From Oscillospiraceae bacterium (GTDB lineage Bacteria; Bacillota; Clostridia; Oscillospirales; Acutalibacteraceae): a stretch of 64,000 bases of DNA. The translations under genes were made by a program, and so were the position numbers. The DNA is taken from the NCBI GenBank assembly GCA_015066105.1, contig SVOY01000012.1:1-64000 (forward strand), written 5' to 3'. Below the pieces are notes generated by a model, which saw only the letters and a program-made list of their open reading frames with translations, was not told the DNA's origin and did no database searches. Shown here piece after piece: positions 1 to 64,000 of the stretch. How positions within the stretch are numbered: position 1 is the first letter of the stretch; each line of letters begins with the position of its first letter.

Positions 1-327
1 GAAAAGCAAGCAACGAATTTTGGGCACCGCAAGAGTATCGCGGAGCGCGTCTGCGTTGTAAAATTGAATATGTTGTTTATGACAGCGAAAGCTGTTCATA
101 TAAATGCGGATGTGGCGGAATTGGCAGCTTTGAGCTTGACCGCGTCCTGCGGACGGTGAAGGGAAAGCGAAAAGGCGCAGCGGTCAAAATTCGGCGAAGC
201 GAAAAGCAAGCAACGAATTTTGGGCACCGCAAGAGTATCGCGGAGCGCGTCTGCGTTGTAAAATTGAATATGTTGTTTATGACAGCGAAAGCTGTTCATA
301 TAAATGCGGATGTGGCGGAATTGGCAG
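1..327 (+). repeat. 200-bp tandem duplication upstream of tRNA-Leu
   Basis: Bases 1-127 recur at 201-327, a period of exactly 200 bp with no difference that I can see. The first copy ends after the first 22 nt of a tRNA-Leu (106-127) and runs into unrelated sequence at 128-200. The second copy continues into the complete tRNA. The window starts inside the repeat, so further copies may lie upstream. The duplication includes the region immediately 5' of the tRNA and therefore probably its promoter. No protein-coding gene is credible here. Confidence 0.9.
106..127 (+). pseudogene. 5' fragment of tRNA-Leu
   Basis: These 22 nt are identical to the start of the complete tRNA-Leu at 306 (acceptor strand and the beginning of the D arm). 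The sequence then diverges, with no anticodon, variable or T arm. It is a non-functional remnant made by the 200-bp duplication. Confidence 0.85.
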
Positions 328-392
328 ACGCGCTAGATTCAGGTTCTAGTGAAAGCAATTTCATGTGGGTTCAAGTCCCGTCATCCGCACCA
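306..392 (+). tRNA. tRNA-Leu (anticodon CAG)
   Basis: The 87-nt class II tRNA has a GCGGATG/CATCCGC acceptor stem, discriminator A and an encoded CCA at 390-392. The anticodon stem CTAGA/TCTAG encloses loop TTCAGGT, giving anticodon CAG, which reads CUG leucine codons. A long variable arm and a GGTTCAAGTCC T arm are present. A hairpin terminator follows directly. The 3' end appears to be the integration target of the downstream recombinase elements. Confidence 0.96.
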
Positions 393-393
393 T
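382..393 (+). other. Putative attachment site 1 (tRNA 3' end)
   Basis: The tRNA 3' end ATCCGCACCAT recurs at 16653-16663, and a weaker CCGCACCA match occurs at 29346-29353. A hairpin terminator follows all three. At sites 1 and 2 a serine recombinase reading frame, or its remnant, ends about 100-115 bp downstream. This is the layout expected of elements that insert at a tRNA 3' end and restore it. The core used for crossover is an inference. Confidence 0.55.
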
Positions 394-434
394 AGTGAGT
401 GTTCATAACACAAGTGAACACTCACTCTTTTTTT
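394..434 (+). terminator. Terminator of tRNA-Leu
   Basis: A perfect 12-bp stem (AGTGAGTGTTCA pairing with TGAACACTCACT) has a 9-nt loop and is followed by a run of T. It resembles the hairpins after the other two tRNA-end matches at 16664 and 29356. Confidence 0.85.
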
Positions 435-506
435 ATCCGTTTCCTCATTGTTAATTTTAGTATAGTATGTTATGTATTGAGCAGGTTTTGAGCCTGCTCT
501 TTTTTG

Positions 507-2183
507 TTATGCCGTGAGATATTCCACGGCTACGCCTCGTCTTGCTTCAAGGACTATATTTTCCTCTTTAACAGGATTTTCAATTACTCCAACAAAGCGA
601 TAATGAATGATGATTTTCTGTGTTTTGTTCTTACCTTTACCCTCGATAGAATGAACTTCAATTTTCTCAATGAGCTCATTCAAGAGTGCAGGTGTAAGAG
701 TTTCCATCTGCATAAACTTACGGACCGCAAAAGTAAACTGCTCTTTGCTTGTACGAAGATTTTCGATTTCAGACAGTTCTTCTTGATACTGCCTGATTTT
801 CAGCTTCAGCTCATCACGCTCTGCTTCATACTTCTGTGAGAGCTGCATAAAGCTTTCTTCATTTACAATTCCGTTGATGTGCTTCTCAAAGAGTTTTTCG
901 TACATCAGAGCAACCTCTTTTGTTCTTGCTGTTGCTTTATCAATGCTGCTTTCAAGAAACTTCTGCTGATTGAGTATGTTTTTGTTTGTCTTCGCTTCAA
1001 GAATATCTGCAAAGGCTTGCTCATCCCCCGCAAGAAAGTTCGCTAAATTTCTCAGCTCAAGCATAACAATCTGCTCCAAAGAATCCACCCTGACATAATG
1101 TGTTCCCTCACAAGTGCCTCTGCGACCTTTGTAATTTGAGCACATAAAATACTTGATGTCAGTATTAGGATGATTAACATTGAACCATAAAGGACTTCCA
1201 CAATCGGCACAGTATAACAATCCGCAAAACATATTCTTTTCAGCGTGCTTGGGATTCGGCGCTCTGCGTTTTGCTTTGGCTTTCATTTTCTGTACTGTTT
1301 CAAAAGTTTCTCTGTCAATTATCGGCTCGTGAACATTCTTAAAAATCTTCCAATTCTCTTCGGGATTCTGAAGTCTTTTCTTGTTCTTGAAATTCTTTGA
1401 GTAAGTCTTGAAATTGATAACATCACCGCAGTATTCCTGTTGAGCAAGAATTTTCTGTACCGTAGTCTTACACCATTTATACGGGTCAGGCTGAGTTTTC
1501 TTACCACCCTTGTTGAGACCTTTACTCTGCCAATATGCCATCGGTATCATCACTTTGTTTTCCTGAAGTATTCGGGCAATAGTTTCATTGCCTTTACCTT
1601 CAATACACATTGCAAAGATACTTTTAACAACCTCTGCAGCTTCTGTATCAACAATCCACTTCTTTTTGTTCTGCGGGTCCTTCATATACCCGTAAGGCGG
1701 TTGAGATAACGGCTCACCGAGATTTCCTCTTATGCGGTGTGAACTTCTGACCTTGCGACTTATGTCACGGGCATACATCTCATTCATAATATTCTTGAAA
1801 GGTGCAATTTCATTATCACCGTCATTACTGTCAACCAAATCGTTGACGGCGATGAAGCGTATGTTATGTTCAGGAAAGAAGTTGTCTGTGTAATGACCTA
1901 CTGAAACATAATCTCTGCCGAGACGGGACAAGTCTTTTACCATTACGGTTGTTACATATCCCATTTCAATATCTTCAAGCATTGCTTGGAATCCTGGTCT
2001 GTTAAAATTAGTCCCCGTATAGCCGTCATCAACATAAAACTTTGTGTTGGTGAGTTTCAACTCTTTTGCTTTTTGTGAAAGCAATCTTTTTTGATTACCG
2101 ATTGAGTTACTCTCGCTATCTGTTCCGTCATCGCGGGACAGACGACAATAGATTGCTGTTATGCCTAATTTATCCGACTGCAT
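507..2183 (-). CDS. Large serine recombinase (site-specific integrase)
   Basis: This 558-residue protein is a complete large serine recombinase of the TndX/TnpX type. The N-terminal resolvase fold carries the nucleophile in YCRLSRDD (Ser16), followed by the conserved DDGYTG and KDLSRLGRD motifs. A recombinase domain follows (about 160-290), then a zinc ribbon with CADC and a later Cys pair (about 320-360), and a coiled coil (about 400-480). Such enzymes cut and rejoin attachment sites to integrate or excise DNA. The gene ends 115 bp from the tRNA-Leu 3' end. It overlaps the small ORF upstream by 14 bp, so it probably belongs to a parB-orf-recombinase operon. It looks intact, unlike its truncated relative at 16765. 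Confidence 0.93.
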   Translation of the reverse strand: MQSDKLGITAIYCRLSRDDGTDSESNSIGNQKRLLSQKAKELKLTNTKFYVDDGYTGTNFNRPGFQAMLEDIEMGYVTTVMVKDLSRLGRDYVSVGHYTDNFFPEHNIRFIAVNDLVDSNDGDNEIAPFKNIMNEMYARDISRKVRSSHRIRGNLGEPLSQPPYGYMKDPQNKKKWIVDTEAAEVVKSIFAMCIEGKGNETIARILQENKVMIPMAYWQSKGLNKGGKKTQPDPYKWCKTTVQKILAQQEYCGDVINFKTYSKNFKNKKRLQNPEENWKIFKNVHEPIIDRETFETVQKMKAKAKRRAPNPKHAEKNMFCGLLYCADCGSPLWFNVNHPNTDIKYFMCSNYKGRRGTCEGTHYVRVDSLEQIVMLELRNLANFLAGDEQAFADILEAKTNKNILNQQKFLESSIDKATARTKEVALMYEKLFEKHINGIVNEESFMQLSQKYEAERDELKLKIRQYQEELSEIENLRTSKEQFTFAVRKFMQMETLTPALLNELIEKIEVHSIEGKGKNKTQKIIIHYRFVGVIENPVKEENIVLEARRGVAVEYLTA

Positions 2184-2433
2184 TTATCCTCCTTTCTCCG
2201 GCATTTGAATTCACACATTCTGCAATCATTGTATCATTACTTTCCGCAACAGACAAATGTGCGAAATCACTTCCGATAAATTTTTCTAATCTTTCCTTCA
2301 TTGTTATCTTTGTTTCTTCAAAGCGGGATGAAACAATGTACCTTACTCCGTTTATCACATACTCGTTACATTCGGCACGAATGTCATTGAGAATACATAA
2401 CAAACAAATTTTAAAATACTTAAATATTTTCAT
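2170..2433 (-). CDS. Small accessory protein of the recombinase operon
   Basis: This 87-residue protein of unknown function contains the stretch VNGVRYIVSSRFEE (with an I before it), a pattern I associate with small ORFs preceding large serine recombinases in clostridial elements. The ATG at 2433 is preferred over the one at 2448 because GAGGT lies 6-7 nt upstream of it, inside the end of parB. The ATG follows the parB stop by a few bases and the frame overlaps the recombinase by 14 bp, which indicates translational coupling on both sides. The beginning of a homologous frame survives near 17756 in the decayed second element. Confidence 0.6.
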   Translation of the reverse strand: MKIFKYFKICLLCILNDIRAECNEYVINGVRYIVSSRFEETKITMKERLEKFIGSDFAHLSVAESNDTMIAECVNSNAGERRINAVG

Positions 2434-2437
2434 TCTC

Positions 2438-3286
2438 TTACCTCGCATCTCTTTGCCGCATCAGGTACCGATGATAATGCTCGACGGCTTTGATTACAAA
2501 CTCTTGCTTTTGTTTTTCGGTGAACCTTGATTTAAAATATCTTTCAATACTTTCAGTTGGTATCTTAAGATAATCTTTTTGATTTGCTTTTGCTTCAGAC
2601 ATAATTTCAAAAAGTCTTTCATCAGTCAGCCTGAACTCTTGCGAAAGTTTTTTCAATCGAACAGATTGAGAATATGACGGAGTGACTTCTTCATTTTCAT
2701 AGAAGCAGTAAATCTGTTCTTGTTCGTAACCTGCAAGGTAAGATAGCTCAACTGCAGGTGTCAGAGATATTCTTCCTTCATCAACAAGCTTTAAGATTTC
2801 GGGAATGAGATAAGTTAACCGAATGTATCGCCTGACAGTTTCTCTGCTCTCGTTGTTTTCTTTTCCGATCATTTCATCTGTACGGAACTTCGTCACAGGC
2901 TGTGTCGAAGTTAAATCCGTCCTTGCTCCTTGATTTTTAAGTGCATCCATTTTCATTTTGTAAGCGTGAGCTTTCTCGCTGGGTAATACCTCATCTCTCT
3001 GCAAGTTAAGGTCAACGAGTATAACCGTTGCTTCATCTCTTGTAAGTTCCTTAACAATGCAAGGGATAGTTTCAATACCAAGTCTTCGGCAAGCCTCAGT
3101 TCTTCTATGGCCGCTGATGATTTCATACTGTCCATCGTCAAGTGTTCTAACAATTATTGGTGTAAGTACTCCTAAGTTTGCAATGCTTTCGATAAGCATC
3201 TCAAAGGCCGTGTCCTCTCTGAAGATGAAAGGATTGTTTTCAAATGTTTTTAAGTTTTCAATTTTGATTTCTGTTAATGTTGTCAT
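2438..3286 (-). CDS. ParB/Spo0J-family DNA-binding protein
   Basis: The protein has 282 residues. The N-terminal ParB-like nuclease-fold region includes the arginine/histidine patch ISGHRRTEACRR (about 58-69), and a helix-turn-helix-type region follows (ENNESRETVRRYIRL, about 145-160). Chromosomal and plasmid ParB proteins bind parS, hydrolyse CTP and work with ParA. No parA is present, so this is probably an element-borne ParB used for regulation or maintenance. Three iteron-like repeats at 3483-3655 lie upstream and are plausible targets. A shorter, deleted copy is at 17752-17961. Confidence 0.85.
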   Translation of the reverse strand: MTTLTEIKIENLKTFENNPFIFREDTAFEMLIESIANLGVLTPIIVRTLDDGQYEIISGHRRTEACRRLGIETIPCIVKELTRDEATVILVDLNLQRDEVLPSEKAHAYKMKMDALKNQGARTDLTSTQPVTKFRTDEMIGKENNESRETVRRYIRLTYLIPEILKLVDEGRISLTPAVELSYLAGYEQEQIYCFYENEEVTPSYSQSVRLKKLSQEFRLTDERLFEIMSEAKANQKDYLKIPTESIERYFKSRFTEKQKQEFVIKAVEHYHRYLMRQRDAR

Positions 3287-3330
3287 AATGATTAACCTCC
3301 ATAAATTTTAAAATTGATTTTGATTTTTGT

Positions 3331-3397
3331 TTTCAAGGAAGGATGTAAGAATTCAAAAAAGACTTGCAAAAGTTTTTTAAAATTCAGTTCCTTGAAA
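3331..3397 (-). promoter_or_regulatory. Inverted repeat in the parB leader
   Basis: A 10-bp inverted repeat, TTTCAAGGAA (3331-3340) and TTCCTTGAAA (3388-3397), lies 45-110 bp upstream of the parB start. The homologous leader of the parB remnant at about 17970-18010 keeps only the proximal arm, so this structure was lost there. Its role is unknown; leader structure or an operator are both possible. Confidence 0.4.
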
Positions 3398-3482
3398 TTT
3401 TTCCTGACGAATTTTTTACTGTGAGCTCGTCTGCTTCTCACAAAAATTTTCTTGGGGTTTTAGGGCTATTCCCTAACAAGCG

Positions 3483-3655
3483 GAATTTGGATATTCAAAT
3501 TCATTGCTTGCTGATACTAATGCCACGGCATTTAAGTAGAAGCAAGCGAATTTGACCGTACAAATCCATTGCTTGTTAAGACACGTGCCATAGCAAAGTT
3601 GTCGCAACAAGTAAATCCGTCCGTGCAAATTCAGTGCTTGCTCATACTGATGCCA
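3483..3655. repeat. Three iteron-like repeats, 65-bp period
   Basis: Three 43-bp degenerate direct repeats lie at 3483-3525, 3548-3590 and 3613-3655, separated by 22 bp each time. Every copy holds an inverted repeat of the form GAATTTG-N6-CAAATTC, flanked by CAAG and GCTTG arms, and ends in TGCCA. The exact 65-bp spacing is about six helical turns, so proteins bound to each copy would sit on the same face. Position upstream of parB suggests a partition, replication or regulatory site. This is inference from layout. Confidence 0.75.
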
Positions 3656-3863
3656 CATAAAACCGCATTCTTTGTATTCTGATAATTGTAGTTGGTTGGT
3701 TTTGTTGTTCTGAACTTTTTCTGACTCCTTTCCAAATGATTTGAGCTTTTTGTTTTGATGCAGAAACAATTCCTCACTTATTAGGACTGGGAGAGGCCAA
3801 GTGGACACCCAAAAATCAAATTGTTTTCAAAATATTTACAACCCGTTGCAAGAAAAATTGCAA

Positions 3864-4081
3864 AACAAAAAAGCCGCTACATACTTTGGGCAACAGAAAC
3901 AAGCGTGGAAGAAAATTTCTTTCCGCGCCGGTATTCTGTTTTAAACCCAAAATATGTAACGGCTTTGAATTAAATCAAAGCAAAAGAAAAAGAAAATAGG
4001 GTTAAACCTGTCTCCACATCTCGCTGAAAGGGACAGCTACCTTTTGTCACAGCGAGCCTAACTTTTAACGTCTGTGTTGAC
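3864..4081 (-). ncRNA. Candidate about 220-nt structured RNA
   Basis: A consensus promoter (4088-4116) fires into this stretch on the minus strand, and it ends in a strong intrinsic terminator (3870-3966 hairpin followed by TTTTTTGTTTT). A CTCGCTG/CAGCGAG stem enclosing AAAGG/CCTTT lies near the 5' end (about 4020-4060). A 5-codon frame, ATG to TAA (Met-Trp-Arg-Gln-Val, about 4017 down to 4000), sits between the two hairpins but lacks a well-placed ribosome site. It could be an independent small RNA, or an attenuated leader for the parB-recombinase operon. I do not recognise the family. Confidence 0.6.
3870..3966 (-). terminator. Long hairpin terminator
   Basis: The arms at 3870-3899 and 3934-3966 pair as an extended imperfect stem (AAAGCCG with CGGCTTT, ACATA with TATGT, TTGGG with CCCAA, CAGAA with TTCTG). 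A secondary hairpin lies in the roughly 35-nt loop. On the minus strand the stem ends in GGCTTTTTTG, fitting Rho-independent termination. The plus strand lacks a T run. Confidence 0.7.
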
Positions 4082-4087
4082 GGGGCT

Positions 4088-4116
4088 ATTGTACAGCAAT
4101 CAGAAAAAATTGTCAA
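4088..4116 (-). promoter_or_regulatory. Consensus sigma-A promoter of the candidate RNA
   Basis: On the minus strand the -35 box TTGACA (4111-4116) and the -10 box TACAAT (4088-4093) are separated by 17 bp. The -35 is perfect and the -10 is 5/6. Transcription would start near 4081 and run toward parB. Confidence 0.8.
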
Positions 4117-4513
4117 TGCGGATTTTGTCGAATAGTTTAAAAAATTTTTTCACGGTCAATAATATTTAGTTTAGGCTTTTGAAAAAATATTTTTCTCTCC
4201 ATATATATAACGACATCAGAACGCAAATATGTTCCAGAGTTTTGAAAAAAGTTGAAAAATATTTTTGCTTCGCAACCTGCCGCCAAGAAGAAATAAATTT
4301 CTTCTGAGTGTTATTGAATTATTACATTCTTCCTTGAAGCATATTTTTGATAACCTTAATGGTTATATGGTGAGGGTATCACCCTCGTAATTACAAAAGA
4401 GCACAGAATGTTTTTGTTGTCAAGAGAAGAAGTGTAACGGCTCTTGATAATAAAAACAGGCTGTGGTAAAAAAAGAATTGCCATAAAATAAGATGATTGA
4501 TACAAAATAGCAT
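4117..4513. other. Non-coding stretch with an intergenic element shared with 34.9 kb
   Basis: I see no credible gene here. It is AT-rich. Bases about 4348-4457 resemble 34920-35015: both contain GATAACCTT, then a GGG/CCC hairpin around TATCACCCT(C/T)GTA, then GCACA(G/A)AATGTTT, then CTCTT(G)ATAATAAAA or a close variant, in the same order and orientation. Both copies lie downstream of a giant surface-protein gene on the minus strand. Confidence 0.5.
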
Positions 4514-4543
4514 AACCGCCGAGGATTTTCTCCCCGGCGGTTA
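4514..4543. terminator. Terminator after the giant GLUG protein gene
   Basis: AACCGCCGAGG pairs with CCCCGGCGGTT around a short TTTTC-containing loop, 17 bp beyond the stop codon of the minus-strand gene. A closely similar hairpin (ACCGCCGAGGAT/ATCCCCGGCGGT) lies at 30627, so this is a terminator type reused in this genome. Confidence 0.7.
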
Positions 4544-4559
4544 GTTTATTTATTGGGTT

Positions 4560-7500
4560 TTAGTTGATTGATTTCAGAATTAAAGTAACAACTCTGATTA
4601 TTGTTATTATCATACAGAAGAGTAACTGTATCTTATCGTCTCCGTGAGCCTTGCCGCCGCAAATATCACAGCGGTCATAAACCTCTTCGCCGCAGTCATC
4701 ACAAAGCTTATCGCCGTCTTCGTCAGAGTGGTCAATCATAGAACCCTCGTCTGCTACTGTATCAGTTTCACCGCAGCCGTGGATACAGGAGGCTGTCTTT
4801 GTTCCGTCAGCAGTGCAGGTTGCATCGCCGTTTGAGACGTAATCAAGGAAGATGTGCTCAAGAGCAGGAGTTTCTCTTTCGTCAGTTGTCTGACAACCGT
4901 TGTCGCAGTAAGCTACTTCCTTACCTGCAACACCGCACTTGGGAGCTTCGGTTTCTTCATACTTTGTGAAGGAGTGCTCGAGTGCTGTGCCTTCGATTTC
5001 TCTTTCGTCAGTTTCACCGCAGAACCAGCAGGTACCTGTTTCCTTTGCATTTACTTCGCACTTTGCAGATGAAGTTTCTGTATAATTCATAAATGAATGT
5101 GTGCCTGCAAGGCAGAGTTCAGCTGCATCAAAGAGTGCCTTAAGTCTTTCCTTAAGTTCTGCAATCTTTTCTGAGTTTTCAGCAACCGTACCGGTAAGAG
5201 CCATAGCTTCTTTTTCAATAGCCGTTGCTTCTGCAACCACTTCGTCAGTTGTTGAGTTCATTAAATTATTATAATTTTCTTCACCGTATTTTTCTATAAG
5301 GCTTTCAGCGCATTCATTATTATATTCAATAAGTATTGCAATACCGTCAACCTCAACAAGTGTGCCGTCTTCGATTCCCTTGTCAAGCTCTTCTTCGTAT
5401 TCACCGAGAGCCTTTTCAAGCTCTGTGAGGTCAGCTTCGCTTGTATTTTCGTCAGCCTTCATTTCTTCGAGCTGCTTCTTGATTTCTTCAAGGCCTGCCT
5501 TGCCTTCGTCGGTTACGTTTTCTGAAGCAAGCTTTTCTTCGATATCATCAATTGCTTCGTCGATTTCGGTATAGTCAGCCTTGACATATTCGCCGCTTGC
5601 GATTTTTTCTTCTGCATCAGCAATGATTTTCTCAAGCTCTGCAACTAAATCGTCAACTTTATTCTGCTCGCTTTCCGTAAGGTCATTGGAGGGAAGTCCG
5701 CATTCATTAGCTGCTGAATAGATTGCCTGCTTTGCTTCAGGTGTAAGCTCATCAGACTGAAGTAAAGCATTGATTTCTTCTGAAACAGCTTCATAAGCTG
5801 AGTAGTCGGCGCTCTTTACAGTCTCTGTCTTTTCTTCACCGCAAACAGTACAGGTGTAGGTGTAATAACCGTCCTTTGAGCCGAGAACTGCATCGTATAC
5901 GGGTCTTGTGAGTACGCCTTTGCCCCACTCGTGAGTGCATTCCTTGATAGTTACATCAACAGTACCCTCAACGTCATAGTGGTTTTCATCAGCGAGAACT
6001 CTGTAATAAACTGTGTAATTGCCTTCATCCTTTGCCTGAGGAATACTTGTTGACCAGCTTACACCGTCAAGGCTGTATTCGAAATCAGTACCCTCAACAG
6101 TACCTGCAGAGACAAGATCCTGCTCTTCGCCGTTATATGTAAGTGTATTGGGGGTGGGAGCAGTTAAGTCGTAATAAGCCTTTGTAATTGTGAACCACTT
6201 GCGGAATATTCCGTCGTAGTTGCCCTCAAAGATGATGACTGCCGTTGCATAGTTTCCAACGTAAACATTGTCCTCGTAGCGTACGGTGTAGTCCGTACCT
6301 TCTGTCAATGTCACACCGTCAACAGTGATAGAGGTAACTTTGGGTTTCTTTTCGGTTCCGTCGTAAACGTAGCTGTACTGTTCCAGATTGATTTTCATTT
6401 CATCAATAATGTCGTTAATATCTATCTGTTCAACAGTCAGAGTACCGTCCACGAATGTGATCTCATAGTTATCAGCGGTCAAGCCTTCGGGTGTGATCGA
6501 ATAGTCGCCTACATTGCCGTTCTGCGTATAGGTGTAGGTGTAAGCCAGCTCACCGCCAAGAACATTTTCATTCTCGCCATTCACAAAGCCGCTGTAAGTA
6601 ACACCGTTATTTGTGGGAGCTTCACCGTAGGTGATGGTTGCATCGCTTGCTGTTACGGTCAAAGGTGCTTTTTCGATGGTAACATCCACGGTAGCCTTTG
6701 CGCTGTCATTATGGTTTGCATCACCCTGAACGTAATACCAAACCGTGTAATCGCCTGCATTTGTACCTTGGGGGATGGTTGTGGTATACTCGCCGTTCTC
6801 GGTCAAGCTGTAAACCATCGCTCCGCCGACTGCCTCACCTGCGCTGATGAGATACTGCGCTTCGCCGATGTAGGTCAGCGTATTGGGGGTAGGGGCCGCT
6901 GCGATGACCGGGTTCGCCTTTTCAATGATGAACTCTACGCTTGCCACAACGGCATTCTCGTTCTCGCCCATGCCAATGGAAGCGGTATAGGTGCCTGCAT
7001 TCACAGGTGCGCCGGTAAAGGCTTCGCCGTCCTTGGTAAGGGTAACGGGAATAATCGTATTTTCCAAAGAGCCGGTCTTAGAAACGACAACCTCAACCGC
7101 ATTGCCGTCATAGGTCTTGCCCTCTGCGCCGATGGTAGCGGTGCCGCTGTAGCCGCAGTTTGCGGAGCAGGCAGCGGTGATGACATTGTCCTTTGCGGTA
7201 TAGGTCAGAGTGTGTTCCTCGGTAACGGTAGTTCCGCAGCAGGGATAGACTGCACTGTGGGTGCCGTCGCCGTTGTCGGTATAGGTGGGTTTCTGTGTAT
7301 GGTCAGGCTTTTCTGCGGAGATCGTTTCGTCATTGGTGTATTTCGCCACGGTGTCGCCGCAGGAGGTGTAGCCGTAGTAGACCTTTGCGCCGTTGAAGGT
7401 GGGAGTGGTCTGAACGGGCTTGCCGTTGTCCAGATCCTGGCCCCAGATGGAGCCGTTTTCGCCCTGGCTCAGCAGGTAGGCCACCTCGCCGGAGGCAAAC

Positions 7501-10500
7501 TGGGCGGTGGACTTGCCCTCCACATCGGTGGCAGTGCCGGAACCACCGCCAATAGCATTGCCGGTGTAGACCGTGCTGTCAAAGTAGCAGCCCGTGACGG
7601 TGCCTCTGTTATAGCCCGCCACGCCGCCGACATAACCGATGCCGCTGACGGTGCCGGTGTTATAGCAGTTATCAACCGTGCCATCCTTGTTGTGGCCCGC
7701 CACGCCGCCGACATAATATTTGCTGCCACTGACGGTGCCGGTGTTATAGCAGTTGGTGATGCCGCCATCGTTGGAGCTCACCACACCGCCGACACCCCAA
7801 TCGCTGCCGGTGACGGTGCCGGTGTTATAGCAGTTATCAACCGTGCCATCCTTGTTGTAGCCCACCACGCCGCCGGTATAACTGATGCCGCTGACGGTGC
7901 CGGTGTTGTAGCAGTGTGCGACGGTGCCATACTCGTTGTAGCCCACCACGCCGCCGGTAGTATAAAAGCCGGTGTTGATGCGGCCGGTGTTGTAGCAGTC
8001 TTCGACGGTGCCATACAGGTTGTGGCCCACCACGCCGCCGGTATAATAGCCGTATAAGCTGTCGTCGCTGCCGCTGCCGTCGCTGACGATGCTGACGATG
8101 CCGGTGTTATAGCAGCCTTTGATGGTGCCTTCGTTTTGGCCCGCCACGCCACCTATCCTGTTGTTGCCGCTGATGTAGGAATTGATGACACCCACATTCT
8201 GCACGGTGCCGCCTTTGCCCACCCAGCTGAAGAGGCCCACGTATTTGACGCTGCTGTCATTGAAGTACAGGCCGCTGATGGTATTTCCGTTGCCGTTAAA
8301 GTTGCCGGTGTACTGGTTGGAATTATTGCCGATGGGGTTCCATGCCCGGGCATCGGTGGTTTCGGCAGTCATGGTGCCGTCGTTGACGGTGATGTTATCC
8401 ATCAGCTTGCCGCTGATGGCTTTTTTGCCCGCATCAACCTGTGCGGCAAACCAATAGAGCTGACCTGCATTGGAGATTTCGTAAACGCCGTCCACCAGCT
8501 CAGCAGGCTCGTAGGCATCGCAGTTGGGGCAGAAGCCGTTTACATATTCCGCAGTTTCATCGTGGTTGGTCTTGTCAACCTCGCCGTAGTAGCTCTCACA
8601 AACAGAGCAGTAAGCCTTGCTGCCACAGTTCGCCGCCTTATCGTTTGCGGCTGTGGTGGAGTGGCCGGGCTTTTCTGCGGAGGCATTGGGATCGTTGGTG
8701 TAGCCAATGACGGCATTATCCGCGCAGGAGGTGTAACCGTAGTAGACCTTATCGCCGCTGAAGCCGGGGTAAGCGTCGGTACCGATAGTCTGTCTCCAAA
8801 AGCCCCCTGAGGATTTGCCGTTTAACAGATAAGCAGCAGCGCCACTGGCGAATTCCTCGGTACTTTTGAATCCGGAGTCGAGGATATTACAACTTGTTTT
8901 CTTGCCGACCGGATTGCCCGTGAAAACTGTTTTATCGTAACGACAACATCTTATTGTTGAACCACTGGCATGGCCTATCAGACCACCTACACTATTTGTG
9001 CCGTTCAGCTCGCAGGCAGCCCAGCAGCTATCTATCTCGACAGAAGAACCCACTTGCTGAACTGCAAAGCCTACAATGCCACCTACAGTGTATCCGGAGA
9101 CACTGCCAATATTATAGCAATGGCGTATAATTGCAGGATCGGGATCATCATAATAGTTATGATTGTAGCCTACAATACCACCGGCCTCATATCCCGATGT
9201 AACGAAACCGGAATTAGCACAGCGTTCCACAAGACCGGCACCGTTTTCACCCGCGATACCGCCGGCATAACCCAAAGACCCGGCAATTACGGTAGCGCTG
9301 CTGAAGCAGTCGGTGACTGTGCCCTCAATAACACTACCAACAATACCGCCCACAGCGCTATAGGCATTAAAATACGAATCCTTTACTGTCAGATTCTTCA
9401 CTGTGCCACCGTAAAGATAGCCTATAAAGCCTACATCGCTTTCTTCCGTGTCTTTAAAATACAGACCGCTGACGGTTTTGCCTGCGCCATCGAATGTGCC
9501 CTTGTATGCGTAAGGAGGTATCCAAGCTCTGAAATCCGAGCCAAAACCGTTAAGCTTACCGTCCGCAGTCAATACATTTTCATTGACCACGATGTTTTGG
9601 GTCAGAATAGCATTTGCAGAGCCATAGTTGGTCCTGTCGTTTTCGGCCTTATCTGCAAACCAGTACAGCTGACCTGCGTTACCGATTTCGTAGTAACCGT
9701 CAGAGTCAGAATCAACGGCAGGCTCGTAGGCATCGCACTCAGTACAGAAGCCGTTGGTGTAGCTATCGTGAGGACAAGCATAACCGCATTTGTCACAAAC
9801 ACCGTTGGTGTACTTTTCGTGGGGACATACCTCGCCGCAGCCGTTTGCACATACACCATCAAGGTTTGACCAATCGTGAGCATTAACCTCACCGTAGCTT
9901 GCACCGCAGTGCTGGCACTCAGCCTGTTCGGCGCAGGTGGCGGTGCCGCCGGAGTGCCCCTCGGTAACGGTAGCGCCACAGCAGGAATAGGTCGCATCGT
10001 GGGTACCATCACCGTTGTCGGTAGCAGTTTCATGTCGGCCATCCTTGTGGTCGCAAACAGCAAAAGTTGCGGTGACTGTGACAGCAGAAGCGGGCATAGT
10101 GAAAGCGTTGTTTTCAACATCCACAGAATTGCCGCTTGCATCGGTGACGGACAGGGTATCCAGCATATAGCCCTCGGCGGGAGATACATTTAGGGCGATG
10201 TTATCGCCTTCAATGGCATATTCGTTAGCAGTAACGGTGCCATTTTGAGAAGCATTCACGGTAATGGAGTAAGCCTGCTTAACTTCAAAAGTGTAGGTGG
10301 TCCAAGTCATGCCACCATCGTTGGAATACAACAGTTTTTCCCACTCTCCGTCTCCATATCCCAAAACGCTCCATCCAAAATAACCATTGTCTTGCAGCAC
10401 ATCTACTAAAAGGTCGTCTAGAGCAGAGGTGAGACCATCTTCGTTTTCATACTGTACTTTCAGAAGTGTGTTCGTATCTTCAATAAGTGTCAGATTAGTA

Positions 10501-13500
10501 CCAATAATATCGTAGGATAAATAGCCAATACCACCCACTTCATCAGCAGGAATAATAATGGTATATGTTTTTCTGGTTTCATCATATCTGTATTCATCTG
10601 AGTTTTCATCATCAACAACAATCCCTGTAAACGCAATTTCAGCACCGCAGATGCAGGTGTTGCCGCTACCAAAGTCATGGTTGTCGGGATCAAGTTCACC
10701 GTAGCTTGTGCCGCAATGTTCGCACTTTGCCTGTTCGGTGCAGGTGGCGGTGCCGCCGCTGTGGCCACAGACTAGATCGCAGACGGTGCAAGTGCCGTTT
10801 ACCCACTGATGGCCAATATTTTCATTGGTATTGGAGTAACCCAGTTCTCCTTTGCAGTTCTCTACCTGATACACAGTGCCGCCGGTGAAGCTGGGATAAG
10901 CATCGGTGCCGATGGACTGACCCCAGATCTCATTTGCTTCCTGCAGCTTGTATGCAATCTTGCCGGACTTGAGCTCTTCCCCGGTTACCTTTGTGATTTC
11001 TACGTTATCACTACTACCGGGTTTCAGATTTGAATCGCTGTGTACAGCCTCAAGACCGTCATCACCGAGGTAATAGCAATTCTTGATTGCGTTAACGCTG
11101 CGAAGGGTGCCGAATGCGCCAAGACGAGCCTCGTCGGTCAGGTTTTCACCGCGCTCAAACCTACCTGCAAACAAGCAGTTTTCAATGGTAGTCTTCGCGC
11201 CCGTGTTGGAGAAGCTGAGGAAACCGCCCATATAAATGGTTGGGGTGTTATTATAACTGTTCTTTGCGTAATTAGTCTTGATGGTGCCGTAGGCGCCGCA
11301 GTCGCGGATGGTCACTTCACTGGTATTCTCCTGGATCTTACCGATAAAGCCGCCCGCACCGGAGTCCACACGGTACTCACCTGCATCAAAGGTGCCGTAC
11401 CAGGCGCATTTTTCAATCAGGCTCTGGTGGTTTGCGTAGCCCACAAAGCCGCCGATCATGCCGATGCCGTGGGCCTTCGCGGTAACATTCACGAAGGAGG
11501 TGATATTCTGAATGATCGCGCCGTTGCGCTCAAGGTCAGTTTCACCATTCACACCGCAAATCGAGCCGATGACACCGCCAATGTAGTCAACCTCGGTGTT
11601 CACGACCACATTGCCGAAAATGGTAAAGTTCTTAACCGTACCGGTTCTGACCTCACCGAAGAAGCCAAGACCGGCTCTTCCGCCTTCCACGTACAGACCC
11701 TTGATGATGTAGTTCTGTCCGTCAAAGACACCGCGGAAGTTGTTGTTGTTTTCACCTGTGGAGCCGATGGGTGTCCAAGGTCTGTTTTCAAGGTCAATAT
11801 CTGCTGTGAGAACTGCATTTGCTGTTCTGTCAACAGTATTTATGTAGTTTGCGTACCAGAAGAGCTGACCGCCGTTGGAGATCGCATAGTAGCCAACATA
11901 GTCGGCTTTCAGGTAGAAAGATTCGTAATTCTCATTGGTGACAAGCGTAGCAGGCTCGTAGGCATCGCACTCAGTGCAGAAGCCGTTGTTATTTTCGTAT
12001 TCGTGATTATCGGGATCAAGCTCACCGTAACTTACCTCACATACTTCACAAACTGCCTGTGTCTTACAGGTTGCTGTGCCGCCGGTGTGTGTACAAGTTG
12101 CTCCGCAGACTGTGCAAATACCATCTTTGCCGCTCCAATCGTGAGGTTCGTGATTGGTATTGCAACCATAAGTACAGACACCGTTTTCCCAGTTGTGATT
12201 GGTTGGGTCAACTTCACCATAACCTGTGCCACAAGTTGTGCATACAGCCGGTGCCATACACGTAGGAGTTCCACCCACGTGGCTACACTCCAAACCGCAA
12301 ATACACACACCTTCTACATACTTATGTGTGATACAGTTAACAGTACCTACTGCATTGACGGTGCCGTTGCTTACAAGCGTATATTCTTCGGGAAGCGTAA
12401 GAGTTACGCCTTCGGGGATTGTTAGGGTTGCACCCTCGGAAATTTCCAGTGTATATCCCTCGGGAAGTACAAAATCTGTTTGCAGTGTAAAATCTCCGCT
12501 TATGGTGACGGTAGTGCCGTCAACTAACATCATAGAGCCGGAATCACCTGCGTTGATATGCACGGTGCCGCTACCCGATGCGTTCACGGTACCGCCGAGA
12601 ATGACAATTCTGCCATTATCACCATTGTATACGCCAATGCCGCATCCACGTGTTGACGTAGCGGTTACGGTTCCCCCTGTGATGAGAATATTTCCTGCAC
12701 TATCTCCATAGTATCCCGCTCCGATTGCCACTCCGTAATAACCTGAGTTGGTGTAGGTTGCATTTACGTTGCCGCCTGTAATGGTGATGTTTCCGCCGCT
12801 TCCACGGTAACCGCCGCCGATGGCAGCACCTTGTTTTACGCTTGTTGCCGTCACAGTTCCGCCGGTGATGGTGATGTTTCCGCCGCTTCCACCGTAACCG
12901 CCGCCGATGGCAGCACCTTGATTTACGCTTTTTGCCGTCACAGTTCCGCCGGTGATGGTGATATCACCGCCATCAAACAAACTTCCACCGCCAATAGCGG
13001 CACCGGAACTTGTTGCGTTTACGACACCGCCGTTTATGCATATCGAATGAACAGTACCCCGAACACCTGAGCCACGGTTGTTACCACTGCCGATGGCAGC
13101 CGGACTGCTGCCTGAGGTGGCAGTAACCACACCTGCATTGATCGTGATCTGATATCCACCGCGAGTTGCACCGCTGCCGATACCTGCACCCTGTTTACTC
13201 GTAGATGCATTGATATTACCGCCGTTTATCACAATGGTTCCGGCATGATAGGCATCCAAACTTCCAATAGCGGCATCGAAGTCGGTTGCTGTTGCCGTAA
13301 GCTTACCCATGGTGCTTTCATCCGAGGACTGCCCGTATATGTACAAGGAATTGCCCTCGTTGACGGTGATGCCAAGGCTTGCGGTCAGATGTGCCCCGTC
13401 TGCCAAAATGAGATGCACCTCGCCCGTTGCCGTCATACGCTCGGCAACCGTGACTTCACCGTTTACCACATACCAGCCACTTGTCATCTCTGTGGTTGTC

Positions 13501-13688
13501 GAGGTAATCTCAGTATATGTATCAACCGATTTCGTTTCGCTTGATAAAGTCTTGCTTTCTTCGTTCCAAGTGTAGTCAACGTAGCTTACACTATCAGACG
13601 CCTCTGCCGCACTTGCCGGCAGTACCGACATGGGAAGCATTGTCACAACCATTAAGATTGAGAGCACGATTGATAAAAGTTTTTTCAT
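4560..13688 (-). CDS. Giant secreted GLUG/MBG repeat surface protein
   Basis: This 3,042-residue protein starts with a Sec signal peptide (about 1-27, ending ASAA). Repeats like GGNITITGGTVTA (about 140-400) suggest a beta-helix. Cys modules with paired CxxC (HxGGTATCxxxAxC-type) recur several times from about 460. GLUG-type repeats such as GGVVGYNKDGTVDNCYNTG occupy about 600-850 and again about 1,400-2,100. MBG/YDG-like domains follow (about 2,200-2,550), then an acidic helical region, more Cys modules and a C-terminal hydrophobic helix (LLFCMIITIIRVVTLIL). There is no LPxTG motif, so anchoring is probably by that helix or absent. AGGAGGAG lies just before the ATG. An adhesin or matrix role is likely; ligand and function are unknown. 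Confidence 0.85.
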   Translation of the reverse strand: MKKLLSIVLSILMVVTMLPMSVLPASAAEASDSVSYVDYTWNEESKTLSSETKSVDTYTEITSTTTEMTSGWYVVNGEVTVAERMTATGEVHLILADGAHLTASLGITVNEGNSLYIYGQSSDESTMGKLTATATDFDAAIGSLDAYHAGTIVINGGNINASTSKQGAGIGSGATRGGYQITINAGVVTATSGSSPAAIGSGNNRGSGVRGTVHSICINGGVVNATSSGAAIGGGSLFDGGDITITGGTVTAKSVNQGAAIGGGYGGSGGNITITGGTVTATSVKQGAAIGGGYRGSGGNITITGGNVNATYTNSGYYGVAIGAGYYGDSAGNILITGGTVTATSTRGCGIGVYNGDNGRIVILGGTVNASGSGTVHINAGDSGSMMLVDGTTVTISGDFTLQTDFVLPEGYTLEISEGATLTIPEGVTLTLPEEYTLVSNGTVNAVGTVNCITHKYVEGVCICGLECSHVGGTPTCMAPAVCTTCGTGYGEVDPTNHNWENGVCTYGCNTNHEPHDWSGKDGICTVCGATCTHTGGTATCKTQAVCEVCEVSYGELDPDNHEYENNNGFCTECDAYEPATLVTNENYESFYLKADYVGYYAISNGGQLFWYANYINTVDRTANAVLTADIDLENRPWTPIGSTGENNNNFRGVFDGQNYIIKGLYVEGGRAGLGFFGEVRTGTVKNFTIFGNVVVNTEVDYIGGVIGSICGVNGETDLERNGAIIQNITSFVNVTAKAHGIGMIGGFVGYANHQSLIEKCAWYGTFDAGEYRVDSGAGGFIGKIQENTSEVTIRDCGAYGTIKTNYAKNSYNNTPTIYMGGFLSFSNTGAKTTIENCLFAGRFERGENLTDEARLGAFGTLRSVNAIKNCYYLGDDGLEAVHSDSNLKPGSSDNVEITKVTGEELKSGKIAYKLQEANEIWGQSIGTDAYPSFTGGTVYQVENCKGELGYSNTNENIGHQWVNGTCTVCDLVCGHSGGTATCTEQAKCEHCGTSYGELDPDNHDFGSGNTCICGAEIAFTGIVVDDENSDEYRYDETRKTYTIIIPADEVGGIGYLSYDIIGTNLTLIEDTNTLLKVQYENEDGLTSALDDLLVDVLQDNGYFGWSVLGYGDGEWEKLLYSNDGGMTWTTYTFEVKQAYSITVNASQNGTVTANEYAIEGDNIALNVSPAEGYMLDTLSVTDASGNSVDVENNAFTMPASAVTVTATFAVCDHKDGRHETATDNGDGTHDATYSCCGATVTEGHSGGTATCAEQAECQHCGASYGEVNAHDWSNLDGVCANGCGEVCPHEKYTNGVCDKCGYACPHDSYTNGFCTECDAYEPAVDSDSDGYYEIGNAGQLYWFADKAENDRTNYGSANAILTQNIVVNENVLTADGKLNGFGSDFRAWIPPYAYKGTFDGAGKTVSGLYFKDTEESDVGFIGYLYGGTVKNLTVKDSYFNAYSAVGGIVGSVIEGTVTDCFSSATVIAGSLGYAGGIAGENGAGLVERCANSGFVTSGYEAGGIVGYNHNYYDDPDPAIIRHCYNIGSVSGYTVGGIVGFAVQQVGSSVEIDSCWAACELNGTNSVGGLIGHASGSTIRCCRYDKTVFTGNPVGKKTSCNILDSGFKSTEEFASGAAAYLLNGKSSGGFWRQTIGTDAYPGFSGDKVYYGYTSCADNAVIGYTNDPNASAEKPGHSTTAANDKAANCGSKAYCSVCESYYGEVDKTNHDETAEYVNGFCPNCDAYEPAELVDGVYEISNAGQLYWFAAQVDAGKKAISGKLMDNITVNDGTMTAETTDARAWNPIGNNSNQYTGNFNGNGNTISGLYFNDSSVKYVGLFSWVGKGGTVQNVGVINSYISGNNRIGGVAGQNEGTIKGCYNTGIVSIVSDGSGSDDSLYGYYTGGVVGHNLYGTVEDCYNTGRINTGFYTTGGVVGYNEYGTVAHCYNTGTVSGISYTGGVVGYNKDGTVDNCYNTGTVTGSDWGVGGVVSSNDGGITNCYNTGTVSGSKYYVGGVAGHNKDGTVDNCYNTGTVSGIGYVGGVAGYNRGTVTGCYFDSTVYTGNAIGGGSGTATDVEGKSTAQFASGEVAYLLSQGENGSIWGQDLDNGKPVQTTPTFNGAKVYYGYTSCGDTVAKYTNDETISAEKPDHTQKPTYTDNGDGTHSAVYPCCGTTVTEEHTLTYTAKDNVITAACSANCGYSGTATIGAEGKTYDGNAVEVVVSKTGSLENTIIPVTLTKDGEAFTGAPVNAGTYTASIGMGENENAVVASVEFIIEKANPVIAAAPTPNTLTYIGEAQYLISAGEAVGGAMVYSLTENGEYTTTIPQGTNAGDYTVWYYVQGDANHNDSAKATVDVTIEKAPLTVTASDATITYGEAPTNNGVTYSGFVNGENENVLGGELAYTYTYTQNGNVGDYSITPEGLTADNYEITFVDGTLTVEQIDINDIIDEMKINLEQYSYVYDGTEKKPKVTSITVDGVTLTEGTDYTVRYEDNVYVGNYATAVIIFEGNYDGIFRKWFTITKAYYDLTAPTPNTLTYNGEEQDLVSAGTVEGTDFEYSLDGVSWSTSIPQAKDEGNYTVYYRVLADENHYDVEGTVDVTIKECTHEWGKGVLTRPVYDAVLGSKDGYYTYTCTVCGEEKTETVKSADYSAYEAVSEEINALLQSDELTPEAKQAIYSAANECGLPSNDLTESEQNKVDDLVAELEKIIADAEEKIASGEYVKADYTEIDEAIDDIEEKLASENVTDEGKAGLEEIKKQLEEMKADENTSEADLTELEKALGEYEEELDKGIEDGTLVEVDGIAILIEYNNECAESLIEKYGEENYNNLMNSTTDEVVAEATAIEKEAMALTGTVAENSEKIAELKERLKALFDAAELCLAGTHSFMNYTETSSAKCEVNAKETGTCWFCGETDEREIEGTALEHSFTKYEETEAPKCGVAGKEVAYCDNGCQTTDERETPALEHIFLDYVSNGDATCTADGTKTASCIHGCGETDTVADEGSMIDHSDEDGDKLCDDCGEEVYDRCDICGGKAHGDDKIQLLFCMIITIIRVVTLILKSIN
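7500..8160 (-). repeat. Near-identical GLUG-coding DNA repeats
   Basis: Units of about 75-80 bp encoding CYNTGTVSG...GGVVGYNKDGTV recur at least six times. The stretches beginning near 7657 and 7811 are almost identical over more than 50 bp. This part is visibly richer in G and C than the flanks of the same gene. Long plus-strand open frames opposite it are by-products of the repeat. Such repeats are prone to copy-number change by recombination or slippage. Confidence 0.75.
12780..13010 (-). repeat. Tandem repeats coding for the N-terminal beta-helix
   Basis: About three tandem units of roughly 75 bp encode GGTVTA(K/T)S(V)xQGAAIGGGYxGSGGNITIT. The second and third units are almost identical at the DNA level. 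They extend the N-terminal glycine-rich solenoid of the giant protein. Confidence 0.7.
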
Positions 13689-13708
13689 TGTTTATTCTCC
13701 TCCTTTTA

Positions 13709-13865
13709 AGAGTGCAGAGTGCAGAGTGCAAAGTGCAAAACGCAAAACGAATGTATCCGTTAGCTTCTGCTTGAGTATTTACACTTAGCAAAATCTGCTT
13801 GTTTTATTTTTAGTGCCACTTTACCGCAAAACCGTTTTGCACTTTGCGTTTTGCGTTTTGCACTT
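13709..13865. repeat. Inverted arrays of GCAAAAC/GCAAAGT heptamers
   Basis: The plus strand has AGTGCAGAGTGCAAAGTGC followed by AAAACGCAAAACG at 13709-13748, and the reverse-complement type array (CGTTTTGCACTTTGCG and so on) at 13829-13864. Units of 7 bp alternate between GCAAAAC, GCAAAGT and GCAGAGT. The two arrays are inverted with respect to each other around about 80 bp and could form a large cruciform. The second array abuts the stop codon of the four-helix-bundle gene. Confidence 0.8.
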
Positions 13866-14217
13866 AATTTACGTTTGTCTTTTTACATATAGAAATTAAA
13901 ATTGCAATAATTTCTTTTATGTCAGATTCAATACTGTTAAATTCTTTTTCGGTTAAGAAGTCAGTTTTATGCAAAAGTCTTAACCAATAATATGTTTCAT
14001 TTGCTTCTTTCAGTGCTATGTTCATTTTGCTGTTGAAGTCAGGCTTGGTCTGACCTCTTTCACCTTCAGCAACATTTGCACCGATGCTCGTTCCGCTTCT
14101 TAAGAGCTGTTTTGACAGAACGAACTCTTTTTTGTCAGACGTCAGATGCCTGTAAAGATTAACAATCCTCACCGCAAAATCAAAGCTTTTCTTTTCAATA
14201 ATACTTTCCATAGTCAT
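13864..14217 (-). CDS. Four-helix-bundle protein (TIGR02436 / 23S rRNA intervening-sequence type)
   Basis: The protein has 117 residues with the family signature SGTSIGANVAEGERG (about 61-75) and mostly helical sequence. The family was first found in intervening sequences of 23S rRNA and is related to diversity-generating-retroelement accessory proteins; its molecular role is unclear. The ATG overlaps the TGA of the TetR gene (ATGA), so translation is coupled. Heptamer repeats flank the gene directly on both sides, in the same orientation. No rRNA or reverse transcriptase is nearby. This suggests the gene moves together with its repeats. Confidence 0.85.
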   Translation of the reverse strand: MTMESIIEKKSFDFAVRIVNLYRHLTSDKKEFVLSKQLLRSGTSIGANVAEGERGQTKPDFNSKMNIALKEANETYYWLRLLHKTDFLTEKEFNSIESDIKEIIAILISICKKTNVN

Positions 14218-14927
14218 GCCTCGTTTTGCACTTTGCGTTTTGCACTTTGCATTTTTATCTGAAGTTCATCGAAAACACTTTGCACCGCCTCTTTTGCAAC
14301 GGTTGCAAAATCAATTTTTTCGATAAAGCTGATTGCCTCGGTGATTTTTTCATCTTCTGCCTTATAAATACGCAGAAGCATTGTTACGAGTCTTTTTGCT
14401 TTGGCTTCAATAGTAAAATATATACCGCAGGGAACGGTCATATATGCTCTCATTATACCCATTGAAGCAATTTCAGTTTCGTAGAAGTCATTCCACGTAA
14501 AATTTTTAAAGGTTTCACTGAAGGAATCATACATCATATCAGTTCTTCGTTTAAGAACCTCTTCGCTTGTTTTCGGCATTGAATAGCCTGAAAGATAAAG
14601 GTTACGCATATCCTCATTCATTTCAGCCATATAAAGCTGTAAAACCTCATTAGCAATCAGGATAAGCACTTTATCGTCGGTGAGCTTTTTTGAGACTGCA
14701 TCTGATGCCGAGGTTACTCCGTCGAGAAATCTTGTGACAAGCAATCCTAAAATTTCCTCTTTGCTGTTCATTACATAAAGTATCTTTGACTTAGGAACAC
14801 CGGACAGCTTTGCAATGTCGGTTATTTTTGTTCGCTCATAGCCTTTCTGAATGAACAAAGCTGTTGCGGCTGTGAGAATCTGCCTGTATAATTCTCTGCT
14901 TTCGGCTTCGCTTCTAAAGTTCGACAA
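14214..14927 (-). CDS. TetR-family transcriptional regulator with repeat-encoded tail
   Basis: The protein has about 237 residues with an N-terminal TetR helix-turn-helix (RQILTAATALFIQKGYERT, then TDIAKLSGVPKSKILYVMNSKEE) and a ligand-binding-type helical C-terminal domain. I choose the TTG at 14927 because AAAGGAG lies about 8 nt upstream; the ATG at 14957 sits within the probable operator. The last 13 residues (KMQSAKRKVQNEA) are encoded by the GCAAAGT/GCAAAAC heptamer repeat, so the original C-terminus has apparently been replaced. It probably represses its own promoter and may control the downstream four-helix-bundle and giant surface-protein genes. Confidence 0.8.
   Translation of the reverse strand: MSNFRSEAESRELYRQILTAATALFIQKGYERTKITDIAKLSGVPKSKILYVMNSKEEILGLLVTRFLDGVTSASDAVSKKLTDDKVLILIANEVLQLYMAEMNEDMRNLYLSGYSMPKTSEEVLKRRTDMMYDSFSETFKNFTWNDFYETEIASMGIMRAYMTVPCGIYFTIEAKAKRLVTMLLRIYKAEDEKITEAISFIEKIDFATVAKEAVQSVFDELQIKMQSAKRKVQNEA
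14218..14255. repeat. Heptamer repeat array upstream of the four-helix-bundle gene
   Basis: Read on the minus strand this is ATGCAAAGTGCAAAACGCA, then AAGTGCAAAACG: alternating GCAAAGT and GCAAAAC units like those at 13829-13864 and in the same orientation. It encodes the TetR C-terminus and ends within a few bases of the four-helix-bundle ATG. Confidence 0.8.
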
Positions 14928-14956
14928 ATCATCGCTCCTTTCAAAAGGGTTTAACA

Positions 14957-14980
14957 TAAAGTAAACCCGGGTACAGTTTA
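14957..14980. promoter_or_regulatory. Candidate TetR operator
   Basis: An imperfect 24-bp palindrome is centred on CCCGGG, with outer arms TAAAGT and ACAGTTTA. It covers the expected transcription start, just downstream of the -10 box at 14986-14991. The position fits autorepression by the TetR protein encoded immediately downstream. Confidence 0.6.
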
Positions 14981-14985
14981 ATTTT

Positions 14986-15014
14986 ATTATATTTATCAGA
15001 GGGTGCTTTGTCAA
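14986..15014 (-). promoter_or_regulatory. Consensus promoter of the tetR operon
   Basis: On the minus strand, TTGACA (15009-15014) and TATAAT (14986-14991) are separated by 17 bp, a perfect sigma-A promoter. It drives tetR and the coupled four-helix-bundle gene. Confidence 0.85.
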
Positions 15015-15056
15015 TAAAATACGAAAAAAACGAATAATATTTTTAATAAATTCCAA

Positions 15057-15434
15057 CCGCTGAGGATTTTACTTTCCGATTGAAATTAAAATTATGAAAA
15101 TCACATTTTATCATTATGGGTAGAAACAGCTTTGAAAGGTGAAGTCGGATTTAATGACAAGGATGCTCATAGAAAAAAACGGTGACGGACACGACTTCAG
15201 AATAATATTAATACAGTATATCTGTTTCGCACAGGCAAAATCTCTTACTTAAAAAATCTTCTCCGACAAAGAAAAAATTTCATACCATATAAGCTAAAAT
15301 AAATTGCAATCAACCACAATATATTGTATGATTTTTTTAGATTTTGCTCTGTGTTCGATAGAAATTTTCAGAATGACCATGGGTATTATCCAAAAAAATT
15401 AACGAACAAAAGGCATTTTTAATGCTAAAAGCTA
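15057..15434. other. Non-coding stretch, no recognised gene
   Basis: This AT-rich sequence has no frame I would call. A start of CCGCTGAGGATTTTAC near 15057 resembles half of the terminator hairpins at 4514 and 30627. Short open stretches around 15140-15240 do not match any family I recognise and could be gene debris. Confidence 0.4.
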
Positions 15435-15464
15435 AGCACGACCTACATTTCCGTAAGTCGTGCT
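15434..15464 (-). terminator. Terminator after tnpV
   Basis: AGCACGAC pairs with GTCGTGCT around a 14-nt loop, 20 bp beyond the tnpV stop codon on the minus strand. One arm (CGTAAGTCGTGCTTT) is conserved at 28275-28290 next to the second tnpV, where the partner arm is missing. Confidence 0.6.
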
Positions 15465-15483
15465 TTATGCTATCAAATTTAAT

Positions 15484-15870
15484 TTAACTGTAAATCAATT
15501 CACTGCATACAATCTCCCTTGCCCGTTGCTGAATATTACCTATCCTCTGAACCCATTCAAACTGGTCTTGTTCCTTTAATTCTTCTGTAACACCTTCTGC
15601 CTTTTTAATTTGCTCAATCAGAAGGTCGTACATTTCACTTGCCTGATTTTCTATTTCGGCACAGTACTGATAAAGCTTACCTTGTACAAGAAGCGAATTA
15701 AAGAGTGACCTATTGTGTTTTTCAAGATAAGTCTTGTGCATCACTCCCCATTTACCGAGGCTTATATTTTCTTCAGCAGGTTTTATGTCCGGCAAATAAA
15801 AATCTCCGTGAAGGGTATAACTTATACCAGTTTCTTCGTTTGTATAGTGCTTTTTGAGTTCCATAATCAT
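15484..15870 (-). CDS. tnpV: TnpV-family transposon-encoded protein
   Basis: This 128-residue protein resembles TnpV of Tn4451-type mobilizable transposons, with the N-terminal YTNEETGISYTLHGDFYLPD, the central GVMHKTYLEKHNRS and the C-terminal EWVQRIGNIQQRAREIV followed by SELIYS. The family's function is not established. The ATG lies 2 bp from the stop of the DUF6809-like gene upstream, which suggests an operon. A frameshifted relative is at 28308-28730, and only the first 17 codons of a third survive at 16232. Confidence 0.85.
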   Translation of the reverse strand: MIMELKKHYTNEETGISYTLHGDFYLPDIKPAEENISLGKWGVMHKTYLEKHNRSLFNSLLVQGKLYQYCAEIENQASEMYDLLIEQIKKAEGVTEELKEQDQFEWVQRIGNIQQRAREIVCSELIYS

Positions 15871-15871
15871 A

Positions 15872-16150
15872 TCATCCTTTCTTATCTTCTACAAAAGTAT
15901 CGTATGCGAACCTTGCTCCGAGCTTGAAGCCAACCATAAAACTATCCGCACAGCAAACGCTTGTAAAGCCATTACAGAAGCTTATATAATCAGCAAACAA
16001 ATCTTTCAGTTCATCAGTAAGTTTTTCATTAAGGCATTCTTCCTTTTCCGTAAGGTGGCTCAATTTCTTTTTCATCTCTGCTGTAAGCTCTGATGAACAT
16101 TCCTGCGGCTCAATGTTTCCATAATAAAACTGTTCAATAAAGTTAAACAT
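15872..16150 (-). CDS. DUF6809-like small protein
   Basis: This 92-residue protein has the pattern FIEQFYYGNIEPQE near the N-terminus, a charged helical middle (KKLSHLTEKEECLNEKL) and the C-terminal FMVGFKLGARFAYDTF. It is a divergent paralog of the proteins at 16287 and 28974. The family is found in clostridial mobile elements and has no known function. Start ATG at 16150; stop 2 bp from tnpV. Confidence 0.7.
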   Translation of the reverse strand: MFNFIEQFYYGNIEPQECSSELTAEMKKKLSHLTEKEECLNEKLTDELKDLFADYISFCNGFTSVCCADSFMVGFKLGARFAYDTFVEDKKG

Positions 16151-16231
16151 ATACTTTTACCTCGTTTGATTATTTTATTTGCGAGGAATTTTGTAAACAG
16201 CGCTATATGATGGTTGTTTTCTTGAATATCC

Positions 16232-16285
16232 TTAAGTGAAGTAATCCCCAACCTGTCGATAAGAAATATTTATACTCTTACTCAT
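16232..16285 (-). pseudogene. Truncated tnpV start (17 codons)
   Basis: The frame begins ATG at 16285 with AGGAGGTATG upstream and reads MSKSINISYRQVGDYFT then stop. The ISYRQVGD part matches ITYRQVGDFKIPN at the start of the frameshifted tnpV at 28700. It is a remnant with an intact ribosome-binding site, or possibly a short peptide still translated. Confidence 0.6.
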
Positions 16286-16286
16286 T

Positions 16287-16571
16287 TTACATACCTCCTT
16301 TTGAATTCACAACAAAAGTATCGTATGTAAATCTCGCACCGAATCTAAATCCTGATATGAAACTGTCAGAATTACTGATACTTGAAAATTCGTTGTAAGC
16401 ACAAGTATAGTTCGAAAAAAGTTCTTTCTCTTCTTCAGATAGCTTAGAAGTCAGTTCTTCCTCTTTCTTAACAAGTTCGCTCAACTTCTTTTTAAGCCTT
16501 GGTTTGATTTCAGTGGTAAGCTCTTGCGGTTCAAGGTTTCCGTAGAATAATTCTTCTATTATATTTGACAT
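16287..16571 (-). CDS. DUF6809-like small protein
   Basis: The 94-residue protein starts MSNIIEELFYGNLEPQEL and ends SGFRFGARFTYDTFVVNSKGGM. It is nearly identical to the protein at 28974 in the second element. The ATG at 16571 has GGAGG about 8 nt upstream; an in-frame ATG at 16610 lacks a site. It is the gene nearest to the second attachment-like site. Function unknown. Confidence 0.75.
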   Translation of the reverse strand: MSNIIEELFYGNLEPQELTTEIKPRLKKKLSELVKKEEELTSKLSEEEKELFSNYTCAYNEFSSISNSDSFISGFRFGARFTYDTFVVNSKGGM

Positions 16572-16649
16572 TATGTATTCCTCCGTATATGAGGAAAATC
16601 TATATAGCACGGAGAATGTGTGTTACCGGAGAATTGAACTTGTGTTATG

Positions 16650-16663
16650 AATATCCGCACCAT
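16650..16663 (+). other. Putative attachment site 2
   Basis: ATCCGCACCAT (16653-16663) repeats the tRNA-Leu 3' end plus one base. The sequence just upstream is not tRNA, so this is only the end of the gene. A hairpin follows, and the truncated recombinase of element B ends 102 bp further on, matching the layout at the tRNA. Confidence 0.55.
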
Positions 16664-16704
16664 GATGCGTGTTCATAAGGGATTTGAACACGCATCCTTT
16701 TTTG
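16664..16704 (+). terminator. Hairpin after attachment site 2
   Basis: GATGCGTGTTCA pairs with TGAACACGCATC (12 bp, 9-nt loop) followed by CTTTTTTG. Sequence GTGTTCATAA is shared with the tRNA terminator at 394-434, so the two probably share origin. Confidence 0.8.
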
Positions 16705-16764
16705 TTTAAAAACAGCTTGATATAATTTTTGTAGTTTGTCGCAGTTTTTCTGCGGCTTTTTTCT

Positions 16765-17720
16765 TTATGCTGTTTCAGGTAAAGTGCCTGAAATGTAATT
16801 CACTGCTACTCCCTGTCGGGTATCATTTACGATCGGTATTTTGTCAGGCAGTTCAATATACCCCACAAAGCGGTAGTAGATTACAATTCTCTGTGTTTTG
16901 TTTTTACCTTTACCCTCTGACTCATAAACATCAATGTGGTCAATAAGCTCCTTTGCAAGAGGCGCCGTAAGAGTTTCCAACTCCATAAAGCTTCTTACCG
17001 CATTAAGAAACATATCCTTACCTTTAGATGTTTCCTGAGCATTTGAAAGTTTCTTTCGTAGTTCAGAAATCTTCCCTTTAAGTTCGGTTCTTTCAAGCTC
17101 ATATTTATGCGACATGTGAGTAAACCATTCATCTGTTACTTTACCCTCGGCATTGTCTTCGTATAGCCTTTCATATAGATTTGCTACCTTCTGCTGCCTT
17201 GCAAGAGCTTTCTGAAGCTCACCCTCAAGATACCTTGTCTCTTCATATAAGTCCTTGTTTGACTTCCTTTCAAGGATTAGAGCAAGTCTTTCTTCATCGT
17301 GCTTAAGAAAATCTGCAAGGTGTCTGAGTTCAAGTAATACTATCTGCTCAAGAGCATCTGAACGAATGTAGTGCCTTGTAGGACAGTTCCCTCGGGTATC
17401 TTTGATATAGTTACCGCAACTAAAGTAGTGTATATCTTTATTGGTTGTATTGGTATGATACCTCATATTGCTTCCGCAGTCACCGCAACGGATTAGTCCG
17501 CTGAATATATGTTTCTTTGCATTTTCGGGTTTGGGCGCTCTTCTCTTAACCTTTAACAGGTTTTCCTGAACAAGCTCAAACACTTCTCTTTCAATGATAG
17601 GCTCGTGAACATCCTTAAAGATTCTCCAATTCTCTTCAGCGTTCATCAGCCTCTTTTTGTTTTTGAAATTCTTTGAGTAGGTTTTGAAGTTAATTACATC
17701 ACCGCAGTACGTGTGCTCAA
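16765..17720 (-). pseudogene. Serine recombinase lacking its catalytic domain
   Basis: About 318 codons match the C-terminal half of the recombinase at 507-2183, starting at EHTYCGDVINFKTYSKNF and running through the zinc ribbon (CGDCGSNMRY, then FSCGNY) and coiled coil to GVAVNYISG. The resolvase domain with the nucleophilic serine is absent: upstream sequence switches to a remnant of the small ORF and parB. An internal ATG at 17646 could start a 293-residue DNA-binding fragment. Element B can therefore move only if a recombinase is supplied in trans, for example from element A. Confidence 0.88.
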
Positions 17721-17751
17721 TAGAATGAAGCGCAGAATTAATTTTAATCTT

Positions 17752-17961
17752 TCAAACATTCACTTCACCTCGCATCTCTCTGCTCTCGTTGTTTTCTTTC
17801 CCTATTATTTCATCTGTACGGAACTTCGTCACAGGTTGTGTCGAAGTTAAATCTATCCTTGTTTCAATACCGTGTCTTCTGCAAGCTTCAGCGCTGAAAA
17901 TGAAAGGATTGTTTTCAAATGATTTTAAGTTTTCAATTTTGATTTCTGATAATGTTGTCAT
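17752..17961 (-). pseudogene. parB remnant with internal deletions
   Basis: The 69-codon frame starts like the complete ParB at 2438 (MTTLSEIKIENLKSFENNPF), then jumps to SAEACRRHGIET, then to IDLTSTQPVTKFRTDEIIGK, then to the sequence just after the parB stop. Three deletions have removed about 200 codons while keeping order. The leader upstream (TTTTGATTTTTGTTTTCAA) is also conserved. It is a decayed sister copy. Confidence 0.85.
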
Positions 17962-18294
17962 GATAGACCTCCTAAATTTTAAAAATAGATTTTGATTTTT
18001 GTTTTCAAAGAAAACAGGCTGTGGTAGAAAACAAGATTTTTACTGCTTCAATTTGTTTGCACGGTCAGTTGGTATAGAAAAAAGTAATTTGATTGTGCCA
18101 TAAGCATTTTGCATAAATTGATGTGTGACATGAAATCAAACAACAGACTCATTATTAACTTTAGTTCCGGTGATATATCTGATAATGTATACCATATTTG
18201 TTATAGTGAATTTTTTGAATCCGACAAGCTTAGATTTTTTTCAAAAATCTTTTCAAAAAATGACAATAAAATAGGCTTTTTAAATAAAAATCAG
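17962..18294. other. Non-coding stretch before the pilus operon
   Basis: It begins with a shortened version of the parB leader and a copy of AACAGGCTGTGGTA, which also occurs near 4456 in element A. The roughly 1.2-kb control region of element A (iterons and candidate RNA) is missing here. The remainder is AT-rich and I see no gene in it. Confidence 0.5.
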
Positions 18295-18323
18295 TTGAAA
18301 AAGCATTGGATTTATGATATATT
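18295..18323 (+). promoter_or_regulatory. Promoter of the pilus operon
   Basis: TTGAAA (18295-18300) and TATATT (18318-18323) are separated by 17 bp, each 5/6 to the sigma-A consensus. It lies 75 bp upstream of the first gene of the cluster, and no better candidate is visible. Confidence 0.65.
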
Positions 18324-18338
18324 TTTTGATGAGTGAAT

Positions 18339-18352
18339 GTAATACGTATTAC
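18339..18352. promoter_or_regulatory. Palindrome downstream of the pilus promoter
   Basis: GTAATACGTATTAC is a perfect 14-bp palindrome starting 16 bp after the -10 box, about where the early transcript begins. Position and symmetry suit a repressor operator. The cognate regulator is not obvious in the window. Confidence 0.5.
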
Positions 18353-18397
18353 TATCATCTGTATTCTTACATGGTGAATATTAGGGGAAATGTTTTT

Positions 18398-18814
18398 ATG
18401 ACAGATAAAGAACTGAAAAAGCTCAGTCGTCTGGAGCTTCTTGAATTGCTTCTTGATGTAAACAAAGAAAACAGAAAACTTAAAGAGCATATAAATAAGT
18501 TGAAAGCTGATAATGAAACTGCTCAAAGTATTGAACATCTTTCTGTTATGACCCGACAGGTTGAGAACGCACTTGTATATGCAAACAATCTTACAAGAGC
18601 TTTAGACAGAAACTCAGATAAATCAAGTCCTTCAAATGAGCCCGTCAAAAACACGGTCTCTGAATCTGACAAGGCGTCTGATGTTGAAATTTACAGACAG
18701 ATGTTATCGTTTTTCGCTCAGAATGACGATAAGTTAAGTATATTCCCTTCTGAAACGGAAAATGTTGTCAGAGCAAGAATAAGAAGTATACTTGAAAGAA
18801 GAAAATCAAACTGA
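18398..18814 (+). CDS. Coiled-coil protein at the head of the pilus operon
   Basis: This protein of about 138 residues starts MTDKELKKLSRLELLELLL at 18398, with AGGGGAAA upstream; the longer frame from 18314 begins within the promoter region. The N-terminal helix and coiled coil (about 1-50) are followed by a low-complexity middle and a charged C-terminus (RARIRSILERRKSN). I have seen similar proteins beside signal peptidase genes of SpaA-type pilus clusters, but no function is established. It lacks a signal peptide and is probably cytoplasmic. Confidence 0.7.
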   Translation: MTDKELKKLSRLELLELLLDVNKENRKLKEHINKLKADNETAQSIEHLSVMTRQVENALVYANNLTRALDRNSDKSSPSNEPVKNTVSESDKASDVEIYRQMLSFFAQNDDKLSIFPSETENVVRARIRSILERRKSN

Positions 18815-18838
18815 TAACCCATAGGAGCGTTACCTCAG

Positions 18839-19432
18839 ATGGTAAGAAAAAAATCAAGGAAAATTTGGTCGATTCCAACAGTTGAACAAATCGAAGCTGA
18901 AATCCTCAGAGAAAAATATAACCGTAAATATAAACAGGTACTCAGAAGCACAATGTATGCTCTTGTTGTAGTTGCTGCCGTTGCAGTTCTGATTGCAACG
19001 CTTGCTTTACCTGTTCTGCAGATTTCGGGCAGCAGCATGGAGCCGACACTCAACGACGAAGAAATAGTTGTGCTTTTAAAAACTACAAACTTGAAAAGAG
19101 ACGAGCTGTGCTGCTTCTCTTACCAAAACAAGCTTCTGATCAAGAGAATCATCGGTCTGCCCGGAGATGAAATAAATATTGACGAAAACGGAAACGTTTA
19201 TGTAAACGATGTGCTTCTCGACGAGCCTTACGTTACGGACAAGTCTCTGGGTGAATGTGATATAACCTTCCCGTGCTATGTTACGGATAACCACTATTTC
19301 GTTTTAGGCGATCACCGTTCAACTTCAATTGACAGCCGTAGCAGTGTAATAGGTCTTGTAAGCGAAGATTATATCGTAGGAAAAATATTTTTCAGAATAT
19401 GGCCGTTTGAAAGCATCAGCCTGGTTGACTGA
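18839..19432 (+). CDS. lepB: Signal peptidase I
   Basis: The 197-residue type I signal peptidase has one N-terminal transmembrane helix (about 38-60). The catalytic serine is in SGSSMEPTL (Ser66) and the lysine in LLIKRIIGLPGD (Lys102). The later GDHRSTSIDSR box (about residues 159-169) is conserved. A dedicated signal peptidase is common in pilus clusters, where it removes signal peptides from pilins or is needed for assembly. AGGAG lies 11 nt before the ATG. Confidence 0.92.
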   Translation: MVRKKSRKIWSIPTVEQIEAEILREKYNRKYKQVLRSTMYALVVVAAVAVLIATLALPVLQISGSSMEPTLNDEEIVVLLKTTNLKRDELCCFSYQNKLLIKRIIGLPGDEINIDENGNVYVNDVLLDEPYVTDKSLGECDITFPCYVTDNHYFVLGDHRSTSIDSRSSVIGLVSEDYIVGKIFFRIWPFESISLVD

Positions 19433-19463
19433 TGTTTACAAAGTGTAAAAAGGAGGTGGCAGG

Positions 19464-22400
19464 TTGAACGCAGTCAATAGAGATTATCTCGACAGACATA
19501 AAAAATTCAGACTCGATAACAAGAAACTTGCCACAGCATTTATTGTTCTTTCGCTTGTTATTGCAATAATAGTTTTCTGGTGGCTCAAGCTTGTCGGTAT
19601 CACCGTTACAGGTGAAGCCTTCTGCGGACTTGAAGAGCATACACACAGCGTGGACTGTTATGTTCAGCAGCTTATATGCGACTACAGTCAGGAAACTACC
19701 GCAGAAAATGAAACAACTGCAGAAGACGCCACTACCGAAGATAATGAGACAACTGCTTCAGGTACCCTGCCGAGCGAGGAAGATGTGTCAGCAGAGGGTA
19801 CATCTCAGGAAGAATTCCCTGAAGGAATTTCTGAAGAAACTACAGAAGAATCAGCAGCTTATGAAGAGCTTTCTGTTCAGACTCATACCCATACTCACAG
19901 TAACGAGTGTTATGAAAAAACTCTTGTATGCACAGAGACGGAGCATACGCATACTGCAGATTGCTTCCCTGATAAAACTGCCGATGTTGAAACTGTCAGT
20001 GATTGGCTCGATACCATTGAGAGCGTCAAAATTACAAACAATATTCCTGAAAATCTTGTTGCAATTGCGATGACTCAGGCAGGTTATGAGGAAAGTAAAA
20101 ACAACTTCGAATACGATAGTGAGGGGAACAAAAACGGTTATACACGCTACGGTGAATGGTACGGTAACCCTTACGGCAAATGGAATGCGATGTTTGTGTC
20201 TTTCTGCTTGCACTATGCAAATATTAACAATGTGGATGAGCTTAAAAGTGCCGGTGCAGAAGCCATGAGACTTGCCTGGCAGGGCAGATATGCATATTCA
20301 TCCGCTGACGTGTACACAGGTGAGAGAGGCGATCTTGTCTTTTTTGATACAGACGGTGATAAAGCTGCAGATACCGTCGGAATAGTTATAGCTGTCGGTG
20401 ATGAAAATATTACCGTAATAAGCGGTGACAGTAACAACAAGGTTGAAACTACTTATATGGAGCTTTCAGAAAACGTTATCGGATATGGTCTTACGGGTGA
20501 GCTCCACTTTGCAAAGGATACGGAATATGATGAAGAAAGCACACAGACTATAACCGAACCTGAAGAATTAACGGAGTACAATGCGCCTATTCTAATGATG
20601 TCAGATTTGTCTGAGCAGTCAGATGCGACTGAACCCCAAATTACATACATAAATGATCTTACAAGCGTAGTTAAATCTGTCAGTTTTCAAACACTTGAGG
20701 GCGAAATAGTCGACGAGAATTCTACTATATATCTTGGACAGACTTATGTCATTTCCATGGAGTTCGCTGAAAAAAATACAGGTGATGAATGGATACAGTT
20801 CAAGCATGACGAAGACCATCATCTTCACTATCAGATTCCTGAAAATATTCATTGTGAACCATTTACCGAATGGCATTCAATAACTGCAAAAACAGAAAAC
20901 GGCACCATAGAAGACGTTGGTGAATACTTCATCAGAGATGACGGATTGCTGATTGTTGTGTTTAAAGACGATCCTGTAACCGGTGAATGCTTCGGATCAA
21001 AATATTCTAATGTTGACTTCTTTATCGAATTTAATGCTACCGTCGGAACAACACAGACAGGTTCATCTGCAGAGGTTGTTTTTAATGATGAAATCAAGGT
21101 GAACCTCAATATTGATACAACCGCTGAAATGCAGGTTAGTAAAACCCACGGAGCCTATAACGGAAAAGAAAACACTTTGGAATATCAGATCAGAATTGAA
21201 GCAACAAAAGCTGTTATTAAAGATCTTGTTGTTCCTGATGATATTTGGGAAAAGCACCATGCTCTCAAAGATACTATTGTTGTTACCGATCTTGACGGCA
21301 ATGTTTTAGACCCACAGCCTACAATAAGTGAAGGTAGCTACGGAAACTACGGATTCACCCTTACGGGTTTCCCCGATTTTGCGGCTGGCGAGGGTTTCTT
21401 GATTAACTATAAGGCCTCGATAAATGACGATTTGCTCACTCAGGATTCTGTCGGATTATGGAATGGTGTTTACCCTTACGGAAAAGATGCCACCGGAGCT
21501 CCTGTAAATGGCAGTGCTGAAGATTGGGCAGTGGTTGAATTAAATAAGATTGAAAAAGACGGAAAGCAATCCGTTATTGAAAAAGATGACGGTACAATAG
21601 TTCCCGTAATCGAATGGGAAATTGAAATCAAAAAAAGTGACAGCAATCTTGAGGGTACCGTTATAATCGATACTCTCGGTGATGGACTTGCGTATTATAC
21701 AGATGAAAGCATACGCATCAAGCGTTATGATCAATGGGGAAACAGAATTAACGATATTTCTCTTAGTTGGGATAACGTTGATGTAAATAACAATTCTATG
21801 TCTTTTGAACTTCCTGAGGGTTACAGATTTGTTATAGTATACTACACAACATACGAAGAGCTTCGGGATGGTGAAATGAAGCACTATACCAATACGGCAA
21901 AAGTTACCATCAACCAAAGAGAAGAGGTTGCAGGCGGTGAAGCTGATGTTGTCGGTTTCGTGCCGAATATCAGAAAAAGTGCAAGCGGTAATGACGGCGA
22001 GTATATTTATTTTACAATAGAAGCTGATATACCGGCAGTAATTAAAGATTGGGGAGGCTTCTTCCTTACTGACCTTGCTGCTTTCTGGGGGTATAACGGC
22101 AATTCCGAGGGTTATCTTTATGTAGAGAATATGCCTGAAGACCTGGTTATAACTGCTGTTACCGAAAGCGGTCAGACAGTCAGTTTTACGCCTTATGTTG
22201 CAGGCGGCACGACTGAAAACACATATATCCTTGTTGCTCCCGCAGAGGGTAATCAATATCACAGCTTTAATATCTATTTCAATACATCGCAGGCGGATTC
22301 TGATTCTTCAAAGTGGATACTCAGTGAAAATTCAAAGCTTACGATTACTTATAAAATCCCCTTTGATGCAGGAACAGGTGTTGAATGGACGGGAGAACTT

Positions 22401-23981
22401 AAGGGTGAAAATACTCTTGAAGATGTACTCTTACAAAACTATGCAATGGCTAATGAGGCGTATCTGAATTTTACTGACATTATTCAGGCAACAGGTGTCA
22501 GCACGTATAAATATGCTCCGACAATAACAAAAAAATCCGTTGTAAATGATGATGGTACAATTGATTATACAGTTGTATTCCATAACACAATTCCCGGTTC
22601 CGGCGGCAATCAAGGTTATCTCACATCTGCTTATTCGATAACCTTCAACGATACGTTTGATGAAAAACTTGAGTACGTTGGAGGCTCTTTAATGGTTACT
22701 TGTTACGATCCTTGGAATGATGCAGTTTGGTATAATAAATATGTATATGACGGTATGGTTTCAGGTAACACAATGAGCATACAGGCAAATGAGTTTGATT
22801 TAAGTCAAACTAATTCTGATTTGCCATCGGCAACTATCGGATGGATAAGTCCTTTTACTGATTATCAGAAATACTGCAATCAGATCGGTGCAGGCGGTAA
22901 GCACGTTTTCACCTACAAACTCAAACTAAAAGATGAATATCTTAATACAACCGAGGAAAATAAGTTTGTTCTTGATAATACAGCTGAACTCAAATGGAAT
23001 GCTGACAACTCATCAGGTCCTGTAACGGATACAGTTGAAATCAAGACAGGCCTTTTGGATAAGCAGGTTGTTCAAGAAGATAACAGATTGAATTTTGATA
23101 TTCATATCAACCGTAACGCTCTTGATATTCTGGTTGGTGCAGACACACTTACAATTGAGGATACAATGACTGAGAATCTTTCGGTTTATTGGGATTCAAT
23201 AAAACTGTTTTACGAAGACAAAAACGGTAACTGGATAGATTTCGACAGTGCAGACAGTGTATACAGCTATACCGTTACTTATGATCAGCACGTCAACAGA
23301 CTTACTTTTGTCGTGCCGGACAGTCTCCATATCAGAATTGACTATACCACTCTCATAACGCAAAGCGGTTTTGTTTCGGTAAACAATGCAGTTAAAGTTG
23401 ACGGTAAAGCTCAGGTAACAGATATAATCGATGCAGTTTTTAAGGTTGAACAGCATAGCGGTGGTGCATCAGGCTCCATTAACAACATCACACTTCTTAA
23501 GCAAGACGGCGATACAGATGTACCATTGTCTGATGTTACCTTCCTGCTTTACGGACCTGTGGGCGACCCTAATGCGGTGGTGCCAACAGGGGCACAGAAC
23601 ACTATCTTGACTGATGCAGGAAAAACACTTCGTTATATCGGTTCATATATCACGGGTGCTGACGGTACTGTTAAAATCCAGACTCAGTATCTTACATTTG
23701 GTGGTCCTTATGCATTAGTTGAAACCCATGCACCGACGGGATACAACAAGCTCGAAAAGCCCGTATATTTTTATTACTACGAAGCTGACCCAAACGGTAT
23801 AATTCAGACCGTTACAACTATCATAGCTGTAGAAAACTATACCTACGGTTTTGTACTTCCTGAAACAGGCGGTACAGGCAGACTACCCTTAACAATTATC
23901 GGCTTTGCTTTAATGGCAACTCCGTTATTGTATAGCACAATTCGTCGAAAACGTGAAGGGAGGTTGACACAATCTCCATAA
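19464..23981 (+). CDS. Large SpaA-type LPxTG adhesin (tip pilin candidate)
   Basis: This 1,505-residue protein starts at TTG with AGGAGGT upstream. A transmembrane helix near the N-terminus (about 22-45) is followed by HTHS...C motifs and a Thr/Glu-rich linker. A CHAP-like domain lies at about 195-300, but the position usually held by the nucleophilic cysteine reads WNAMFVSFC, so it may be inactive. Long SpaA/isopeptide-type beta domains follow. A Cna-B-like domain near the end contains YALVETHAPTGYNK. The C-terminus has LPETG (about 1,472), a hydrophobic helix and RRKREG, so sortase anchors it. As the largest pilus protein it is the likely tip adhesin. Confidence 0.88.
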   Translation: MNAVNRDYLDRHKKFRLDNKKLATAFIVLSLVIAIIVFWWLKLVGITVTGEAFCGLEEHTHSVDCYVQQLICDYSQETTAENETTAEDATTEDNETTASGTLPSEEDVSAEGTSQEEFPEGISEETTEESAAYEELSVQTHTHTHSNECYEKTLVCTETEHTHTADCFPDKTADVETVSDWLDTIESVKITNNIPENLVAIAMTQAGYEESKNNFEYDSEGNKNGYTRYGEWYGNPYGKWNAMFVSFCLHYANINNVDELKSAGAEAMRLAWQGRYAYSSADVYTGERGDLVFFDTDGDKAADTVGIVIAVGDENITVISGDSNNKVETTYMELSENVIGYGLTGELHFAKDTEYDEESTQTITEPEELTEYNAPILMMSDLSEQSDATEPQITYINDLTSVVKSVSFQTLEGEIVDENSTIYLGQTYVISMEFAEKNTGDEWIQFKHDEDHHLHYQIPENIHCEPFTEWHSITAKTENGTIEDVGEYFIRDDGLLIVVFKDDPVTGECFGSKYSNVDFFIEFNATVGTTQTGSSAEVVFNDEIKVNLNIDTTAEMQVSKTHGAYNGKENTLEYQIRIEATKAVIKDLVVPDDIWEKHHALKDTIVVTDLDGNVLDPQPTISEGSYGNYGFTLTGFPDFAAGEGFLINYKASINDDLLTQDSVGLWNGVYPYGKDATGAPVNGSAEDWAVVELNKIEKDGKQSVIEKDDGTIVPVIEWEIEIKKSDSNLEGTVIIDTLGDGLAYYTDESIRIKRYDQWGNRINDISLSWDNVDVNNNSMSFELPEGYRFVIVYYTTYEELRDGEMKHYTNTAKVTINQREEVAGGEADVVGFVPNIRKSASGNDGEYIYFTIEADIPAVIKDWGGFFLTDLAAFWGYNGNSEGYLYVENMPEDLVITAVTESGQTVSFTPYVAGGTTENTYILVAPAEGNQYHSFNIYFNTSQADSDSSKWILSENSKLTITYKIPFDAGTGVEWTGELKGENTLEDVLLQNYAMANEAYLNFTDIIQATGVSTYKYAPTITKKSVVNDDGTIDYTVVFHNTIPGSGGNQGYLTSAYSITFNDTFDEKLEYVGGSLMVTCYDPWNDAVWYNKYVYDGMVSGNTMSIQANEFDLSQTNSDLPSATIGWISPFTDYQKYCNQIGAGGKHVFTYKLKLKDEYLNTTEENKFVLDNTAELKWNADNSSGPVTDTVEIKTGLLDKQVVQEDNRLNFDIHINRNALDILVGADTLTIEDTMTENLSVYWDSIKLFYEDKNGNWIDFDSADSVYSYTVTYDQHVNRLTFVVPDSLHIRIDYTTLITQSGFVSVNNAVKVDGKAQVTDIIDAVFKVEQHSGGASGSINNITLLKQDGDTDVPLSDVTFLLYGPVGDPNAVVPTGAQNTILTDAGKTLRYIGSYITGADGTVKIQTQYLTFGGPYALVETHAPTGYNKLEKPVYFYYYEADPNGIIQTVTTIIAVENYTYGFVLPETGGTGRLPLTIIGFALMATPLLYSTIRRKREGRLTQSP

Positions 23982-24053
23982 ACACAAGGACGTAGAATGC
24001 AAAAAAACACAGTAAAAAATTGCAAATTTCAAAAAAGAAAGGAAGTAAGAATT

Positions 24054-25520
24054 ATGAAGAAAGTATTTGCAGTTTTAGTAGCACTTACCCTCGTTCTCTC
24101 AATGGGAACAATGGCATTTGCAGCCGACACAGGCTCAATCACAATCAGCAATGCTCTTGAAGGCGCAGAGTATAACATCTATAAGATGTTCGACTTTGCT
24201 CCCGTAGAAGGCAGCACAACTCAGGGTCGTTACACCGTAGTAAGCGGTTGGGAGGCTTTCCTTGCAGGCGACGGTGCAGCTTACCTTAAGACAAATGCCG
24301 ATACAGGCACAATCGAATGGAACGGTGAAGAAACAGCAGAAAGAAAAGCTGAGCTTGCAAAGAAGGCTGTTGCTTATGCAAAGGCTAATAGCATTGCCGC
24401 AACAGAAACAAAGACAGCCGATGCTGACGGTGCCGTAACATTTGCAGATGTTGCTCTCGGTTACTATGCAATCGACACATCACTCGGTACAATCTGCGCT
24501 CTTACAAATGTTGACAATACATTTGAAGCACACGAAAAGAACGAAAAGCCTGACATCGACAAGTACGTTCAGGAAGACAGTGAAATGACAAATGCAGACG
24601 AAGGCTGGGGCAAGGTTAACGATGCTGATATCGACCAGCAGGTTAACTACAAGTCAACAGTTACAGTAGGTCTCGGTGCAACAAACTATGTAATGCACGA
24701 TACTATGGAATCAGGCCTTACCTTCAATAACGATGTAGCTGTTAAGCTTGCTGACGGTACAGTTGTTGCTGCTGCAAACTACACAGTAGTATATCCCGCA
24801 ACTGACGGTCACACCTTTGATGTTCAATTCAAGAATGACTTTATTGCAGGCCTTGCAAAGGGTACACAGTTCACAGTTTACTACTCAGCAACTCTCAACG
24901 AAAATGCAAATATCGTAACTGACGGTAACGACAACACAGTTTACCTTTCATACGGTGAAGACAGCACTTGGGAAACAAATGAACACAAGACAACAACTTA
25001 CACATGGAAGATGGACGTAGAAAAGTTTACCCAGGATGGCGGAAACAGAATTAATCTTGCTAACGCTGTATTTATGCTTCTCAGAACAGAAGGCGTTAAG
25101 GATTCAGCTATCAAATTTACAGATGTAACTAAAGAAGGCGAAATTCCTACTTATATGGTTGACGCTGCAGGTACAATTACAGAAATCGTAACTGATGATG
25201 GCGGTAAGTTTGAAATCGTAGGTCTCGATGCAGATACATACTACCTTCACGAAGAAGCAGCTCCCGCAGGTTACAACAAGCTCGCTAATGATGTTGAAAT
25301 CGTTATTGACAGCACATATGATGAAGAAAATCTTACAGCTACAGCTACAGTAAGCGGTGTTAATGCTGAAGGCTTTATCGAAGTAGAAAACAAGACCGGC
25401 TCACTTCTTCCCGAAACCGGTGGTATCGGTACAACTATATTCTATGTAGTTGGCGGTCTTCTTATGGTTGCAGCTTTTGTTCTTCTCGTTTCAAAGAAGA
25501 GAATGGCTTCCTTCGCTTGA
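24054..25520 (+). CDS. Major pilin, SpaA/fimbrial isopeptide family
   Basis: The 488-residue protein begins MKKVFAVLVALTLVLSMGTM with AGGAAG upstream; the signal peptide ends near FAAD. Two to three Ig-like isopeptide domains follow, including a D2-type central part. A Cna-B-like domain has YYLHEEAAPAGYNK and the E-box EVENKTGSLLPETGG, where LPETG is the sorting signal, followed by a membrane helix and a SKKR tail. The codon usage is rich in favoured codons, which fits high expression. In class C sortase clusters this protein is polymerised into the shaft. The hairpins directly downstream may set its level relative to the sortase. Confidence 0.92.
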   Translation: MKKVFAVLVALTLVLSMGTMAFAADTGSITISNALEGAEYNIYKMFDFAPVEGSTTQGRYTVVSGWEAFLAGDGAAYLKTNADTGTIEWNGEETAERKAELAKKAVAYAKANSIAATETKTADADGAVTFADVALGYYAIDTSLGTICALTNVDNTFEAHEKNEKPDIDKYVQEDSEMTNADEGWGKVNDADIDQQVNYKSTVTVGLGATNYVMHDTMESGLTFNNDVAVKLADGTVVAAANYTVVYPATDGHTFDVQFKNDFIAGLAKGTQFTVYYSATLNENANIVTDGNDNTVYLSYGEDSTWETNEHKTTTYTWKMDVEKFTQDGGNRINLANAVFMLLRTEGVKDSAIKFTDVTKEGEIPTYMVDAAGTITEIVTDDGGKFEIVGLDADTYYLHEEAAPAGYNKLANDVEIVIDSTYDEENLTATATVSGVNAEGFIEVENKTGSLLPETGGIGTTIFYVVGGLLMVAAFVLLVSKKRMASFA

Positions 25521-25529
25521 AGGGATAAA

Positions 25530-25586
25530 GAATCAGACGGTTCCGAGTCAGAAGATAAAGAACCCACTGACTCAGAAGCCTGATTC
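25530..25586 (+). promoter_or_regulatory. Nested hairpin after the major pilin
   Basis: GAATCAG (25530-25536) pairs with CTGATTC (25580-25586), and inside it GAGTCAG (25545-25551) pairs with CTGACTC (25567-25573). The hairpin starts 10 bases after the pilin stop codon. No T run follows, so it may be a 3' stabiliser or a partial block rather than a terminator. Confidence 0.6.
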
Positions 25587-25621
25587 CACAGTTAACAGCT
25601 GACGGACATTAAAAATCTAAT

Positions 25622-25646
25622 CCCTGCCGACATAAAGTCGGCAGGG
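25622..25646 (+). promoter_or_regulatory. Strong 10-bp hairpin between pilin and sortase
   Basis: CCCTGCCGAC pairs perfectly with GTCGGCAGGG around loop ATAAA. It is GC-rich and lacks a following T run. With the hairpin at 25530 it makes the 200-bp gap highly structured, a plausible site for reduced read-through or protection of pilin mRNA. Confidence 0.65.
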
Positions 25647-25728
25647 TGATGACGGTAAAAATCTGACCGTTGTTTCTGAATTTATTTCGGTGATAACGTT
25701 GAGATTTTTATAATAAGTGAGAAATATT

Positions 25729-26589
25729 ATGAAAAATAAAAAACAACAAAAAAAGAAAAGCGGCAATGCCTCCACCATTTTGCTTGTGGCGATATTTTTT
25801 TTGGGACTTTGTGTTCTGCTGTATCCTACTGTAAGCGATTTCTGGAACGAAAAAAGGCAGTCCCAGGCAATTATCAATTACGATGATCTTATCGTTGACC
25901 TGACTCCCGAGGATTATTCCGAGTATTTTTCCAATGCTGATTCCTATAATCAGAAAATCAGAAATATGTCCTTCCCGTTTCTGAATCACAAGGATATTGC
26001 TGACGAATATTACAGCACCCTTGATGTCAACGGTGACGGTATGATGGGTTACATCACCATTGAGAAAATCAAAGTTCAGCTGCCTATTTATCACGGAACA
26101 AGCGATAAGGTTCTTAACTCGGCTGTAGGTCATGTTGAAGGGTCAAGTCTTCCCGTAGGCGGAGAAAGCACTCATGCGGTTATGTCTGCCCACAGAGGTC
26201 TGCCCTCGGCAAAGCTTTTTACCAACCTTGATAAAGTCGAGGTCGGTGATGTATTTACAATCAGAATCCTTGACAGAACAATCACATATCAGGTTGATCA
26301 GATTCTCATAGTGCTTCCCGAGGAAACCGATAACCTTAATATCGTACCCGGTGAGGATTATTGTACACTTGTCACTTGTACTCCTTACGGAATAAACACT
26401 CACAGAATGCTTGTCAGAGGAACACGGATTGAAAACATAGAGCCTGAAAAGGTAATCAATGTAATTACCGAGGCTTATAAGATTGACCCGCTGATTGTAA
26501 CTCCTGCTGTGGCGGCACCAATGCTCGGCATGCTTCTTGTTGCTCTTCTTATTAAAAGCGGCAAAGGTAAAAATAAAAAGAAGAAATAA
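25729..26589 (+). CDS. Class C sortase (pilin polymerase)
   Basis: This sortase of about 286 residues has an N-terminal membrane helix, the region LYPTVSDFWNE typical of class C, the catalytic histidine in MSAHRGLPSAKLF, the cysteine in TLVTCTPYG and the arginine in THRMLVRGTR. A second C-terminal helix and a lysine-rich tail follow. These enzymes link pilins through LPxTG threonine and a pilin lysine. I choose ATG 25729, with weak GTGAGA upstream; GTG at 25717 is also possible. It lies directly downstream of the major pilin, its presumed substrate. Confidence 0.93.
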   Translation: MKNKKQQKKKSGNASTILLVAIFFLGLCVLLYPTVSDFWNEKRQSQAIINYDDLIVDLTPEDYSEYFSNADSYNQKIRNMSFPFLNHKDIADEYYSTLDVNGDGMMGYITIEKIKVQLPIYHGTSDKVLNSAVGHVEGSSLPVGGESTHAVMSAHRGLPSAKLFTNLDKVEVGDVFTIRILDRTITYQVDQILIVLPEETDNLNIVPGEDYCTLVTCTPYGINTHRMLVRGTRIENIEPEKVINVITEAYKIDPLIVTPAVAAPMLGMLLVALLIKSGKGKNKKKK

Positions 26590-26611
26590 TTTTTGAGAGG
26601 AGATCGGGAAT

Positions 26612-27580
26612 ATGAAAAACAATAAAACTGTCAGAGCTATTGTTGTGTTTTTTACAGTTGTTATTTTCTGCATCTGTTCCGCTTCTCCTTTTGTCTGTGC
26701 AATTCTTGAACGAAACGGAACTATTACCCTTAACGTTGCAGACTCAAACACACACAAGCCCTTGCCGGGGATGAGCTTTCGTCTCTACCTTTTTGCCGCC
26801 GCCTATGAAAGCGGAAACGGTGTAGGCTACGATTACGTTGTTCCCTACGATGACTGTAATATGGATATGGGCAATCTTCAGGATGCTTATCTGCCCATTC
26901 ATCTTGCACATTTTGCAAACACCCACTCGCTTCCCTATACTGAAAAAACATCTGACGAAAACGGACACATTCTTTTTGACGACCTTGCACCGGGTGTGTA
27001 TCTAGTGCTTGCGTCGGAAAGTCTTCCCAATTACTTTATGCCATCACCCTTTGTTGTTAATATACCGTTATATGACAATGAAAATAAAAGCTGGGTGTAC
27101 GATGTCAATGCAACACCTAAAATGAGAATTTACGGCGGCTCTGCAGAAAATACCTTTACCTACATCAGCGTCAAAAAGGTTTGGGAGGAAGACCGCAGAC
27201 ATCCCGAAAGCGTAACGGTCAGTCTTTTATGTGACTTTACTCAGGTTGATACGGTTGAATTAAGCGAAGAAAACAACTGGAGCTTCCGTTGGGAGAATCT
27301 TTCGGCAAAGCACAACTGGAATGTGGTTGAAACTGTGCCTGACGGTTACAAGGTTTCCTATGAGATTTCGGAAAACACCGTAAAAATAATTAACCGTGCA
27401 GATTCAGACGCCCCCGAAGGCTCACCTCCGTCCGATGAAACAACTACCGAGGAAGAGGAGCTTATTTATACGGGACAGCTTAACTGGCCAATTCCGATTT
27501 TTTCAGCAGCAGGTCTCTTACTGTTCAGCCTCGGATGGGCGATGTTCAATTTCGGCAACAAGGACGAGGAAGCAGTATGA
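26612..27580 (+). CDS. Minor pilin with Cna-B domains and variant sorting signal
   Basis: The 322-residue protein has a signal peptide (about 1-30), a SpaA-like domain starting LNVADSNTHKPLPGMSF with YLVLASESLPNY, and a Cna-B domain (ISVKKVWEEDRRHPESV ... WNVVETVPDGYKVSYE). The C-terminus reads LIYTGQLNWPIPIF, then a membrane helix. Relatives usually have LPxTGQLNWP here, so the sorting motif is altered at its proline. The stop codon overlaps the ATG of the second sortase (ATGA). It is the likely basal or minor pilin. Confidence 0.85.
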   Translation: MKNNKTVRAIVVFFTVVIFCICSASPFVCAILERNGTITLNVADSNTHKPLPGMSFRLYLFAAAYESGNGVGYDYVVPYDDCNMDMGNLQDAYLPIHLAHFANTHSLPYTEKTSDENGHILFDDLAPGVYLVLASESLPNYFMPSPFVVNIPLYDNENKSWVYDVNATPKMRIYGGSAENTFTYISVKKVWEEDRRHPESVTVSLLCDFTQVDTVELSEENNWSFRWENLSAKHNWNVVETVPDGYKVSYEISENTVKIINRADSDAPEGSPPSDETTTEEEELIYTGQLNWPIPIFSAAGLLLFSLGWAMFNFGNKDEEAV

Positions 27581-28170
27581 AAAGAAAAGCAGGTATTATT
27601 TTTATGGTTATCGGCATTATGCTTATAGGCTGTGCCGTAGGGCTTCTTATTTATAACAAAAACGAAAACATGAAAGCTCGGGAAAGCTCAGTTGAGATTA
27701 TGGAGTCGGTCCGTGCAGTGATATCAGAAAAGGAAACGGCTGAAGCTGCTGACCCATTTGATGAAGAAATGACGGTTAAAGATATTGACGGCTACGGGTA
27801 CATAGGATACCTTTCCGTGCCGGTGCTTGACATAGACCTGCCCGTTATGTCAGAGTGGGATTATGACAGGCTTAAGATATCTCCCTGCAGATATTACGGC
27901 AGTACAAAAACAGATAATCTTGTTATAGCCGGTCACAATTACGATTCTCATTTCGGATATCTCGGTGAGCTTAAGCCGGGCGATTCGGTTATCTTCATGG
28001 ATATGGATGCCGTTGTGCACAATTACAAGGTGGATTCGGTGGAGCTTCTTATGCCCACAGACGTTGACAAGGTCAAGGACAGTGGCGACGATCTGATTAT
28101 ATACACGTGTACCTACAGCAGGACAAAGAGAATAACGGTGAGATGCAACCGTATGCAACAAGTATCCTGA
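27577..28170 (+). CDS. Second sortase of the pilus operon
   Basis: The 197-residue sortase has an N-terminal membrane helix (about 5-25), a linker, then the sortase fold with YIGYLSVPVLDIDLPV, the catalytic histidine in VIAGHNYDSHFG, the cysteine in LIIYTCTYS and arginine in KRITVRC. The size and motifs fit a housekeeping-like or class D/B-type sortase rather than class C. It is translationally coupled to the minor pilin with the odd LIYTG motif, which suggests it recognises that signal and attaches the fibre to the wall. Confidence 0.87.
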   Translation: MKRKAGIIFMVIGIMLIGCAVGLLIYNKNENMKARESSVEIMESVRAVISEKETAEAADPFDEEMTVKDIDGYGYIGYLSVPVLDIDLPVMSEWDYDRLKISPCRYYGSTKTDNLVIAGHNYDSHFGYLGELKPGDSVIFMDMDAVVHNYKVDSVELLMPTDVDKVKDSGDDLIIYTCTYSRTKRITVRCNRMQQVS

Positions 28171-28307
28171 TTTTCTTTTAGGTTTTAAATATCAAACAGA
28201 CAAGTCGTAAAGCTTTCGAAACAGTCAAGGCTTTACGGCTTCTCTATGTAAAACATACAACTACCTTTCATTAATCGTAAGTCGTGCTTTGTTATATTAA
28301 ATTCGGT
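28171..28307. other. End of the pilus operon and start of the end module
   Basis: A hairpin, AAGTCGTAAAGC pairing with GCTTTACGGCTT (about 28201-28242), probably ends the pilus transcript, although the T run is poor. From about 28275 (CGTAAGTCGTGCTTT) the sequence becomes homologous to 15452 onward, marking the left edge of the shared TnpV/DUF6809 module. Confidence 0.6.
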
Positions 28308-28730
28308 TTAACTGTATATCAGCTCACTGCAAACAATTTCCCTTGCTCGTTGCTGAATATCGCCCATCCTCTGTACCCATTCAAGCTGGTCTTGCTCTTT
28401 AAGCTCTTCAGTGACACCTTCTGCCTCTTTCATCTGCTCAATCAGAAGGTCGTACATTTCATTTGCCTGACGGTCAATATCTGCAAGATACGGCCAAAGT
28501 GTGCATTTGGTTACCATAAGCATAAAAAGACCTCGTTTGTTGCGCTCAAGGTAGTTTTTGTGCATCATGTCTCGCCTGCCGGCTCGGTCGGTTCGCCTGT
28601 TTGAGTGCCACCGGCACTCGCTCACCCCATTTACCTACAATGATATCTGCTTGTTCAGGCGGCAGGATGATATTAGGAATTTTAAAGTCGCCAACCTGTC
28701 GATAAGTTATCTTTGTTTTGCTTGCCATAA
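28308..28730 (-). pseudogene. tnpV interrupted by a GC-rich insertion
   Basis: The 5' part (MASKTKITYRQVGDFKIPNI to GKWGE, from 28728) and the 3' part (MMHKNYLERNKRG to CSELIYS) match the intact tnpV at 15484 but lie in different frames. About 56 bp at 28568-28623 separate them, contain the hairpin GAGTGCC-ACC-GGCACTC, and shift the frame. TnpV is therefore probably not made in full. Confidence 0.8.
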
Positions 28731-28741
28731 TTCTGTCCTCC

Positions 28742-28900
28742 TTATTTTTCATAAGTATCAATGAGCTTTAAAAGTAATTCGTCAACATCCTCGGTAGGTA
28801 AATCCTCCGCCAAAAGCATATTGCGAAACTCATTTATTCCGTTGATAAGTAAATTGCATTCAAAGCTGTCGAGTTTGATTTTTATTTTCTTGCTGAACAT
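28742..28900 (-). CDS. Small 52-residue protein of the mobile element
   Basis: This short frame starts MFSKKIKIKLDSFECNLLIN and ends LLLKLIDTYEK, with AGGAGGTAAAA just upstream of the ATG. It resembles small ORFs seen beside tnpV in clostridial transposons; function unknown. No counterpart is left in element A. Confidence 0.65.
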   Translation of the reverse strand: MFSKKIKIKLDSFECNLLINGINEFRNMLLAEDLPTEDVDELLLKLIDTYEK

Positions 28901-28973
28901 AAGATTTTACCTCCTTGTATTTTGTAACTACATTGTACAAGGAGGCTCGACTTTTGTCGAATGTGTGAGATTA

Positions 28974-29240
28974 TTATTTTACAAAAGTATCGTATGCAAA
29001 TCTTGCTCCGAACCTGAAGCCTGAAACAAAGCCGTCAGAAATGCTTATACTTGAAAACTCATTATATGCGCTCGTATAATTAAAGAACAGTGCTTTCTCT
29101 TCTTCAGAAAGCTTTGAAGTCAATTCTTCCTCTTTCTTTACAAGTTCACGTAATTTCTTTTTTAGTCTTGGCGTGAGTTCTGTGGTAAGCTCCTGCGGCT
29201 CAAGGTTTCCGTAGAATAATTCTTCTATTATATTTGACAT
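28974..29240 (-). CDS. DUF6809-like small protein
   Basis: The 88-residue protein (MSNIIEELFYGNLEPQEL to SGFRFGARFAYDTFVK) is a near copy of that at 16287. It has GGAGG upstream of the ATG. It is the last gene of element B before the third tRNA-end-like site, the same position as in element A. Confidence 0.75.
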   Translation of the reverse strand: MSNIIEELFYGNLEPQELTTELTPRLKKKLRELVKKEEELTSKLSEEEKALFFNYTSAYNEFSSISISDGFVSGFRFGARFAYDTFVK

Positions 29241-29343
29241 TATGTATTCCTCCGTGTGAATCCGTCTTTAGCTTAGTGAAGTCGTACTGAATATATAATG
29301 TCTGCGTCGGTTTTGATTAGTGTTGAGTAAATCCCTTATGAGC

Positions 29344-29353
29344 ACCCGCACCA
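29344..29353 (+). other. Putative attachment site 3
   Basis: ACCCGCACCA shares CCGCACCA with the tRNA-Leu 3' end, and the preceding bases (TTATGAGC) resemble those at site 2 (TTATGAAT). A 13-bp hairpin follows. It would mark the outer end of the tandem elements. The match is short, so this is tentative. Confidence 0.4.
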
Positions 29354-29355
29354 CC

Positions 29356-29399
29356 TTGAGTATTCATAAGGCACTTGGCCTATGAATACTCAATTTTTT
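29356..29399 (+). terminator. Hairpin after attachment site 3
   Basis: TTGAGTATTCATA pairs perfectly with TATGAATACTCAA (13 bp, 12-nt loop), followed by TTTTTTA. It is similar in sequence and position to the hairpins at 394 and 16664. Confidence 0.8.
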
Positions 29400-29497
29400 A
29401 TTTGTAATTCTCCCCCTTTTTATGAGTATTTTTGAATTATTACCTTCTCTCGCAAGGCAAATAATATATGTATTTTAATTTTCAGTCAACTTTGTAT

Positions 29498-29526
29498 TTG
29501 CTTTTTGCATTTTTTTGATGTATAAT
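29498..29526 (+). promoter_or_regulatory. Putative promoter of the GH18-like gene
   Basis: TATAAT (29521-29526) is perfect; the -35 region 17 bp upstream reads TTGCTT (29498-29503), a weak match. The start codon lies 32 bp downstream, with AGAGAGGAAG as ribosome site. Bases 29400-29497 hold nothing else I can identify. Confidence 0.5.
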
Positions 29527-29557
29527 ATATAAAAAATAAGCAAAGAGAGGAAGTTTT

Positions 29558-30586
29558 ATGTTAACATTCATTCAAAGAATCATTGGCTTTTTTACAGCGC
29601 TTTTTACACTCATTTCAGGCTTTACGGGTACAGGTGAAATTTTTGACAGGAAGGTTGATGACTTCAAAGTTACAACCTACATAAGAGGCGACGCCATAAT
29701 GTACTGGGACGGTGAGGTCTATGAAGAGGATTTTGACATCATCACTGATGTTATTCTTTTTGAATGTGCTTCATTCAACAGCAAAGGCGAGGTCGAGTAT
29801 GATGAGGAAAAAATGGAAACTGTTCTCAGCAAGGTTAAAGGTGCAATAGGTGAAAGAGACATACACCTCACCTTAAACCTCATCGGGCCCTCAGGCATTA
29901 CAGAATCTGATGTGTGGGAGGATCAGATGGAGGCACAGAGTGATGAGCACAACAAGGCTTTTAAAAGCGGTGTTTTAGAGGATAACATTGTTGCCGTCCT
30001 TGATAAATACGGTTTTGACGGTGTTCATTTTGACTATGAATATCCGATTTCCCTTAAGGCTTGGCATTATTATAACAGTTTCCTTGTTTCTCTTGATAAA
30101 AAGCTCGGTGACAGATATACTCTCGGCGTTGCGGGAAATGACTGGAACATAAAATTCACAAACGCCGCCATTGAGGCTATTGACACCTTTGAGGTTATGA
30201 CCTACGATTTTGTTGACAGTGAGGGCAGACACGCCACCTATGAGGGTACGGTTGAGCTTATAGAAAAAATCGGGCTTCGCGGTATGCCCGTGGAAAAAGT
30301 AAATGTCGGTATTCCTTTTTATTCAAGGCCCACAGATATGTCAGGCTATTGGTACGGTTATAACAGCTGTTACGGCAGTATAGACGAAAACGGCTGGTAT
30401 CATTGTGACGAAATAAATAAGGATTTCTGGTTCAACACTCCTTCTGTTGTCACTCAAAAAACAGAGTATGCCATAAAAAACGGTTTTGGCGGTGTGATGA
30501 TATGGCACTATAATTGCGACCTTCCTTCCACGCATGAGGATTCGCTCCTTAAGGCTATTGATACCGCTGTTGACGCTAATTACTGA
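29558..30586 (+). CDS. GH18-family (chitinase-like) secreted protein
   Basis: The 342-residue protein has an N-terminal hydrophobic segment (about 5-25) acting as signal or anchor. A GH18 TIM barrel follows. The catalytic motif reads DGVHFDYEYP (about 151-160); relative to the usual DGxDxDxE, the second Asp is His while the last Asp and the catalytic Glu remain. YDFVDSEGRH and VGIPFYSRP are the later barrel strands. Chitinase, endo-N-acetylglucosaminidase or spore/peptidoglycan hydrolase activity are all possible. It is transcribed convergently with the nad operon. Confidence 0.85.
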   Translation: MLTFIQRIIGFFTALFTLISGFTGTGEIFDRKVDDFKVTTYIRGDAIMYWDGEVYEEDFDIITDVILFECASFNSKGEVEYDEEKMETVLSKVKGAIGERDIHLTLNLIGPSGITESDVWEDQMEAQSDEHNKAFKSGVLEDNIVAVLDKYGFDGVHFDYEYPISLKAWHYYNSFLVSLDKKLGDRYTLGVAGNDWNIKFTNAAIEAIDTFEVMTYDFVDSEGRHATYEGTVELIEKIGLRGMPVEKVNVGIPFYSRPTDMSGYWYGYNSCYGSIDENGWYHCDEINKDFWFNTPSVVTQKTEYAIKNGFGGVMIWHYNCDLPSTHEDSLLKAIDTAVDANY

Positions 30587-30626
30587 TAAATAATATAAGC
30601 TTATTCCTTTATATGCACAACATAAG

Positions 30627-30664
30627 ACCGCCGAGGATTTTCACATCCCCGGCGGTAATTTTTA
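30627..30664. terminator. Bidirectional terminator
   Basis: ACCGCCGAGGAT (30627-30638) pairs with ATCCCCGGCGGT (30645-30656) with T runs on the plus side and A-rich sequence on the other. It separates convergent GH18 (+) and the nad operon (-). It is closely similar to the hairpin at 4514. Confidence 0.85.
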
Positions 30665-31207
30665 TAATACCGTTTTTTTGTAAACTGCTCTCTCTCCGCC
30701 TATGAATTTAGGCCTTGTGCCGGCCGCCGTAACTATAGCTTCGCCGATTCTGTTATTCTCAAGGCGTACGGGAACCGCAACCCTTTTCAGATGCATACCG
30801 ATTAAGGTCAAGCCTATGTCTATACCTGCATCAGCCTTGATTTCTTCAAGAAGCACGGGCTCTTTAAAATGCTCATAGGCCTGGGTTGCCATGGAACCGC
30901 CTGCCTTGGGCTGCGGAACTACATTAACATATTCTGCAAAAGGCACGGCTTCTTTTTCTGTGACTATGGCGCGGTTAAGATGCTCACAGCATTGAACTGC
31001 CAGATACCAACCGTTCTTAAGCGCCACTTCATATAAAGCCTCAAAAACAATCTTTGCCGTATCGGGTGATGAATTTGTGCCTATACGCGAGCCTGTTATT
31101 TCACTTGTTGAGCATCCTATAACAACTATGCTGCCCGGCTTGAGCCCTGCCCTTTCACCCAATTCTTCAAGCGTGGACTTTGCCTGAAGATACAATTTTT
31201 CTTCCAT
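30662..31207 (-). CDS. UPF0340/YwlG family protein (TIGR01440)
   Basis: The 181-residue protein is full length for the YwlG family, recognised by GSIVVIGCSTSEITGSRIGTNSSP (in part) and VQCCEHLNRA. Its function is unknown. It starts 15 bp after niaR, with AGGAG upstream, and is the last gene of the nad operon. That linkage is unusual as far as I know and may hint at a link with NAD metabolism, or may be mere read-through. Confidence 0.88.
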   Translation of the reverse strand: MEEKLYLQAKSTLEELGERAGLKPGSIVVIGCSTSEITGSRIGTNSSPDTAKIVFEALYEVALKNGWYLAVQCCEHLNRAIVTEKEAVPFAEYVNVVPQPKAGGSMATQAYEHFKEPVLLEEIKADAGIDIGLTLIGMHLKRVAVPVRLENNRIGEAIVTAAGTRPKFIGGERAVYKKTVL

Positions 31208-31221
31208 ATGATTTTCTCCTT

Positions 31222-31734
31222 TTAAATTTCGGGAGCGATAAAGCCCTTACTGTTGAGAGCGTATTCAATTCTGTCAAGAATTTCCTCCCTTTCAGCGCGG
31301 ACGGTGTGATAATGATAGCCGCCGGTTATGTTCATAAGCTCCGTTGACTTTCCGCTTCTTACACCTTCAATAAACTGCTTAATCTGAAGGGCTGAGAAAA
31401 TGTTGAGAGGTGCAACCATTTTTCCGTAAACCTTGTGCCAGACGAAAACATCAACCACCGTACCGCCAAGCTCAACAATGGTGTTAAGCTCGTCCTCTGT
31501 TTGCTCGGTGGTGTGCTTCAGCTTGAAAACCCTCTCCTTCAGGGGTGACTTCTGAAGAATATAGCCGTTGTGGGTTGAAAGAATATCGAAGCCCTGACCC
31601 TTAAGCACAGAAATATCCTGCACGATTATCTGCCTGGATACTCCGCACCTTTCCGAAAGTTCACCGCCCGGTATGGGTCTGTCCTCAGAAAGCAGAAGGT
31701 TTATTATAGATTTTCTTCTTTCCTGTGCCTTCAT
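31222..31734 (-). CDS. niaR: NAD-biosynthesis repressor NiaR
   Basis: The 170-residue protein has an N-terminal winged helix (GELSERCGVSRQIIVQDISVL) and a C-terminal 3H domain with the conserved histidines in KHTTEQTEDEL, WHKVYG and GGYHYHTV. NiaR (YrxA) binds nicotinate with a metal ion and represses NAD synthesis genes. It is co-transcribed with nadABC, so it probably regulates itself. ATG at 31734 is preceded by AAAGGAGAAAACT. Confidence 0.9.
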   Translation of the reverse strand: MKAQERRKSIINLLLSEDRPIPGGELSERCGVSRQIIVQDISVLKGQGFDILSTHNGYILQKSPLKERVFKLKHTTEQTEDELNTIVELGGTVVDVFVWHKVYGKMVAPLNIFSALQIKQFIEGVRSGKSTELMNITGGYHYHTVRAEREEILDRIEYALNSKGFIAPEI

Positions 31735-31752
31735 AGTTTTCTCCTTTGAGTT

Positions 31753-32604
31753 TTATATTGCGTGAAGGTTTTTAAGTGAGAGGTCAAGAATGGGTGAAGA
31801 ATGTGTGAGTGCACCGCTTGAAATGTAGTCAACGCCTATATCAACAAGCCTTGCAACGTTTTCCTTGGTAACATTGCCGCTGCACTCTGTTTCAGCCTTG
31901 CCGGCGCAAAGGCTGACAGCCTCCTTCATATCTTCAACGCTCATATTGTCAAGCATAATGATATCTGCGCCTGCTTCAAGTGCTTCTTTCAGCATATCAA
32001 GGTTTTCAACCTCAACCTCAATTTTGCGCACAAAGGGTGCGTACTCCTTGGCCATGGTAACAGCCTCTTTTACACCGCCTGCGGCACCGATGTGATTATC
32101 CTTAAGGAGAATACCGTCGCTTAAATTATAGCGGTGATTACAGCCGCCGCCCACCTTGACCGCATACTTTTCAAAAATTCTCATATTAGGTGTGGTCTTA
32201 CGGGTATCGAGAAGCTTTGTTGATGTGCCTTCAAGCAGGTCTGCGATTTTTCTTGTATATGTGGCGATACCGCTCATTCTCTGCAGATAGTTTAGTGCTG
32301 TTCTTTCTCCCGAAAGAAGAACTCTGATGTCGCCCTTTACAAGGCCGATTTTCTGTCCGTTTGCAACAAAATCGCCGTCTTTTACGGAGAAGCTGACCTC
32401 TGTTTTTTCGTCAAGCAACTCAAACACTCTTTTGAAAACATCAAGGCCTGCAATAACGCCGTCCTCCTTACAGATAAGCTCAACCTCACCGAGCTGATAG
32501 CAGGGCATAACGGAGTTGGTTGTAATATCCTCGCTTGTTATGTCCTCCTGTAAGGCGCTTAAAATAAGATTATCTGCATTGAGCTTCATTGAAATATTAT
32601 TCAT
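31753..32604 (-). CDS. nadC: Nicotinate-nucleotide pyrophosphorylase (carboxylating)
   Basis: The 283-residue quinolinate phosphoribosyltransferase converts quinolinate and PRPP to nicotinate mononucleotide and CO2. Motifs include SGERTALNYLQRMSGIATYT, LLDTRKTTPNMR, GGGCNHRYNLSDGILLKDNH and the C-terminal DYISSGALTHS. The ATG overlaps the end of nadB by 8 bp, showing tight coupling. Confidence 0.96.
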   Translation of the reverse strand: MNNISMKLNADNLILSALQEDITSEDITTNSVMPCYQLGEVELICKEDGVIAGLDVFKRVFELLDEKTEVSFSVKDGDFVANGQKIGLVKGDIRVLLSGERTALNYLQRMSGIATYTRKIADLLEGTSTKLLDTRKTTPNMRIFEKYAVKVGGGCNHRYNLSDGILLKDNHIGAAGGVKEAVTMAKEYAPFVRKIEVEVENLDMLKEALEAGADIIMLDNMSVEDMKEAVSLCAGKAETECSGNVTKENVARLVDIGVDYISSGALTHSSPILDLSLKNLHAI

Positions 32605-33871
32605 GGCTTTTTTTCTCCTTTTCTATCGCTTCAAGAACCGAAGCCTTGTATTTTTCCTCGTAGCCTTCATAGTCCGAAGGATCTACCGATATATCTTTTT
32701 TATCATCCGCAACACTGTAATTTTTCACAATATCGGTTGCGGCTCGCTTTGCGAAAACAAGGCTTTCAAGCAGTGAGTTGCTTGCCAGTCTGTTTTTACC
32801 GTGCACACCGTTGCAGGCCGTTTCGCCCACGGCGTAAAGGCGTTCCATTGAGGTTTTGCTGAAGCCGTCAACATCAATGCCGCCCATAAAATAATGCTGT
32901 GAGGGCACAACGGGGATAGGCTCCTTTGTCACATCATAGCCTTCCTCAAGGCAGCGCTGATAAATATTCGGGAAGTGGGCTCTGATTTCCTTTTCGGGAA
33001 TGGGAGCAAGAGACAGCCACACGTGCTCACTGCCCTCTTTTTTCATCTCGTCAAAAATGGCGTTTGCCACAACATCTCTGGGCAGGAGCTCGTTTACAAA
33101 TCTTTCACCCTTTGAGTTGAGAAGAACGGCACCCTCACCTCTTACTGATTCTGAAATAAGGAACTCTCTGCCGTGCTTTTTTGTAAAGAGGGTTGTGGGA
33201 TGAATCTGTATGTAATCAATATGCTGAAGCCTAATACCGTGCTTTAAGGCTACGGCCAGAGCATCGCCCGTCAGATGACGGTAATTTGTAGAATGCTTGA
33301 ACAGGCCGCCTATACCGCCCGTGGCAAGTACAGTATAATCTGCGCTTATGCTCATATACCCGCCCTTTTCATTGTGGCCGATAATGCCCTTGCACTCGCC
33401 ATTGCAGCAGATAAGGTCCACCATTGTAAAGTTTTCAATAAGGGTGATATTTCTTCTGTTTCTCACGGTGTTAAGCAGATTCTGTGTGATTTCCTTGCCC
33501 GTTTCATCCTCATGGAACAAAATTCGGGGATTTGAATGGGCACCCTCACGGGTATAGGTAAACTCTTCACCGTCTTTTTCAAACCTCGCACCGAAGAAAA
33601 CCAGGTCTCTTATTACCTCCTGAGAGGAGCGAATCATTATTTCCACCGAATCGGGATTATTTTCATAGTGACCGGCCTTCATTGTATCCTCATAGAAGGC
33701 CTTGTAATCCGCTTCGTCGCGCAGAACGCATATACCGCCCTGGGCAAGGAAGGAATCGCTTTTAGGAGCCTCGTCCTTTGTTACGATTGTAATATTTTTA
33801 TACTCGGGCAGATTAAGTGCACAGTAAAGGCCTGCCACACCGCTGCCGACAATAACAACATCTGTATTCAT
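32597..33871 (-). CDS. nadB: L-aspartate oxidase
   Basis: The 424-residue flavoprotein oxidises aspartate to iminoaspartate for quinolinate synthesis. The N-terminal FAD fold has VGSGVAGLYCAL; later motifs include LAQGGI, the active-site HPTTLF, ESVRGEGA and GETACNGVHGKNRLASNSL. It lacks most of the C-terminal helical domain of the E. coli enzyme, as short clostridial forms do. In anaerobes fumarate is the likely electron acceptor. It starts 6 bp after nadA. Confidence 0.95.
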   Translation of the reverse strand: MNTDVVIVGSGVAGLYCALNLPEYKNITIVTKDEAPKSDSFLAQGGICVLRDEADYKAFYEDTMKAGHYENNPDSVEIMIRSSQEVIRDLVFFGARFEKDGEEFTYTREGAHSNPRILFHEDETGKEITQNLLNTVRNRRNITLIENFTMVDLICCNGECKGIIGHNEKGGYMSISADYTVLATGGIGGLFKHSTNYRHLTGDALAVALKHGIRLQHIDYIQIHPTTLFTKKHGREFLISESVRGEGAVLLNSKGERFVNELLPRDVVANAIFDEMKKEGSEHVWLSLAPIPEKEIRAHFPNIYQRCLEEGYDVTKEPIPVVPSQHYFMGGIDVDGFSKTSMERLYAVGETACNGVHGKNRLASNSLLESLVFAKRAATDIVKNYSVADDKKDISVDPSDYEGYEEKYKASVLEAIEKEKKSHE

Positions 33872-33877
33872 TTTATT

Positions 33878-34777
33878 TCATCTCGCAAGTTCAAGCATTT
33901 TATCAAGTGAAAGCATAGCCCTACGGCGGGTTTCTTCATCAATTTTTATTTCATTTGTTTCATTTTTGAGCACGTCAAGCACTGCTTTCAGGGAGTTGAG
34001 CTTCATATCAACACAGCAGGGACAAGGCTCGGGGAAGAAGAATTTTTTATCGGGATTGTCATCTGTAAGCCGGCAGCTTACCCCCTCCTCAGTGCAAATA
34101 ATGAATTCCTTCGCGTCAACACCTTTAGCGTAATCTATAAGCTCCGCCGTACTGCCTATGAAGTCGGAAAGCTCAAGGACCTCCTTTTCACACTCGGGAT
34201 GGGTAAGCACAAGTGCATCGGGATGCTTATCTTTTTCCGTAAGGACCTGCCCGGCAGTAATTTTTGCGTGTATGGGGCAGAAGCCGTCATTTATTATTAT
34301 ATTTTTTTCGGGCACCTGCTTTGCAACAAAGGAGCCGAGATTTTTATCGGGAATGAAAAATATATTTTTATTTTTAAGTGCCTTTACTGTTTTAACGGCA
34401 TTTGAGGATGTTACGCAAACATCGCTCTGACACTTGAGTTCAGCCGTTGAATTTATGTAGCAGACAACTGCAAGGTCGTTGTATTTTCTGCGCATTTCGG
34501 CAATTTTACCCTCGGCAACCATATGAGCCATAGGACAGTCTGCCGTAAGGTCGGGCACAAGCACCTTTTTGTTAAAGTTGAGTATCTTTGCACTTTCCCC
34601 CATAAAGCGTACACCGCAGAAAACTATTATATCAGCCTCGATGCTTTTGGCAATTTTGGCAAGATAAAAGGAATCACCAACATAGTCTGCAAGCTCCTGC
34701 ACAGCTGAAGGAGTGTAATAATGAGCAAGAATAACTGCATTTTTTTCTTTTTTGAGCTTTAAAATTTCAGTTTTCAT
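33878..34777 (-). CDS. nadA: Quinolinate synthase
   Basis: The 299-residue [4Fe-4S] enzyme condenses iminoaspartate with dihydroxyacetone phosphate to quinolinate. Three cluster ligands are seen in VFCGVRFM, QSDVCVTSSNA and FFPEPCPCC. HYYTPSAVQELAD at the N-terminus and THPECEKEV are further family motifs. It is the first gene of nadA-nadB-nadC-niaR-ywlG, behind a consensus promoter. Confidence 0.96.
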   Translation of the reverse strand: MKTEILKLKKEKNAVILAHYYTPSAVQELADYVGDSFYLAKIAKSIEADIIVFCGVRFMGESAKILNFNKKVLVPDLTADCPMAHMVAEGKIAEMRRKYNDLAVVCYINSTAELKCQSDVCVTSSNAVKTVKALKNKNIFFIPDKNLGSFVAKQVPEKNIIINDGFCPIHAKITAGQVLTEKDKHPDALVLTHPECEKEVLELSDFIGSTAELIDYAKGVDAKEFIICTEEGVSCRLTDDNPDKKFFFPEPCPCCVDMKLNSLKAVLDVLKNETNEIKIDEETRRRAMLSLDKMLELAR

Positions 34778-34812
34778 TTTCAGCTTCCTTAGTTTAATAT
34801 TGTAGCGTGTGA

Positions 34813-34841
34813 ATTATATCACTCCGCTTTACATCTGTCAA
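34813..34841 (-). promoter_or_regulatory. Consensus promoter of the nad operon
   Basis: On the minus strand, TTGACA (34836-34841) and TATAAT (34813-34818) are separated by exactly 17 bp, a perfect sigma-A promoter 36 bp from the nadA ATG. Confidence 0.9.
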
Positions 34842-34853
34842 CTTATCTGTAAA
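34828..34853. promoter_or_regulatory. Candidate NiaR operator
   Basis: An inverted repeat TTTACA (34828-34833) and TGTAAA (34848-34853) brackets the -35 box of the nad promoter; ACAGAT is repeated directly within it on the minus strand. Binding here would block RNA polymerase. Assignment to NiaR rests on niaR being in the operon, not on a known site match. Confidence 0.5.
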
Positions 34854-34859
34854 CTTTTA

Positions 34860-35299
34860 CTGTGAGAATTTTACAAAGTTAAACGGGGAAGATATGTGCA
34901 ACATAGCTAAAGCACGGATGTTCTGATAACCTTTTACACGGTGGGGCTATCACCCTTGTACGTTCAGATTGCACAAAATGTTTGCAGGATAAAAGGCGTT
35001 GCGTCTCTTAATAAAACATCATATATTATATGACGAAAGAGGCTGGGAAAAAATGCCAGAATGAACAAACCGAGCCCCAATAAGGCTGAAAACCTTATTG
35101 GGGGTTACCCGACGGCGTACAAGGGTACTCCGAGGGCGAGGTTTGCTTATAGCATAAACCGCAAAAACACAGTTTTTGCAATTATTGTTTTTTTGCTTTA
35201 AAGGGTTTCTTCGGACTTTCAAATCCAAAGAAACCCTTTGTTTATCTCGGTTTATGCGGTCTGCACTTTTTTTACAGCCTCTTTATTATTGTGTTTTAC
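34860..35299. other. Structured intergenic region, no gene
   Basis: About 440 bp between the nad promoter and the stop of the 1,476-residue protein hold at least four stem-loops: 35075-35103 (CCCCAATAAGG/CCTTATTGGGG, 11 bp perfect), 35160-35180 (GCAAAAAC/GTTTTTGC, followed by a T run on the plus strand), 35199-35238 (AAAGGGTTTCTT/AAGAAACCCTTT) and a GGG/CCC loop near 34942-34956. Bases 34920-35015 resemble 4348-4457. A minus-strand frame at 35019-35228 runs through the hairpins and is not credible. Confidence 0.55.
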
Positions 35300-38200
35300 T
35301 TATTTGATTTTTATGCTCTTAACGGCACTCCATGAAGAGTATACGGTTCCGCTTGCAGTCTTCTTATAAGCGCGGACCTTGAAGTAGTAGGTCTTGCCGC
35401 TTGTAAGCTTACTCTTTGATGCCTTTACGGCGTTTGCCTTGTAGCTGTCAAGCTTTTTGAAGCCGCTGTCCTTCTTGGTGCTGTAGTAAACCTGATAGCC
35501 GCTTTCACCGCTTACATCTGACCAGGTAATTGATGCAACACCCTTCTTTGTTGAGCTGAGCTTTTTAATTGAAGGTGTCTTCGTTTTTGTTGCGGTTGCA
35601 AAAACATCGGAGTATGCTCCGTAAATTGAGCCGTCATCCTTTGTTATTGCCCTGACCTTGTATTTATAGGCGGTGCCTGCTTTGAGCTTTGAGATTTTTA
35701 AGGTTGTTTTGGTAACATCCTTAAGCTTCTCATATTTCTTTGTCTTGGAGTTATACTTATAAACTCTGTAGCCGTCGGCACCCGTTACCTTATTCCACTT
35801 GAGGGTAATGGTAGTAGTGGTCTGGGTTGCCGTGATTTTTGTTGTAGCTCTCGGCTTTATTGTAAAGTAAAGTCTCTTAACGCCCTCATAGTCACCCTTG
35901 AAGGTTATTTTAACGGTATATCTGCCCGGTGACTTTCTGCCGCTTTCGTAGGAAACGGTATAATCCGTATCCTTCTTAAGTGCTTTACCGTTGCTGTCCT
36001 TTACGGTTACGGTGGGAGTCTTCACCTTGTTGTTATAGGTATACTCGGTTGAGCTGAGGGTTGTTGTTTTGGGATATGCAATTATCTTTGTTGACTTTAC
36101 ATAGCCGCAATCACACTTCTCTTCAATCTTACCGTCCTTTGTGGGTGTAGCGGGGGTTTTAACGGTTTTGTAGGTGTGGTCAAGGTGAACTGTAAACTGG
36201 CTGTCAGCTGAGCCGTAGCAATCCTTTTCAACCGAATAATAACGTACCGTAACCTTTTCGCCGTTATCAGAGAAGTAGAACATTGCCACCATTCCCGTTG
36301 AGCCTATGAAGGAATCCATATACTGCGGGTCGATAAGCATCTGAGTAATGGTGTTGCCGTTAACACCCTCATCCTGACGGTATACAATATGCTGCCAGGG
36401 GTCGTGGCCTGAAAGCACCATTACGATATTCTTATGCTTTGAGAAGCATTTGTTCCACATATCATCGCCGTTCTGCGCGTTGGTATAGCCCGAGTAATAT
36501 GAGGGAGGATAGCAGTCACCCGCATCAATGGTGGTACCGTCGCGATACATATAGGCGTGGGTTGTGATAATAACCTTATGGTCAGGATGAGCCGAAACAA
36601 CCTTATCAACCCATTTGAGCACATCCTCGTTGGGTGCAAAGTCAAGAGTCATTATAAGATAATCCGTGCCCTGAACGGTAAGATAACGGTAGGAGTTTGT
36701 AAGGTCGCCCTTTACCGTTCCGCCCTCGGGAACATCCTTGCCCTTTGTGGTATAAGTAACCGTGCCGTCTGCAGCCGTGCTTTTTACAACACCGGGCTGA
36801 TTTACGGGGTCAGAGAGATTTATGTTACCCGTATTCATAAGGCCGTTTACCGTATTTTCGTAAAAGCCGTTATGGAGATTTCTGTTGAAATCATCCCAAT
36901 CGTCGTGATTACCTCTTGCAAGCGAATAAGGAATTATGCCGTTAAGCTTGCTTATGCTGTTGTTGGCATTCGTCCATTCCTTATCGGTGCTTACGTTGGT
37001 TATATCGCCGAGACCGATAACGTATTCTATTTTCTGCGACTTCTGATTTTCGAGTAACCAGTCATAGACCTTACTCATTGCATCCGGGTCATCCTGGCAC
37101 ATAGCCTGAGTATCACCGATAACGGCAAAGGAATACTCAAAGTCCGTAACGGGCTCTACGGCATCCTTATCCTGCCATAAAATCACGTGCTCAAGGTCAA
37201 CGCCGTTTGAGGATAAATCCTTTTTCATACATTCGTCGCAAAGCTTAAGATTATAAGCTGCAAGAAGGTTTGCATCAGAAGCCGTTAAGCCATTGCTGTA
37301 ATCCTTTTTAATTTCCTCGGCTGTACGGATATCTGACCACACCGCAACGGATTCAATCTTACCAGTGAAATAAGTGGAATTACCGTTTCTGTGGTCACCG
37401 CCGATTACCATATTGTGCTTTTCCTCAAAGGGCTTGATGTTGGCTATGCCCGTAATTGTCTGCGCGAGCTCACCGTTAACGTAGCAATGCATCTTTTTGT
37501 TTGCAAAATCCATAACTATTGCAAGATGCACCCTTTCGCCGGTTGCAACATCAACCTCATTAAAGGTGTAATTATACTGTTTGGAGTAATGTGCCACATT
37601 GCGGATGCTTACCTTAGGCTGACCGTTTTTGTTAAGGGCAAACACCATTGCAGGGTCAAACATGCCGTCACTGCCCAAAATAGTGGTTGTGCTCTTAAGG
37701 CCGTCCTTTTCAACGGTGAAAACCGATTCAAAGGTTACCGGATTTGTTTTGAGCTTTTTGCTCATTACATACTGCTCGTCAAGATTGCAGGTAAGTCCGT
37801 GATCCGTTTCATAGCAATCAGCGCACTTGACAACCTTGAGCGATATTGTATCCTTATATTTTCCGTCTGTTACCGTAATTGTTGCCGAGCCCGTTTTGAG
37901 GGCCTTGATTTTGCCGTTTTTATCCACAGTAGCTACTGATTTATCTGAGGCAGACCAGGTAAGAGTGTTTTTGCCCGGGTAATAAACCTCGGGAGTAAAG
38001 GTCTCCCCTGCTTCAAGAACAAGGTTTGCGGGAGAAGCATCGAGGTCCTTATCCATCATATCAATTGCGTACTTTTCACCGAAAATTTTATAGAAGTTAC
38101 CGCCGGATTTCTCCGTTTCATTGATAACAAGCATAGAGTTTGTGCGGTAATTATATGCAATCATATAATAGTTACACGAGGACATCAGACATACATTGTG

Positions 38201-39730
38201 GCGAAGACCGTTTTCCTCGTAGCTCAGTATAATATCCTTTGAATGGATATTAAGAGCTCTTTCAATGTTACGATAGCCTATCTGTCTGCCTACAGACAAA
38301 TCGGCAATTCCCAGAGGCTCATAGCCTGTAGCGCGTGTTTCTATTTTATTGTTTACATTAGGATTCTCACAATACGCTTTTTCCAGTACCTTTTCCATAG
38401 TATAGCCGAGATTACACCTACCGTAACCTGCAACATTCCATGCAAATTCGATATAATCAGTTGAGGTGGTAAGCTTATCAACATATTTCGCTATAGGGTT
38501 ATGCACCGTATCCCATGTATCCGAGGAACCGCCGAAGGGTGTGAAATAAAGCTCAAAAACGGGGTCATTCTCAGTACCGATATAAACTATCTGCTTATCG
38601 GCGGGAATCTGGTCACCCTTACCCTGCTGAAGTAAGGCTATCTGTCTTTCGTTTTCTTCGTTCATATACTTACGAAGCTCAAACATTTTTTCTTTTGCTC
38701 TATTCTCGGACATCAGCTTCGTATAGTTATAGGTCACACGGTAAAGCTCATCGTGGTCAGAAATGATTACACCGGATTGTGAGCCGTTGTGACCGTTTCT
38801 TCCTTGACCTGAAATGTCGTCAAGATTACTGCTGGAGAAAAATACTGTTTTTCCGTGTTCCGTACCATCGGTAGCAATATAATGAGAAACGGTACAGCTT
38901 TTGAGGTGCTGCATATCGGCGGTCTTATCAACCACCTTCCAGCCTACCCTCACATAATCCATAAAGTCCGAAACCTTTTTACCGGGAGCATACTTTTCGT
39001 AACAGTCGCTTTTCAGAGCCTCCTTATAATAAGGATCAAAAGACAAATGCTTTCTCGATTTCAGTTTTCCCGTTTCAGGATTATAGTGGTTGGTAGCATA
39101 GGAATCAAGCTGATTAACGAGAGTTACCTCAATACCCATCCTGGCAGCTTCGGTAAGCATATAAGAAATACGGACAAATCCGTGCTCATCGTAGTTCGTG
39201 CCGAAAAGGGCACGTGCATAACCGTAGTACTTGCTTTCCGGAAGAACACAGACCGAGGTGGTAACCGAGGTTCTGTAGGAAGAAAAGGTAATCTTAACAT
39301 CCTCCTCGGGATGAGCCAGCTTATACTGTATACACTGATAAATGAGCAAACCCATACCTGTATTCGGGTTATTAAGAGCTTCGTTATTAACACGGTAAAA
39401 TGCCTCTGCAGTAACGGTTTTTCCGTTGATGTTTGCATAGGTGGTTGAACCTAAGCCCTGAAAGTTTTCGGGATTGTTTGCCAAAGGAAAGGCATCATAA
39501 TAAGGATTTATGCTGTGCTTATTGTTTTCCTTCAGGTTAGCTCTGATGGCGGGAAGCACCTCATCGAAAAAGGGCTTTTCCTGATTTATAGGTTCAGGCT
39601 TGTTATAATCAGCCACAAAAGCGTTTGTTTCACTCGGAAAGGCTTCTGCCGCACAGGCGAGAGCGACGCTCCCGCCTATGATAAGAAGGCAAGTAAAAAG
39701 ATATAAAGATAGTTTTTTTAGCTTATTCAT
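35300..39730 (-). CDS. Secreted PLD-like / LamG / metallophosphoesterase / FnIII protein
   Basis: This 1,476-residue protein has a signal peptide (about 1-28). The N-terminal part (about 60-560) resembles phospholipase-D folds, with HLKSCTVSHY and FFSSSNLDD, though the HxKxxxxD aspartate is Ser. A Big_2-type Ig domain (about 590-660) and a LamG-like domain (about 690-830) follow. A calcineurin-type phosphoesterase has IGDTQ, GLGDITN, ARGNHDDWDD, TTHAYMYRDG and LSGHDPWQH (about 865-1,150). Then come an MBG-like domain and two FnIII domains to the end. No sortase signal is visible. It may process phospho-compounds outside the cell; the substrate is unknown. Confidence 0.82.
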   Translation of the reverse strand: MNKLKKLSLYLFTCLLIIGGSVALACAAEAFPSETNAFVADYNKPEPINQEKPFFDEVLPAIRANLKENNKHSINPYYDAFPLANNPENFQGLGSTTYANINGKTVTAEAFYRVNNEALNNPNTGMGLLIYQCIQYKLAHPEEDVKITFSSYRTSVTTSVCVLPESKYYGYARALFGTNYDEHGFVRISYMLTEAARMGIEVTLVNQLDSYATNHYNPETGKLKSRKHLSFDPYYKEALKSDCYEKYAPGKKVSDFMDYVRVGWKVVDKTADMQHLKSCTVSHYIATDGTEHGKTVFFSSSNLDDISGQGRNGHNGSQSGVIISDHDELYRVTYNYTKLMSENRAKEKMFELRKYMNEENERQIALLQQGKGDQIPADKQIVYIGTENDPVFELYFTPFGGSSDTWDTVHNPIAKYVDKLTTSTDYIEFAWNVAGYGRCNLGYTMEKVLEKAYCENPNVNNKIETRATGYEPLGIADLSVGRQIGYRNIERALNIHSKDIILSYEENGLRHNVCLMSSCNYYMIAYNYRTNSMLVINETEKSGGNFYKIFGEKYAIDMMDKDLDASPANLVLEAGETFTPEVYYPGKNTLTWSASDKSVATVDKNGKIKALKTGSATITVTDGKYKDTISLKVVKCADCYETDHGLTCNLDEQYVMSKKLKTNPVTFESVFTVEKDGLKSTTTILGSDGMFDPAMVFALNKNGQPKVSIRNVAHYSKQYNYTFNEVDVATGERVHLAIVMDFANKKMHCYVNGELAQTITGIANIKPFEEKHNMVIGGDHRNGNSTYFTGKIESVAVWSDIRTAEEIKKDYSNGLTASDANLLAAYNLKLCDECMKKDLSSNGVDLEHVILWQDKDAVEPVTDFEYSFAVIGDTQAMCQDDPDAMSKVYDWLLENQKSQKIEYVIGLGDITNVSTDKEWTNANNSISKLNGIIPYSLARGNHDDWDDFNRNLHNGFYENTVNGLMNTGNINLSDPVNQPGVVKSTAADGTVTYTTKGKDVPEGGTVKGDLTNSYRYLTVQGTDYLIMTLDFAPNEDVLKWVDKVVSAHPDHKVIITTHAYMYRDGTTIDAGDCYPPSYYSGYTNAQNGDDMWNKCFSKHKNIVMVLSGHDPWQHIVYRQDEGVNGNTITQMLIDPQYMDSFIGSTGMVAMFYFSDNGEKVTVRYYSVEKDCYGSADSQFTVHLDHTYKTVKTPATPTKDGKIEEKCDCGYVKSTKIIAYPKTTTLSSTEYTYNNKVKTPTVTVKDSNGKALKKDTDYTVSYESGRKSPGRYTVKITFKGDYEGVKRLYFTIKPRATTKITATQTTTTITLKWNKVTGADGYRVYKYNSKTKKYEKLKDVTKTTLKISKLKAGTAYKYKVRAITKDDGSIYGAYSDVFATATKTKTPSIKKLSSTKKGVASITWSDVSGESGYQVYYSTKKDSGFKKLDSYKANAVKASKSKLTSGKTYYFKVRAYKKTASGTVYSSWSAVKSIKIK

Positions 39731-39750
39731 TATTATTCACCTCTCTGTGT

Positions 39751-42700
39751 TTACGGCAAAGTGGTCAGGTTGAAGGTAATGCTGCTTCTGTTACCGCCGA
39801 TAAGTGCCGTGCTGTACCAGGGAGCATCTTCACCGTAAGTGGTGTATATACTGGGAGGATTGCTGTAGCTGCTGTTATAAAGATGGATAAAGGTACTGTC
39901 CTTGCCGGCATTGCCCGAATTTCCGCTGACATTCACGTCACCGGTAATGTAAACTCTCGAATAGTTTGAGGTTACATAGATGGCTCCGCCGTTCTGATTT
40001 GCTTTGTTGCCCGTTGCGGTAATACCGTCAAACTTTGCACAGCTGTTTGTACGGATTTCTACCGCACCGCCCGTTGTTTTTACTGACTCGTTGTTTATGA
40101 AGGAGCAGTCAGTGAAAACAATGTTTATCTTTTCGGGGTCAGCGGCACTGTTGCAGTTACCGTTCTGGATTTCTACAGCACCCGCACCGGCAGTAAGTGA
40201 CTTGTTTGCTTCAAAGGTACAGTCCGTAGCGTTGATAATCATATTCGGTGCAGATGTGCCCGTAGAGATTGCGCCACCCTTACCCGTGGCTGTGTTGCCG
40301 TTAAATACTGTATCTGTCATTATAAGCTTTGATGAGCTGCCCTTGATGTATACGGCACCGCCCTCACCGGTTGCATTATTGGCCTTGAAGGTAGCCGCAT
40401 CAACCGTTACGTCGGAATTTGTGATAGCGTTGACGGCACCGCCGTTTTTACTGCTGTTATTCTCAAAGGTACCGCCCGAAATTGTTACGTCAGATGAAAC
40501 GGAATTGACAACGCCGCCGAAGTCAGAGGCTGTGTTGCCTGTGGCGGTTACATTGGTAAGGCTAAGACTGCCGTAGCCGACATAAATAGCACCGCCCTGC
40601 TCACCGTCGCCGTCATTTTCATTTGCATAACCGTTTACGGAGTTACCCGTAAGCACCGTGCCGGTAAGATTTGCCACGCACTGGGTACGTGCACTGATTG
40701 CACCGCCGCCCATTGCAGAGTTATTTTCAAGAACATCGGCACCCATTGTAAGAACGCCGGGAAGCTTCGTTCCGTCAGTTTTGTTGTAATATGCCACATA
40801 AACCGCACCGCCGTGACCTGCGGCCGTATTATTGCTGAAGAGATTTGTACCGTCTGCATTCACGTTACCGCCGGCAATTGAGATTGCCGCACCGTTGCCG
40901 TTTTTGCTCTGTGAATTAAGGATAGCACTGTTACCTATAAAATCATTATCCGAAAGGTTGAGTGTACCCCTTGAATTATAAACTGCACCGCCGATTTGTG
41001 CCGTGTTTTCTTTGAGTTCACAGCCTTCAATGCTTACAGAAGCATCAGTCATATAAACCACACCGCCGGTTACTGCAGAGTTGCTGTTCAGAACACTGTC
41101 AGAAATCTCAATCACGGAACTTGCACCGCTTACATAAAGCACGCCGCCGTTAGTTGCAGTGTTGCCCGTTGCGGTAATATCCGCCATTGTAACGGTACTG
41201 CCGTTAGCATAAAATACGCCGCCGTTTGACACAACAGTATTATCGGTTGCCGTTACATTCTCGATTGTTGCGTCAGTTGAATTTATGAAGTAGGCCGCGG
41301 CACCTGTTGCACTGTTATTGTTTTTGAACACAGTGCTTTCGCCAATAGTTACCTGTGCATCGCTTGTATTAACTGCACCGCCGTAGAAGCCGGACTTGTT
41401 TGCATCGAATACTGCGCCGGAGATGTCAAGCTCTCCGCCCTTGAAGTATATTGCGCCGCCGCCCTTTGTGCCGTCGTTCTCTTCATTGATATAAGTCGAT
41501 TCATTGTTTGAAAAAGCTGTACCGCTGACGGTCAGGCTGTTATCACTGCCGATAATATTGATTGCACCGCCGGAGGGAGCCTTGTTTGCGCTGATTGTAC
41601 CGCCGGTAATGCTTACGGTTGCATGATAGCCGTCGAGGAAGCCGCCATAGCCGTAAAGCTTTTCTTCCTCTTTATCGTTTACATAAAGGCTTTCCTTTGC
41701 CTCATTGCCCGTGGCAGTTACGTCTGTAAGGCTTACCGTACCGAAGCCGACATAGATTGCACCGCCGCCTTCGCCGTCACCGTCGTTCTTGTCGGCATAG
41801 CCCTCAACAGAGTTGTCGGTAAGAACAGTGCCTGTAAGATTTGCTTCACAGCCTGTGCGGACACTGAATGCACCGCCGCCCATTGCCGTGTTGTCGGTAA
41901 AGGTACCGCCCGTGAAGTTGATTACACCAACTGCGGCTTCTATTGCAGGCTCGGTCTCTGTTGCCGCCTTTGCGCTGATATAGGTTACATAAATGGCACC
42001 GCCGTGTTTTACAGCAGTATTTTCGGTAAAGGTATTGTTACCCGTTGCTGTAATAACTGAGCCGATATTATTGATTGCACCGCCGTGTGCATCCGTTGAG
42101 TTCTTCGTAAAGGATGAGTCAATAAGAGCTACGGGAGTGCGGTATACGTAAATTGCACCGCCGTTTGATTTTGAGAAGTTGCTGTTAAAGGCAGAGCCGT
42201 TTACTGTAAGCGCGGTTGCCTCCTTTACATAGATTGCACCGCCGTTGGAGGTTGTGCTGTTCTGAGTCAGCTCGGAGTTTTCAACGCTTACGGTTGCACC
42301 GGGCTCGGTATAAATCACACCGCCGCTCTTTGCGGTGTTTGAGCTTACCTCACAGTCTGTGAAATAAAGCTTGGCCGACGAGCCCTCCTTGGCATAAACG
42401 GCACCGCCGTTTGAAGAAGCAGTATTACCCGAAATTACAGAGCCGTTAAAGTCAAGCGTTGCATTTTCCGTAAAGGCTACACCGCCGTTTGCTGCCGTGT
42501 TGCCCGTAAAGCTGCCGCCGTTTATATCAAAGGTTGTGCTTGCACCGCTTGTATAAATCAGACCGCCCTTGGAGGCCTTGTTGCCTGTTGCGGTAACATT
42601 ATCAAGTGTAAGAACAGAGGCATTTGCATAAAGAACACCGTTACCGGAGGATGTATTGTTATTTATCTGCGTATCGGTAATGGCTACTGCCTTTGAAGAA

Positions 42701-45700
42701 TAGAAGTTAAGTGCCGCACCTGTTGAGCCTGTTGAATTTGTAAATGAGGATTTGCTGATGGTTACCTCTGAGCCCGAGAATATAGCCGTACCGCCGTACC
42801 ACTTGGTACTGTTGCCGTCAAAGCTTGCATTATTGACGGTGACGGTTGCCTTTGAAGCGTAAATTGCACCGCCGCCCTTAGTGGAGTCATAGGTGCCGGA
42901 CTGAACGTAAAACGATTCGTTGCCGCTGAAGCTTGTTCCGTCAACTGAAAGAATATTGTTGCTGCCCACGATATTCACGGCACCGCCCGAGGGAGCCTTG
43001 CTGCCGCTTACAGTACCGCCCTTCATATAAACCTCAGCATTATAGCCGTCAATGAAGCCGCCGAAGCCGTAAAGCTTTTCCTTGCCTTCATCGTTTACGT
43101 ATACACTTTCTTTCGTTTCGTTATCCGTTGCAATAACGTTGTTGAGATTTACAGTACCGTAGCCGACGTAGATTGCACCGCCGCCGTCAGCATCTCCGTC
43201 AGCCTTACCGTCATGGCCTTCTGAAATGTTGGCTGTGAATTCGGTGCCGTTGAAGGTTGCCACACTGCCCGTGCGGATGCTTATCGCACCGCCCGCCATA
43301 GCGTTATTGCCTTCAAATTTGCAGCCGTCCACGGTAAAGCTGCTGTAAACTGCGGGAATTTCGGGAGTCGTATCGGTTGCGGCTACCTTCTTTGTATAGT
43401 TAAGATAAATAGCACCGCCGTGTGAAGCTGCACTGTTTTGTGTAAAGCTTGTATTTTCCGAAATGTTTGCAGTACCTGCAACCAGATCAATAGCGCCGCC
43501 GTTTGAGCTTGCGGTATTTTTATCGAAGACTGAGGCCTTGATATTGAAGATACCCTTTTCCGTATACAGTGCGCCGCCGAGCTTAGCGGAGTTTTCGCTT
43601 ATCTGACAGTTATTTATGTTGAGGGTTGCTTCCTTAGCATAGGCAACACCGCCGTTTGAAGCATTGTTTCCGCTGAAGCTGCTGCCCTTGATTTCTGCCA
43701 CGGTGGAGGTGCCGCTTACATAGAGCACACCGCCGCTTACTGCCTTATTGCCCGTAGCAGTTATATTTTCAGCGTTAAGAGTGCCCGAGGCGTAAATTAC
43801 ACCGTTAAGACCGGAAACATTATCGGTAAAGGAAATATTTTTGAGCGTTACATCAGAGCCGCTGAAGTAAATAGCACCGCCCGTGCCGCCTTCGTTTGCT
43901 GAAAATTCGGTTTCGCCGTCAATTATTACATCAGTTTTACTTGTGTGCACGGCACCGCCGTAATAGCCTGATTTATTCCTGTCAAATGAAGAAGCAGTAA
44001 CAGTAAGCTTACCGCTCTTAACGCTTACGGCACCGCCGCCGACAGCACTGTTATATGTGCCGCTCTGAACGTATAAGGATTCGTTTTCGGTAAAGTCTGC
44101 ACCGTTTATCTTTACATCGGAGCCGCTTAAAGCATAAATGGCACCGCCCGTATTACTTGTGTTGCCCGTGAAGCTGCCGCCGTTTACGGTTACCAGTGCA
44201 CCTGCGGCATCAATTACACCGCCGAAATCAGCGGCAGTATTGCCCATAGCAGTTACATTTGTAAGGTTGATTTCACCGTAGCCGACATAGATTGCACCGC
44301 CGCCTTCGCCGTCGCCGTCTGCCTTGTTGGCATAGCCCTCTACGCAGTTGCCCTTAAATGTAACGCTGTCAAGGTTTGCGCCGCAATCGGTTCTTGCGCT
44401 GATTGCACCGCCGGCCATAGCGGAGTTGTTTTCAAAGCTGACGCCCGTTGCAGTAAGGATTGCGCCGTCCTTTACGCCGTCAACCGTTCTGTAGGTAAGG
44501 TAGAAGGCACCGCCGTGATTTGCGGCACTGTTGCCCGTAAAGCTGCAGGATGAATCAACAGTCAGGTCACTTGCACAGACATAGGCTGCACCTGCGTGAT
44601 TTTCCGCACTGTTGTTATCAAAATCAACATTCTTGAAGCTGACATTTGCAACATTGATGTAAAGCGCACCGCCGTTACCGTCACTGCCGCTTTCCTTTTT
44701 AACTGCCTTGTTATCCGTGAACTGAACGTTCTTAAGGTTAAGTGTTGTGTCGTTGGAGGAGTAAACCGCACCGCCTGCAGGGCTCTGATTTCCCGTTAAG
44801 GAGCAGTCCGTAAGCTGTGCCTTTGAAGCACTCTGCACAGATAAGGCACCGCCGTTACTTACGGCAGTATTACCCGTAAAGCTGCAGCCGCTTATAACAG
44901 CCTCGCTCTTTCTTGTAACGTACAAGGCACCGCCGTTACCTACGTTTGTTTCGGTTTTAACGGCCTTGTTGTTACTGAAGGTGCAATTGGTAATTGTTGC
45001 ATAGGTACCCTGATTCTTTTCGGCAACTGAGTTTGATGCACTAAGTATTACTGCACCGCCGAGGCTTGCACTGTTATCTTCAAGCACACAGTCAGTAAGC
45101 TCAAAAAGACGTCTTTCAAAGCTTTCCTTAACATAAGCGTGATAAATTGCACCGCCGCTGCCGAGCGTTGAGTTGCCCTCAAATACAGAACCGCGTACCG
45201 TAAGGGGGCCTGCCGTATGGATTGCACCGCCGCCCGATTCAGAGGTGTTGTTTGTAAACCTTGCATTACCGTAAATAATGATGGGGCTGCTTGTGTTTGA
45301 ATAAAGAGCACCGCCGGTTTTACTGTGGTTTCCGTCGAAAATCATTTCGTTTTCGCCGTCAGCAGTACCGATAAAGGTGTCTGCATCTGCGCCTGAGGAG
45401 GAGGAAACACCGCCGCCGTAAACATAACCTGTGTTGCCTGAAATTTCGCCCGCGAAAAGGTAGAGGATTCTGCCAGAATAGATACCGCCGCCGCGAAGCG
45501 CCTCGTTGTTTGAAATTTTACCGCCGTACATATTGATGTTACCGATGTTGAAAATTGCACCGCCGCAGCCGTTATATTCATAATAGCTCTTTGTGCCGTC
45601 TTCGTTTTCAACGATAGTATACTCGGTTGCAACAATGTTGTTGTCAAACAGACCGCCGTAAATATTAACGGTTGAGTTAATAACAAGCATTGCCGCACCG

Positions 45701-47220
45701 CCGGCCTTTTGAACAATACTGCCCGTTATATCATTGTAATATGTAAGAGCTCTTTCGTTGCCGACTTTTTTATTGTTTATGATTTTTACACCGTCGTAAA
45801 TGTTAACCTCGGAGCTGTCAGCAATGAAAAGAGCACTGCCGACTACATCTGTTTTAAGGTTATCGCGGTTACCGTCAATAGTAAGTGTACCCTTGCCGCC
45901 GCCGAGGTCAAGAACGGCTTTTTTCTGTACTGCGGCTGCAATCTGACCGTTTCTGTCTCTGCCGACAACAAAGATGTCGCCGTTATAGGAGGCATTACGT
46001 GTGATAGTGTAATCACCGTCAGCATAAATTTTTGTGGGACGTGAAATATACACCGGCTTGTTGACGGTGATATTGCCTGTGATTTTAATTTCGCCAAGGC
46101 CTGCGTCTGTTCTTTCAACAAGCTCGGCGAGGGTATTTGTGCCGTCAAGCTCCCACTCGGCGGTAAGAGTAATATTGCTCTTATAGGTGCCGCTTGCAGG
46201 GAAATCATTGCCCGAAGCGTCCTTCCAGCCCTTGAAGTTATAGCCGACCTTTGAGGGAGCAGCAAGGCTGTATTTACCGTCTGAGGCAACACCGATTTTC
46301 TCTGTTCTGTCGGTATCAAGCTTAAGGGTAATATAAGTAACTGCCTTGAGCTTATCTGTTGAGCGGTCCTTATAATAGGTACAGTTTTTGCACTTGTTAC
46401 GCTCCACACCCTTTGATGTAACCGTAGGCTCAAGGTAGGTTTTCCAGCCTTCATAGCTATGGTCTGTTTTTGCAAGAGTCTCTGTTTTTGTCTTATTACA
46501 GCTCTTACAGGTGTAAACCTTTGTACCCGTTGCCTTGCAGGTGGCCTTTTTTGTAACCTTACCTCTGTCATATACGTGCTTGAGGGTAAGCTTTACACTG
46601 TCTGTCTTAACCTTTTTGCCGTAGGCATCGGTGATGACACAGTATACTCTTCTGCCGTCAACACTGCTTTTCATTTTAACCGAATAGGTGGCCGTTTTAA
46701 CATTCTTTGAAAGGGTGTACTTTTTATCACCCTTGTTTTTGTAATACCACTTATAGGTAAGCCCGTCACCCTTGGCGGTGAGCTTTACCTTTGCGGTTTC
46801 ACCGCAATCCTCGGTTACGGAGGCAGGCTTTTTGGTAAGCTTGACAGCCGTACCCTTTGAAAGGGTTACTGCCTTACTTTTAACCTTGTTGCCGTATTTA
46901 TCCGTAACAACGCAGTAAACCTTACGTCCGTTTGCACTGTCCTTCATTTTAACCGTATAGGTGCTCTTTTTTACAGTTTTTGAAAGGGTGTATTTTTTAG
47001 CACCCTTGTTTTTATAATACCACTTATAGGTAAGACCGTCACCCTTTGCCTTAACGGTAACCTTGGCCTCCTGACCGGAAAGCACCTTTACCGAAGCAGG
47101 CTGCTTGGTGATTTTAAGTGCAGTTTTTGCAAAAGCCGTACCCGAGCTCATGCAAGCAACTGCAAGCATCATCAGCACCGTCATAAAGAAGGCAAAAATT
47201 TTCTTGCTCATATTCATCAT
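39751..47220 (-). CDS. Giant secreted Pmp-like beta-helix protein
   Basis: The 2,489-residue protein has a signal peptide (about 1-31). Two Ig-like repeats follow (ITKQPASVKVLSGQEAKV and LTKKPASVTEDCGETAKV, each with GLTYKWYYKNKG). A CxxC module (about 230-290) and an InlB-type repeat with GYNFKGWKD (about 300-355) come next. From about 370 to the end there are dozens of GGA(I/V/L)Y and FxxN motifs like those of chlamydial polymorphic membrane proteins, forming a right-handed beta-helix. A long unit with AGGAISARTDCGANL ... DGDGEGGGAIYVGYG recurs about four times. It lacks an autotransporter barrel and LPxTG. Probable adhesin or host-interaction protein. Confidence 0.85.
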   Translation of the reverse strand: MMNMSKKIFAFFMTVLMMLAVACMSSGTAFAKTALKITKQPASVKVLSGQEAKVTVKAKGDGLTYKWYYKNKGAKKYTLSKTVKKSTYTVKMKDSANGRKVYCVVTDKYGNKVKSKAVTLSKGTAVKLTKKPASVTEDCGETAKVKLTAKGDGLTYKWYYKNKGDKKYTLSKNVKTATYSVKMKSSVDGRRVYCVITDAYGKKVKTDSVKLTLKHVYDRGKVTKKATCKATGTKVYTCKSCNKTKTETLAKTDHSYEGWKTYLEPTVTSKGVERNKCKNCTYYKDRSTDKLKAVTYITLKLDTDRTEKIGVASDGKYSLAAPSKVGYNFKGWKDASGNDFPASGTYKSNITLTAEWELDGTNTLAELVERTDAGLGEIKITGNITVNKPVYISRPTKIYADGDYTITRNASYNGDIFVVGRDRNGQIAAAVQKKAVLDLGGGKGTLTIDGNRDNLKTDVVGSALFIADSSEVNIYDGVKIINNKKVGNERALTYYNDITGSIVQKAGGAAMLVINSTVNIYGGLFDNNIVATEYTIVENEDGTKSYYEYNGCGGAIFNIGNINMYGGKISNNEALRGGGIYSGRILYLFAGEISGNTGYVYGGGVSSSSGADADTFIGTADGENEMIFDGNHSKTGGALYSNTSSPIIIYGNARFTNNTSESGGGAIHTAGPLTVRGSVFEGNSTLGSGGAIYHAYVKESFERRLFELTDCVLEDNSASLGGAVILSASNSVAEKNQGTYATITNCTFSNNKAVKTETNVGNGGALYVTRKSEAVISGCSFTGNTAVSNGGALSVQSASKAQLTDCSLTGNQSPAGGAVYSSNDTTLNLKNVQFTDNKAVKKESGSDGNGGALYINVANVSFKNVDFDNNSAENHAGAAYVCASDLTVDSSCSFTGNSAANHGGAFYLTYRTVDGVKDGAILTATGVSFENNSAMAGGAISARTDCGANLDSVTFKGNCVEGYANKADGDGEGGGAIYVGYGEINLTNVTAMGNTAADFGGVIDAAGALVTVNGGSFTGNTSNTGGAIYALSGSDVKINGADFTENESLYVQSGTYNSAVGGGAVSVKSGKLTVTASSFDRNKSGYYGGAVHTSKTDVIIDGETEFSANEGGTGGAIYFSGSDVTLKNISFTDNVSGLNGVIYASGTLNAENITATGNKAVSGGVLYVSGTSTVAEIKGSSFSGNNASNGGVAYAKEATLNINNCQISENSAKLGGALYTEKGIFNIKASVFDKNTASSNGGAIDLVAGTANISENTSFTQNSAASHGGAIYLNYTKKVAATDTTPEIPAVYSSFTVDGCKFEGNNAMAGGAISIRTGSVATFNGTEFTANISEGHDGKADGDADGGGAIYVGYGTVNLNNVIATDNETKESVYVNDEGKEKLYGFGGFIDGYNAEVYMKGGTVSGSKAPSGGAVNIVGSNNILSVDGTSFSGNESFYVQSGTYDSTKGGGAIYASKATVTVNNASFDGNSTKWYGGTAIFSGSEVTISKSSFTNSTGSTGAALNFYSSKAVAITDTQINNNTSSGNGVLYANASVLTLDNVTATGNKASKGGLIYTSGASTTFDINGGSFTGNTAANGGVAFTENATLDFNGSVISGNTASSNGGAVYAKEGSSAKLYFTDCEVSSNTAKSGGVIYTEPGATVSVENSELTQNSTTSNGGAIYVKEATALTVNGSAFNSNFSKSNGGAIYVYRTPVALIDSSFTKNSTDAHGGAINNIGSVITATGNNTFTENTAVKHGGAIYVTYISAKAATETEPAIEAAVGVINFTGGTFTDNTAMGGGAFSVRTGCEANLTGTVLTDNSVEGYADKNDGDGEGGGAIYVGFGTVSLTDVTATGNEAKESLYVNDKEEEKLYGYGGFLDGYHATVSITGGTISANKAPSGGAINIIGSDNSLTVSGTAFSNNESTYINEENDGTKGGGAIYFKGGELDISGAVFDANKSGFYGGAVNTSDAQVTIGESTVFKNNNSATGAAAYFINSTDATIENVTATDNTVVSNGGVFYANGSTVTMADITATGNTATNGGVLYVSGASSVIEISDSVLNSNSAVTGGVVYMTDASVSIEGCELKENTAQIGGAVYNSRGTLNLSDNDFIGNSAILNSQSKNGNGAAISIAGGNVNADGTNLFSNNTAAGHGGAVYVAYYNKTDGTKLPGVLTMGADVLENNSAMGGGAISARTQCVANLTGTVLTGNSVNGYANENDGDGEQGGAIYVGYGSLSLTNVTATGNTASDFGGVVNSVSSDVTISGGTFENNSSKNGGAVNAITNSDVTVDAATFKANNATGEGGAVYIKGSSSKLIMTDTVFNGNTATGKGGAISTGTSAPNMIINATDCTFEANKSLTAGAGAVEIQNGNCNSAADPEKINIVFTDCSFINNESVKTTGGAVEIRTNSCAKFDGITATGNKANQNGGAIYVTSNYSRVYITGDVNVSGNSGNAGKDSTFIHLYNSSYSNPPSIYTTYGEDAPWYSTALIGGNRSSITFNLTTLP

Positions 47221-47389
47221 CCTTTTCTTTTTTAATGGTGATGGAAATAGTTATCCACTTTTAATTATAAAGTTTAAATGAATAAAAGTCAACATAAGTT
47301 TACAATAATAAATTGTTAACTAAACAGGTTATAACTTCAAAAAGCAACAGAATAAGCTGTTTTGCGACAAATTCATTTAGCTGCAGGCA

Positions 47390-47422
47390 CAAAAAAACTC
47401 CCGCTCATTTCTGAGCAGGAGT
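47390..47422 (-). terminator. Terminator of the str operon
   Basis: ACTCCCGCTCA (47397-47407) pairs with TGAGCAGGAGT (47412-47422) with one mismatch. On the minus strand it is followed by TTTTTTT, 20 bp beyond the tuf stop. Confidence 0.85.
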
Positions 47423-47442
47423 AATTTTGTGTAAAGTTTGAA

Positions 47443-48645
47443 TTAGTCGTTGATAGCGATAACAACGCCTGAACCAACTGTACGGCCACCTTCACGGATA
47501 GCGAAACGAAGACCTTCTTCGATAGCGATTTCTGTGATGAGTTCAACGTCCATTTCAACGTTGTCGCCGGGCATACACATTTCTGTGCCTTCGGGAAGCT
47601 TGATGATGCCGGTAACGTCAGTTGTTCTGAAGTAGAACTGGGGACGATAGTTGTTGAAGAAAGGTGTGTGACGGCCGCCTTCGTCCTTGTTAAGAACGTA
47701 AACCTGACCACGGAACTTTGTGTGGGGGTGAATTGAGCCGGGCTTTGCAAGAACCTGTCCACGCTCGATTTCTGTTCTCTGGATACCACGAAGAAGAGCA
47801 CCGATGTTGTCGCCTGCCTCTGCGTAGTCAAGAATCTTACGGAACATTTCGATACCTGTACATACAGTCTTTCTCTTTTCGTCTGTAAGACCAACGATTT
47901 CAAGTTCCTCACCTGTCTTGAGCTGACCTCTTTCAACTCTACCTGTTGCAACAGTACCACGACCTGTGATTGTGAATACGTCTTCAACGGGCATAAGGAA
48001 GGGAAGGTCTGCCTTACGGTCGGGAGTGGGGATGTAGCTGTCAACTGCAGCCATGAGTTCCCAGATGGGAGCAAGCTCGGGAGCGTTTACGTCGCCGCCT
48101 GTGTATTCGAGAGCCTTAAGAGCTGAACCCTTGATGATGGGTGTATCATCGCCGGGGAATTCATATTCGTCAAGAGTCTCACGGATTTCCATTTCAACGA
48201 GTTCGAGAAGCTCTTCGTCGTCAACCTGGTCAACCTTGTTCATGAATACGATGATGTAGGGAACGCCAACCTGACGAGCAAGAAGAAGGTGTTCCTTAGT
48301 CTGAGCCATGGGGCCGTCTGTTGAAGCGATAACAAGGATAGCACCGTCCATCTGTGCAGCACCTGTGATCATGTTCTTGATGTAGTCGGCGTGGCCCGGG
48401 CAGTCAACGTGAGCGTAGTGACGTGTTTCTGTCTCGTACTCAACGTGAGCTGTGTTGATTGTGATACCTCTTTCTCTTTCTTCGGGAGCCTTATCGATGT
48501 TAGCGTAATCGATGAAGTCAGCGCCGCCCTTCATAGCGAGAGTCTTTGTGATAGCTGCTGTAAGAGTTGTCTTACCGTGGTCAACGTGGCCGATTGTACC
48601 AATGTTAACGTGGGGTTTGGTTCTTTCAAATTTTGCTTTTGCCAT
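47443..48645 (-). CDS. tuf: Elongation factor Tu
   Basis: The 400-residue GTPase delivers aminoacyl-tRNA to the ribosome. GTP motifs are [18 protein letters not shown] and NKVDQ; domains II and III are complete, ending [15 protein letters not shown] lies before the ATG. It is the last gene of the str operon. Confidence 0.98.
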
Positions 48646-48758
48646 TGGAATCTCCTCCTTAATATTAGCAATTTAATAATATAATGGGTGCAGATAAATC
48701 TGCATTGCCTATATAATACCAATAATAGACAATAATTTCAAGACCTTTTGAGAAAAAA

Positions 48759-50837
48759 TTAGTCTCTCTTAGCTCTTTCTGATACAATTGATTCAGAAAT
48801 TGACTTCGGAATCTCCTTGTATCCGTCGGGCTCCATAACGTACTGGCCACGACCCTGCGTCTTTGAACGAAGGTCTGTTGCGTAGCCGAACATCTCTGCA
48901 AGAGGTACGCGGGCGTTAATCTGCTTAACACCTGTGCGGTCCTCAAAGCCCTGAATTTCGCCACGGCGTGAGTTAAGGTCGCCGATAACGTCACCCATAT
49001 ATTCTTCGGGTGTGATAACTACAACCTTCATGATGGGCTCAAGAAGTACGGGCTGTGCCTTCTTTGCAGCATCCTTGAATGCCATTGAACCGGCAATCTT
49101 GAAGGCCATTTCTGAAGAGTCAACCTCGTGGTATGAACCGTCATAAAGAGTAACCTTAACGTCAACCATGCTGTAGCCGGCGATAACACCTGACTGCATT
49201 GCGCCCTGGATACCTGCATCAACGGGACCGATGTATTCCTTGGGAATAGCACCGCCGACGATGTTGTTAACAAACTCGTAGCCCTTGTCGGGGTTGGGCT
49301 CAATGTTGATCTTAACGTGACCGTACTGACCCTTACCGCCTGACTGACGAGCGTACTTGGTATCTGAAGAAGCAGTACCGCGGATGGTTTCTCTGTAAGC
49401 AACCTGAGGCTTACCTACGTTTGCTTCAACCTTGAATTCACGAAGAAGTCTGTCAACGATGATTTCAAGATGAAGCTCACCCATACCTGCGATGATGGTC
49501 TGGCCTGTTTCTTCGTCTGTATAGCAACGGAATGTGGGGTCTTCTTCAGCAAGCTTCTGAAGACCGATACCCATCTTTTCCTGACCTGCCTTGGTCTTGG
49601 GCTCAATAGCAACACGGATAACGGGCTCGGGGAAGTTCATTGATTCGAGAATGATGGGTGCCTTTGCATCGCAAAGAGTATCACCTGTTGTTGTGTTCTT
49701 AAGACCAACAGCAGCAGCGATATCACCTGCATAAACGGTGTCAATGTCTTCTCTGTGGTTAGCGTGCATCTGAAGGATACGGCCGAGTCTTTCTCTGTTA
49801 TCCTTAACTGAGTTGTAAACGGTTGTACCTGCATCAACAGTACCTGAATATACGCGGAAGAATGAGAGCTTACCAACGAAGGGGTCTGTTGCAATCTTGA
49901 AAGCAAGAGCTGCAAAGGGCTCTTCGTCTGATGAATGTCTTACTTCTTCTTCTTCTGTTTCGGGGTTTACACCCTTGATAGCTTCAATGTCTGTGGGAGC
50001 AGGCATATAGTCTACGATGTTATCAAGAAGGGGCTGAACACCCTTGTTACGGTATGAGGTACCGCAGCAAACGGGAACCATATCGTTAGAGATAGTTGCC
50101 TGACGGATGATTTTCTTCATCTCGGCAGGTGTGGGCTCTTCGCCTTCAAAATACTTCTCCATAAGAGCCTCGTCCATTTCGCAAACTGCTTCAACAAGGT
50201 TGTTACGGTATTCTTCAGCAAGGTCCTTCATATCCTCGGGGATTTCTTCAATTCTTACATCCTTACCGAGGTCATCGTAATAAACGATAGCATTGTTGTT
50301 TACAAGGTCAACAATACCTCTGAAGGTGTTCTCTGAGCCGATGGGGAGCTGAACGGGAACTGCGTTGCAGTTGAAGCGCTCCTTAATCATCTTGAGAACA
50401 CGGTAAAAGTCAGCACCTGTAATGTCCATCTTGTTAACATAGATCATTCTGGGTACTTTGTATTCGTCAGCCTGGCGCCAAACTGTTTCACTCTGGGGCT
50501 CAACGCCGCCCTTTGCGCAAAGAACGGTTACCGAACCGTCAAGAACTCTGAGTGAACGCTGAACCTCAACGGTAAAGTCAACGTGGCCCGGGGTGTCGAT
50601 GATATTGATTCTGTGCTCTTTCCAGAAGCAGGTGGTAGCAGCTGAAGTAATTGTAATACCTCTTTCCTGCTCCTGAGCCATCCAGTCCATTGTTGCAGAA
50701 CCGTCATGGGTCTCACCAAGCTTGTGGTTAACACCGGTGTAGTAAAGAATACGCTCTGAAGTGGTAGTCTTACCGGCGTCGATATGAGCCATAATACCAA
50801 TATTTCTTGTTTTTTCAAGAGATACCTTTCTTGGCAT
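48759..50837 (-). CDS. fusA: Elongation factor G
   Basis: The 692-residue translocase GTPase has G motifs [18 protein letters not shown] and NKMD and the usual five domains, ending [12 protein letters not shown]. It drives tRNA-mRNA translocation. It lies between rpsG (40 bp upstream) and tuf in the standard order. Confidence 0.98.
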
Positions 50838-50876
50838 AATTTTATCCTCCTATAAATAGTTAAGCAAATAAGATTA

Positions 50877-51347
50877 TTACCATCTGAAATGTGCGAAAGC
50901 CTTGTTGGCTTCTGCCATCTTGTGGGTATCTTCACGCTTTTTGAATGCTGAACCTGTTTCGTTGGTAGCATCAATGATTTCGTTGGCAAGTCTTTCCTTC
51001 ATTGTTCTTTCTGAACGCTGACGGCTGTAAAGAGTAATCCAACGAAGGCCGAGTGTCTGTCTTCTTTCGGGACGGACATCCATGGGAACCTGATATGTTG
51101 AACCACCTACACGGCGAGCCTTAACTTCAAGTAAAGGCATTACGTTCTCCATAGCGGCTTCAAAAACCTCAAGGGGTTCCTTACCTGTCTTTTCTTTGAT
51201 AATGTCAAAAGCATCGTAAACGATCTTCTGAGCAACACCCTTCTTACCATCATACATGATGTTGTTGATAAGGCGTGTTACAAGCTTTGAATTGTAAAGC
51301 GGATCGGGCAAAACGTCACGCTTTGCGATCTGGCCTCTTCTTGGCAC
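50877..51347 (-). CDS. rpsG: Ribosomal protein S7
   Basis: The 156-residue protein matches S7 in full: [16 protein letters not shown] at the start and [11 protein letters not shown] at the end. I start it at GTG 51347 because AAGGAGG lies about 7 nt upstream and the length is then exactly that of the family; the longer frame to 51473 is leader sequence. Confidence 0.96.
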
Positions 51348-51553
51348 TGCGCTTCCCTCCTTCATAGTAATGATATCATAGGTACTCGAGTGACAAATTC
51401 CCGTCGGCACCAATGCAGAGGCATATACAATCAATATATATACACTCTTACATCGCATTAAATATGCCTGCAAGAAGATTTGTCAATTCATAGTTTTTTC
51501 CGTCTGACTACGGATGTTTTAAAAAGGTTTTGTTTTTTCAGAAATAAAATTAA

Positions 51554-51976
51554 TTATTTCTTGGCTGCCTTAGGACGCTTAGCACCGTACTTTGAACGGG
51601 ACTGCATTCTTCCGTTAACGCCCTGGGTATCAAGTGTACCGCGAACGATGTGGTAACGAACACCGGGAAGGTCCTTAACACGGCCGCCACGGATGAGAAC
51701 AACGCTGTGCTCCTGAAGGTTGTGACCTACGCCGGGAATGTAAGCTGAAACTTCGATTCCGTTTGTAAGACGAACTCTTGCGATCTTACGAAGAGCTGAG
51801 TTCGGCTTCTTCGGTGTAGCTGTCTTAACTGCTGTGCAAACGCCGCGCTTCTGAGGAGAGTTATGGTCTGTCATAACATTCTTCTTTGAGTTGAGGCCTT
51901 TGAGAAGAGCAGGAGCCTTGGGCTTCTTTACAAGTGTTTCTCTACCGTTACGAACTAACTGGTTAAAGGTAGGCAA
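51554..51976 (-). CDS. rpsL: Ribosomal protein S12
   Basis: The 140-residue decoding-centre protein contains the hallmark [17 protein letters not shown] and [13 protein letters not shown] choose TTG 51976 (LPTFNQL...) since GGAG lies 9 nt upstream. The ATG at 51985 overlaps the Shine-Dalgarno sequence. The streptomycin-relevant lysines of the wild type (PKKPNS and the [10 protein letters not shown] region) are present. Confidence 0.95.
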
Positions 51977-52030
51977 TCGTAGCATCTCCTTTCCTTAAAT
52001 ATTTATGTACGCATAATCGCACACTTTGGA

Positions 52031-52059
52031 ATTATATCTTAGTTTGTCAAATTTGTCAA
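52031..52059 (-). promoter_or_regulatory. Consensus promoter of the str operon
   Basis: On the minus strand, TTGACA (52054-52059) and TATAAT (52031-52036) are separated by 17 bp, a perfect match. It lies 55 bp upstream of rpsL and 90 bp from the spmAB terminator, as expected for a highly expressed operon. Confidence 0.92.
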
Positions 52060-52151
52060 CAGCTTTTTTTATTTAATTATGGACAATTATATAATATTGT
52101 ATACTTGCTTATTTATGCAGTTGTGTGCCCCGTTTTTTGTGGGAATATTGA

Positions 52152-52194
52152 ACAAAAAACACCGTTATCCTCAACTGAAGAGCAACGGTGTTTC
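52152..52194 (-). terminator. Terminator of spmAB
   Basis: AACACCGTT pairs with AACGGTGTT around a 17-nt loop, directly after the spmB stop. On the minus strand it ends in TTTTTTG, so it insulates the spm genes from the str promoter. Confidence 0.85.
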
Positions 52195-52198
52195 TATA

Positions 52199-52723
52199 CT
52201 AATATAATGTCAGCCTTACAAAAAAGCCTGCAAGCAGAAAGCAGGTAAAATCAGCTATAAGCCCTGCATAAAGGGTGTGCCTTGTTTTTTTAATGCCTAC
52301 GGCAGAAAAATAAACCGTAACGGCATAAAGGGTGGTATCCGTTGACCCCATAAGCACAGAAGCCACCTGCCCTAAAAAGGAGTCGGGGCCGTGCTCCCTG
52401 AGCACCTGCTCAAAAAAGGTCATTGAGCCGCCGCCCGAAACGGGGCTTATCAGAGCCATCGGTATTACCTCGGAGGGTATATTCAGCCTTTCGGCAACGG
52501 GAGCAAAAACGTCTGCAAGTATTGTAAGCGCGCCGCTCGCCTTAAGCATGGTAACAGCCACAACAAGGCCCGTAATTGAAGGCAGCAGCTCGTAAATGGT
52601 GTGAAGCCCCTTTTTTGCCCCCGACATAAAGCAGTCGAAAACCTTTACCCTTTTAAAAAGGCCGTAAACAACGGTTGCCGTAACGGCAAGGGGTAAAATC
52701 CAGTAAGTGAGTGTATCAAGCAA
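52199..52723 (-). CDS. spmB: Spore maturation protein B
   Basis: The 174-residue membrane protein of the nucleoside-recognition/gate family has several helices and the conserved SPVSGGGSMTFFEQVL. With SpmA it is needed for spore core dehydration and heat resistance. It overlaps spmA by 8 bp. Confidence 0.9.
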   Translation of the reverse strand: MLDTLTYWILPLAVTATVVYGLFKRVKVFDCFMSGAKKGLHTIYELLPSITGLVVAVTMLKASGALTILADVFAPVAERLNIPSEVIPMALISPVSGGGSMTFFEQVLREHGPDSFLGQVASVLMGSTDTTLYAVTVYFSAVGIKKTRHTLYAGLIADFTCFLLAGFFVRLTLY

Positions 52724-53309
52724 GGTTCTTACCTCTCAGATATCTGTTGCCGAGCTTTGCCGCCGCTATTGCAACCGCAAGGGCACAGAAGCTTGTGAGA
52801 AAGGAAGCCGGCAGAATTGACATAGGGCTGACGGAGCCGTGCTGAGCACGGAAGGTTGCAACGGTTGTGGGAATAATATGCATTGCGGCGGTATTCATAA
52901 CAACAAAAACTATCATCTCATCACTCGCCCGCGAGGTGTCGGAGTTAATCTGCTGCAGTCTCCTCATCGCCTCAAGGCCAAGCGGCGTTGCCGCATTACC
53001 GAGACCGAGAATGTTTGCGGTAATGTTCATTGAAATTGCCTCAAGGGCATCCTTTTCCTTACGTATGCGCGGAAAAATCAGCCTGATGACGGGCGAAAGC
53101 AGCCTTGAAATTCCCCTTGTAACACCCGAGCTGTCGGCAATCTCCATTACACCGCCCCAAAGGCAAAGCATTGCAACAAGCCGCATAATCAGCTCAACGG
53201 CATTGGTTGCCCCCTCCACCACCGAAGCGGAAAGCTCATTCATCTGCCCCGTAAATGCGGCGCACACAAAGGAGATGATTACAAGTATCGGAAAAACGTA
53301 GTTCATCAT
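52716..53309 (-). CDS. spmA: Spore maturation protein A
   Basis: The 197-residue gate-domain membrane protein has LVAMLCLWGGVMEIADSSG and ITANILGLGNAATPLGLEA, both typical of SpmA. It pairs with spmB in an operon. Confidence 0.9.
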   Translation of the reverse strand: MMNYVFPILVIISFVCAAFTGQMNELSASVVEGATNAVELIMRLVAMLCLWGGVMEIADSSGVTRGISRLLSPVIRLIFPRIRKEKDALEAISMNITANILGLGNAATPLGLEAMRRLQQINSDTSRASDEMIVFVVMNTAAMHIIPTTVATFRAQHGSVSPMSILPASFLTSFCALAVAIAAAKLGNRYLRGKNLA

Positions 53310-53339
53310 AAAATTTCACAACCTTGTCCTTTTTGATAG

Positions 53340-53369
53340 TATATATGCCTGCGAAACGTAAAATATAAC
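53340..53369 (-). promoter_or_regulatory. Possible sigma-E-type promoter of spmA
   Basis: On the minus strand, GTTATATT is followed after 14 bp by CATATATA, similar to the sporulation sigma-E pattern (ATATT, then CATACAAT). It lies about 30 bp upstream of spmA. The resemblance is partial. Confidence 0.35.
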
Positions 53370-53469
53370 CTTATCAGACCTTGCCGGTACTCGGAATTTA
53401 AAATTTTTTAATTTTAATTTTAACTTTAAAGAGTAAACTTTAAACAAACATATTATGGAGGGATTTAAT

Positions 53470-54831
53470 ATGAAGCTGTTAAAAACACTTGCGCTTATTC
53501 TTGCACTTACGCTTATTCTCACTGCCTGCGGAACAACCGACGGCAAAGAAGACACAACAACTACCGGAAGCACCACCGAAGCGACAACAACCGCACCCGA
53601 GGAGACTCCCGCTTCCGATAAAACAGAAATTGTTCTCAGCGATGAGCTTATTACATTAAACGGAACTGCTGTTGACTCAGACAAGGAAAAGGCTGTTTAT
53701 ATCGCTAAGGATATCGTCTACTATGAATCGGGCAAGGATTTCACCTACGGTGAGGGCAGTGAAAAGGACGCCCACTCACCCGAGGAAGCAGAAAAGCACA
53801 CGGTAGTTCATATCACAAAGCCGGGAACCTACTTTGTAAGCGGTAAATTATCCTACGGACAGCTTGCCGTTGACCTGGGAGAAGAAGCAGAAGCTGACCC
53901 CGAGGCAGTTGTAACGCTGGTACTTGACGGCATTGATATAACCTGCGAGGTTGCTCCTGCCGTAATATTCTATAATGTATATGAATGTTCAAGTGCCGAC
54001 ACGGAAACGGCAACAAAGGATGTTGACACCTCAAAGGCAGGCGCAAACGTAATCCTTGCCGATAATTCCGTCAACACGGTAAACGGCTCTTATGTTGAGC
54101 GTATTTATAAGCCCGACTCCGTTGTGCTTTCCGCAGACGGAACCGAGGTTGAGGATGCAAAAAAGCTTCACAAATACGATGCCGCATTCTATTCTAAAAT
54201 GTCGATGAATGTAGGCTCAGAGGAAGAAGGCACGGGCGTGCTTAACATCAACGCGGAAAACGAGGGTCTTGACAGTGAGCTTCACCTTACATTAAACGGC
54301 GGCAACATCAACATTTTCTCGGGCAACGACGGTATAAACACCAACGAGGACGGAGTATCCGTTACAACGGTAAACGACGGTACGCTGAAAATTAAGGTTA
54401 CCGGTGAAACCGGTGAGGGCGACGGCATTGACTCCAACGGCTGGCTTGTTATAAACGGCGGCACCGTAATCGCCGAGGCCTGCTCCTTCAGTGCAGACGC
54501 AGGCATTGACTCCGATATGGGTATTCACATAAACGGCGGCACCGTAATGGCAACTGGCAGTATGCTTGACAGAATCGAAGACGGCGGACAGGCCTATGCA
54601 ACCTTCAACCTCAGCCGGAAGCTTGACGGAGAAAACACTCTTTATGTAAAGGACAGTGAGGGCAATACCGTAAAAAGCTTTAAAACAGAAAATGCCTTCT
54701 CCGTTCTTGTGTTCAGCAGTGCCGATTTAAGCGACGATGACACCTACACCCTGTGGGATGCCGAATATCAGCTTGCCGAGGAAGGCGACGGAATGGGTAA
54801 CGGCGGAAGACCGCCCGAGCCGCCGATGTGA
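53470..54831 (+). CDS. Carbohydrate-binding domain lipoprotein (Cthe_2159 type)
   Basis: The 453-residue protein begins MKLLKTLALILALTLILTAC, a lipoprotein signal with lipobox LTAC, followed by a Thr/Glu-rich linker. The rest is a beta-helix of the Cthe_2159 family with LNINAENEGLDSELHLTLNG, GNDGINTNEDG, GDGIDSNGWLVINGG and ADAGIDSDMGIHINGGT. Members bind plant polysaccharides such as cellulose or pectin. I start at ATG 53470, with GGAGGG upstream. It would be exposed on the outer face of the membrane and capture or sense polysaccharide. It stands alone. Confidence 0.88.
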   Translation: MKLLKTLALILALTLILTACGTTDGKEDTTTTGSTTEATTTAPEETPASDKTEIVLSDELITLNGTAVDSDKEKAVYIAKDIVYYESGKDFTYGEGSEKDAHSPEEAEKHTVVHITKPGTYFVSGKLSYGQLAVDLGEEAEADPEAVVTLVLDGIDITCEVAPAVIFYNVYECSSADTETATKDVDTSKAGANVILADNSVNTVNGSYVERIYKPDSVVLSADGTEVEDAKKLHKYDAAFYSKMSMNVGSEEEGTGVLNINAENEGLDSELHLTLNGGNINIFSGNDGINTNEDGVSVTTVNDGTLKIKVTGETGEGDGIDSNGWLVINGGTVIAEACSFSADAGIDSDMGIHINGGTVMATGSMLDRIEDGGQAYATFNLSRKLDGENTLYVKDSEGNTVKSFKTENAFSVLVFSSADLSDDDTYTLWDAEYQLAEEGDGMGNGGRPPEPPM

Positions 54832-54908
54832 TTGCAAATGCATAGGAAAAGCACCTGAAAAAGCAAAATTCTTCTTGTACAACACTTAAAAATTCTTTTC
54901 AATAAAAT

Positions 54909-54956
54909 AAAAGCAGATTTTTCCGGTAAAAAACTACTGAAAAAATCTGCTTTTTT
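54909..54956. terminator. Bidirectional terminator
   Basis: AAAAGCAGATTTTT pairs with AAAAATCTGCTTTT around a roughly 20-nt loop, with T runs on the plus strand and A runs giving T on the other. It separates the lipoprotein gene from the convergent minus-strand glp-type operon. Confidence 0.85.
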
Positions 54957-55008
54957 GTTCTGCTTTTTGGGTCTGCGCTTAATGCAACAGCCCCCGATTA
55001 TTTTCTTT

Positions 55009-55365
55009 TTAAACCTCGTTGGTCGCAACAATGTCCGCACCGGTGTCACAGATGTTGCAGATAAGCACATCACCCATTTTCACGGGGGCATCAACAACCT
55101 GAGCATTGATTTCCTTCATACAGTCGAACATTTTTCCTTTAGGAATAGGAACAGAGGTCTTGACGGGCACAACGGGAAGCGAGCCGCCGTTGACCTTTAT
55201 GGTGGTTGTGAGCATTCTTACGGGATTTGTACATTCATCCTTTGCGTACTGCTCACCTCTTTTGCAGGTGTTACCCGTAACAGAAACAACTTCCTTTTTT
55301 CTGTTCATTTCAACGCTCATCATACAACCTATGGGACAAGCAACGCAAACAAGCTCTTTTACCAT
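55009..55365 (-). CDS. DUF1667 protein of the glycerol-3-phosphate dehydrogenase operon
   Basis: The 118-residue protein has cysteine pairs in LVCVACPIGC, NTCKRGEQYA and LICNICDTGAD, which suggest an iron-sulfur or metal site. DUF1667 proteins accompany the two flavoproteins upstream in clostridia and are thought to pass electrons, replacing the GlpC subunit. It begins 3 bp after the preceding gene. Confidence 0.88.
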   Translation of the reverse strand: MVKELVCVACPIGCMMSVEMNRKKEVVSVTGNTCKRGEQYAKDECTNPVRMLTTTIKVNGGSLPVVPVKTSVPIPKGKMFDCMKEINAQVVDAPVKMGDVLICNICDTGADIVATNEV

Positions 55366-55368
55366 TTA

Positions 55369-56640
55369 TCACACCTCCAGTTTTACGGTGATTTCATTTG
55401 CTTCAAGTGTGGCTATATCGTCGAGCTTTACGGTGACATTTTCCATTTCACCGGGAGCAAGCTTTCTCTTCTTTTTCCTGTAAAGCACCTTGTCGCCGCT
55501 TGTTACAAGAACCGTGGCATCTCTGTAAACATCTGCAACACGGAAATAAATCTTGACATCTCTGTCTGTTGAACGGTTAATGTTCTGCGGAACAACGTAT
55601 CTTACGCCGTTTTTTGCAGTAACGTGGATATCTCTTCCGCTTCTTGATTTGCCGCCCTTGCCTTTACCCTTTGAAAGGATGTACTTTGCGGCACCCTCAC
55701 CTGCAATCTGGCTTTCCTGTGTAACATAGTCAACAAGGTCATGCACCTGAAGCACGTTACCGCAGGCAAAAACACCGCTGCGGCTTGTCTGACGGTATTC
55801 GTCAACTATGGCTCCGTTTGTTACGGGGTCAATAATTATGCCTGCCATACGGGTAAGCTCATTTTCGGGAATGAGACCGACGGAAAGAAGAAGAGTATCA
55901 CATTCAACAAACTCCTCCGTGCCGGGAATGGGTCTTCTGTTTTCATCAACCTTTGCAATGGTAACGCCCTCAAGTCGGCCGATACCGTGAGTTTTGATAA
56001 CGGTACAGCTGAGCTTAAGAGGAATACCCAGGTCATCAAGGCACTGAACAATATTACGGGTAAGACCGCCCGAATAAGGCATAAGCTCACAAACCATTTC
56101 AACCTTTGCACCCTCAAGGGTCATTCTTCTTGCCATAATAAGACCGATATCACCCGAGCCGAGAATAACTATCTTTTTACCGGGCATATAGCCGTTGATG
56201 TTTACATATTTCTGTGCGGTACCCGCAGTCATAACACCGGAAGCACGTGAGCCCGGCATATCAAGGGCACCTCTGGGTCTTTCACGGCAGCCCATTGCAA
56301 GAATAATTGCCGTTGCGTTTATACGCAGTATTCCGTCAACATTATTTGTTGCAACCACCACGTTGCCGGGAAGAATTTCCGTTACCATGGTGTCAGTTTT
56401 AACTACAATATCGGTCTTCTCAAGCTCTTTGATAAAGCGGTAAGCATACTCGGGGCCCGAAAGCTCCTGACCGAAATAGTGAAGGCCGAAGCCTGTATGT
56501 ATACACTGCTCAAGAATACCGCCGAGGGTCTCGGCTCTTTCGAGAATGATGATTTTCTTAACACCGCATTCTTTTGCTTTAAGTGCCGCCGCCATACCTG
56601 CAGGTCCGCCGCCGACAACAACAAGGTCATATTTCATCAT
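55369..56640 (-). CDS. NAD(P)/FAD-dependent oxidoreductase (GlpB-like partner)
   Basis: This 423-residue protein has an FAD site near the N-terminus (VVGGGPAGMAAALKA) and a second dinucleotide fold (IVILGSGDIGLIMARRMT, about 150-167). ALDMPGSRASGVMTAGTAQ and GVFACGNVLQVHDLVDYV are conserved. In clostridia it follows the GlpA-like protein and is thought to transfer electrons from glycerol 3-phosphate oxidation. It lies 12 bp after its neighbour. Confidence 0.87.
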   Translation of the reverse strand: MMKYDLVVVGGGPAGMAAALKAKECGVKKIIILERAETLGGILEQCIHTGFGLHYFGQELSGPEYAYRFIKELEKTDIVVKTDTMVTEILPGNVVVATNNVDGILRINATAIILAMGCRERPRGALDMPGSRASGVMTAGTAQKYVNINGYMPGKKIVILGSGDIGLIMARRMTLEGAKVEMVCELMPYSGGLTRNIVQCLDDLGIPLKLSCTVIKTHGIGRLEGVTIAKVDENRRPIPGTEEFVECDTLLLSVGLIPENELTRMAGIIIDPVTNGAIVDEYRQTSRSGVFACGNVLQVHDLVDYVTQESQIAGEGAAKYILSKGKGKGGKSRSGRDIHVTAKNGVRYVVPQNINRSTDRDVKIYFRVADVYRDATVLVTSGDKVLYRKKKRKLAPGEMENVTVKLDDIATLEANEITVKLEV

Positions 56641-56652
56641 TTTTCCCTCACC

Positions 56653-58098
56653 TCACTTCGTTTTTCCGTAAAGTATTTTTGAACCGTCGCCGTGCTTGGT
56701 CACCTTATTCATGGGCACATCAAGCTCACGGGCAAGAATTTCCACAACCTTGCTTCCGCAGAAGCCGCCCTGACATCTGCCCATACCCGAACGGGTTCTT
56801 CGTTTTACACCGTCAACATCTCTTGCACCGCAGGGAGCCTTTATCGCATCAATTATCTCACCCTCGGTAATGCCCTCACAGCGGCAGATAATTCTGCCGT
56901 AGCGGCTATCCTTTTTAACAAGCTTTGCTCTTTCTTCCACGGAAAGCTCATTGACTCTTACGGGAGCGGGTCTTGTTGCAATGAAATCCTTTTTCTTTTC
57001 ATATTGGGGTGCGATTTCGTTGAAAATTTTTCCCACGTATCTTGCAATTGCAGGAGCCGCCGTAAGGCCGGGAGACTCGATACCTGCAACATTTATAAAA
57101 TGCTCGTTGGCCTTGCTTTTTTCAATAATGAAATCTGAATTCTCACCGTCTCTGTGTGCTCTGAGGCCCGAGAAGGAGGTGATGGCGTTGCGGGTTGTCA
57201 TCTGGGGAATTACCCTCTTGACCGAGCCCTTAACGGCATCAAGGCCGTCAATGGTGGTGTCGGTATCAAGCTTACTGTCAAAATCAAGGTCAAGTGCCGT
57301 CGGGCCCATAAGAACATTACCGTGAGCCGTGGGCGTTACAAGTATACCCTTACCCATAGCTGAGGGGCACTGGAAAAGAACGTGATTGACCATTTTCTGC
57401 TCAGTCTTGTCAAGCAGATAATATTCACCCTTACGGGGTATAATTCTGAAGGATGTATCGCCTATCATATTTGCAATCTTATCGGCGAAAACACCGGCAC
57501 AGTTAATAACATACTTTGCTTTGATAACGCCCGAAGCCGTTGAAAGATAGAACATTCCGTCCTTGAATTCGATGTCAAAAACGCCGCTGTTACGCTTTAC
57601 TCTTGCACCGTTCATAATTGCGTTTTCAACGGCGGCAATCGTAAGCTCATAGGGACTTACAATACCTGCTGTGGGAGCCCACAGGGCACCTATGGCCTCC
57701 TCGTTTATGTAAGGCTCCATAATGCGCAGCTTTTCCTGGCTGATAATTTCCATATTGGGCACACCGTTGTTGAAGCCTCTTTCAAAAAGAGCCTCAAGGG
57801 TCTGCATATCGTCCCAGTTATAAGCGATAACAAGCGAGCCTATATTCTTGTAGGGCACGGAAAGCTTGTTACAGTAATATGCCATAAGTGAGGCACCCTG
57901 AACATTGAGCTTTGCTTTAAGTGAGCCGACCTCAGCATCAAAGCCTGCGTGAACAATTGCACTGTTGGCCTTGGTTGAACCCATTGCCACGTCGCCGCAT
58001 TTTTCAACAAGCATAAGGCTGAGATTGTATTTGCTCAGTTCTCTTGTAATCATAGCACCGACAACGCCGGCACCTATTACAACAACATCGTATTGCAT
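56653..58098 (-). CDS. glpA: GlpA-like glycerol-3-phosphate dehydrogenase
   Basis: The 481-residue flavoprotein starts with DVVVIGAGVVGAMITREL and has the DAO-type FAD fold to about 360. A C-terminal BFD-like [2Fe-2S] domain has CRCEGITEGEI, then GRCQGGFC. Related proteins oxidise glycerol 3-phosphate to dihydroxyacetone phosphate under anaerobic conditions; 2-hydroxyglutarate or another 2-hydroxyacid as substrate cannot be excluded. It is the first gene of a three-gene operon. Confidence 0.85.
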   Translation of the reverse strand: MQYDVVVIGAGVVGAMITRELSKYNLSLMLVEKCGDVAMGSTKANSAIVHAGFDAEVGSLKAKLNVQGASLMAYYCNKLSVPYKNIGSLVIAYNWDDMQTLEALFERGFNNGVPNMEIISQEKLRIMEPYINEEAIGALWAPTAGIVSPYELTIAAVENAIMNGARVKRNSGVFDIEFKDGMFYLSTASGVIKAKYVINCAGVFADKIANMIGDTSFRIIPRKGEYYLLDKTEQKMVNHVLFQCPSAMGKGILVTPTAHGNVLMGPTALDLDFDSKLDTDTTIDGLDAVKGSVKRVIPQMTTRNAITSFSGLRAHRDGENSDFIIEKSKANEHFINVAGIESPGLTAAPAIARYVGKIFNEIAPQYEKKKDFIATRPAPVRVNELSVEERAKLVKKDSRYGRIICRCEGITEGEIIDAIKAPCGARDVDGVKRRTRSGMGRCQGGFCGSKVVEILARELDVPMNKVTKHGDGSKILYGKTK

Positions 58099-58128
58099 AA
58101 ATTCTCCTCCGTTTGAAGCTTTTATATA

Positions 58129-58157
58129 ATTATATCATCCCGAAAGGTCACCGTCAA
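58129..58157 (-). promoter_or_regulatory. Promoter of the glpA operon
   Basis: On the minus strand TTGACG (58152-58157) and TATAAT (58129-58134) are separated by 17 bp. The start codon is 30 bp downstream, with GGAGGAG. Confidence 0.85.
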
Positions 58158-58243
58158 CAAAATATATCAATATCTGCAGAAAAAAACCAAAAAAATTCTG
58201 ATATGCAGATGCGGCAATAAATAACTTTTATCCTCTCTGCCTA

Positions 58244-58272
58244 TTGCTAAATTTTACTTTTTATGATAGAAT
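58244..58272 (+). promoter_or_regulatory. Promoter of lepA
   Basis: TTGCTA (58244-58249) and TAGAAT (58267-58272), separated by 17 bp, lie about 37 bp before the lepA TTG start. Divergent from the glpA promoter. Confidence 0.6.
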
Positions 58273-58308
58273 ATATTGATTATTTTTACCCCCGTATGAG
58301 GTGATATT

Positions 58309-60126
58309 TTGGCTAAGAAAAAAGAAAACATAAGAAACTTCTCAATCATTGCCCATATTGACCACGGCAAAAGCACCCTTGCCGACAGACTTCTTGAAAT
58401 TACGGATTCTGTTGCAAAGCGTGATATGTCGGCCCAGATACTTGACGATATGGACCTTGAAAGAGAAAGAGGTATTACCATAAAGGCTCACGCGGTCAAG
58501 CTTGACTACAAGGCGGCCGACGGCGAAATTTACGAGCTCAACCTTATTGATACCCCGGGACACGTTGACTTCAACTATGAGGTTTCCCGCTCCCTTGCCG
58601 CCTGTGAGGGTGCAATTCTCATAATTGACGCGTCTCAGGGCGTTGAGGCACAGACCCTTGCAAACACCTACCTTGCCCTTGACCACGACCTTGAGCTTGT
58701 GCCCGTCATCAACAAGATTGACCTGCCCGCCGCAGAGCCCGACAGAGTTTCTGCAGAGGTTGAGGACATTATAGGCCTTGACTGCTCTGAGGCTCCCCGC
58801 ATTTCTGCAAAAACGGGTGAAAACGTTGAAGCAGTGCTTGAGCAGATTGTGCGCAACATTCCCGCCCCCTCGGACTGCGACGACAACACACCCCTTAAGG
58901 CACTGATATTCGACTCGGTTTACGATAACTATAAGGGTGTTATTGTTTATGTAAGAGTAATGCAGGGCACACTCAAGGCAGGCGAAACCATGAAAATGAT
59001 GGCTACGGGTGCCGAATTCAATGTTGTTGAGGTAGGCTATATGAGAGCTACCGGCCTTGAAAAATGCGATAAGCTTTCCGCAGGCGAGGTAGGCTACATC
59101 ACCGCATCAATCAAAACCGTACGCGACGCCAAGGTCGGCGACACTGTAACAAAGCTTGAAAATCAGGCCGCTTCTCCCCTGCCCGGCTACCGAAAGGTTA
59201 ACCCCATGGTTTTCTGCGGCGTTTATCCGGCTGACGGTGCAGACTACGAGGCACTGCGCGATGCCCTTGAAAAGCTTCAGCTCAACGATGCCTCCCTCTC
59301 CTACGAGCCCGAAACCTCGGGTGCTTTAGGCTTCGGCTTCCGTTGCGGCTTCCTCGGTCTTCTGCACCTTGAAATTATTCAGGAAAGACTTGAAAGAGAA
59401 TACAACCTTGACCTTGTTACAACGGTTCCCTCCGTTGTTTACAAAATTCACCTTACCGACGGTGAGGTTGTTGAAATCGACAACCCGACAAACTATCCCG
59501 ACCAGGCGAAGATTGACTACTGCGAGGAGCCGATTACAAACGCTCACATTTACGCGCCGAGCGATTATGTGGGCACAATTATGGACCTTTGTCAGGACAG
59601 ACGCGGTGTTTTCAAGGATATGAAATACATCACCACGGACAGAGTTGACATTCACTACGAGCTTCCCCTTAACGAAATCATTTACGATTTCTTTGACGCT
59701 CTCAAATCAAGAACAAGGGGCTACGCCTCCTTTGACTATGAAATTTCAGAATACAGACGTTCAACAATGCAGAAGGTTGACGTGCTTCTCAACGGCGACG
59801 TTATTGATGCTCTTTCCTTTATCATCCACACGGAAAAGGCAATGAGCAGAGCCCGCAAGATTGCGGAAAAGCTTAAGGAGCACATTCCCAGACAGATGTT
59901 TGAAATTCCCATTCAGGTTGCCATCGGCAGTAAGGTTATTGCAAGAGAAACCGTCAAGGCTATGCGTAAGGACGTTCTTGCAAAGTGCTACGGCGGTGAC
60001 ATTACCCGTAAGAAAAAGCTGCTTGAAAAGCAAAAGGAAGGCAAAAAGCGTATGCGCCAGTTCGGTACCGTTGAAGTGCCTCAGGAGGCATTTATGGCGG
60101 TGCTCAAGCTTGACGACGGACAGTAA
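58309..60126 (+). CDS. lepA: Elongation factor 4 (LepA)
   Basis: The 605-residue back-translocating GTPase has [18 protein letters not shown] and NKIDLP and the LepA-specific C-terminal domain ([23 protein letters not shown], in part). It starts at TTG with GAGGTGAT upstream. lepA followed by hemW is a conserved pair in Firmicutes. Confidence 0.97.
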
Positions 60127-60133
60127 CAAAGCT

Positions 60134-61228
60134 ATGACAGGAATATATATACACATCCCCTTTTGTAAATCAAAATGTCCTTACTGTGATTTTTATTCCT
60201 TTTCGCCAAATGCTACAGACAGGGACAGCTATTTAAAGGCTGCCCTTTTGTGTCTTATGAGCTATAAGGATAAAATAAAAGACAGCATTGACACCGTGTA
60301 TTTCGGCGGAGGCACACCGTCCTTTTTCGGCGGTGAAAGAATACAAAAGGTAATCGACTGCATAAAAGATAATTATAACGTAACCGGAAATGCGGAAATT
60401 ACCGTTGAGTGTAACCCCTCAAGCGTTGACGGTGCTCTGGCACACTGCCTTAAAAAAGCAGGCGTCAACCGCATTTCAATGGGTATGCAGTCAGCCGTGG
60501 AAAGAGAAAGGAAAAAGCTCGGCAGACTCAGCGACAGAAATCAGCTTGAAAACGCCGTAAGGCTGTTCAGGGAAAGCGGCATTGACAATATTTCTCTTGA
60601 CCTTATGCTCGGCATCCCCTGCCAGACAAGGCAAAGCCTTAAGCAAAGCCTTGATTTCATCCTTTCTCAAGGGGTAAAGCACGTAAGTGCCTATATGCTG
60701 AAAATTGAAGAGAACACGCCTTTTTCAAAAGCGGAGCTTACTCTGCCCGACGAGGACGAGGTCTGCGAGCTTTATCTTTATGCGGCGGAATATCTTGAAG
60801 AAAAAGGCTATGAGCAATACGAAATTTCAAACTTTGCTCTCAGCGGCTTTGAAAGCCGCCACAATCTTAAATACTGGCACTGTGAGGAGTATCTGGGAAT
60901 AGGCCCCTCGGCACATTCCTTTATCGGCGGCGAAAGATTTTACTACCCCCGTGATTTCGGTGCCTTTTTGAAAAATCCGCTCCCCGTTTCAGACGGAAGC
61001 GGCGGTGACAGAGATGAATACATAATGCTTTCTCTCAGATTAAGAGAGGGACTTACAAAAGAGGGCTTTGAAAAACGCTTCGGCGAGAAAATACCCGAAG
61101 GCATTTTTGAAAAAGCAAGATGGCTTGAAAAAGCAGAGCTTTTAAGCATAACCGAAAAAGGAATAAGCCTTACAAAAAAAGGCTTTCTTCTTTCAAACAG
61201 TATTATAACAGATCTTTTAAGGAGTTGA
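60134..61228 (+). CDS. hemW: HemW heme chaperone (radical SAM)
   Basis: The 364-residue protein starts MTGIYIHIPFCKSKCPYCDF, with the radical-SAM CxxxCxxC (Cys11, Cys15, Cys18), then FGGGTPSFF and the HemW C-terminal domain. It was formerly annotated as oxygen-independent coproporphyrinogen oxidase; HemW carries HIPFC and KCPYCDF like heme chaperones. The ATG lies 7 bp after lepA with no strong ribosome site, so coupling is likely. Confidence 0.93.
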   Translation: MTGIYIHIPFCKSKCPYCDFYSFSPNATDRDSYLKAALLCLMSYKDKIKDSIDTVYFGGGTPSFFGGERIQKVIDCIKDNYNVTGNAEITVECNPSSVDGALAHCLKKAGVNRISMGMQSAVERERKKLGRLSDRNQLENAVRLFRESGIDNISLDLMLGIPCQTRQSLKQSLDFILSQGVKHVSAYMLKIEENTPFSKAELTLPDEDEVCELYLYAAEYLEEKGYEQYEISNFALSGFESRHNLKYWHCEEYLGIGPSAHSFIGGERFYYPRDFGAFLKNPLPVSDGSGGDRDEYIMLSLRLREGLTKEGFEKRFGEKIPEGIFEKARWLEKAELLSITEKGISLTKKGFLLSNSIITDLLRS

Positions 61229-61232
61229 TATT

Positions 61233-62396
61233 ATGTCAGGTTACGGACTTGTGCTTGCAGGCGGCGGTGCAAAGGGTGCTTATCAGATGGGTGCCTGGAA
61301 GGCTCTAAGAGAAATGAACATTCGCTTTGATGCCATTGCCGGTGTTTCAATCGGCTCAATCAACGGCGCACTGATTGCTCAGGGTGACTACGACAAGGCA
61401 ATGGAAATGTGGCAGAGCGTATCAATAGACAAGGGTGTAAACATCACCGAGACCCTGCCCGACCCGGACAATCTTTTCAGCAAAAAGAACTGGGGTGCCC
61501 TTTTTAAAGAGGTTATAAAAAAGGGCGGCATAGATGCTTCACCCATGGGCAGCTATATTAAAGCCTATATTGACGAGACAAAAATAAGAGAAAACAAAAT
61601 TCCTCTCGGCATTGTCACGGTTCAGCTTAATCAGAAGGCAAGCGGGCTTGAGCTTTTTATTGACGATATTCCCGAGGGTGAGCTTGTGGATTATCTGCTT
61701 GCTTCATCAAGCATTCCCCTTGTTACAAACATAGGCCCCGAGGGTGAAAAATATCTTGACGGCGGTGTTTATGACAACACGCCCGTTATGACCTTAAGAA
61801 AGCGCGGCTACAATAAGCTTATAGTAATCGATATTGCAAACATCAAGGGCGTTGCCTATAACCTCAACTTCGCCAACAGTCAGGTTGTATACATCAAGCC
61901 CTATGATACCGACGACCTCGGTGCCGCCTTTGACTTTGACCCCGAGCTAAATAAAACAAGAATGCAGTTAGGCTATCTTGACACCAAAAAAGCCTTCGGC
62001 GAGCTTGCGGGAAGCATCTATCACTTTTTGCCCGCCGTTTTCAGACAGATTGTGCGGAAGCACGGTGCCGATGAGATTTACGAGCTTGAACTGCTTGCCC
62101 ATAAGCTCGGAGTTGCCAAGGATGTAATTTACTCTGAGGAAACCTTTATTAATGCAGTCAAGCTTGCCTATGAGACTGCAAGGGCTGAGCTTGAGGCAAA
62201 GGAGGAGGCAAAGCACAAGCCCGCCGAGCACAAGCCTGCCGAGCACGACACCGCGGCGGCAGAAGCACTGCCGACCGAAGAAAAGGCTGAGGACACGGGC
62301 ATTTTCAACCTTGCTCAGCTGAGAAACTATTTTGCTCAGAAGAAAACAGGATTTGAGGAATACGAAAGAGCCGTTGCAATAATTGAAAGCGTGTAA
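61233..62396 (+). CDS. Patatin-like phospholipase
   Basis: The 387-residue protein has the oxyanion motif GGGAKGAYQMG, the nucleophile elbow GVSIGS and the catalytic aspartate in YLDGGVYDN. This Ser-Asp dyad hydrolyses lipids. A low-complexity linker (HKPAEHKPAEH region) precedes a short C-terminal helix. AAGGAG lies upstream, and the ATG is 4 bp after hemW. Confidence 0.92.
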   Translation: MSGYGLVLAGGGAKGAYQMGAWKALREMNIRFDAIAGVSIGSINGALIAQGDYDKAMEMWQSVSIDKGVNITETLPDPDNLFSKKNWGALFKEVIKKGGIDASPMGSYIKAYIDETKIRENKIPLGIVTVQLNQKASGLELFIDDIPEGELVDYLLASSSIPLVTNIGPEGEKYLDGGVYDNTPVMTLRKRGYNKLIVIDIANIKGVAYNLNFANSQVVYIKPYDTDDLGAAFDFDPELNKTRMQLGYLDTKKAFGELAGSIYHFLPAVFRQIVRKHGADEIYELELLAHKLGVAKDVIYSEETFINAVKLAYETARAELEAKEEAKHKPAEHKPAEHDTAAAEALPTEEKAEDTGIFNLAQLRNYFAQKKTGFEEYERAVAIIESV

Positions 62397-62434
62397 AAAA
62401 AAGCAGGCAGTAACAACAACTGAACAACAGCAAA

Positions 62435-62480
62435 AAAACAGATGTACGGGCTTTTCGCCTGATACATCTGTTTTACTTTT
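62435..62480. terminator. Bidirectional terminator
   Basis: AAAACAGATGTA pairs with TACATCTGTTTT around a 16-nt loop, followed by ACTTTTT. It separates the convergent lepA operon and the yabR-like gene. Confidence 0.88.
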
Positions 62481-62939
62481 TCAGTTTTTACCGCGGCGGT
62501 TGCTTCCGCCTCTGAATTCTGTTGTACGCTTGAGGTCGGACATTTTTTCATCGCTTACCTGCTTGAACTGAGCCATCATATCCTCAAAACTGGTAGCCTC
62601 TTTTCTGGTAGGCTGACCCTGCCACACGTTGGCATTTCTCGGTCTGTCGTTACGGCGCGGCTTTCTTTCCTGCTTTTCTCTGTGCTCATCAGCTGACCTT
62701 TCCTTCTGCGGCTCGGCCTTTCTGATTGAAAGGCTGATTTTGCCCTCCTCGGAAATGCCTACCACCTTGACCTTTACGTCCTGGCCCTCCTTAAGAAAAT
62801 CCTTGATATCCTTAACAAAGGAGGTGGAAACCTCTGAAATATGTACCATTCCGCTTTTGCCGTCGGGCAGACTTACAAAGGCACCGAATGCCGTAAGGCC
62901 CGTAACCTTACCTTCTACTATTGCTCCAATTTCAAGCAT
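62481..62939 (-). CDS. yabR: S1 RNA-binding domain protein (YabR-like)
   Basis: The 152-residue protein has an N-terminal S1 domain (GAIVEGKVTGLTAFGAFVSL, ISEVS, GKISLSIR; about 5-75) and a charged C-terminal tail rich in Arg and Lys. It corresponds to Bacillus YabR, downstream of divIC. It probably binds RNA or ribosomes. Confidence 0.85.
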   Translation of the reverse strand: MLEIGAIVEGKVTGLTAFGAFVSLPDGKSGMVHISEVSTSFVKDIKDFLKEGQDVKVKVVGISEEGKISLSIRKAEPQKERSADEHREKQERKPRRNDRPRNANVWQGQPTRKEATSFEDMMAQFKQVSDEKMSDLKRTTEFRGGSNRRGKN

Positions 62940-62983
62940 AAAAAAATATTTTCCTCCTAAACCTGTGCTTTATCTGTTTCCCC

Positions 62984-63304
62984 TCAGGATTCCGTTTTGT
63001 AAAATACATATTCGCCCGGTCTGGCATAGCCGTAAACCTCACGGGCAATTTTTTCATAGTAAGCACTGCGGTCGGGTGAAGCAAGAACCTGTGCATACTC
63101 GCTGTTTTCCTCGTTGAGCATATCGACCTTCTGCTGAACCTCGGCAATCTGCTTTTCGTAGCCTGCTATGGCAGAGGTGTTGACAAGCTTAACACCTACA
63201 CATACGGCAGTTACCGCAATAAAAAGAAGGAACACGCATAAATAGGTCTTTTTATATTTAACCTTGAACTTTGATTTTGCAGGCCTGAACTGTTTAACAG
63301 CCAC
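62984..63304 (-). CDS. divIC: Septum formation initiator (DivIC/FtsB family)
   Basis: The protein has about 106 residues with a cytoplasmic Lys-rich start, one transmembrane helix (TYLCVFLLFIAVTAVCVG) and a coiled coil (YEKQIAEVQQKVDMLNEEN), then YGYARPGEYVFYK, typical of the family. I start at GTG 63304, since GGGAGG lies about 7 nt upstream; the longer TTG frame begins in that site. It acts in the FtsL/DivIB complex at the division septum. Confidence 0.88.
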   Translation of the reverse strand: MAVKQFRPAKSKFKVKYKKTYLCVFLLFIAVTAVCVGVKLVNTSAIAGYEKQIAEVQQKVDMLNEENSEYAQVLASPDRSAYYEKIAREVYGYARPGEYVFYKTES

Positions 63305-63347
63305 ACAAATTCCTCCCAAAAGTAAATTTACAAATACACAGTATAAA

Positions 63348-63866
63348 TTATACAGATTTATCGGGATTTTTCAAGTGGATTTTATCAAATAAATTAAATT
63401 TTTTCTTCTTTTTTTCCGCCGTATCGCCATCTTTTTCCGAAGCGGCAGACTTTTTAACGGTTATTTTCTTCAAAAGCCCCCTTATTCCGCTGATAAATGA
63501 CGAAAAAATAAAAGCATAGGGTCTGAAAAGGCCTGACAGCAGGTGCCTCAAAACTTCTGCCACCCTCAGCAAGGCCTTATAAATATATTTACCCACGGAA
63601 AAGTAAAAAAGAAAAAAGCCTGCCGCCTCGCCGAGTATCAGATGAAGCCTCACTCTGCCGCCGCAGTAAATAACCATAAAGAAAAACGAAACAAGTGCAA
63701 ACACCGCACAGAAAAGGCCGTCGGCCGGATAAAAGGAAAAACAGCCCTCCCCCGCAATTCTGAAAAGGCCCTGCAAAAGCACGTAAATGACACAAAGCAG
63801 CACGCCGACACCTATTGAAAGAAAAAAGTATCTCGGCTGATTTATCAGCGGCTCACTGTAGCTCAT
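63348..63866 (-). CDS. yabQ: Spore cortex biosynthesis protein YabQ
   Basis: The 172-residue membrane protein has about four helices and a Lys-rich C-terminal tail. Position between yabP and divIC is the conserved sporulation arrangement. YabQ is required for cortex peptidoglycan formation. Its ATG overlaps the yabP TGA (ATGA). Confidence 0.85.
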   Translation of the reverse strand: MSYSEPLINQPRYFFLSIGVGVLLCVIYVLLQGLFRIAGEGCFSFYPADGLFCAVFALVSFFFMVIYCGGRVRLHLILGEAAGFFLFYFSVGKYIYKALLRVAEVLRHLLSGLFRPYAFIFSSFISGIRGLLKKITVKKSAASEKDGDTAEKKKKKFNLFDKIHLKNPDKSV

Positions 63867-64000
63867 CTGAAAACCTTTCCGAAAAACGAGGTTGCTCTCG
63901 GCGCCTCATCGCGGTAAATAAGTGAGCCTATTCTGCCTTCCACAAGCAGCTCCCCCGTTTCAAGCGAAAGCTTTGTGATATGAAGATTTTCGCCGCCTAT
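63863..64000 (-). CDS. yabP: Sporulation protein YabP (C-terminal part)
   Basis: The 45 final codons read GGENLHITKLSLETGELLVE, then GRIGSLIYRDEAPRATSFFG, and end KVFR-stop. This matches the end of YabP. The start is beyond the window. Overlap with yabQ shows coupling. Confidence 0.8.
   Translation of the reverse strand: MGGENLHITKLSLETGELLVEGRIGSLIYRDEAPRATSFFGKVFR

What the first reader, a model, noticed from the sequence alone, without database searches (positions are those of the whole stretch)
300..29400. Two tandem recombinase elements at tRNA-Leu, each carrying different surface-protein cargo
Three junctions (382-393, 16650-16663, 29344-29353) contain CCGCACCA matching the tRNA 3' end, each followed by a similar hairpin. 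Between them the same order repeats: serine recombinase, small ORF, parB, cargo, tnpV/DUF6809 module. Cargo A is a 3,042-residue GLUG protein with TetR; cargo B is a sortase-pilus operon. The two bodies look like cassettes that exchange surface structures at one chromosomal site.
Basis: partly seen in the sequence, partly recalled or inferred. Interest (0 to 1): 0.8.

Follow-up and report, generated by a model that had tools for sequence, protein, structure and literature searches.

The report
Serine integrase elements targeting tRNA ends
The two DNA blocks are mobile elements whose serine-type integrase appears to insert them exactly at the CCA end of tRNA genes of several kinds, by recognising features that tRNAs share, a target class that one tRNA-island paper says serine integrases were not known to use.

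Summary
The tandem is real: tRNA-Leu(CAG) 306-392, element A 393-16662, element B 16663-29353. B is decayed: its integrase lacks the catalytic domain. In related gut Clostridia this integrase clade (large serine recombinase, DUF4368) sits just 3' of tRNA genes: of 109 loci taken without regard to tRNAs (top of capped lists), 86 lie beside a complete tRNA gene and 11 at a tRNA 3' fragment; nine amino-acid types in all. One 14,955-bp element is 99.993% identical at tRNA-Leu in one genus and tRNA-Pro in another. Element ends carry GAGTG at the same distance from the core as the acceptor stem, and a T-arm copy exactly 5 bp further out, the known attP/attB geometry of serine integrases. All 68 distinct left ends examined supply a terminator. 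Cargo is general, so 'surface cassettes' is too narrow. [quoted passage not shown] Integration itself is untested, and a few loci do not fit.

The parts
306..392 (+). tRNA-Leu(CAG), target gene; its T-arm (about 369-379) and acceptor/CCA form the left half of attB; predicted crossover dinucleotide CA at 391-392
   Evidence: ARAGORN; motif geometry
393..433 (+). Left end of element A: RD-like motif GAGTG 397-401, arm TTCATAACACAAGT 402-415, and hairpin plus T-run that would replace the tRNA terminator
507..2183 (-). Large serine recombinase of element A, 558 aa, intact (Resolvase, Recombinase, zinc ribbon, DUF4368)
2170..2448 (-). Small ORF, 92 aa, overlapping the recombinase start; no Pfam match; function unknown (candidate directionality factor, inference)
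2438..3286 (-). ParB_N-domain protein
4560..13688 (-). Cargo A: 3,042-aa protein with Glug, MBG_2, Flg_new_2 and beta-helix repeats
13864..14217 (-). 23S rRNA-intervening-sequence protein family, between inverted repeats at 13707-13742 and 14222-14257
14214..15056 (-). TetR-family regulator (ORF as listed; the true start may lie inside)
15484..15870 (-). TnpV of element A
15872..16610 (-). Two DUF6809 proteins of element A (15872-16150 and 16287-16610)
16638..16662 (+). Right end of element A: arm ACTTGTGTTATGAA, then ..CCGCACC|A core
16663..16703 (+). Left end of element B: arm GTTCATAAGGGATTT plus terminator hairpin
16765..17646 (-). Truncated serine recombinase of element B: C-terminal part only, no catalytic Resolvase domain (frame open to 17718)
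17777..17965 (-). parB remnant of element B (two stretches similar to A's parB)
   Evidence: repeats D9 and D11
18839..28170 (+). Cargo B: signal peptidase S26 (18839-19432), collagen-binding/SpaA protein (19464-23981), LPXTG pilin backbone (23997-25520), sortase (25717-26589), Cna_B/SpaA pilin (26612-27580), sortase (27535-28170)
28308..29240 (-). TnpV (28308-28625, shorter frame than in A) and DUF6809 (28974-29240) of element B
29329..29353 (+). Right end of element B: AAATCCCTTATGAGCAC CCGCACC|A
29354..29400 (+). Element-left-end-like hairpin and T-run after the third junction (remnant third element, or native terminator)

Best explanation
[quoted passage not shown] Shown by sequence: elements of this clade abut tRNA genes of nine amino-acid types at CCA; elements with both ends found have inverted arms symmetric about the CA of CCA; element ends carry GAGTG at positions 6-10 from the centre, as the acceptor stems of the preferred tRNAs do or nearly do, and a copy of the T-arm sequence (GGAYTTGA, reverse complement of TCAARTCC) at 19-26, exactly 5 bp further out than in the tRNA (14-21); and the left end carries a hairpin and T-run of terminator type. 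Inferred: the recombinase domain reads GAGTG at one place in both partners, the zinc ribbon domain reads the T-arm motif in two positions 5 bp apart (attB against attP), and strands are exchanged with a CA overlap at the last two bases of the tRNA gene. The tRNA stays whole, gains a new terminator, and its own downstream sequence ends up at the far side of the element. A new element can enter beside an older one, giving the tandem A-B (either order of entry gives the same product); B has since lost its catalytic domain. Cargo is free to vary. Movement between cells is probably by mobilisation where a relaxase is carried (none found in A or B).
For: Survey without regard to tRNAs (best 80 loci, 29 of the best): of 109 loci, 86 beside a complete tRNA gene, 11 at a tRNA 3' fragment with the T-loop at the right spacing, 4 on contigs starting inside the tRNA end, 4 at CCA without a T-loop, 4 with no junction. 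All 88 distinct tRNA junctions of a set that adds 19 pre-selected loci end in CCA; Pro 41, Leu 27, Tyr 6, others 14. Tree of 139 recombinases: all 97 tRNA-adjacent ones lie in one 120-row branch (support 100); 0 of the 19 outside have a tRNA gene within 300 bp; at least 36 changes of tRNA type. Same 14,955-bp element, 99.993% identical, at tRNA-Leu(GAG) and tRNA-Pro(CGG) in two genera. A motif from element ends only scores +7.17 bits on average over the 37 distinct tRNA genes of the genome at the 5-bp offset and -4.1 to -21.05 at the 13 other offsets tried; three tRNA genes of this genome with elements or recombinase remnants rank 1, 3 and 6 of 37. The 5-bp ZD shift is the rule shown for LI integrase (PMC3783163, passages). 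Terminator-type hairpin in 68 of 68 distinct left ends. Syntenic loci with and without an element-type end. Tandem junctions also in L206, L211, L213.
Against: No integration or excision was observed. Four of 109 loci show no junction (L123, L174, L193, L201), and two clade members in single-contig genomes (L233, L235) sit away from any called tRNA though with CA just before the element end, so targeting is not absolute. The right half of attB shows no motif that I could define. The end-derived score predicts tRNA use only moderately (Spearman 0.50, p 0.0015; AUC 0.69), and several control shifts do about as well or slightly better (ZD shift 6: AUC 0.70; RD shift -2: AUC 0.73). Pairing of element ends with their own tRNA beats shuffles only slightly and relatedness is not controlled. 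Right ends were found for only 14 of 121 integrase hits, one of them judged spurious. The survey lists are capped at the best scores. Most genomes are MAGs; the tree is FastTree with some long branches.
Confidence: 0.87

Rival explanations
1. Classical tRNA island: an 8-10 bp core (CCGCACCA) shared by tRNA and element is duplicated at each end, as with tyrosine integrases, and the site is specific for tRNA-Leu.
For: Three junctions in the window share CCGCACCA, and A's right end shares ATCCGCACCA with the tRNA.
Against: The integrase is a serine recombinase. Right ends keep the CAC[TC]CGCACC|A type, with small variants, at tRNA genes whose own ends differ, e.g. Gly ..CGCTCCA (L208), Gln ..CCAGCCA (L225), Pro ..CTCCGACCA (L214), so nothing beyond CCA is exchanged there. 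A tyrosine-type insertion at one of the same tRNAs looks different: a 23-bp displaced tRNA fragment next to a Phage_integrase gene in L097.
Confidence: 0.04
2. Insertion near tRNA genes is guided by something other than the DNA sequence of T-arm and CCA (for example transcription, open chromatin or a host factor), and the T-arm-like motif in the element arms is a fossil of a captured tRNA end.
For: The right half of attB shows no clear motif, and element right ends look like tRNA-Leu acceptor ends. The end-derived score predicts target use only moderately.
Against: Insertion is at one exact base position; the motif occurs at the 5-bp offset that serine integrases are known to use and in both arms symmetrically where both were found; targets are mostly tRNAs whose acceptor stem reads CACTC or close.
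Confidence: 0.06
3. A dedicated surface-structure switching system: cassettes at one tRNA-Leu site are exchanged to vary surface proteins.
For: Both window elements carry large surface proteins; L209 carries a 1,141-aa Flg_new repeat protein.
Against: Equivalent elements carry methyltransferase/restriction genes, an ABC exporter with radical SAM/PqqD, sugar kinase/aldolase or hardly any cargo (2.7 and 3.0 kb) and sit at several tRNA genes. B lacks a catalytic recombinase domain.
Confidence: 0.03

Closest known systems
Tn4451/Tn4453 (TnpX) and TndX-like integrative mobilizable elements
   Same: Large serine recombinase with DUF4368 (Durrant et al. say the DUF4368-rich clade includes TndX-like enzymes; passages), TnpV, mobilisation genes in several relatives, circular intermediate implied by the arms.
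   Different: Tn4451 has low integration specificity and recombines 2-bp identical sequences (PMC5704250, passages; the GA dinucleotide is recalled). These use CA at tRNA CCA ends.
Multi-targeting large serine recombinases (Durrant et al. 2022, PMC10083194)
   Same: DUF4368-bearing clade; closely related enzymes use several target genes.
   Different: In the passages read the motifs described are AT-rich or more complex ones not tied to a gene class, and the word tRNA has 0 occurrences in the main text. Here the shared target is a feature of tRNA genes.
tRNA-gene genomic islands with tyrosine integrases (Islander)
   Different: Those split the gene and restore it from an island-borne fragment. 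Here the gene is not split, only CCA is shared, and the element brings a terminator-type hairpin. [quoted passage not shown]
Serine-integrase ICEs/IMEs of streptococci (rumA, traG, maff2, snf2 targets)
   Same: Serine integrase at one end of an integrative element, short direct repeats.
   Different: They integrate inside protein genes, mostly disrupting them (PMC4701971, PMC5357655, passages).

Membership tests
Large serine recombinases (integrases) | Resolvase catalytic domain, Recombinase domain, zinc ribbon domain | tested here: met
   Element A protein matches PF00239, PF07508, PF13408, PF14287; element B protein lacks PF00239.
Large serine recombinases (integrases) | attP with inverted arms around a 2-bp core, zinc-ribbon motif 5 bp further out in attP than in attB | tested here: met
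   compared with PMC3783163 (passages).
Large serine recombinases (integrases) | Catalysed attP x attB recombination | not testable with these tools
   Needs a bench assay.
Tn4451/TndX-like integrative mobilizable elements | DUF4368 large serine recombinase plus TnpV | tested here: met
   for A; B has TnpV and DUF4368 but no catalytic domain.
Tn4451/TndX-like integrative mobilizable elements | Own mobilisation protein (relaxase) | tested here: inconclusive
   None among the A and B proteins scanned; Mob_Pre or MobA-type relaxase in relatives L206, L225, L244, L209, L124.
Tn4451/TndX-like integrative mobilizable elements | Low-specificity targets with a GA core (GA recalled) | tested here: not met
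   Core is CA in CCA, targets are tRNA 3' ends.
tRNA-gene genomic islands (Islander type) | Tyrosine integrase | tested here: not met
   Serine recombinase.
tRNA-gene genomic islands (Islander type) | Split tRNA restored by an island-borne fragment, displaced fragment at the far end | tested here: not met
   Right ends found carry the element's own CAC[TC]CGCACC|A type, not a copy of the target.
Multi-targeting DUF4368 recombinases | Near-identical enzymes at several different target genes | tested here: met
   L206 and L214: same element at Leu and Pro tRNA; at least 36 changes of tRNA type on the tree.

The most novel reading that the evidence does not exclude
A whole clade of large serine integrases has made the universal parts of tRNA genes (acceptor stem, T-arm and CCA end) its attB, with an attP that mimics a tRNA end stretched by 5 bp. 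One enzyme can thus land at many tRNA genes and, in principle, in many bacteria, without breaking the tRNA and with its own terminator supplied; repeated entry at the same CCA builds tandem cargo arrays.
Probability: 0.78. Interest if true: 0.85.

Novelty: new variant of a known kind. Interest (0 to 1): 0.77.

Why it matters
tRNA genes are the classic landing sites of tyrosine integrases, and the Islander paper says that only those are known to target them (PMC4383910, passages). A serine integrase that reads conserved tRNA features would explain how one element can jump between tRNA genes and genera, makes the 5-bp attP/attB rule testable on a natural family of dozens of target variants, and offers a possible integration tool with a defined target that leaves the gene whole. 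It also means that island finders which expect long direct repeats may miss these elements.

Tried and rejected
Rejected: CCGCACCA as a significant repeat by itself. CCGCACCA as target duplication (right ends). A third element downstream with matching arms: the arm right of junction 3 (TTCATAAGGCACTT) has no other copy in the window with fewer than 2 mismatches, and 10 matches at up to 3 mismatches against 7.85 expected. GH18 gene (29558-30586) as a marker of the native site: found in 19 of 34 genus genomes, own included, but tRNA-Leu(CAG) was not called near it in the 20 loci fetched; a tRNA-Leu(GAG) was called near it in L048, and my look at it read the other strand and was not informative. 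Right-end hit in L213 with 3 mismatches at 16846: judged spurious; a 3-mismatch hit in L216 was kept. Within-genus empty sites for three elements from their far flanks: the flank was found outside the element's own genome in only one of the three searches (one of the three had a single genome to search); L257 and L252 are empty-like junctions with the same terminator type but at other tRNA genes. ParB as a known directionality factor: of the two papers listed I looked for ParB only in PMC5704250, whose passages name it as a partition protein. Not done: structure prediction; any test of excision.

Papers: only passages were read; no paper was read whole. The claim that I found no description of serine integrases at tRNA genes rests on those passages and on the searches, in an open-access library only. 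The TIGER/Islander resource paper (PMC12424338, passages) puts 33.8% of its islands in tRNA or tmRNA genes without, in what I saw, a split by integrase type, so such cases may sit unremarked in its data.
Full report
WHAT IS THERE. The window is bases 1-64000 of contig C6 of a 2.48-Mb, 27-contig genome. Relatives fetched by name are titled mostly Clostridia or Oscillospiraceae bacterium, many from ruminants and rabbits, with isolates such as Ruminococcus sp. FMBCY1 and Pseudoruminococcus massiliensis; one is titled Lachnospiraceae (L103) and one Muribaculaceae (L139). tRNA-Leu(CAG) lies at 306-392. Element A runs from 393 to 16662 and element B from 16663 to 29353. A has an intact large serine recombinase, small ORF, ParB-like protein, a 3,042-aa repeat protein, a 23S-IVP protein, TetR, TnpV and two DUF6809 proteins. 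B has a pilus operon with two sortases and TnpV/DUF6809, but only the C-terminal part of the recombinase and scraps of parB.

JUNCTIONS. Counting outward from the point between C75 and A76 of the tRNA, A's left end reads GAGTG at 6-10 and TTCATAACACAAGT at 11-24; its right end carries the exact reverse complement of that arm at the same distance. B's arm is TTCATAAGGGATTT with one change at the right end. Each element thus has its own inverted arms, and the symmetry puts the crossover on CA, the last two bases of the tRNA gene.

THE CLADE TARGETS tRNA GENES. In the genus search (34 genomes) most recombinases at about 45% identity or more proved to lie 89-147 bp from the 3' end of a tRNA gene: Leu, Pro, Gly or Tyr. 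A set taken without regard to tRNAs followed: the best 80 loci and 29 of the best, both capped lists. Of these 109, 86 have a complete tRNA gene just there (85 by the CCA-junction motif; L139 has a 2-base shorter end), 11 a tRNA 3' fragment with the T-loop at the right spacing, 4 start inside the tRNA end at a contig edge, 4 have CCA without a T-loop, 4 show no junction. They cover eight amino-acid types; some loci occur in both collections; 90 junction sequences are distinct. In a larger set that includes 19 pre-selected loci, all 88 distinct tRNA junctions end in CCA: Pro 41, Leu 27, Tyr 6, Met 3, Gln 3, Arg 3, Ser 3, Gly 1, Val 1. To find the edge of the clade I fetched 20 of the lowest-scoring hits: 5 of the 20 (42-45% identity) are also beside a tRNA gene at CCA, 15 (36-42%) are not. 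On a tree of 139 enzymes all 97 tRNA-adjacent ones fall in one branch of 120 (support 100), and none of the 19 outside it has a tRNA gene within 300 bp. The branch also holds 16 rows without a called tRNA and 7 with too little flank; most of the 16 are tRNA fragments, tandems or tRNAs slightly further off. The tRNA type changes at least 36 times.

SAME ELEMENT, TWO tRNA TYPES. The element in L206 (G008, at tRNA-Leu(GAG)) and in L214 (G260, another genus, at tRNA-Pro(CGG)) is 14,955 bp long in both and 99.993% identical. The right flanks differ: in L206 another element follows, in L214 a different sequence. Both are contigs of fragmented assemblies.

RIGHT ENDS. Right ends were found for 14 of 121 recombinase hits at up to 3 mismatches, one of them (L213) judged spurious and one (L216) kept at 3 mismatches; for the other 107 none was found (many loci are short or at contig ends). 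They read [arm]TTATGAA-CAC[TC]CGCACC|A, with small variants, whatever the target tRNA, even when that tRNA has another base at 73 (Gly T in L208, Gln G in L225). So only CCA is common to both partners, and the exchange lies within it. In 10 of the 12 right flanks that are not another element, the first bases fold to -10 kcal/mol or lower, terminator-like.

HOW THE TARGET IS READ. The tRNA half-sites read GAGTG-like sequence at 6-10 and GGAYTTGA at 14-21 outward; element left ends read GAGTG at 6-10 (0.99, 0.94, 0.98, 0.99, 0.72) and GGATTTGA at 19-26. An offset scan of the tRNA T-arm against element ends peaks at +5 (6.35 of 12 matches; next best 4.67). Real pairs match slightly better than shuffled pairs (6.14 against 5.85, sd 0.06, 0 of 5000 shuffles), but relatedness is not controlled. 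The cleanest control: a motif built from element ends alone, scored on all 37 distinct tRNA genes found in the window's genome, averages +7.17 bits at offset 5 and between -4.1 and -21.05 at the 13 other offsets tried. Together with GAGTG it ranks tRNA-Pro(GGG), Leu(GAG) and Leu(CAG), the three tRNA genes of this genome seen with a clade recombinase or its remnant, 1st, 3rd and 6th. A fourth site, an element-type end without recombinase on contig C12, abuts a tRNA 3' end of the Leu(TAA) sequence, which ranks 7th. The rank correlation with target use is moderate (0.50, p 0.0015; AUC 0.69), and some shifted controls do as well or better (ZD 6: 0.70; RD -2: 0.73), so this last point is weak support. 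Rutherford et al. 2013 showed for LI integrase that the zinc-ribbon motif lies 5 bp nearer the centre in attB than in attP, with the recombinase domain assumed to keep its place (PMC3783163, passages). That is the pattern found here, with the tRNA T-arm as the attB copy.

TERMINATOR. All 68 distinct left ends examined have a hairpin (median -20.9 kcal/mol) followed by a T-run. GAGTGTTCA of the attachment arm is one strand of that hairpin in A, so the same bases may serve integration and termination of the tRNA transcript (the second by inference).

EMPTY AND OCCUPIED SITES. Of 30 tRNA-Leu(CAG) loci fetched in the genus (31 matches), 9 are followed by an element-type end, one stops at the CCA, and 20 by other sequence, mostly unrelated terminators. 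'Occupied' here means such an end, not always a recombinase in hand. Upstream sequence shows the same locus with an element end in L068 and without in L076 (1,289 bp, 84%), with in L069 and without in L074 (866 bp, 71%), and with different element ends in L070 and L072 (1,354 bp, 71%). Tandem junctions occur in the window and in L206, L211 and L213. In L097 a 23-bp tRNA fragment precedes the element and a Phage_integrase gene lies beside it, so a tyrosine-integrase element probably entered the same tRNA later and pushed the serine element away.

CARGO. Besides surface proteins (A, B, L209): methyltransferase and restriction genes (L114, L140, L211, L216, L244), an ABC exporter with PqqD and radical SAM proteins (L206), PfkB kinase and aldolase (L225), FtsX/ABC (L208), MBOAT and GDSL enzymes (L110) (40 chosen proteins, not all of the ORFs). 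L101 (2,977 bp) and L128 (2,721 bp) carry little beyond the recombinase. Relaxases occur in L206, L225, L244, L209 and L124, and probably in L211, whose protein starts like that of L206 but was not scanned; none was found among the scanned proteins of A or B.

KNOWN OR NEW. Islander (2014) states that only tyrosine integrases are known to target tRNA genes. In the passages seen, Mycobacterium prophage surveys report tRNA sites for tyrosine integrases and none for serine ones. Streptococcal serine ICEs and IMEs sit in protein genes, two IMEs in intergenic regions. Durrant et al. 2022 describe multi-targeting DUF4368 enzymes without the word tRNA in the main text. I found no description of this targeting mode in the searches listed; the library is open-access only, and the TIGER data could hold cases unremarked. 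I file it as a new variant of large-serine-recombinase elements.

LIMITS. All is sequence inference; exceptions exist (L123, L174, L193, L201 without a junction; L233 and L235 with CA at the element end but no tRNA). The directionality factor and the role of ParB, the small ORF, TnpV and DUF6809 are unknown.

Noticed in passing
window 1-305: Bases 1-127 recur exactly at 201-327 and include a 22-base copy of the tRNA-Leu 5' end (106-127); related repeats of about 110-160 bp lie upstream of tRNA-Leu genes in this genome and genus (e.g. L002, L007, L077-L079, L082). A family of repeats tied to tRNA 5' ends, not explained.
   Followed up: partly
window 13707-14257: A 23S rRNA-intervening-sequence-type protein gene sits between inverted repeats of a GTGCAAAACG-type sequence inside element A; it may be a small mobile unit of its own.
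   Followed up: no
L097:11974-13173 and junction near 11794: A tyrosine-integrase gene lies beside a 23-bp tRNA-Leu(GAG) 3' fragment that precedes the serine element; L103, L124, L034 and L167 show similar fragments, so two integrase classes may share these tRNA ends (integrase looked for only in L097 and part of L124).
   Followed up: partly
L233, L235: Clade members in single-contig genomes inserted away from called tRNA genes but with CA just before the element end; possible secondary sites.
   Followed up: partly
L101 (2,977 bp) and L128 (2,721 bp): Very small elements with both ends and little besides the recombinase: L101 has TnpV and one 104-aa frame, L128 one 224-aa ORF without Pfam match.
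   Followed up: no
L224: Complete tRNA-Arg(CCG) with a hairpin and T-run after it, followed about 150 bp later by a tRNA-Arg 3' fragment and an element left end, resembling the repeat-plus-fragment arrangement before tRNA-Leu in the window.
   Followed up: no
G000 contig C12, near 34330 (L003): An element-type left end next to a Leu(TAA)-type tRNA 3' end with no clade recombinase found on that contig; a further remnant site in the window's own genome.
   Followed up: no
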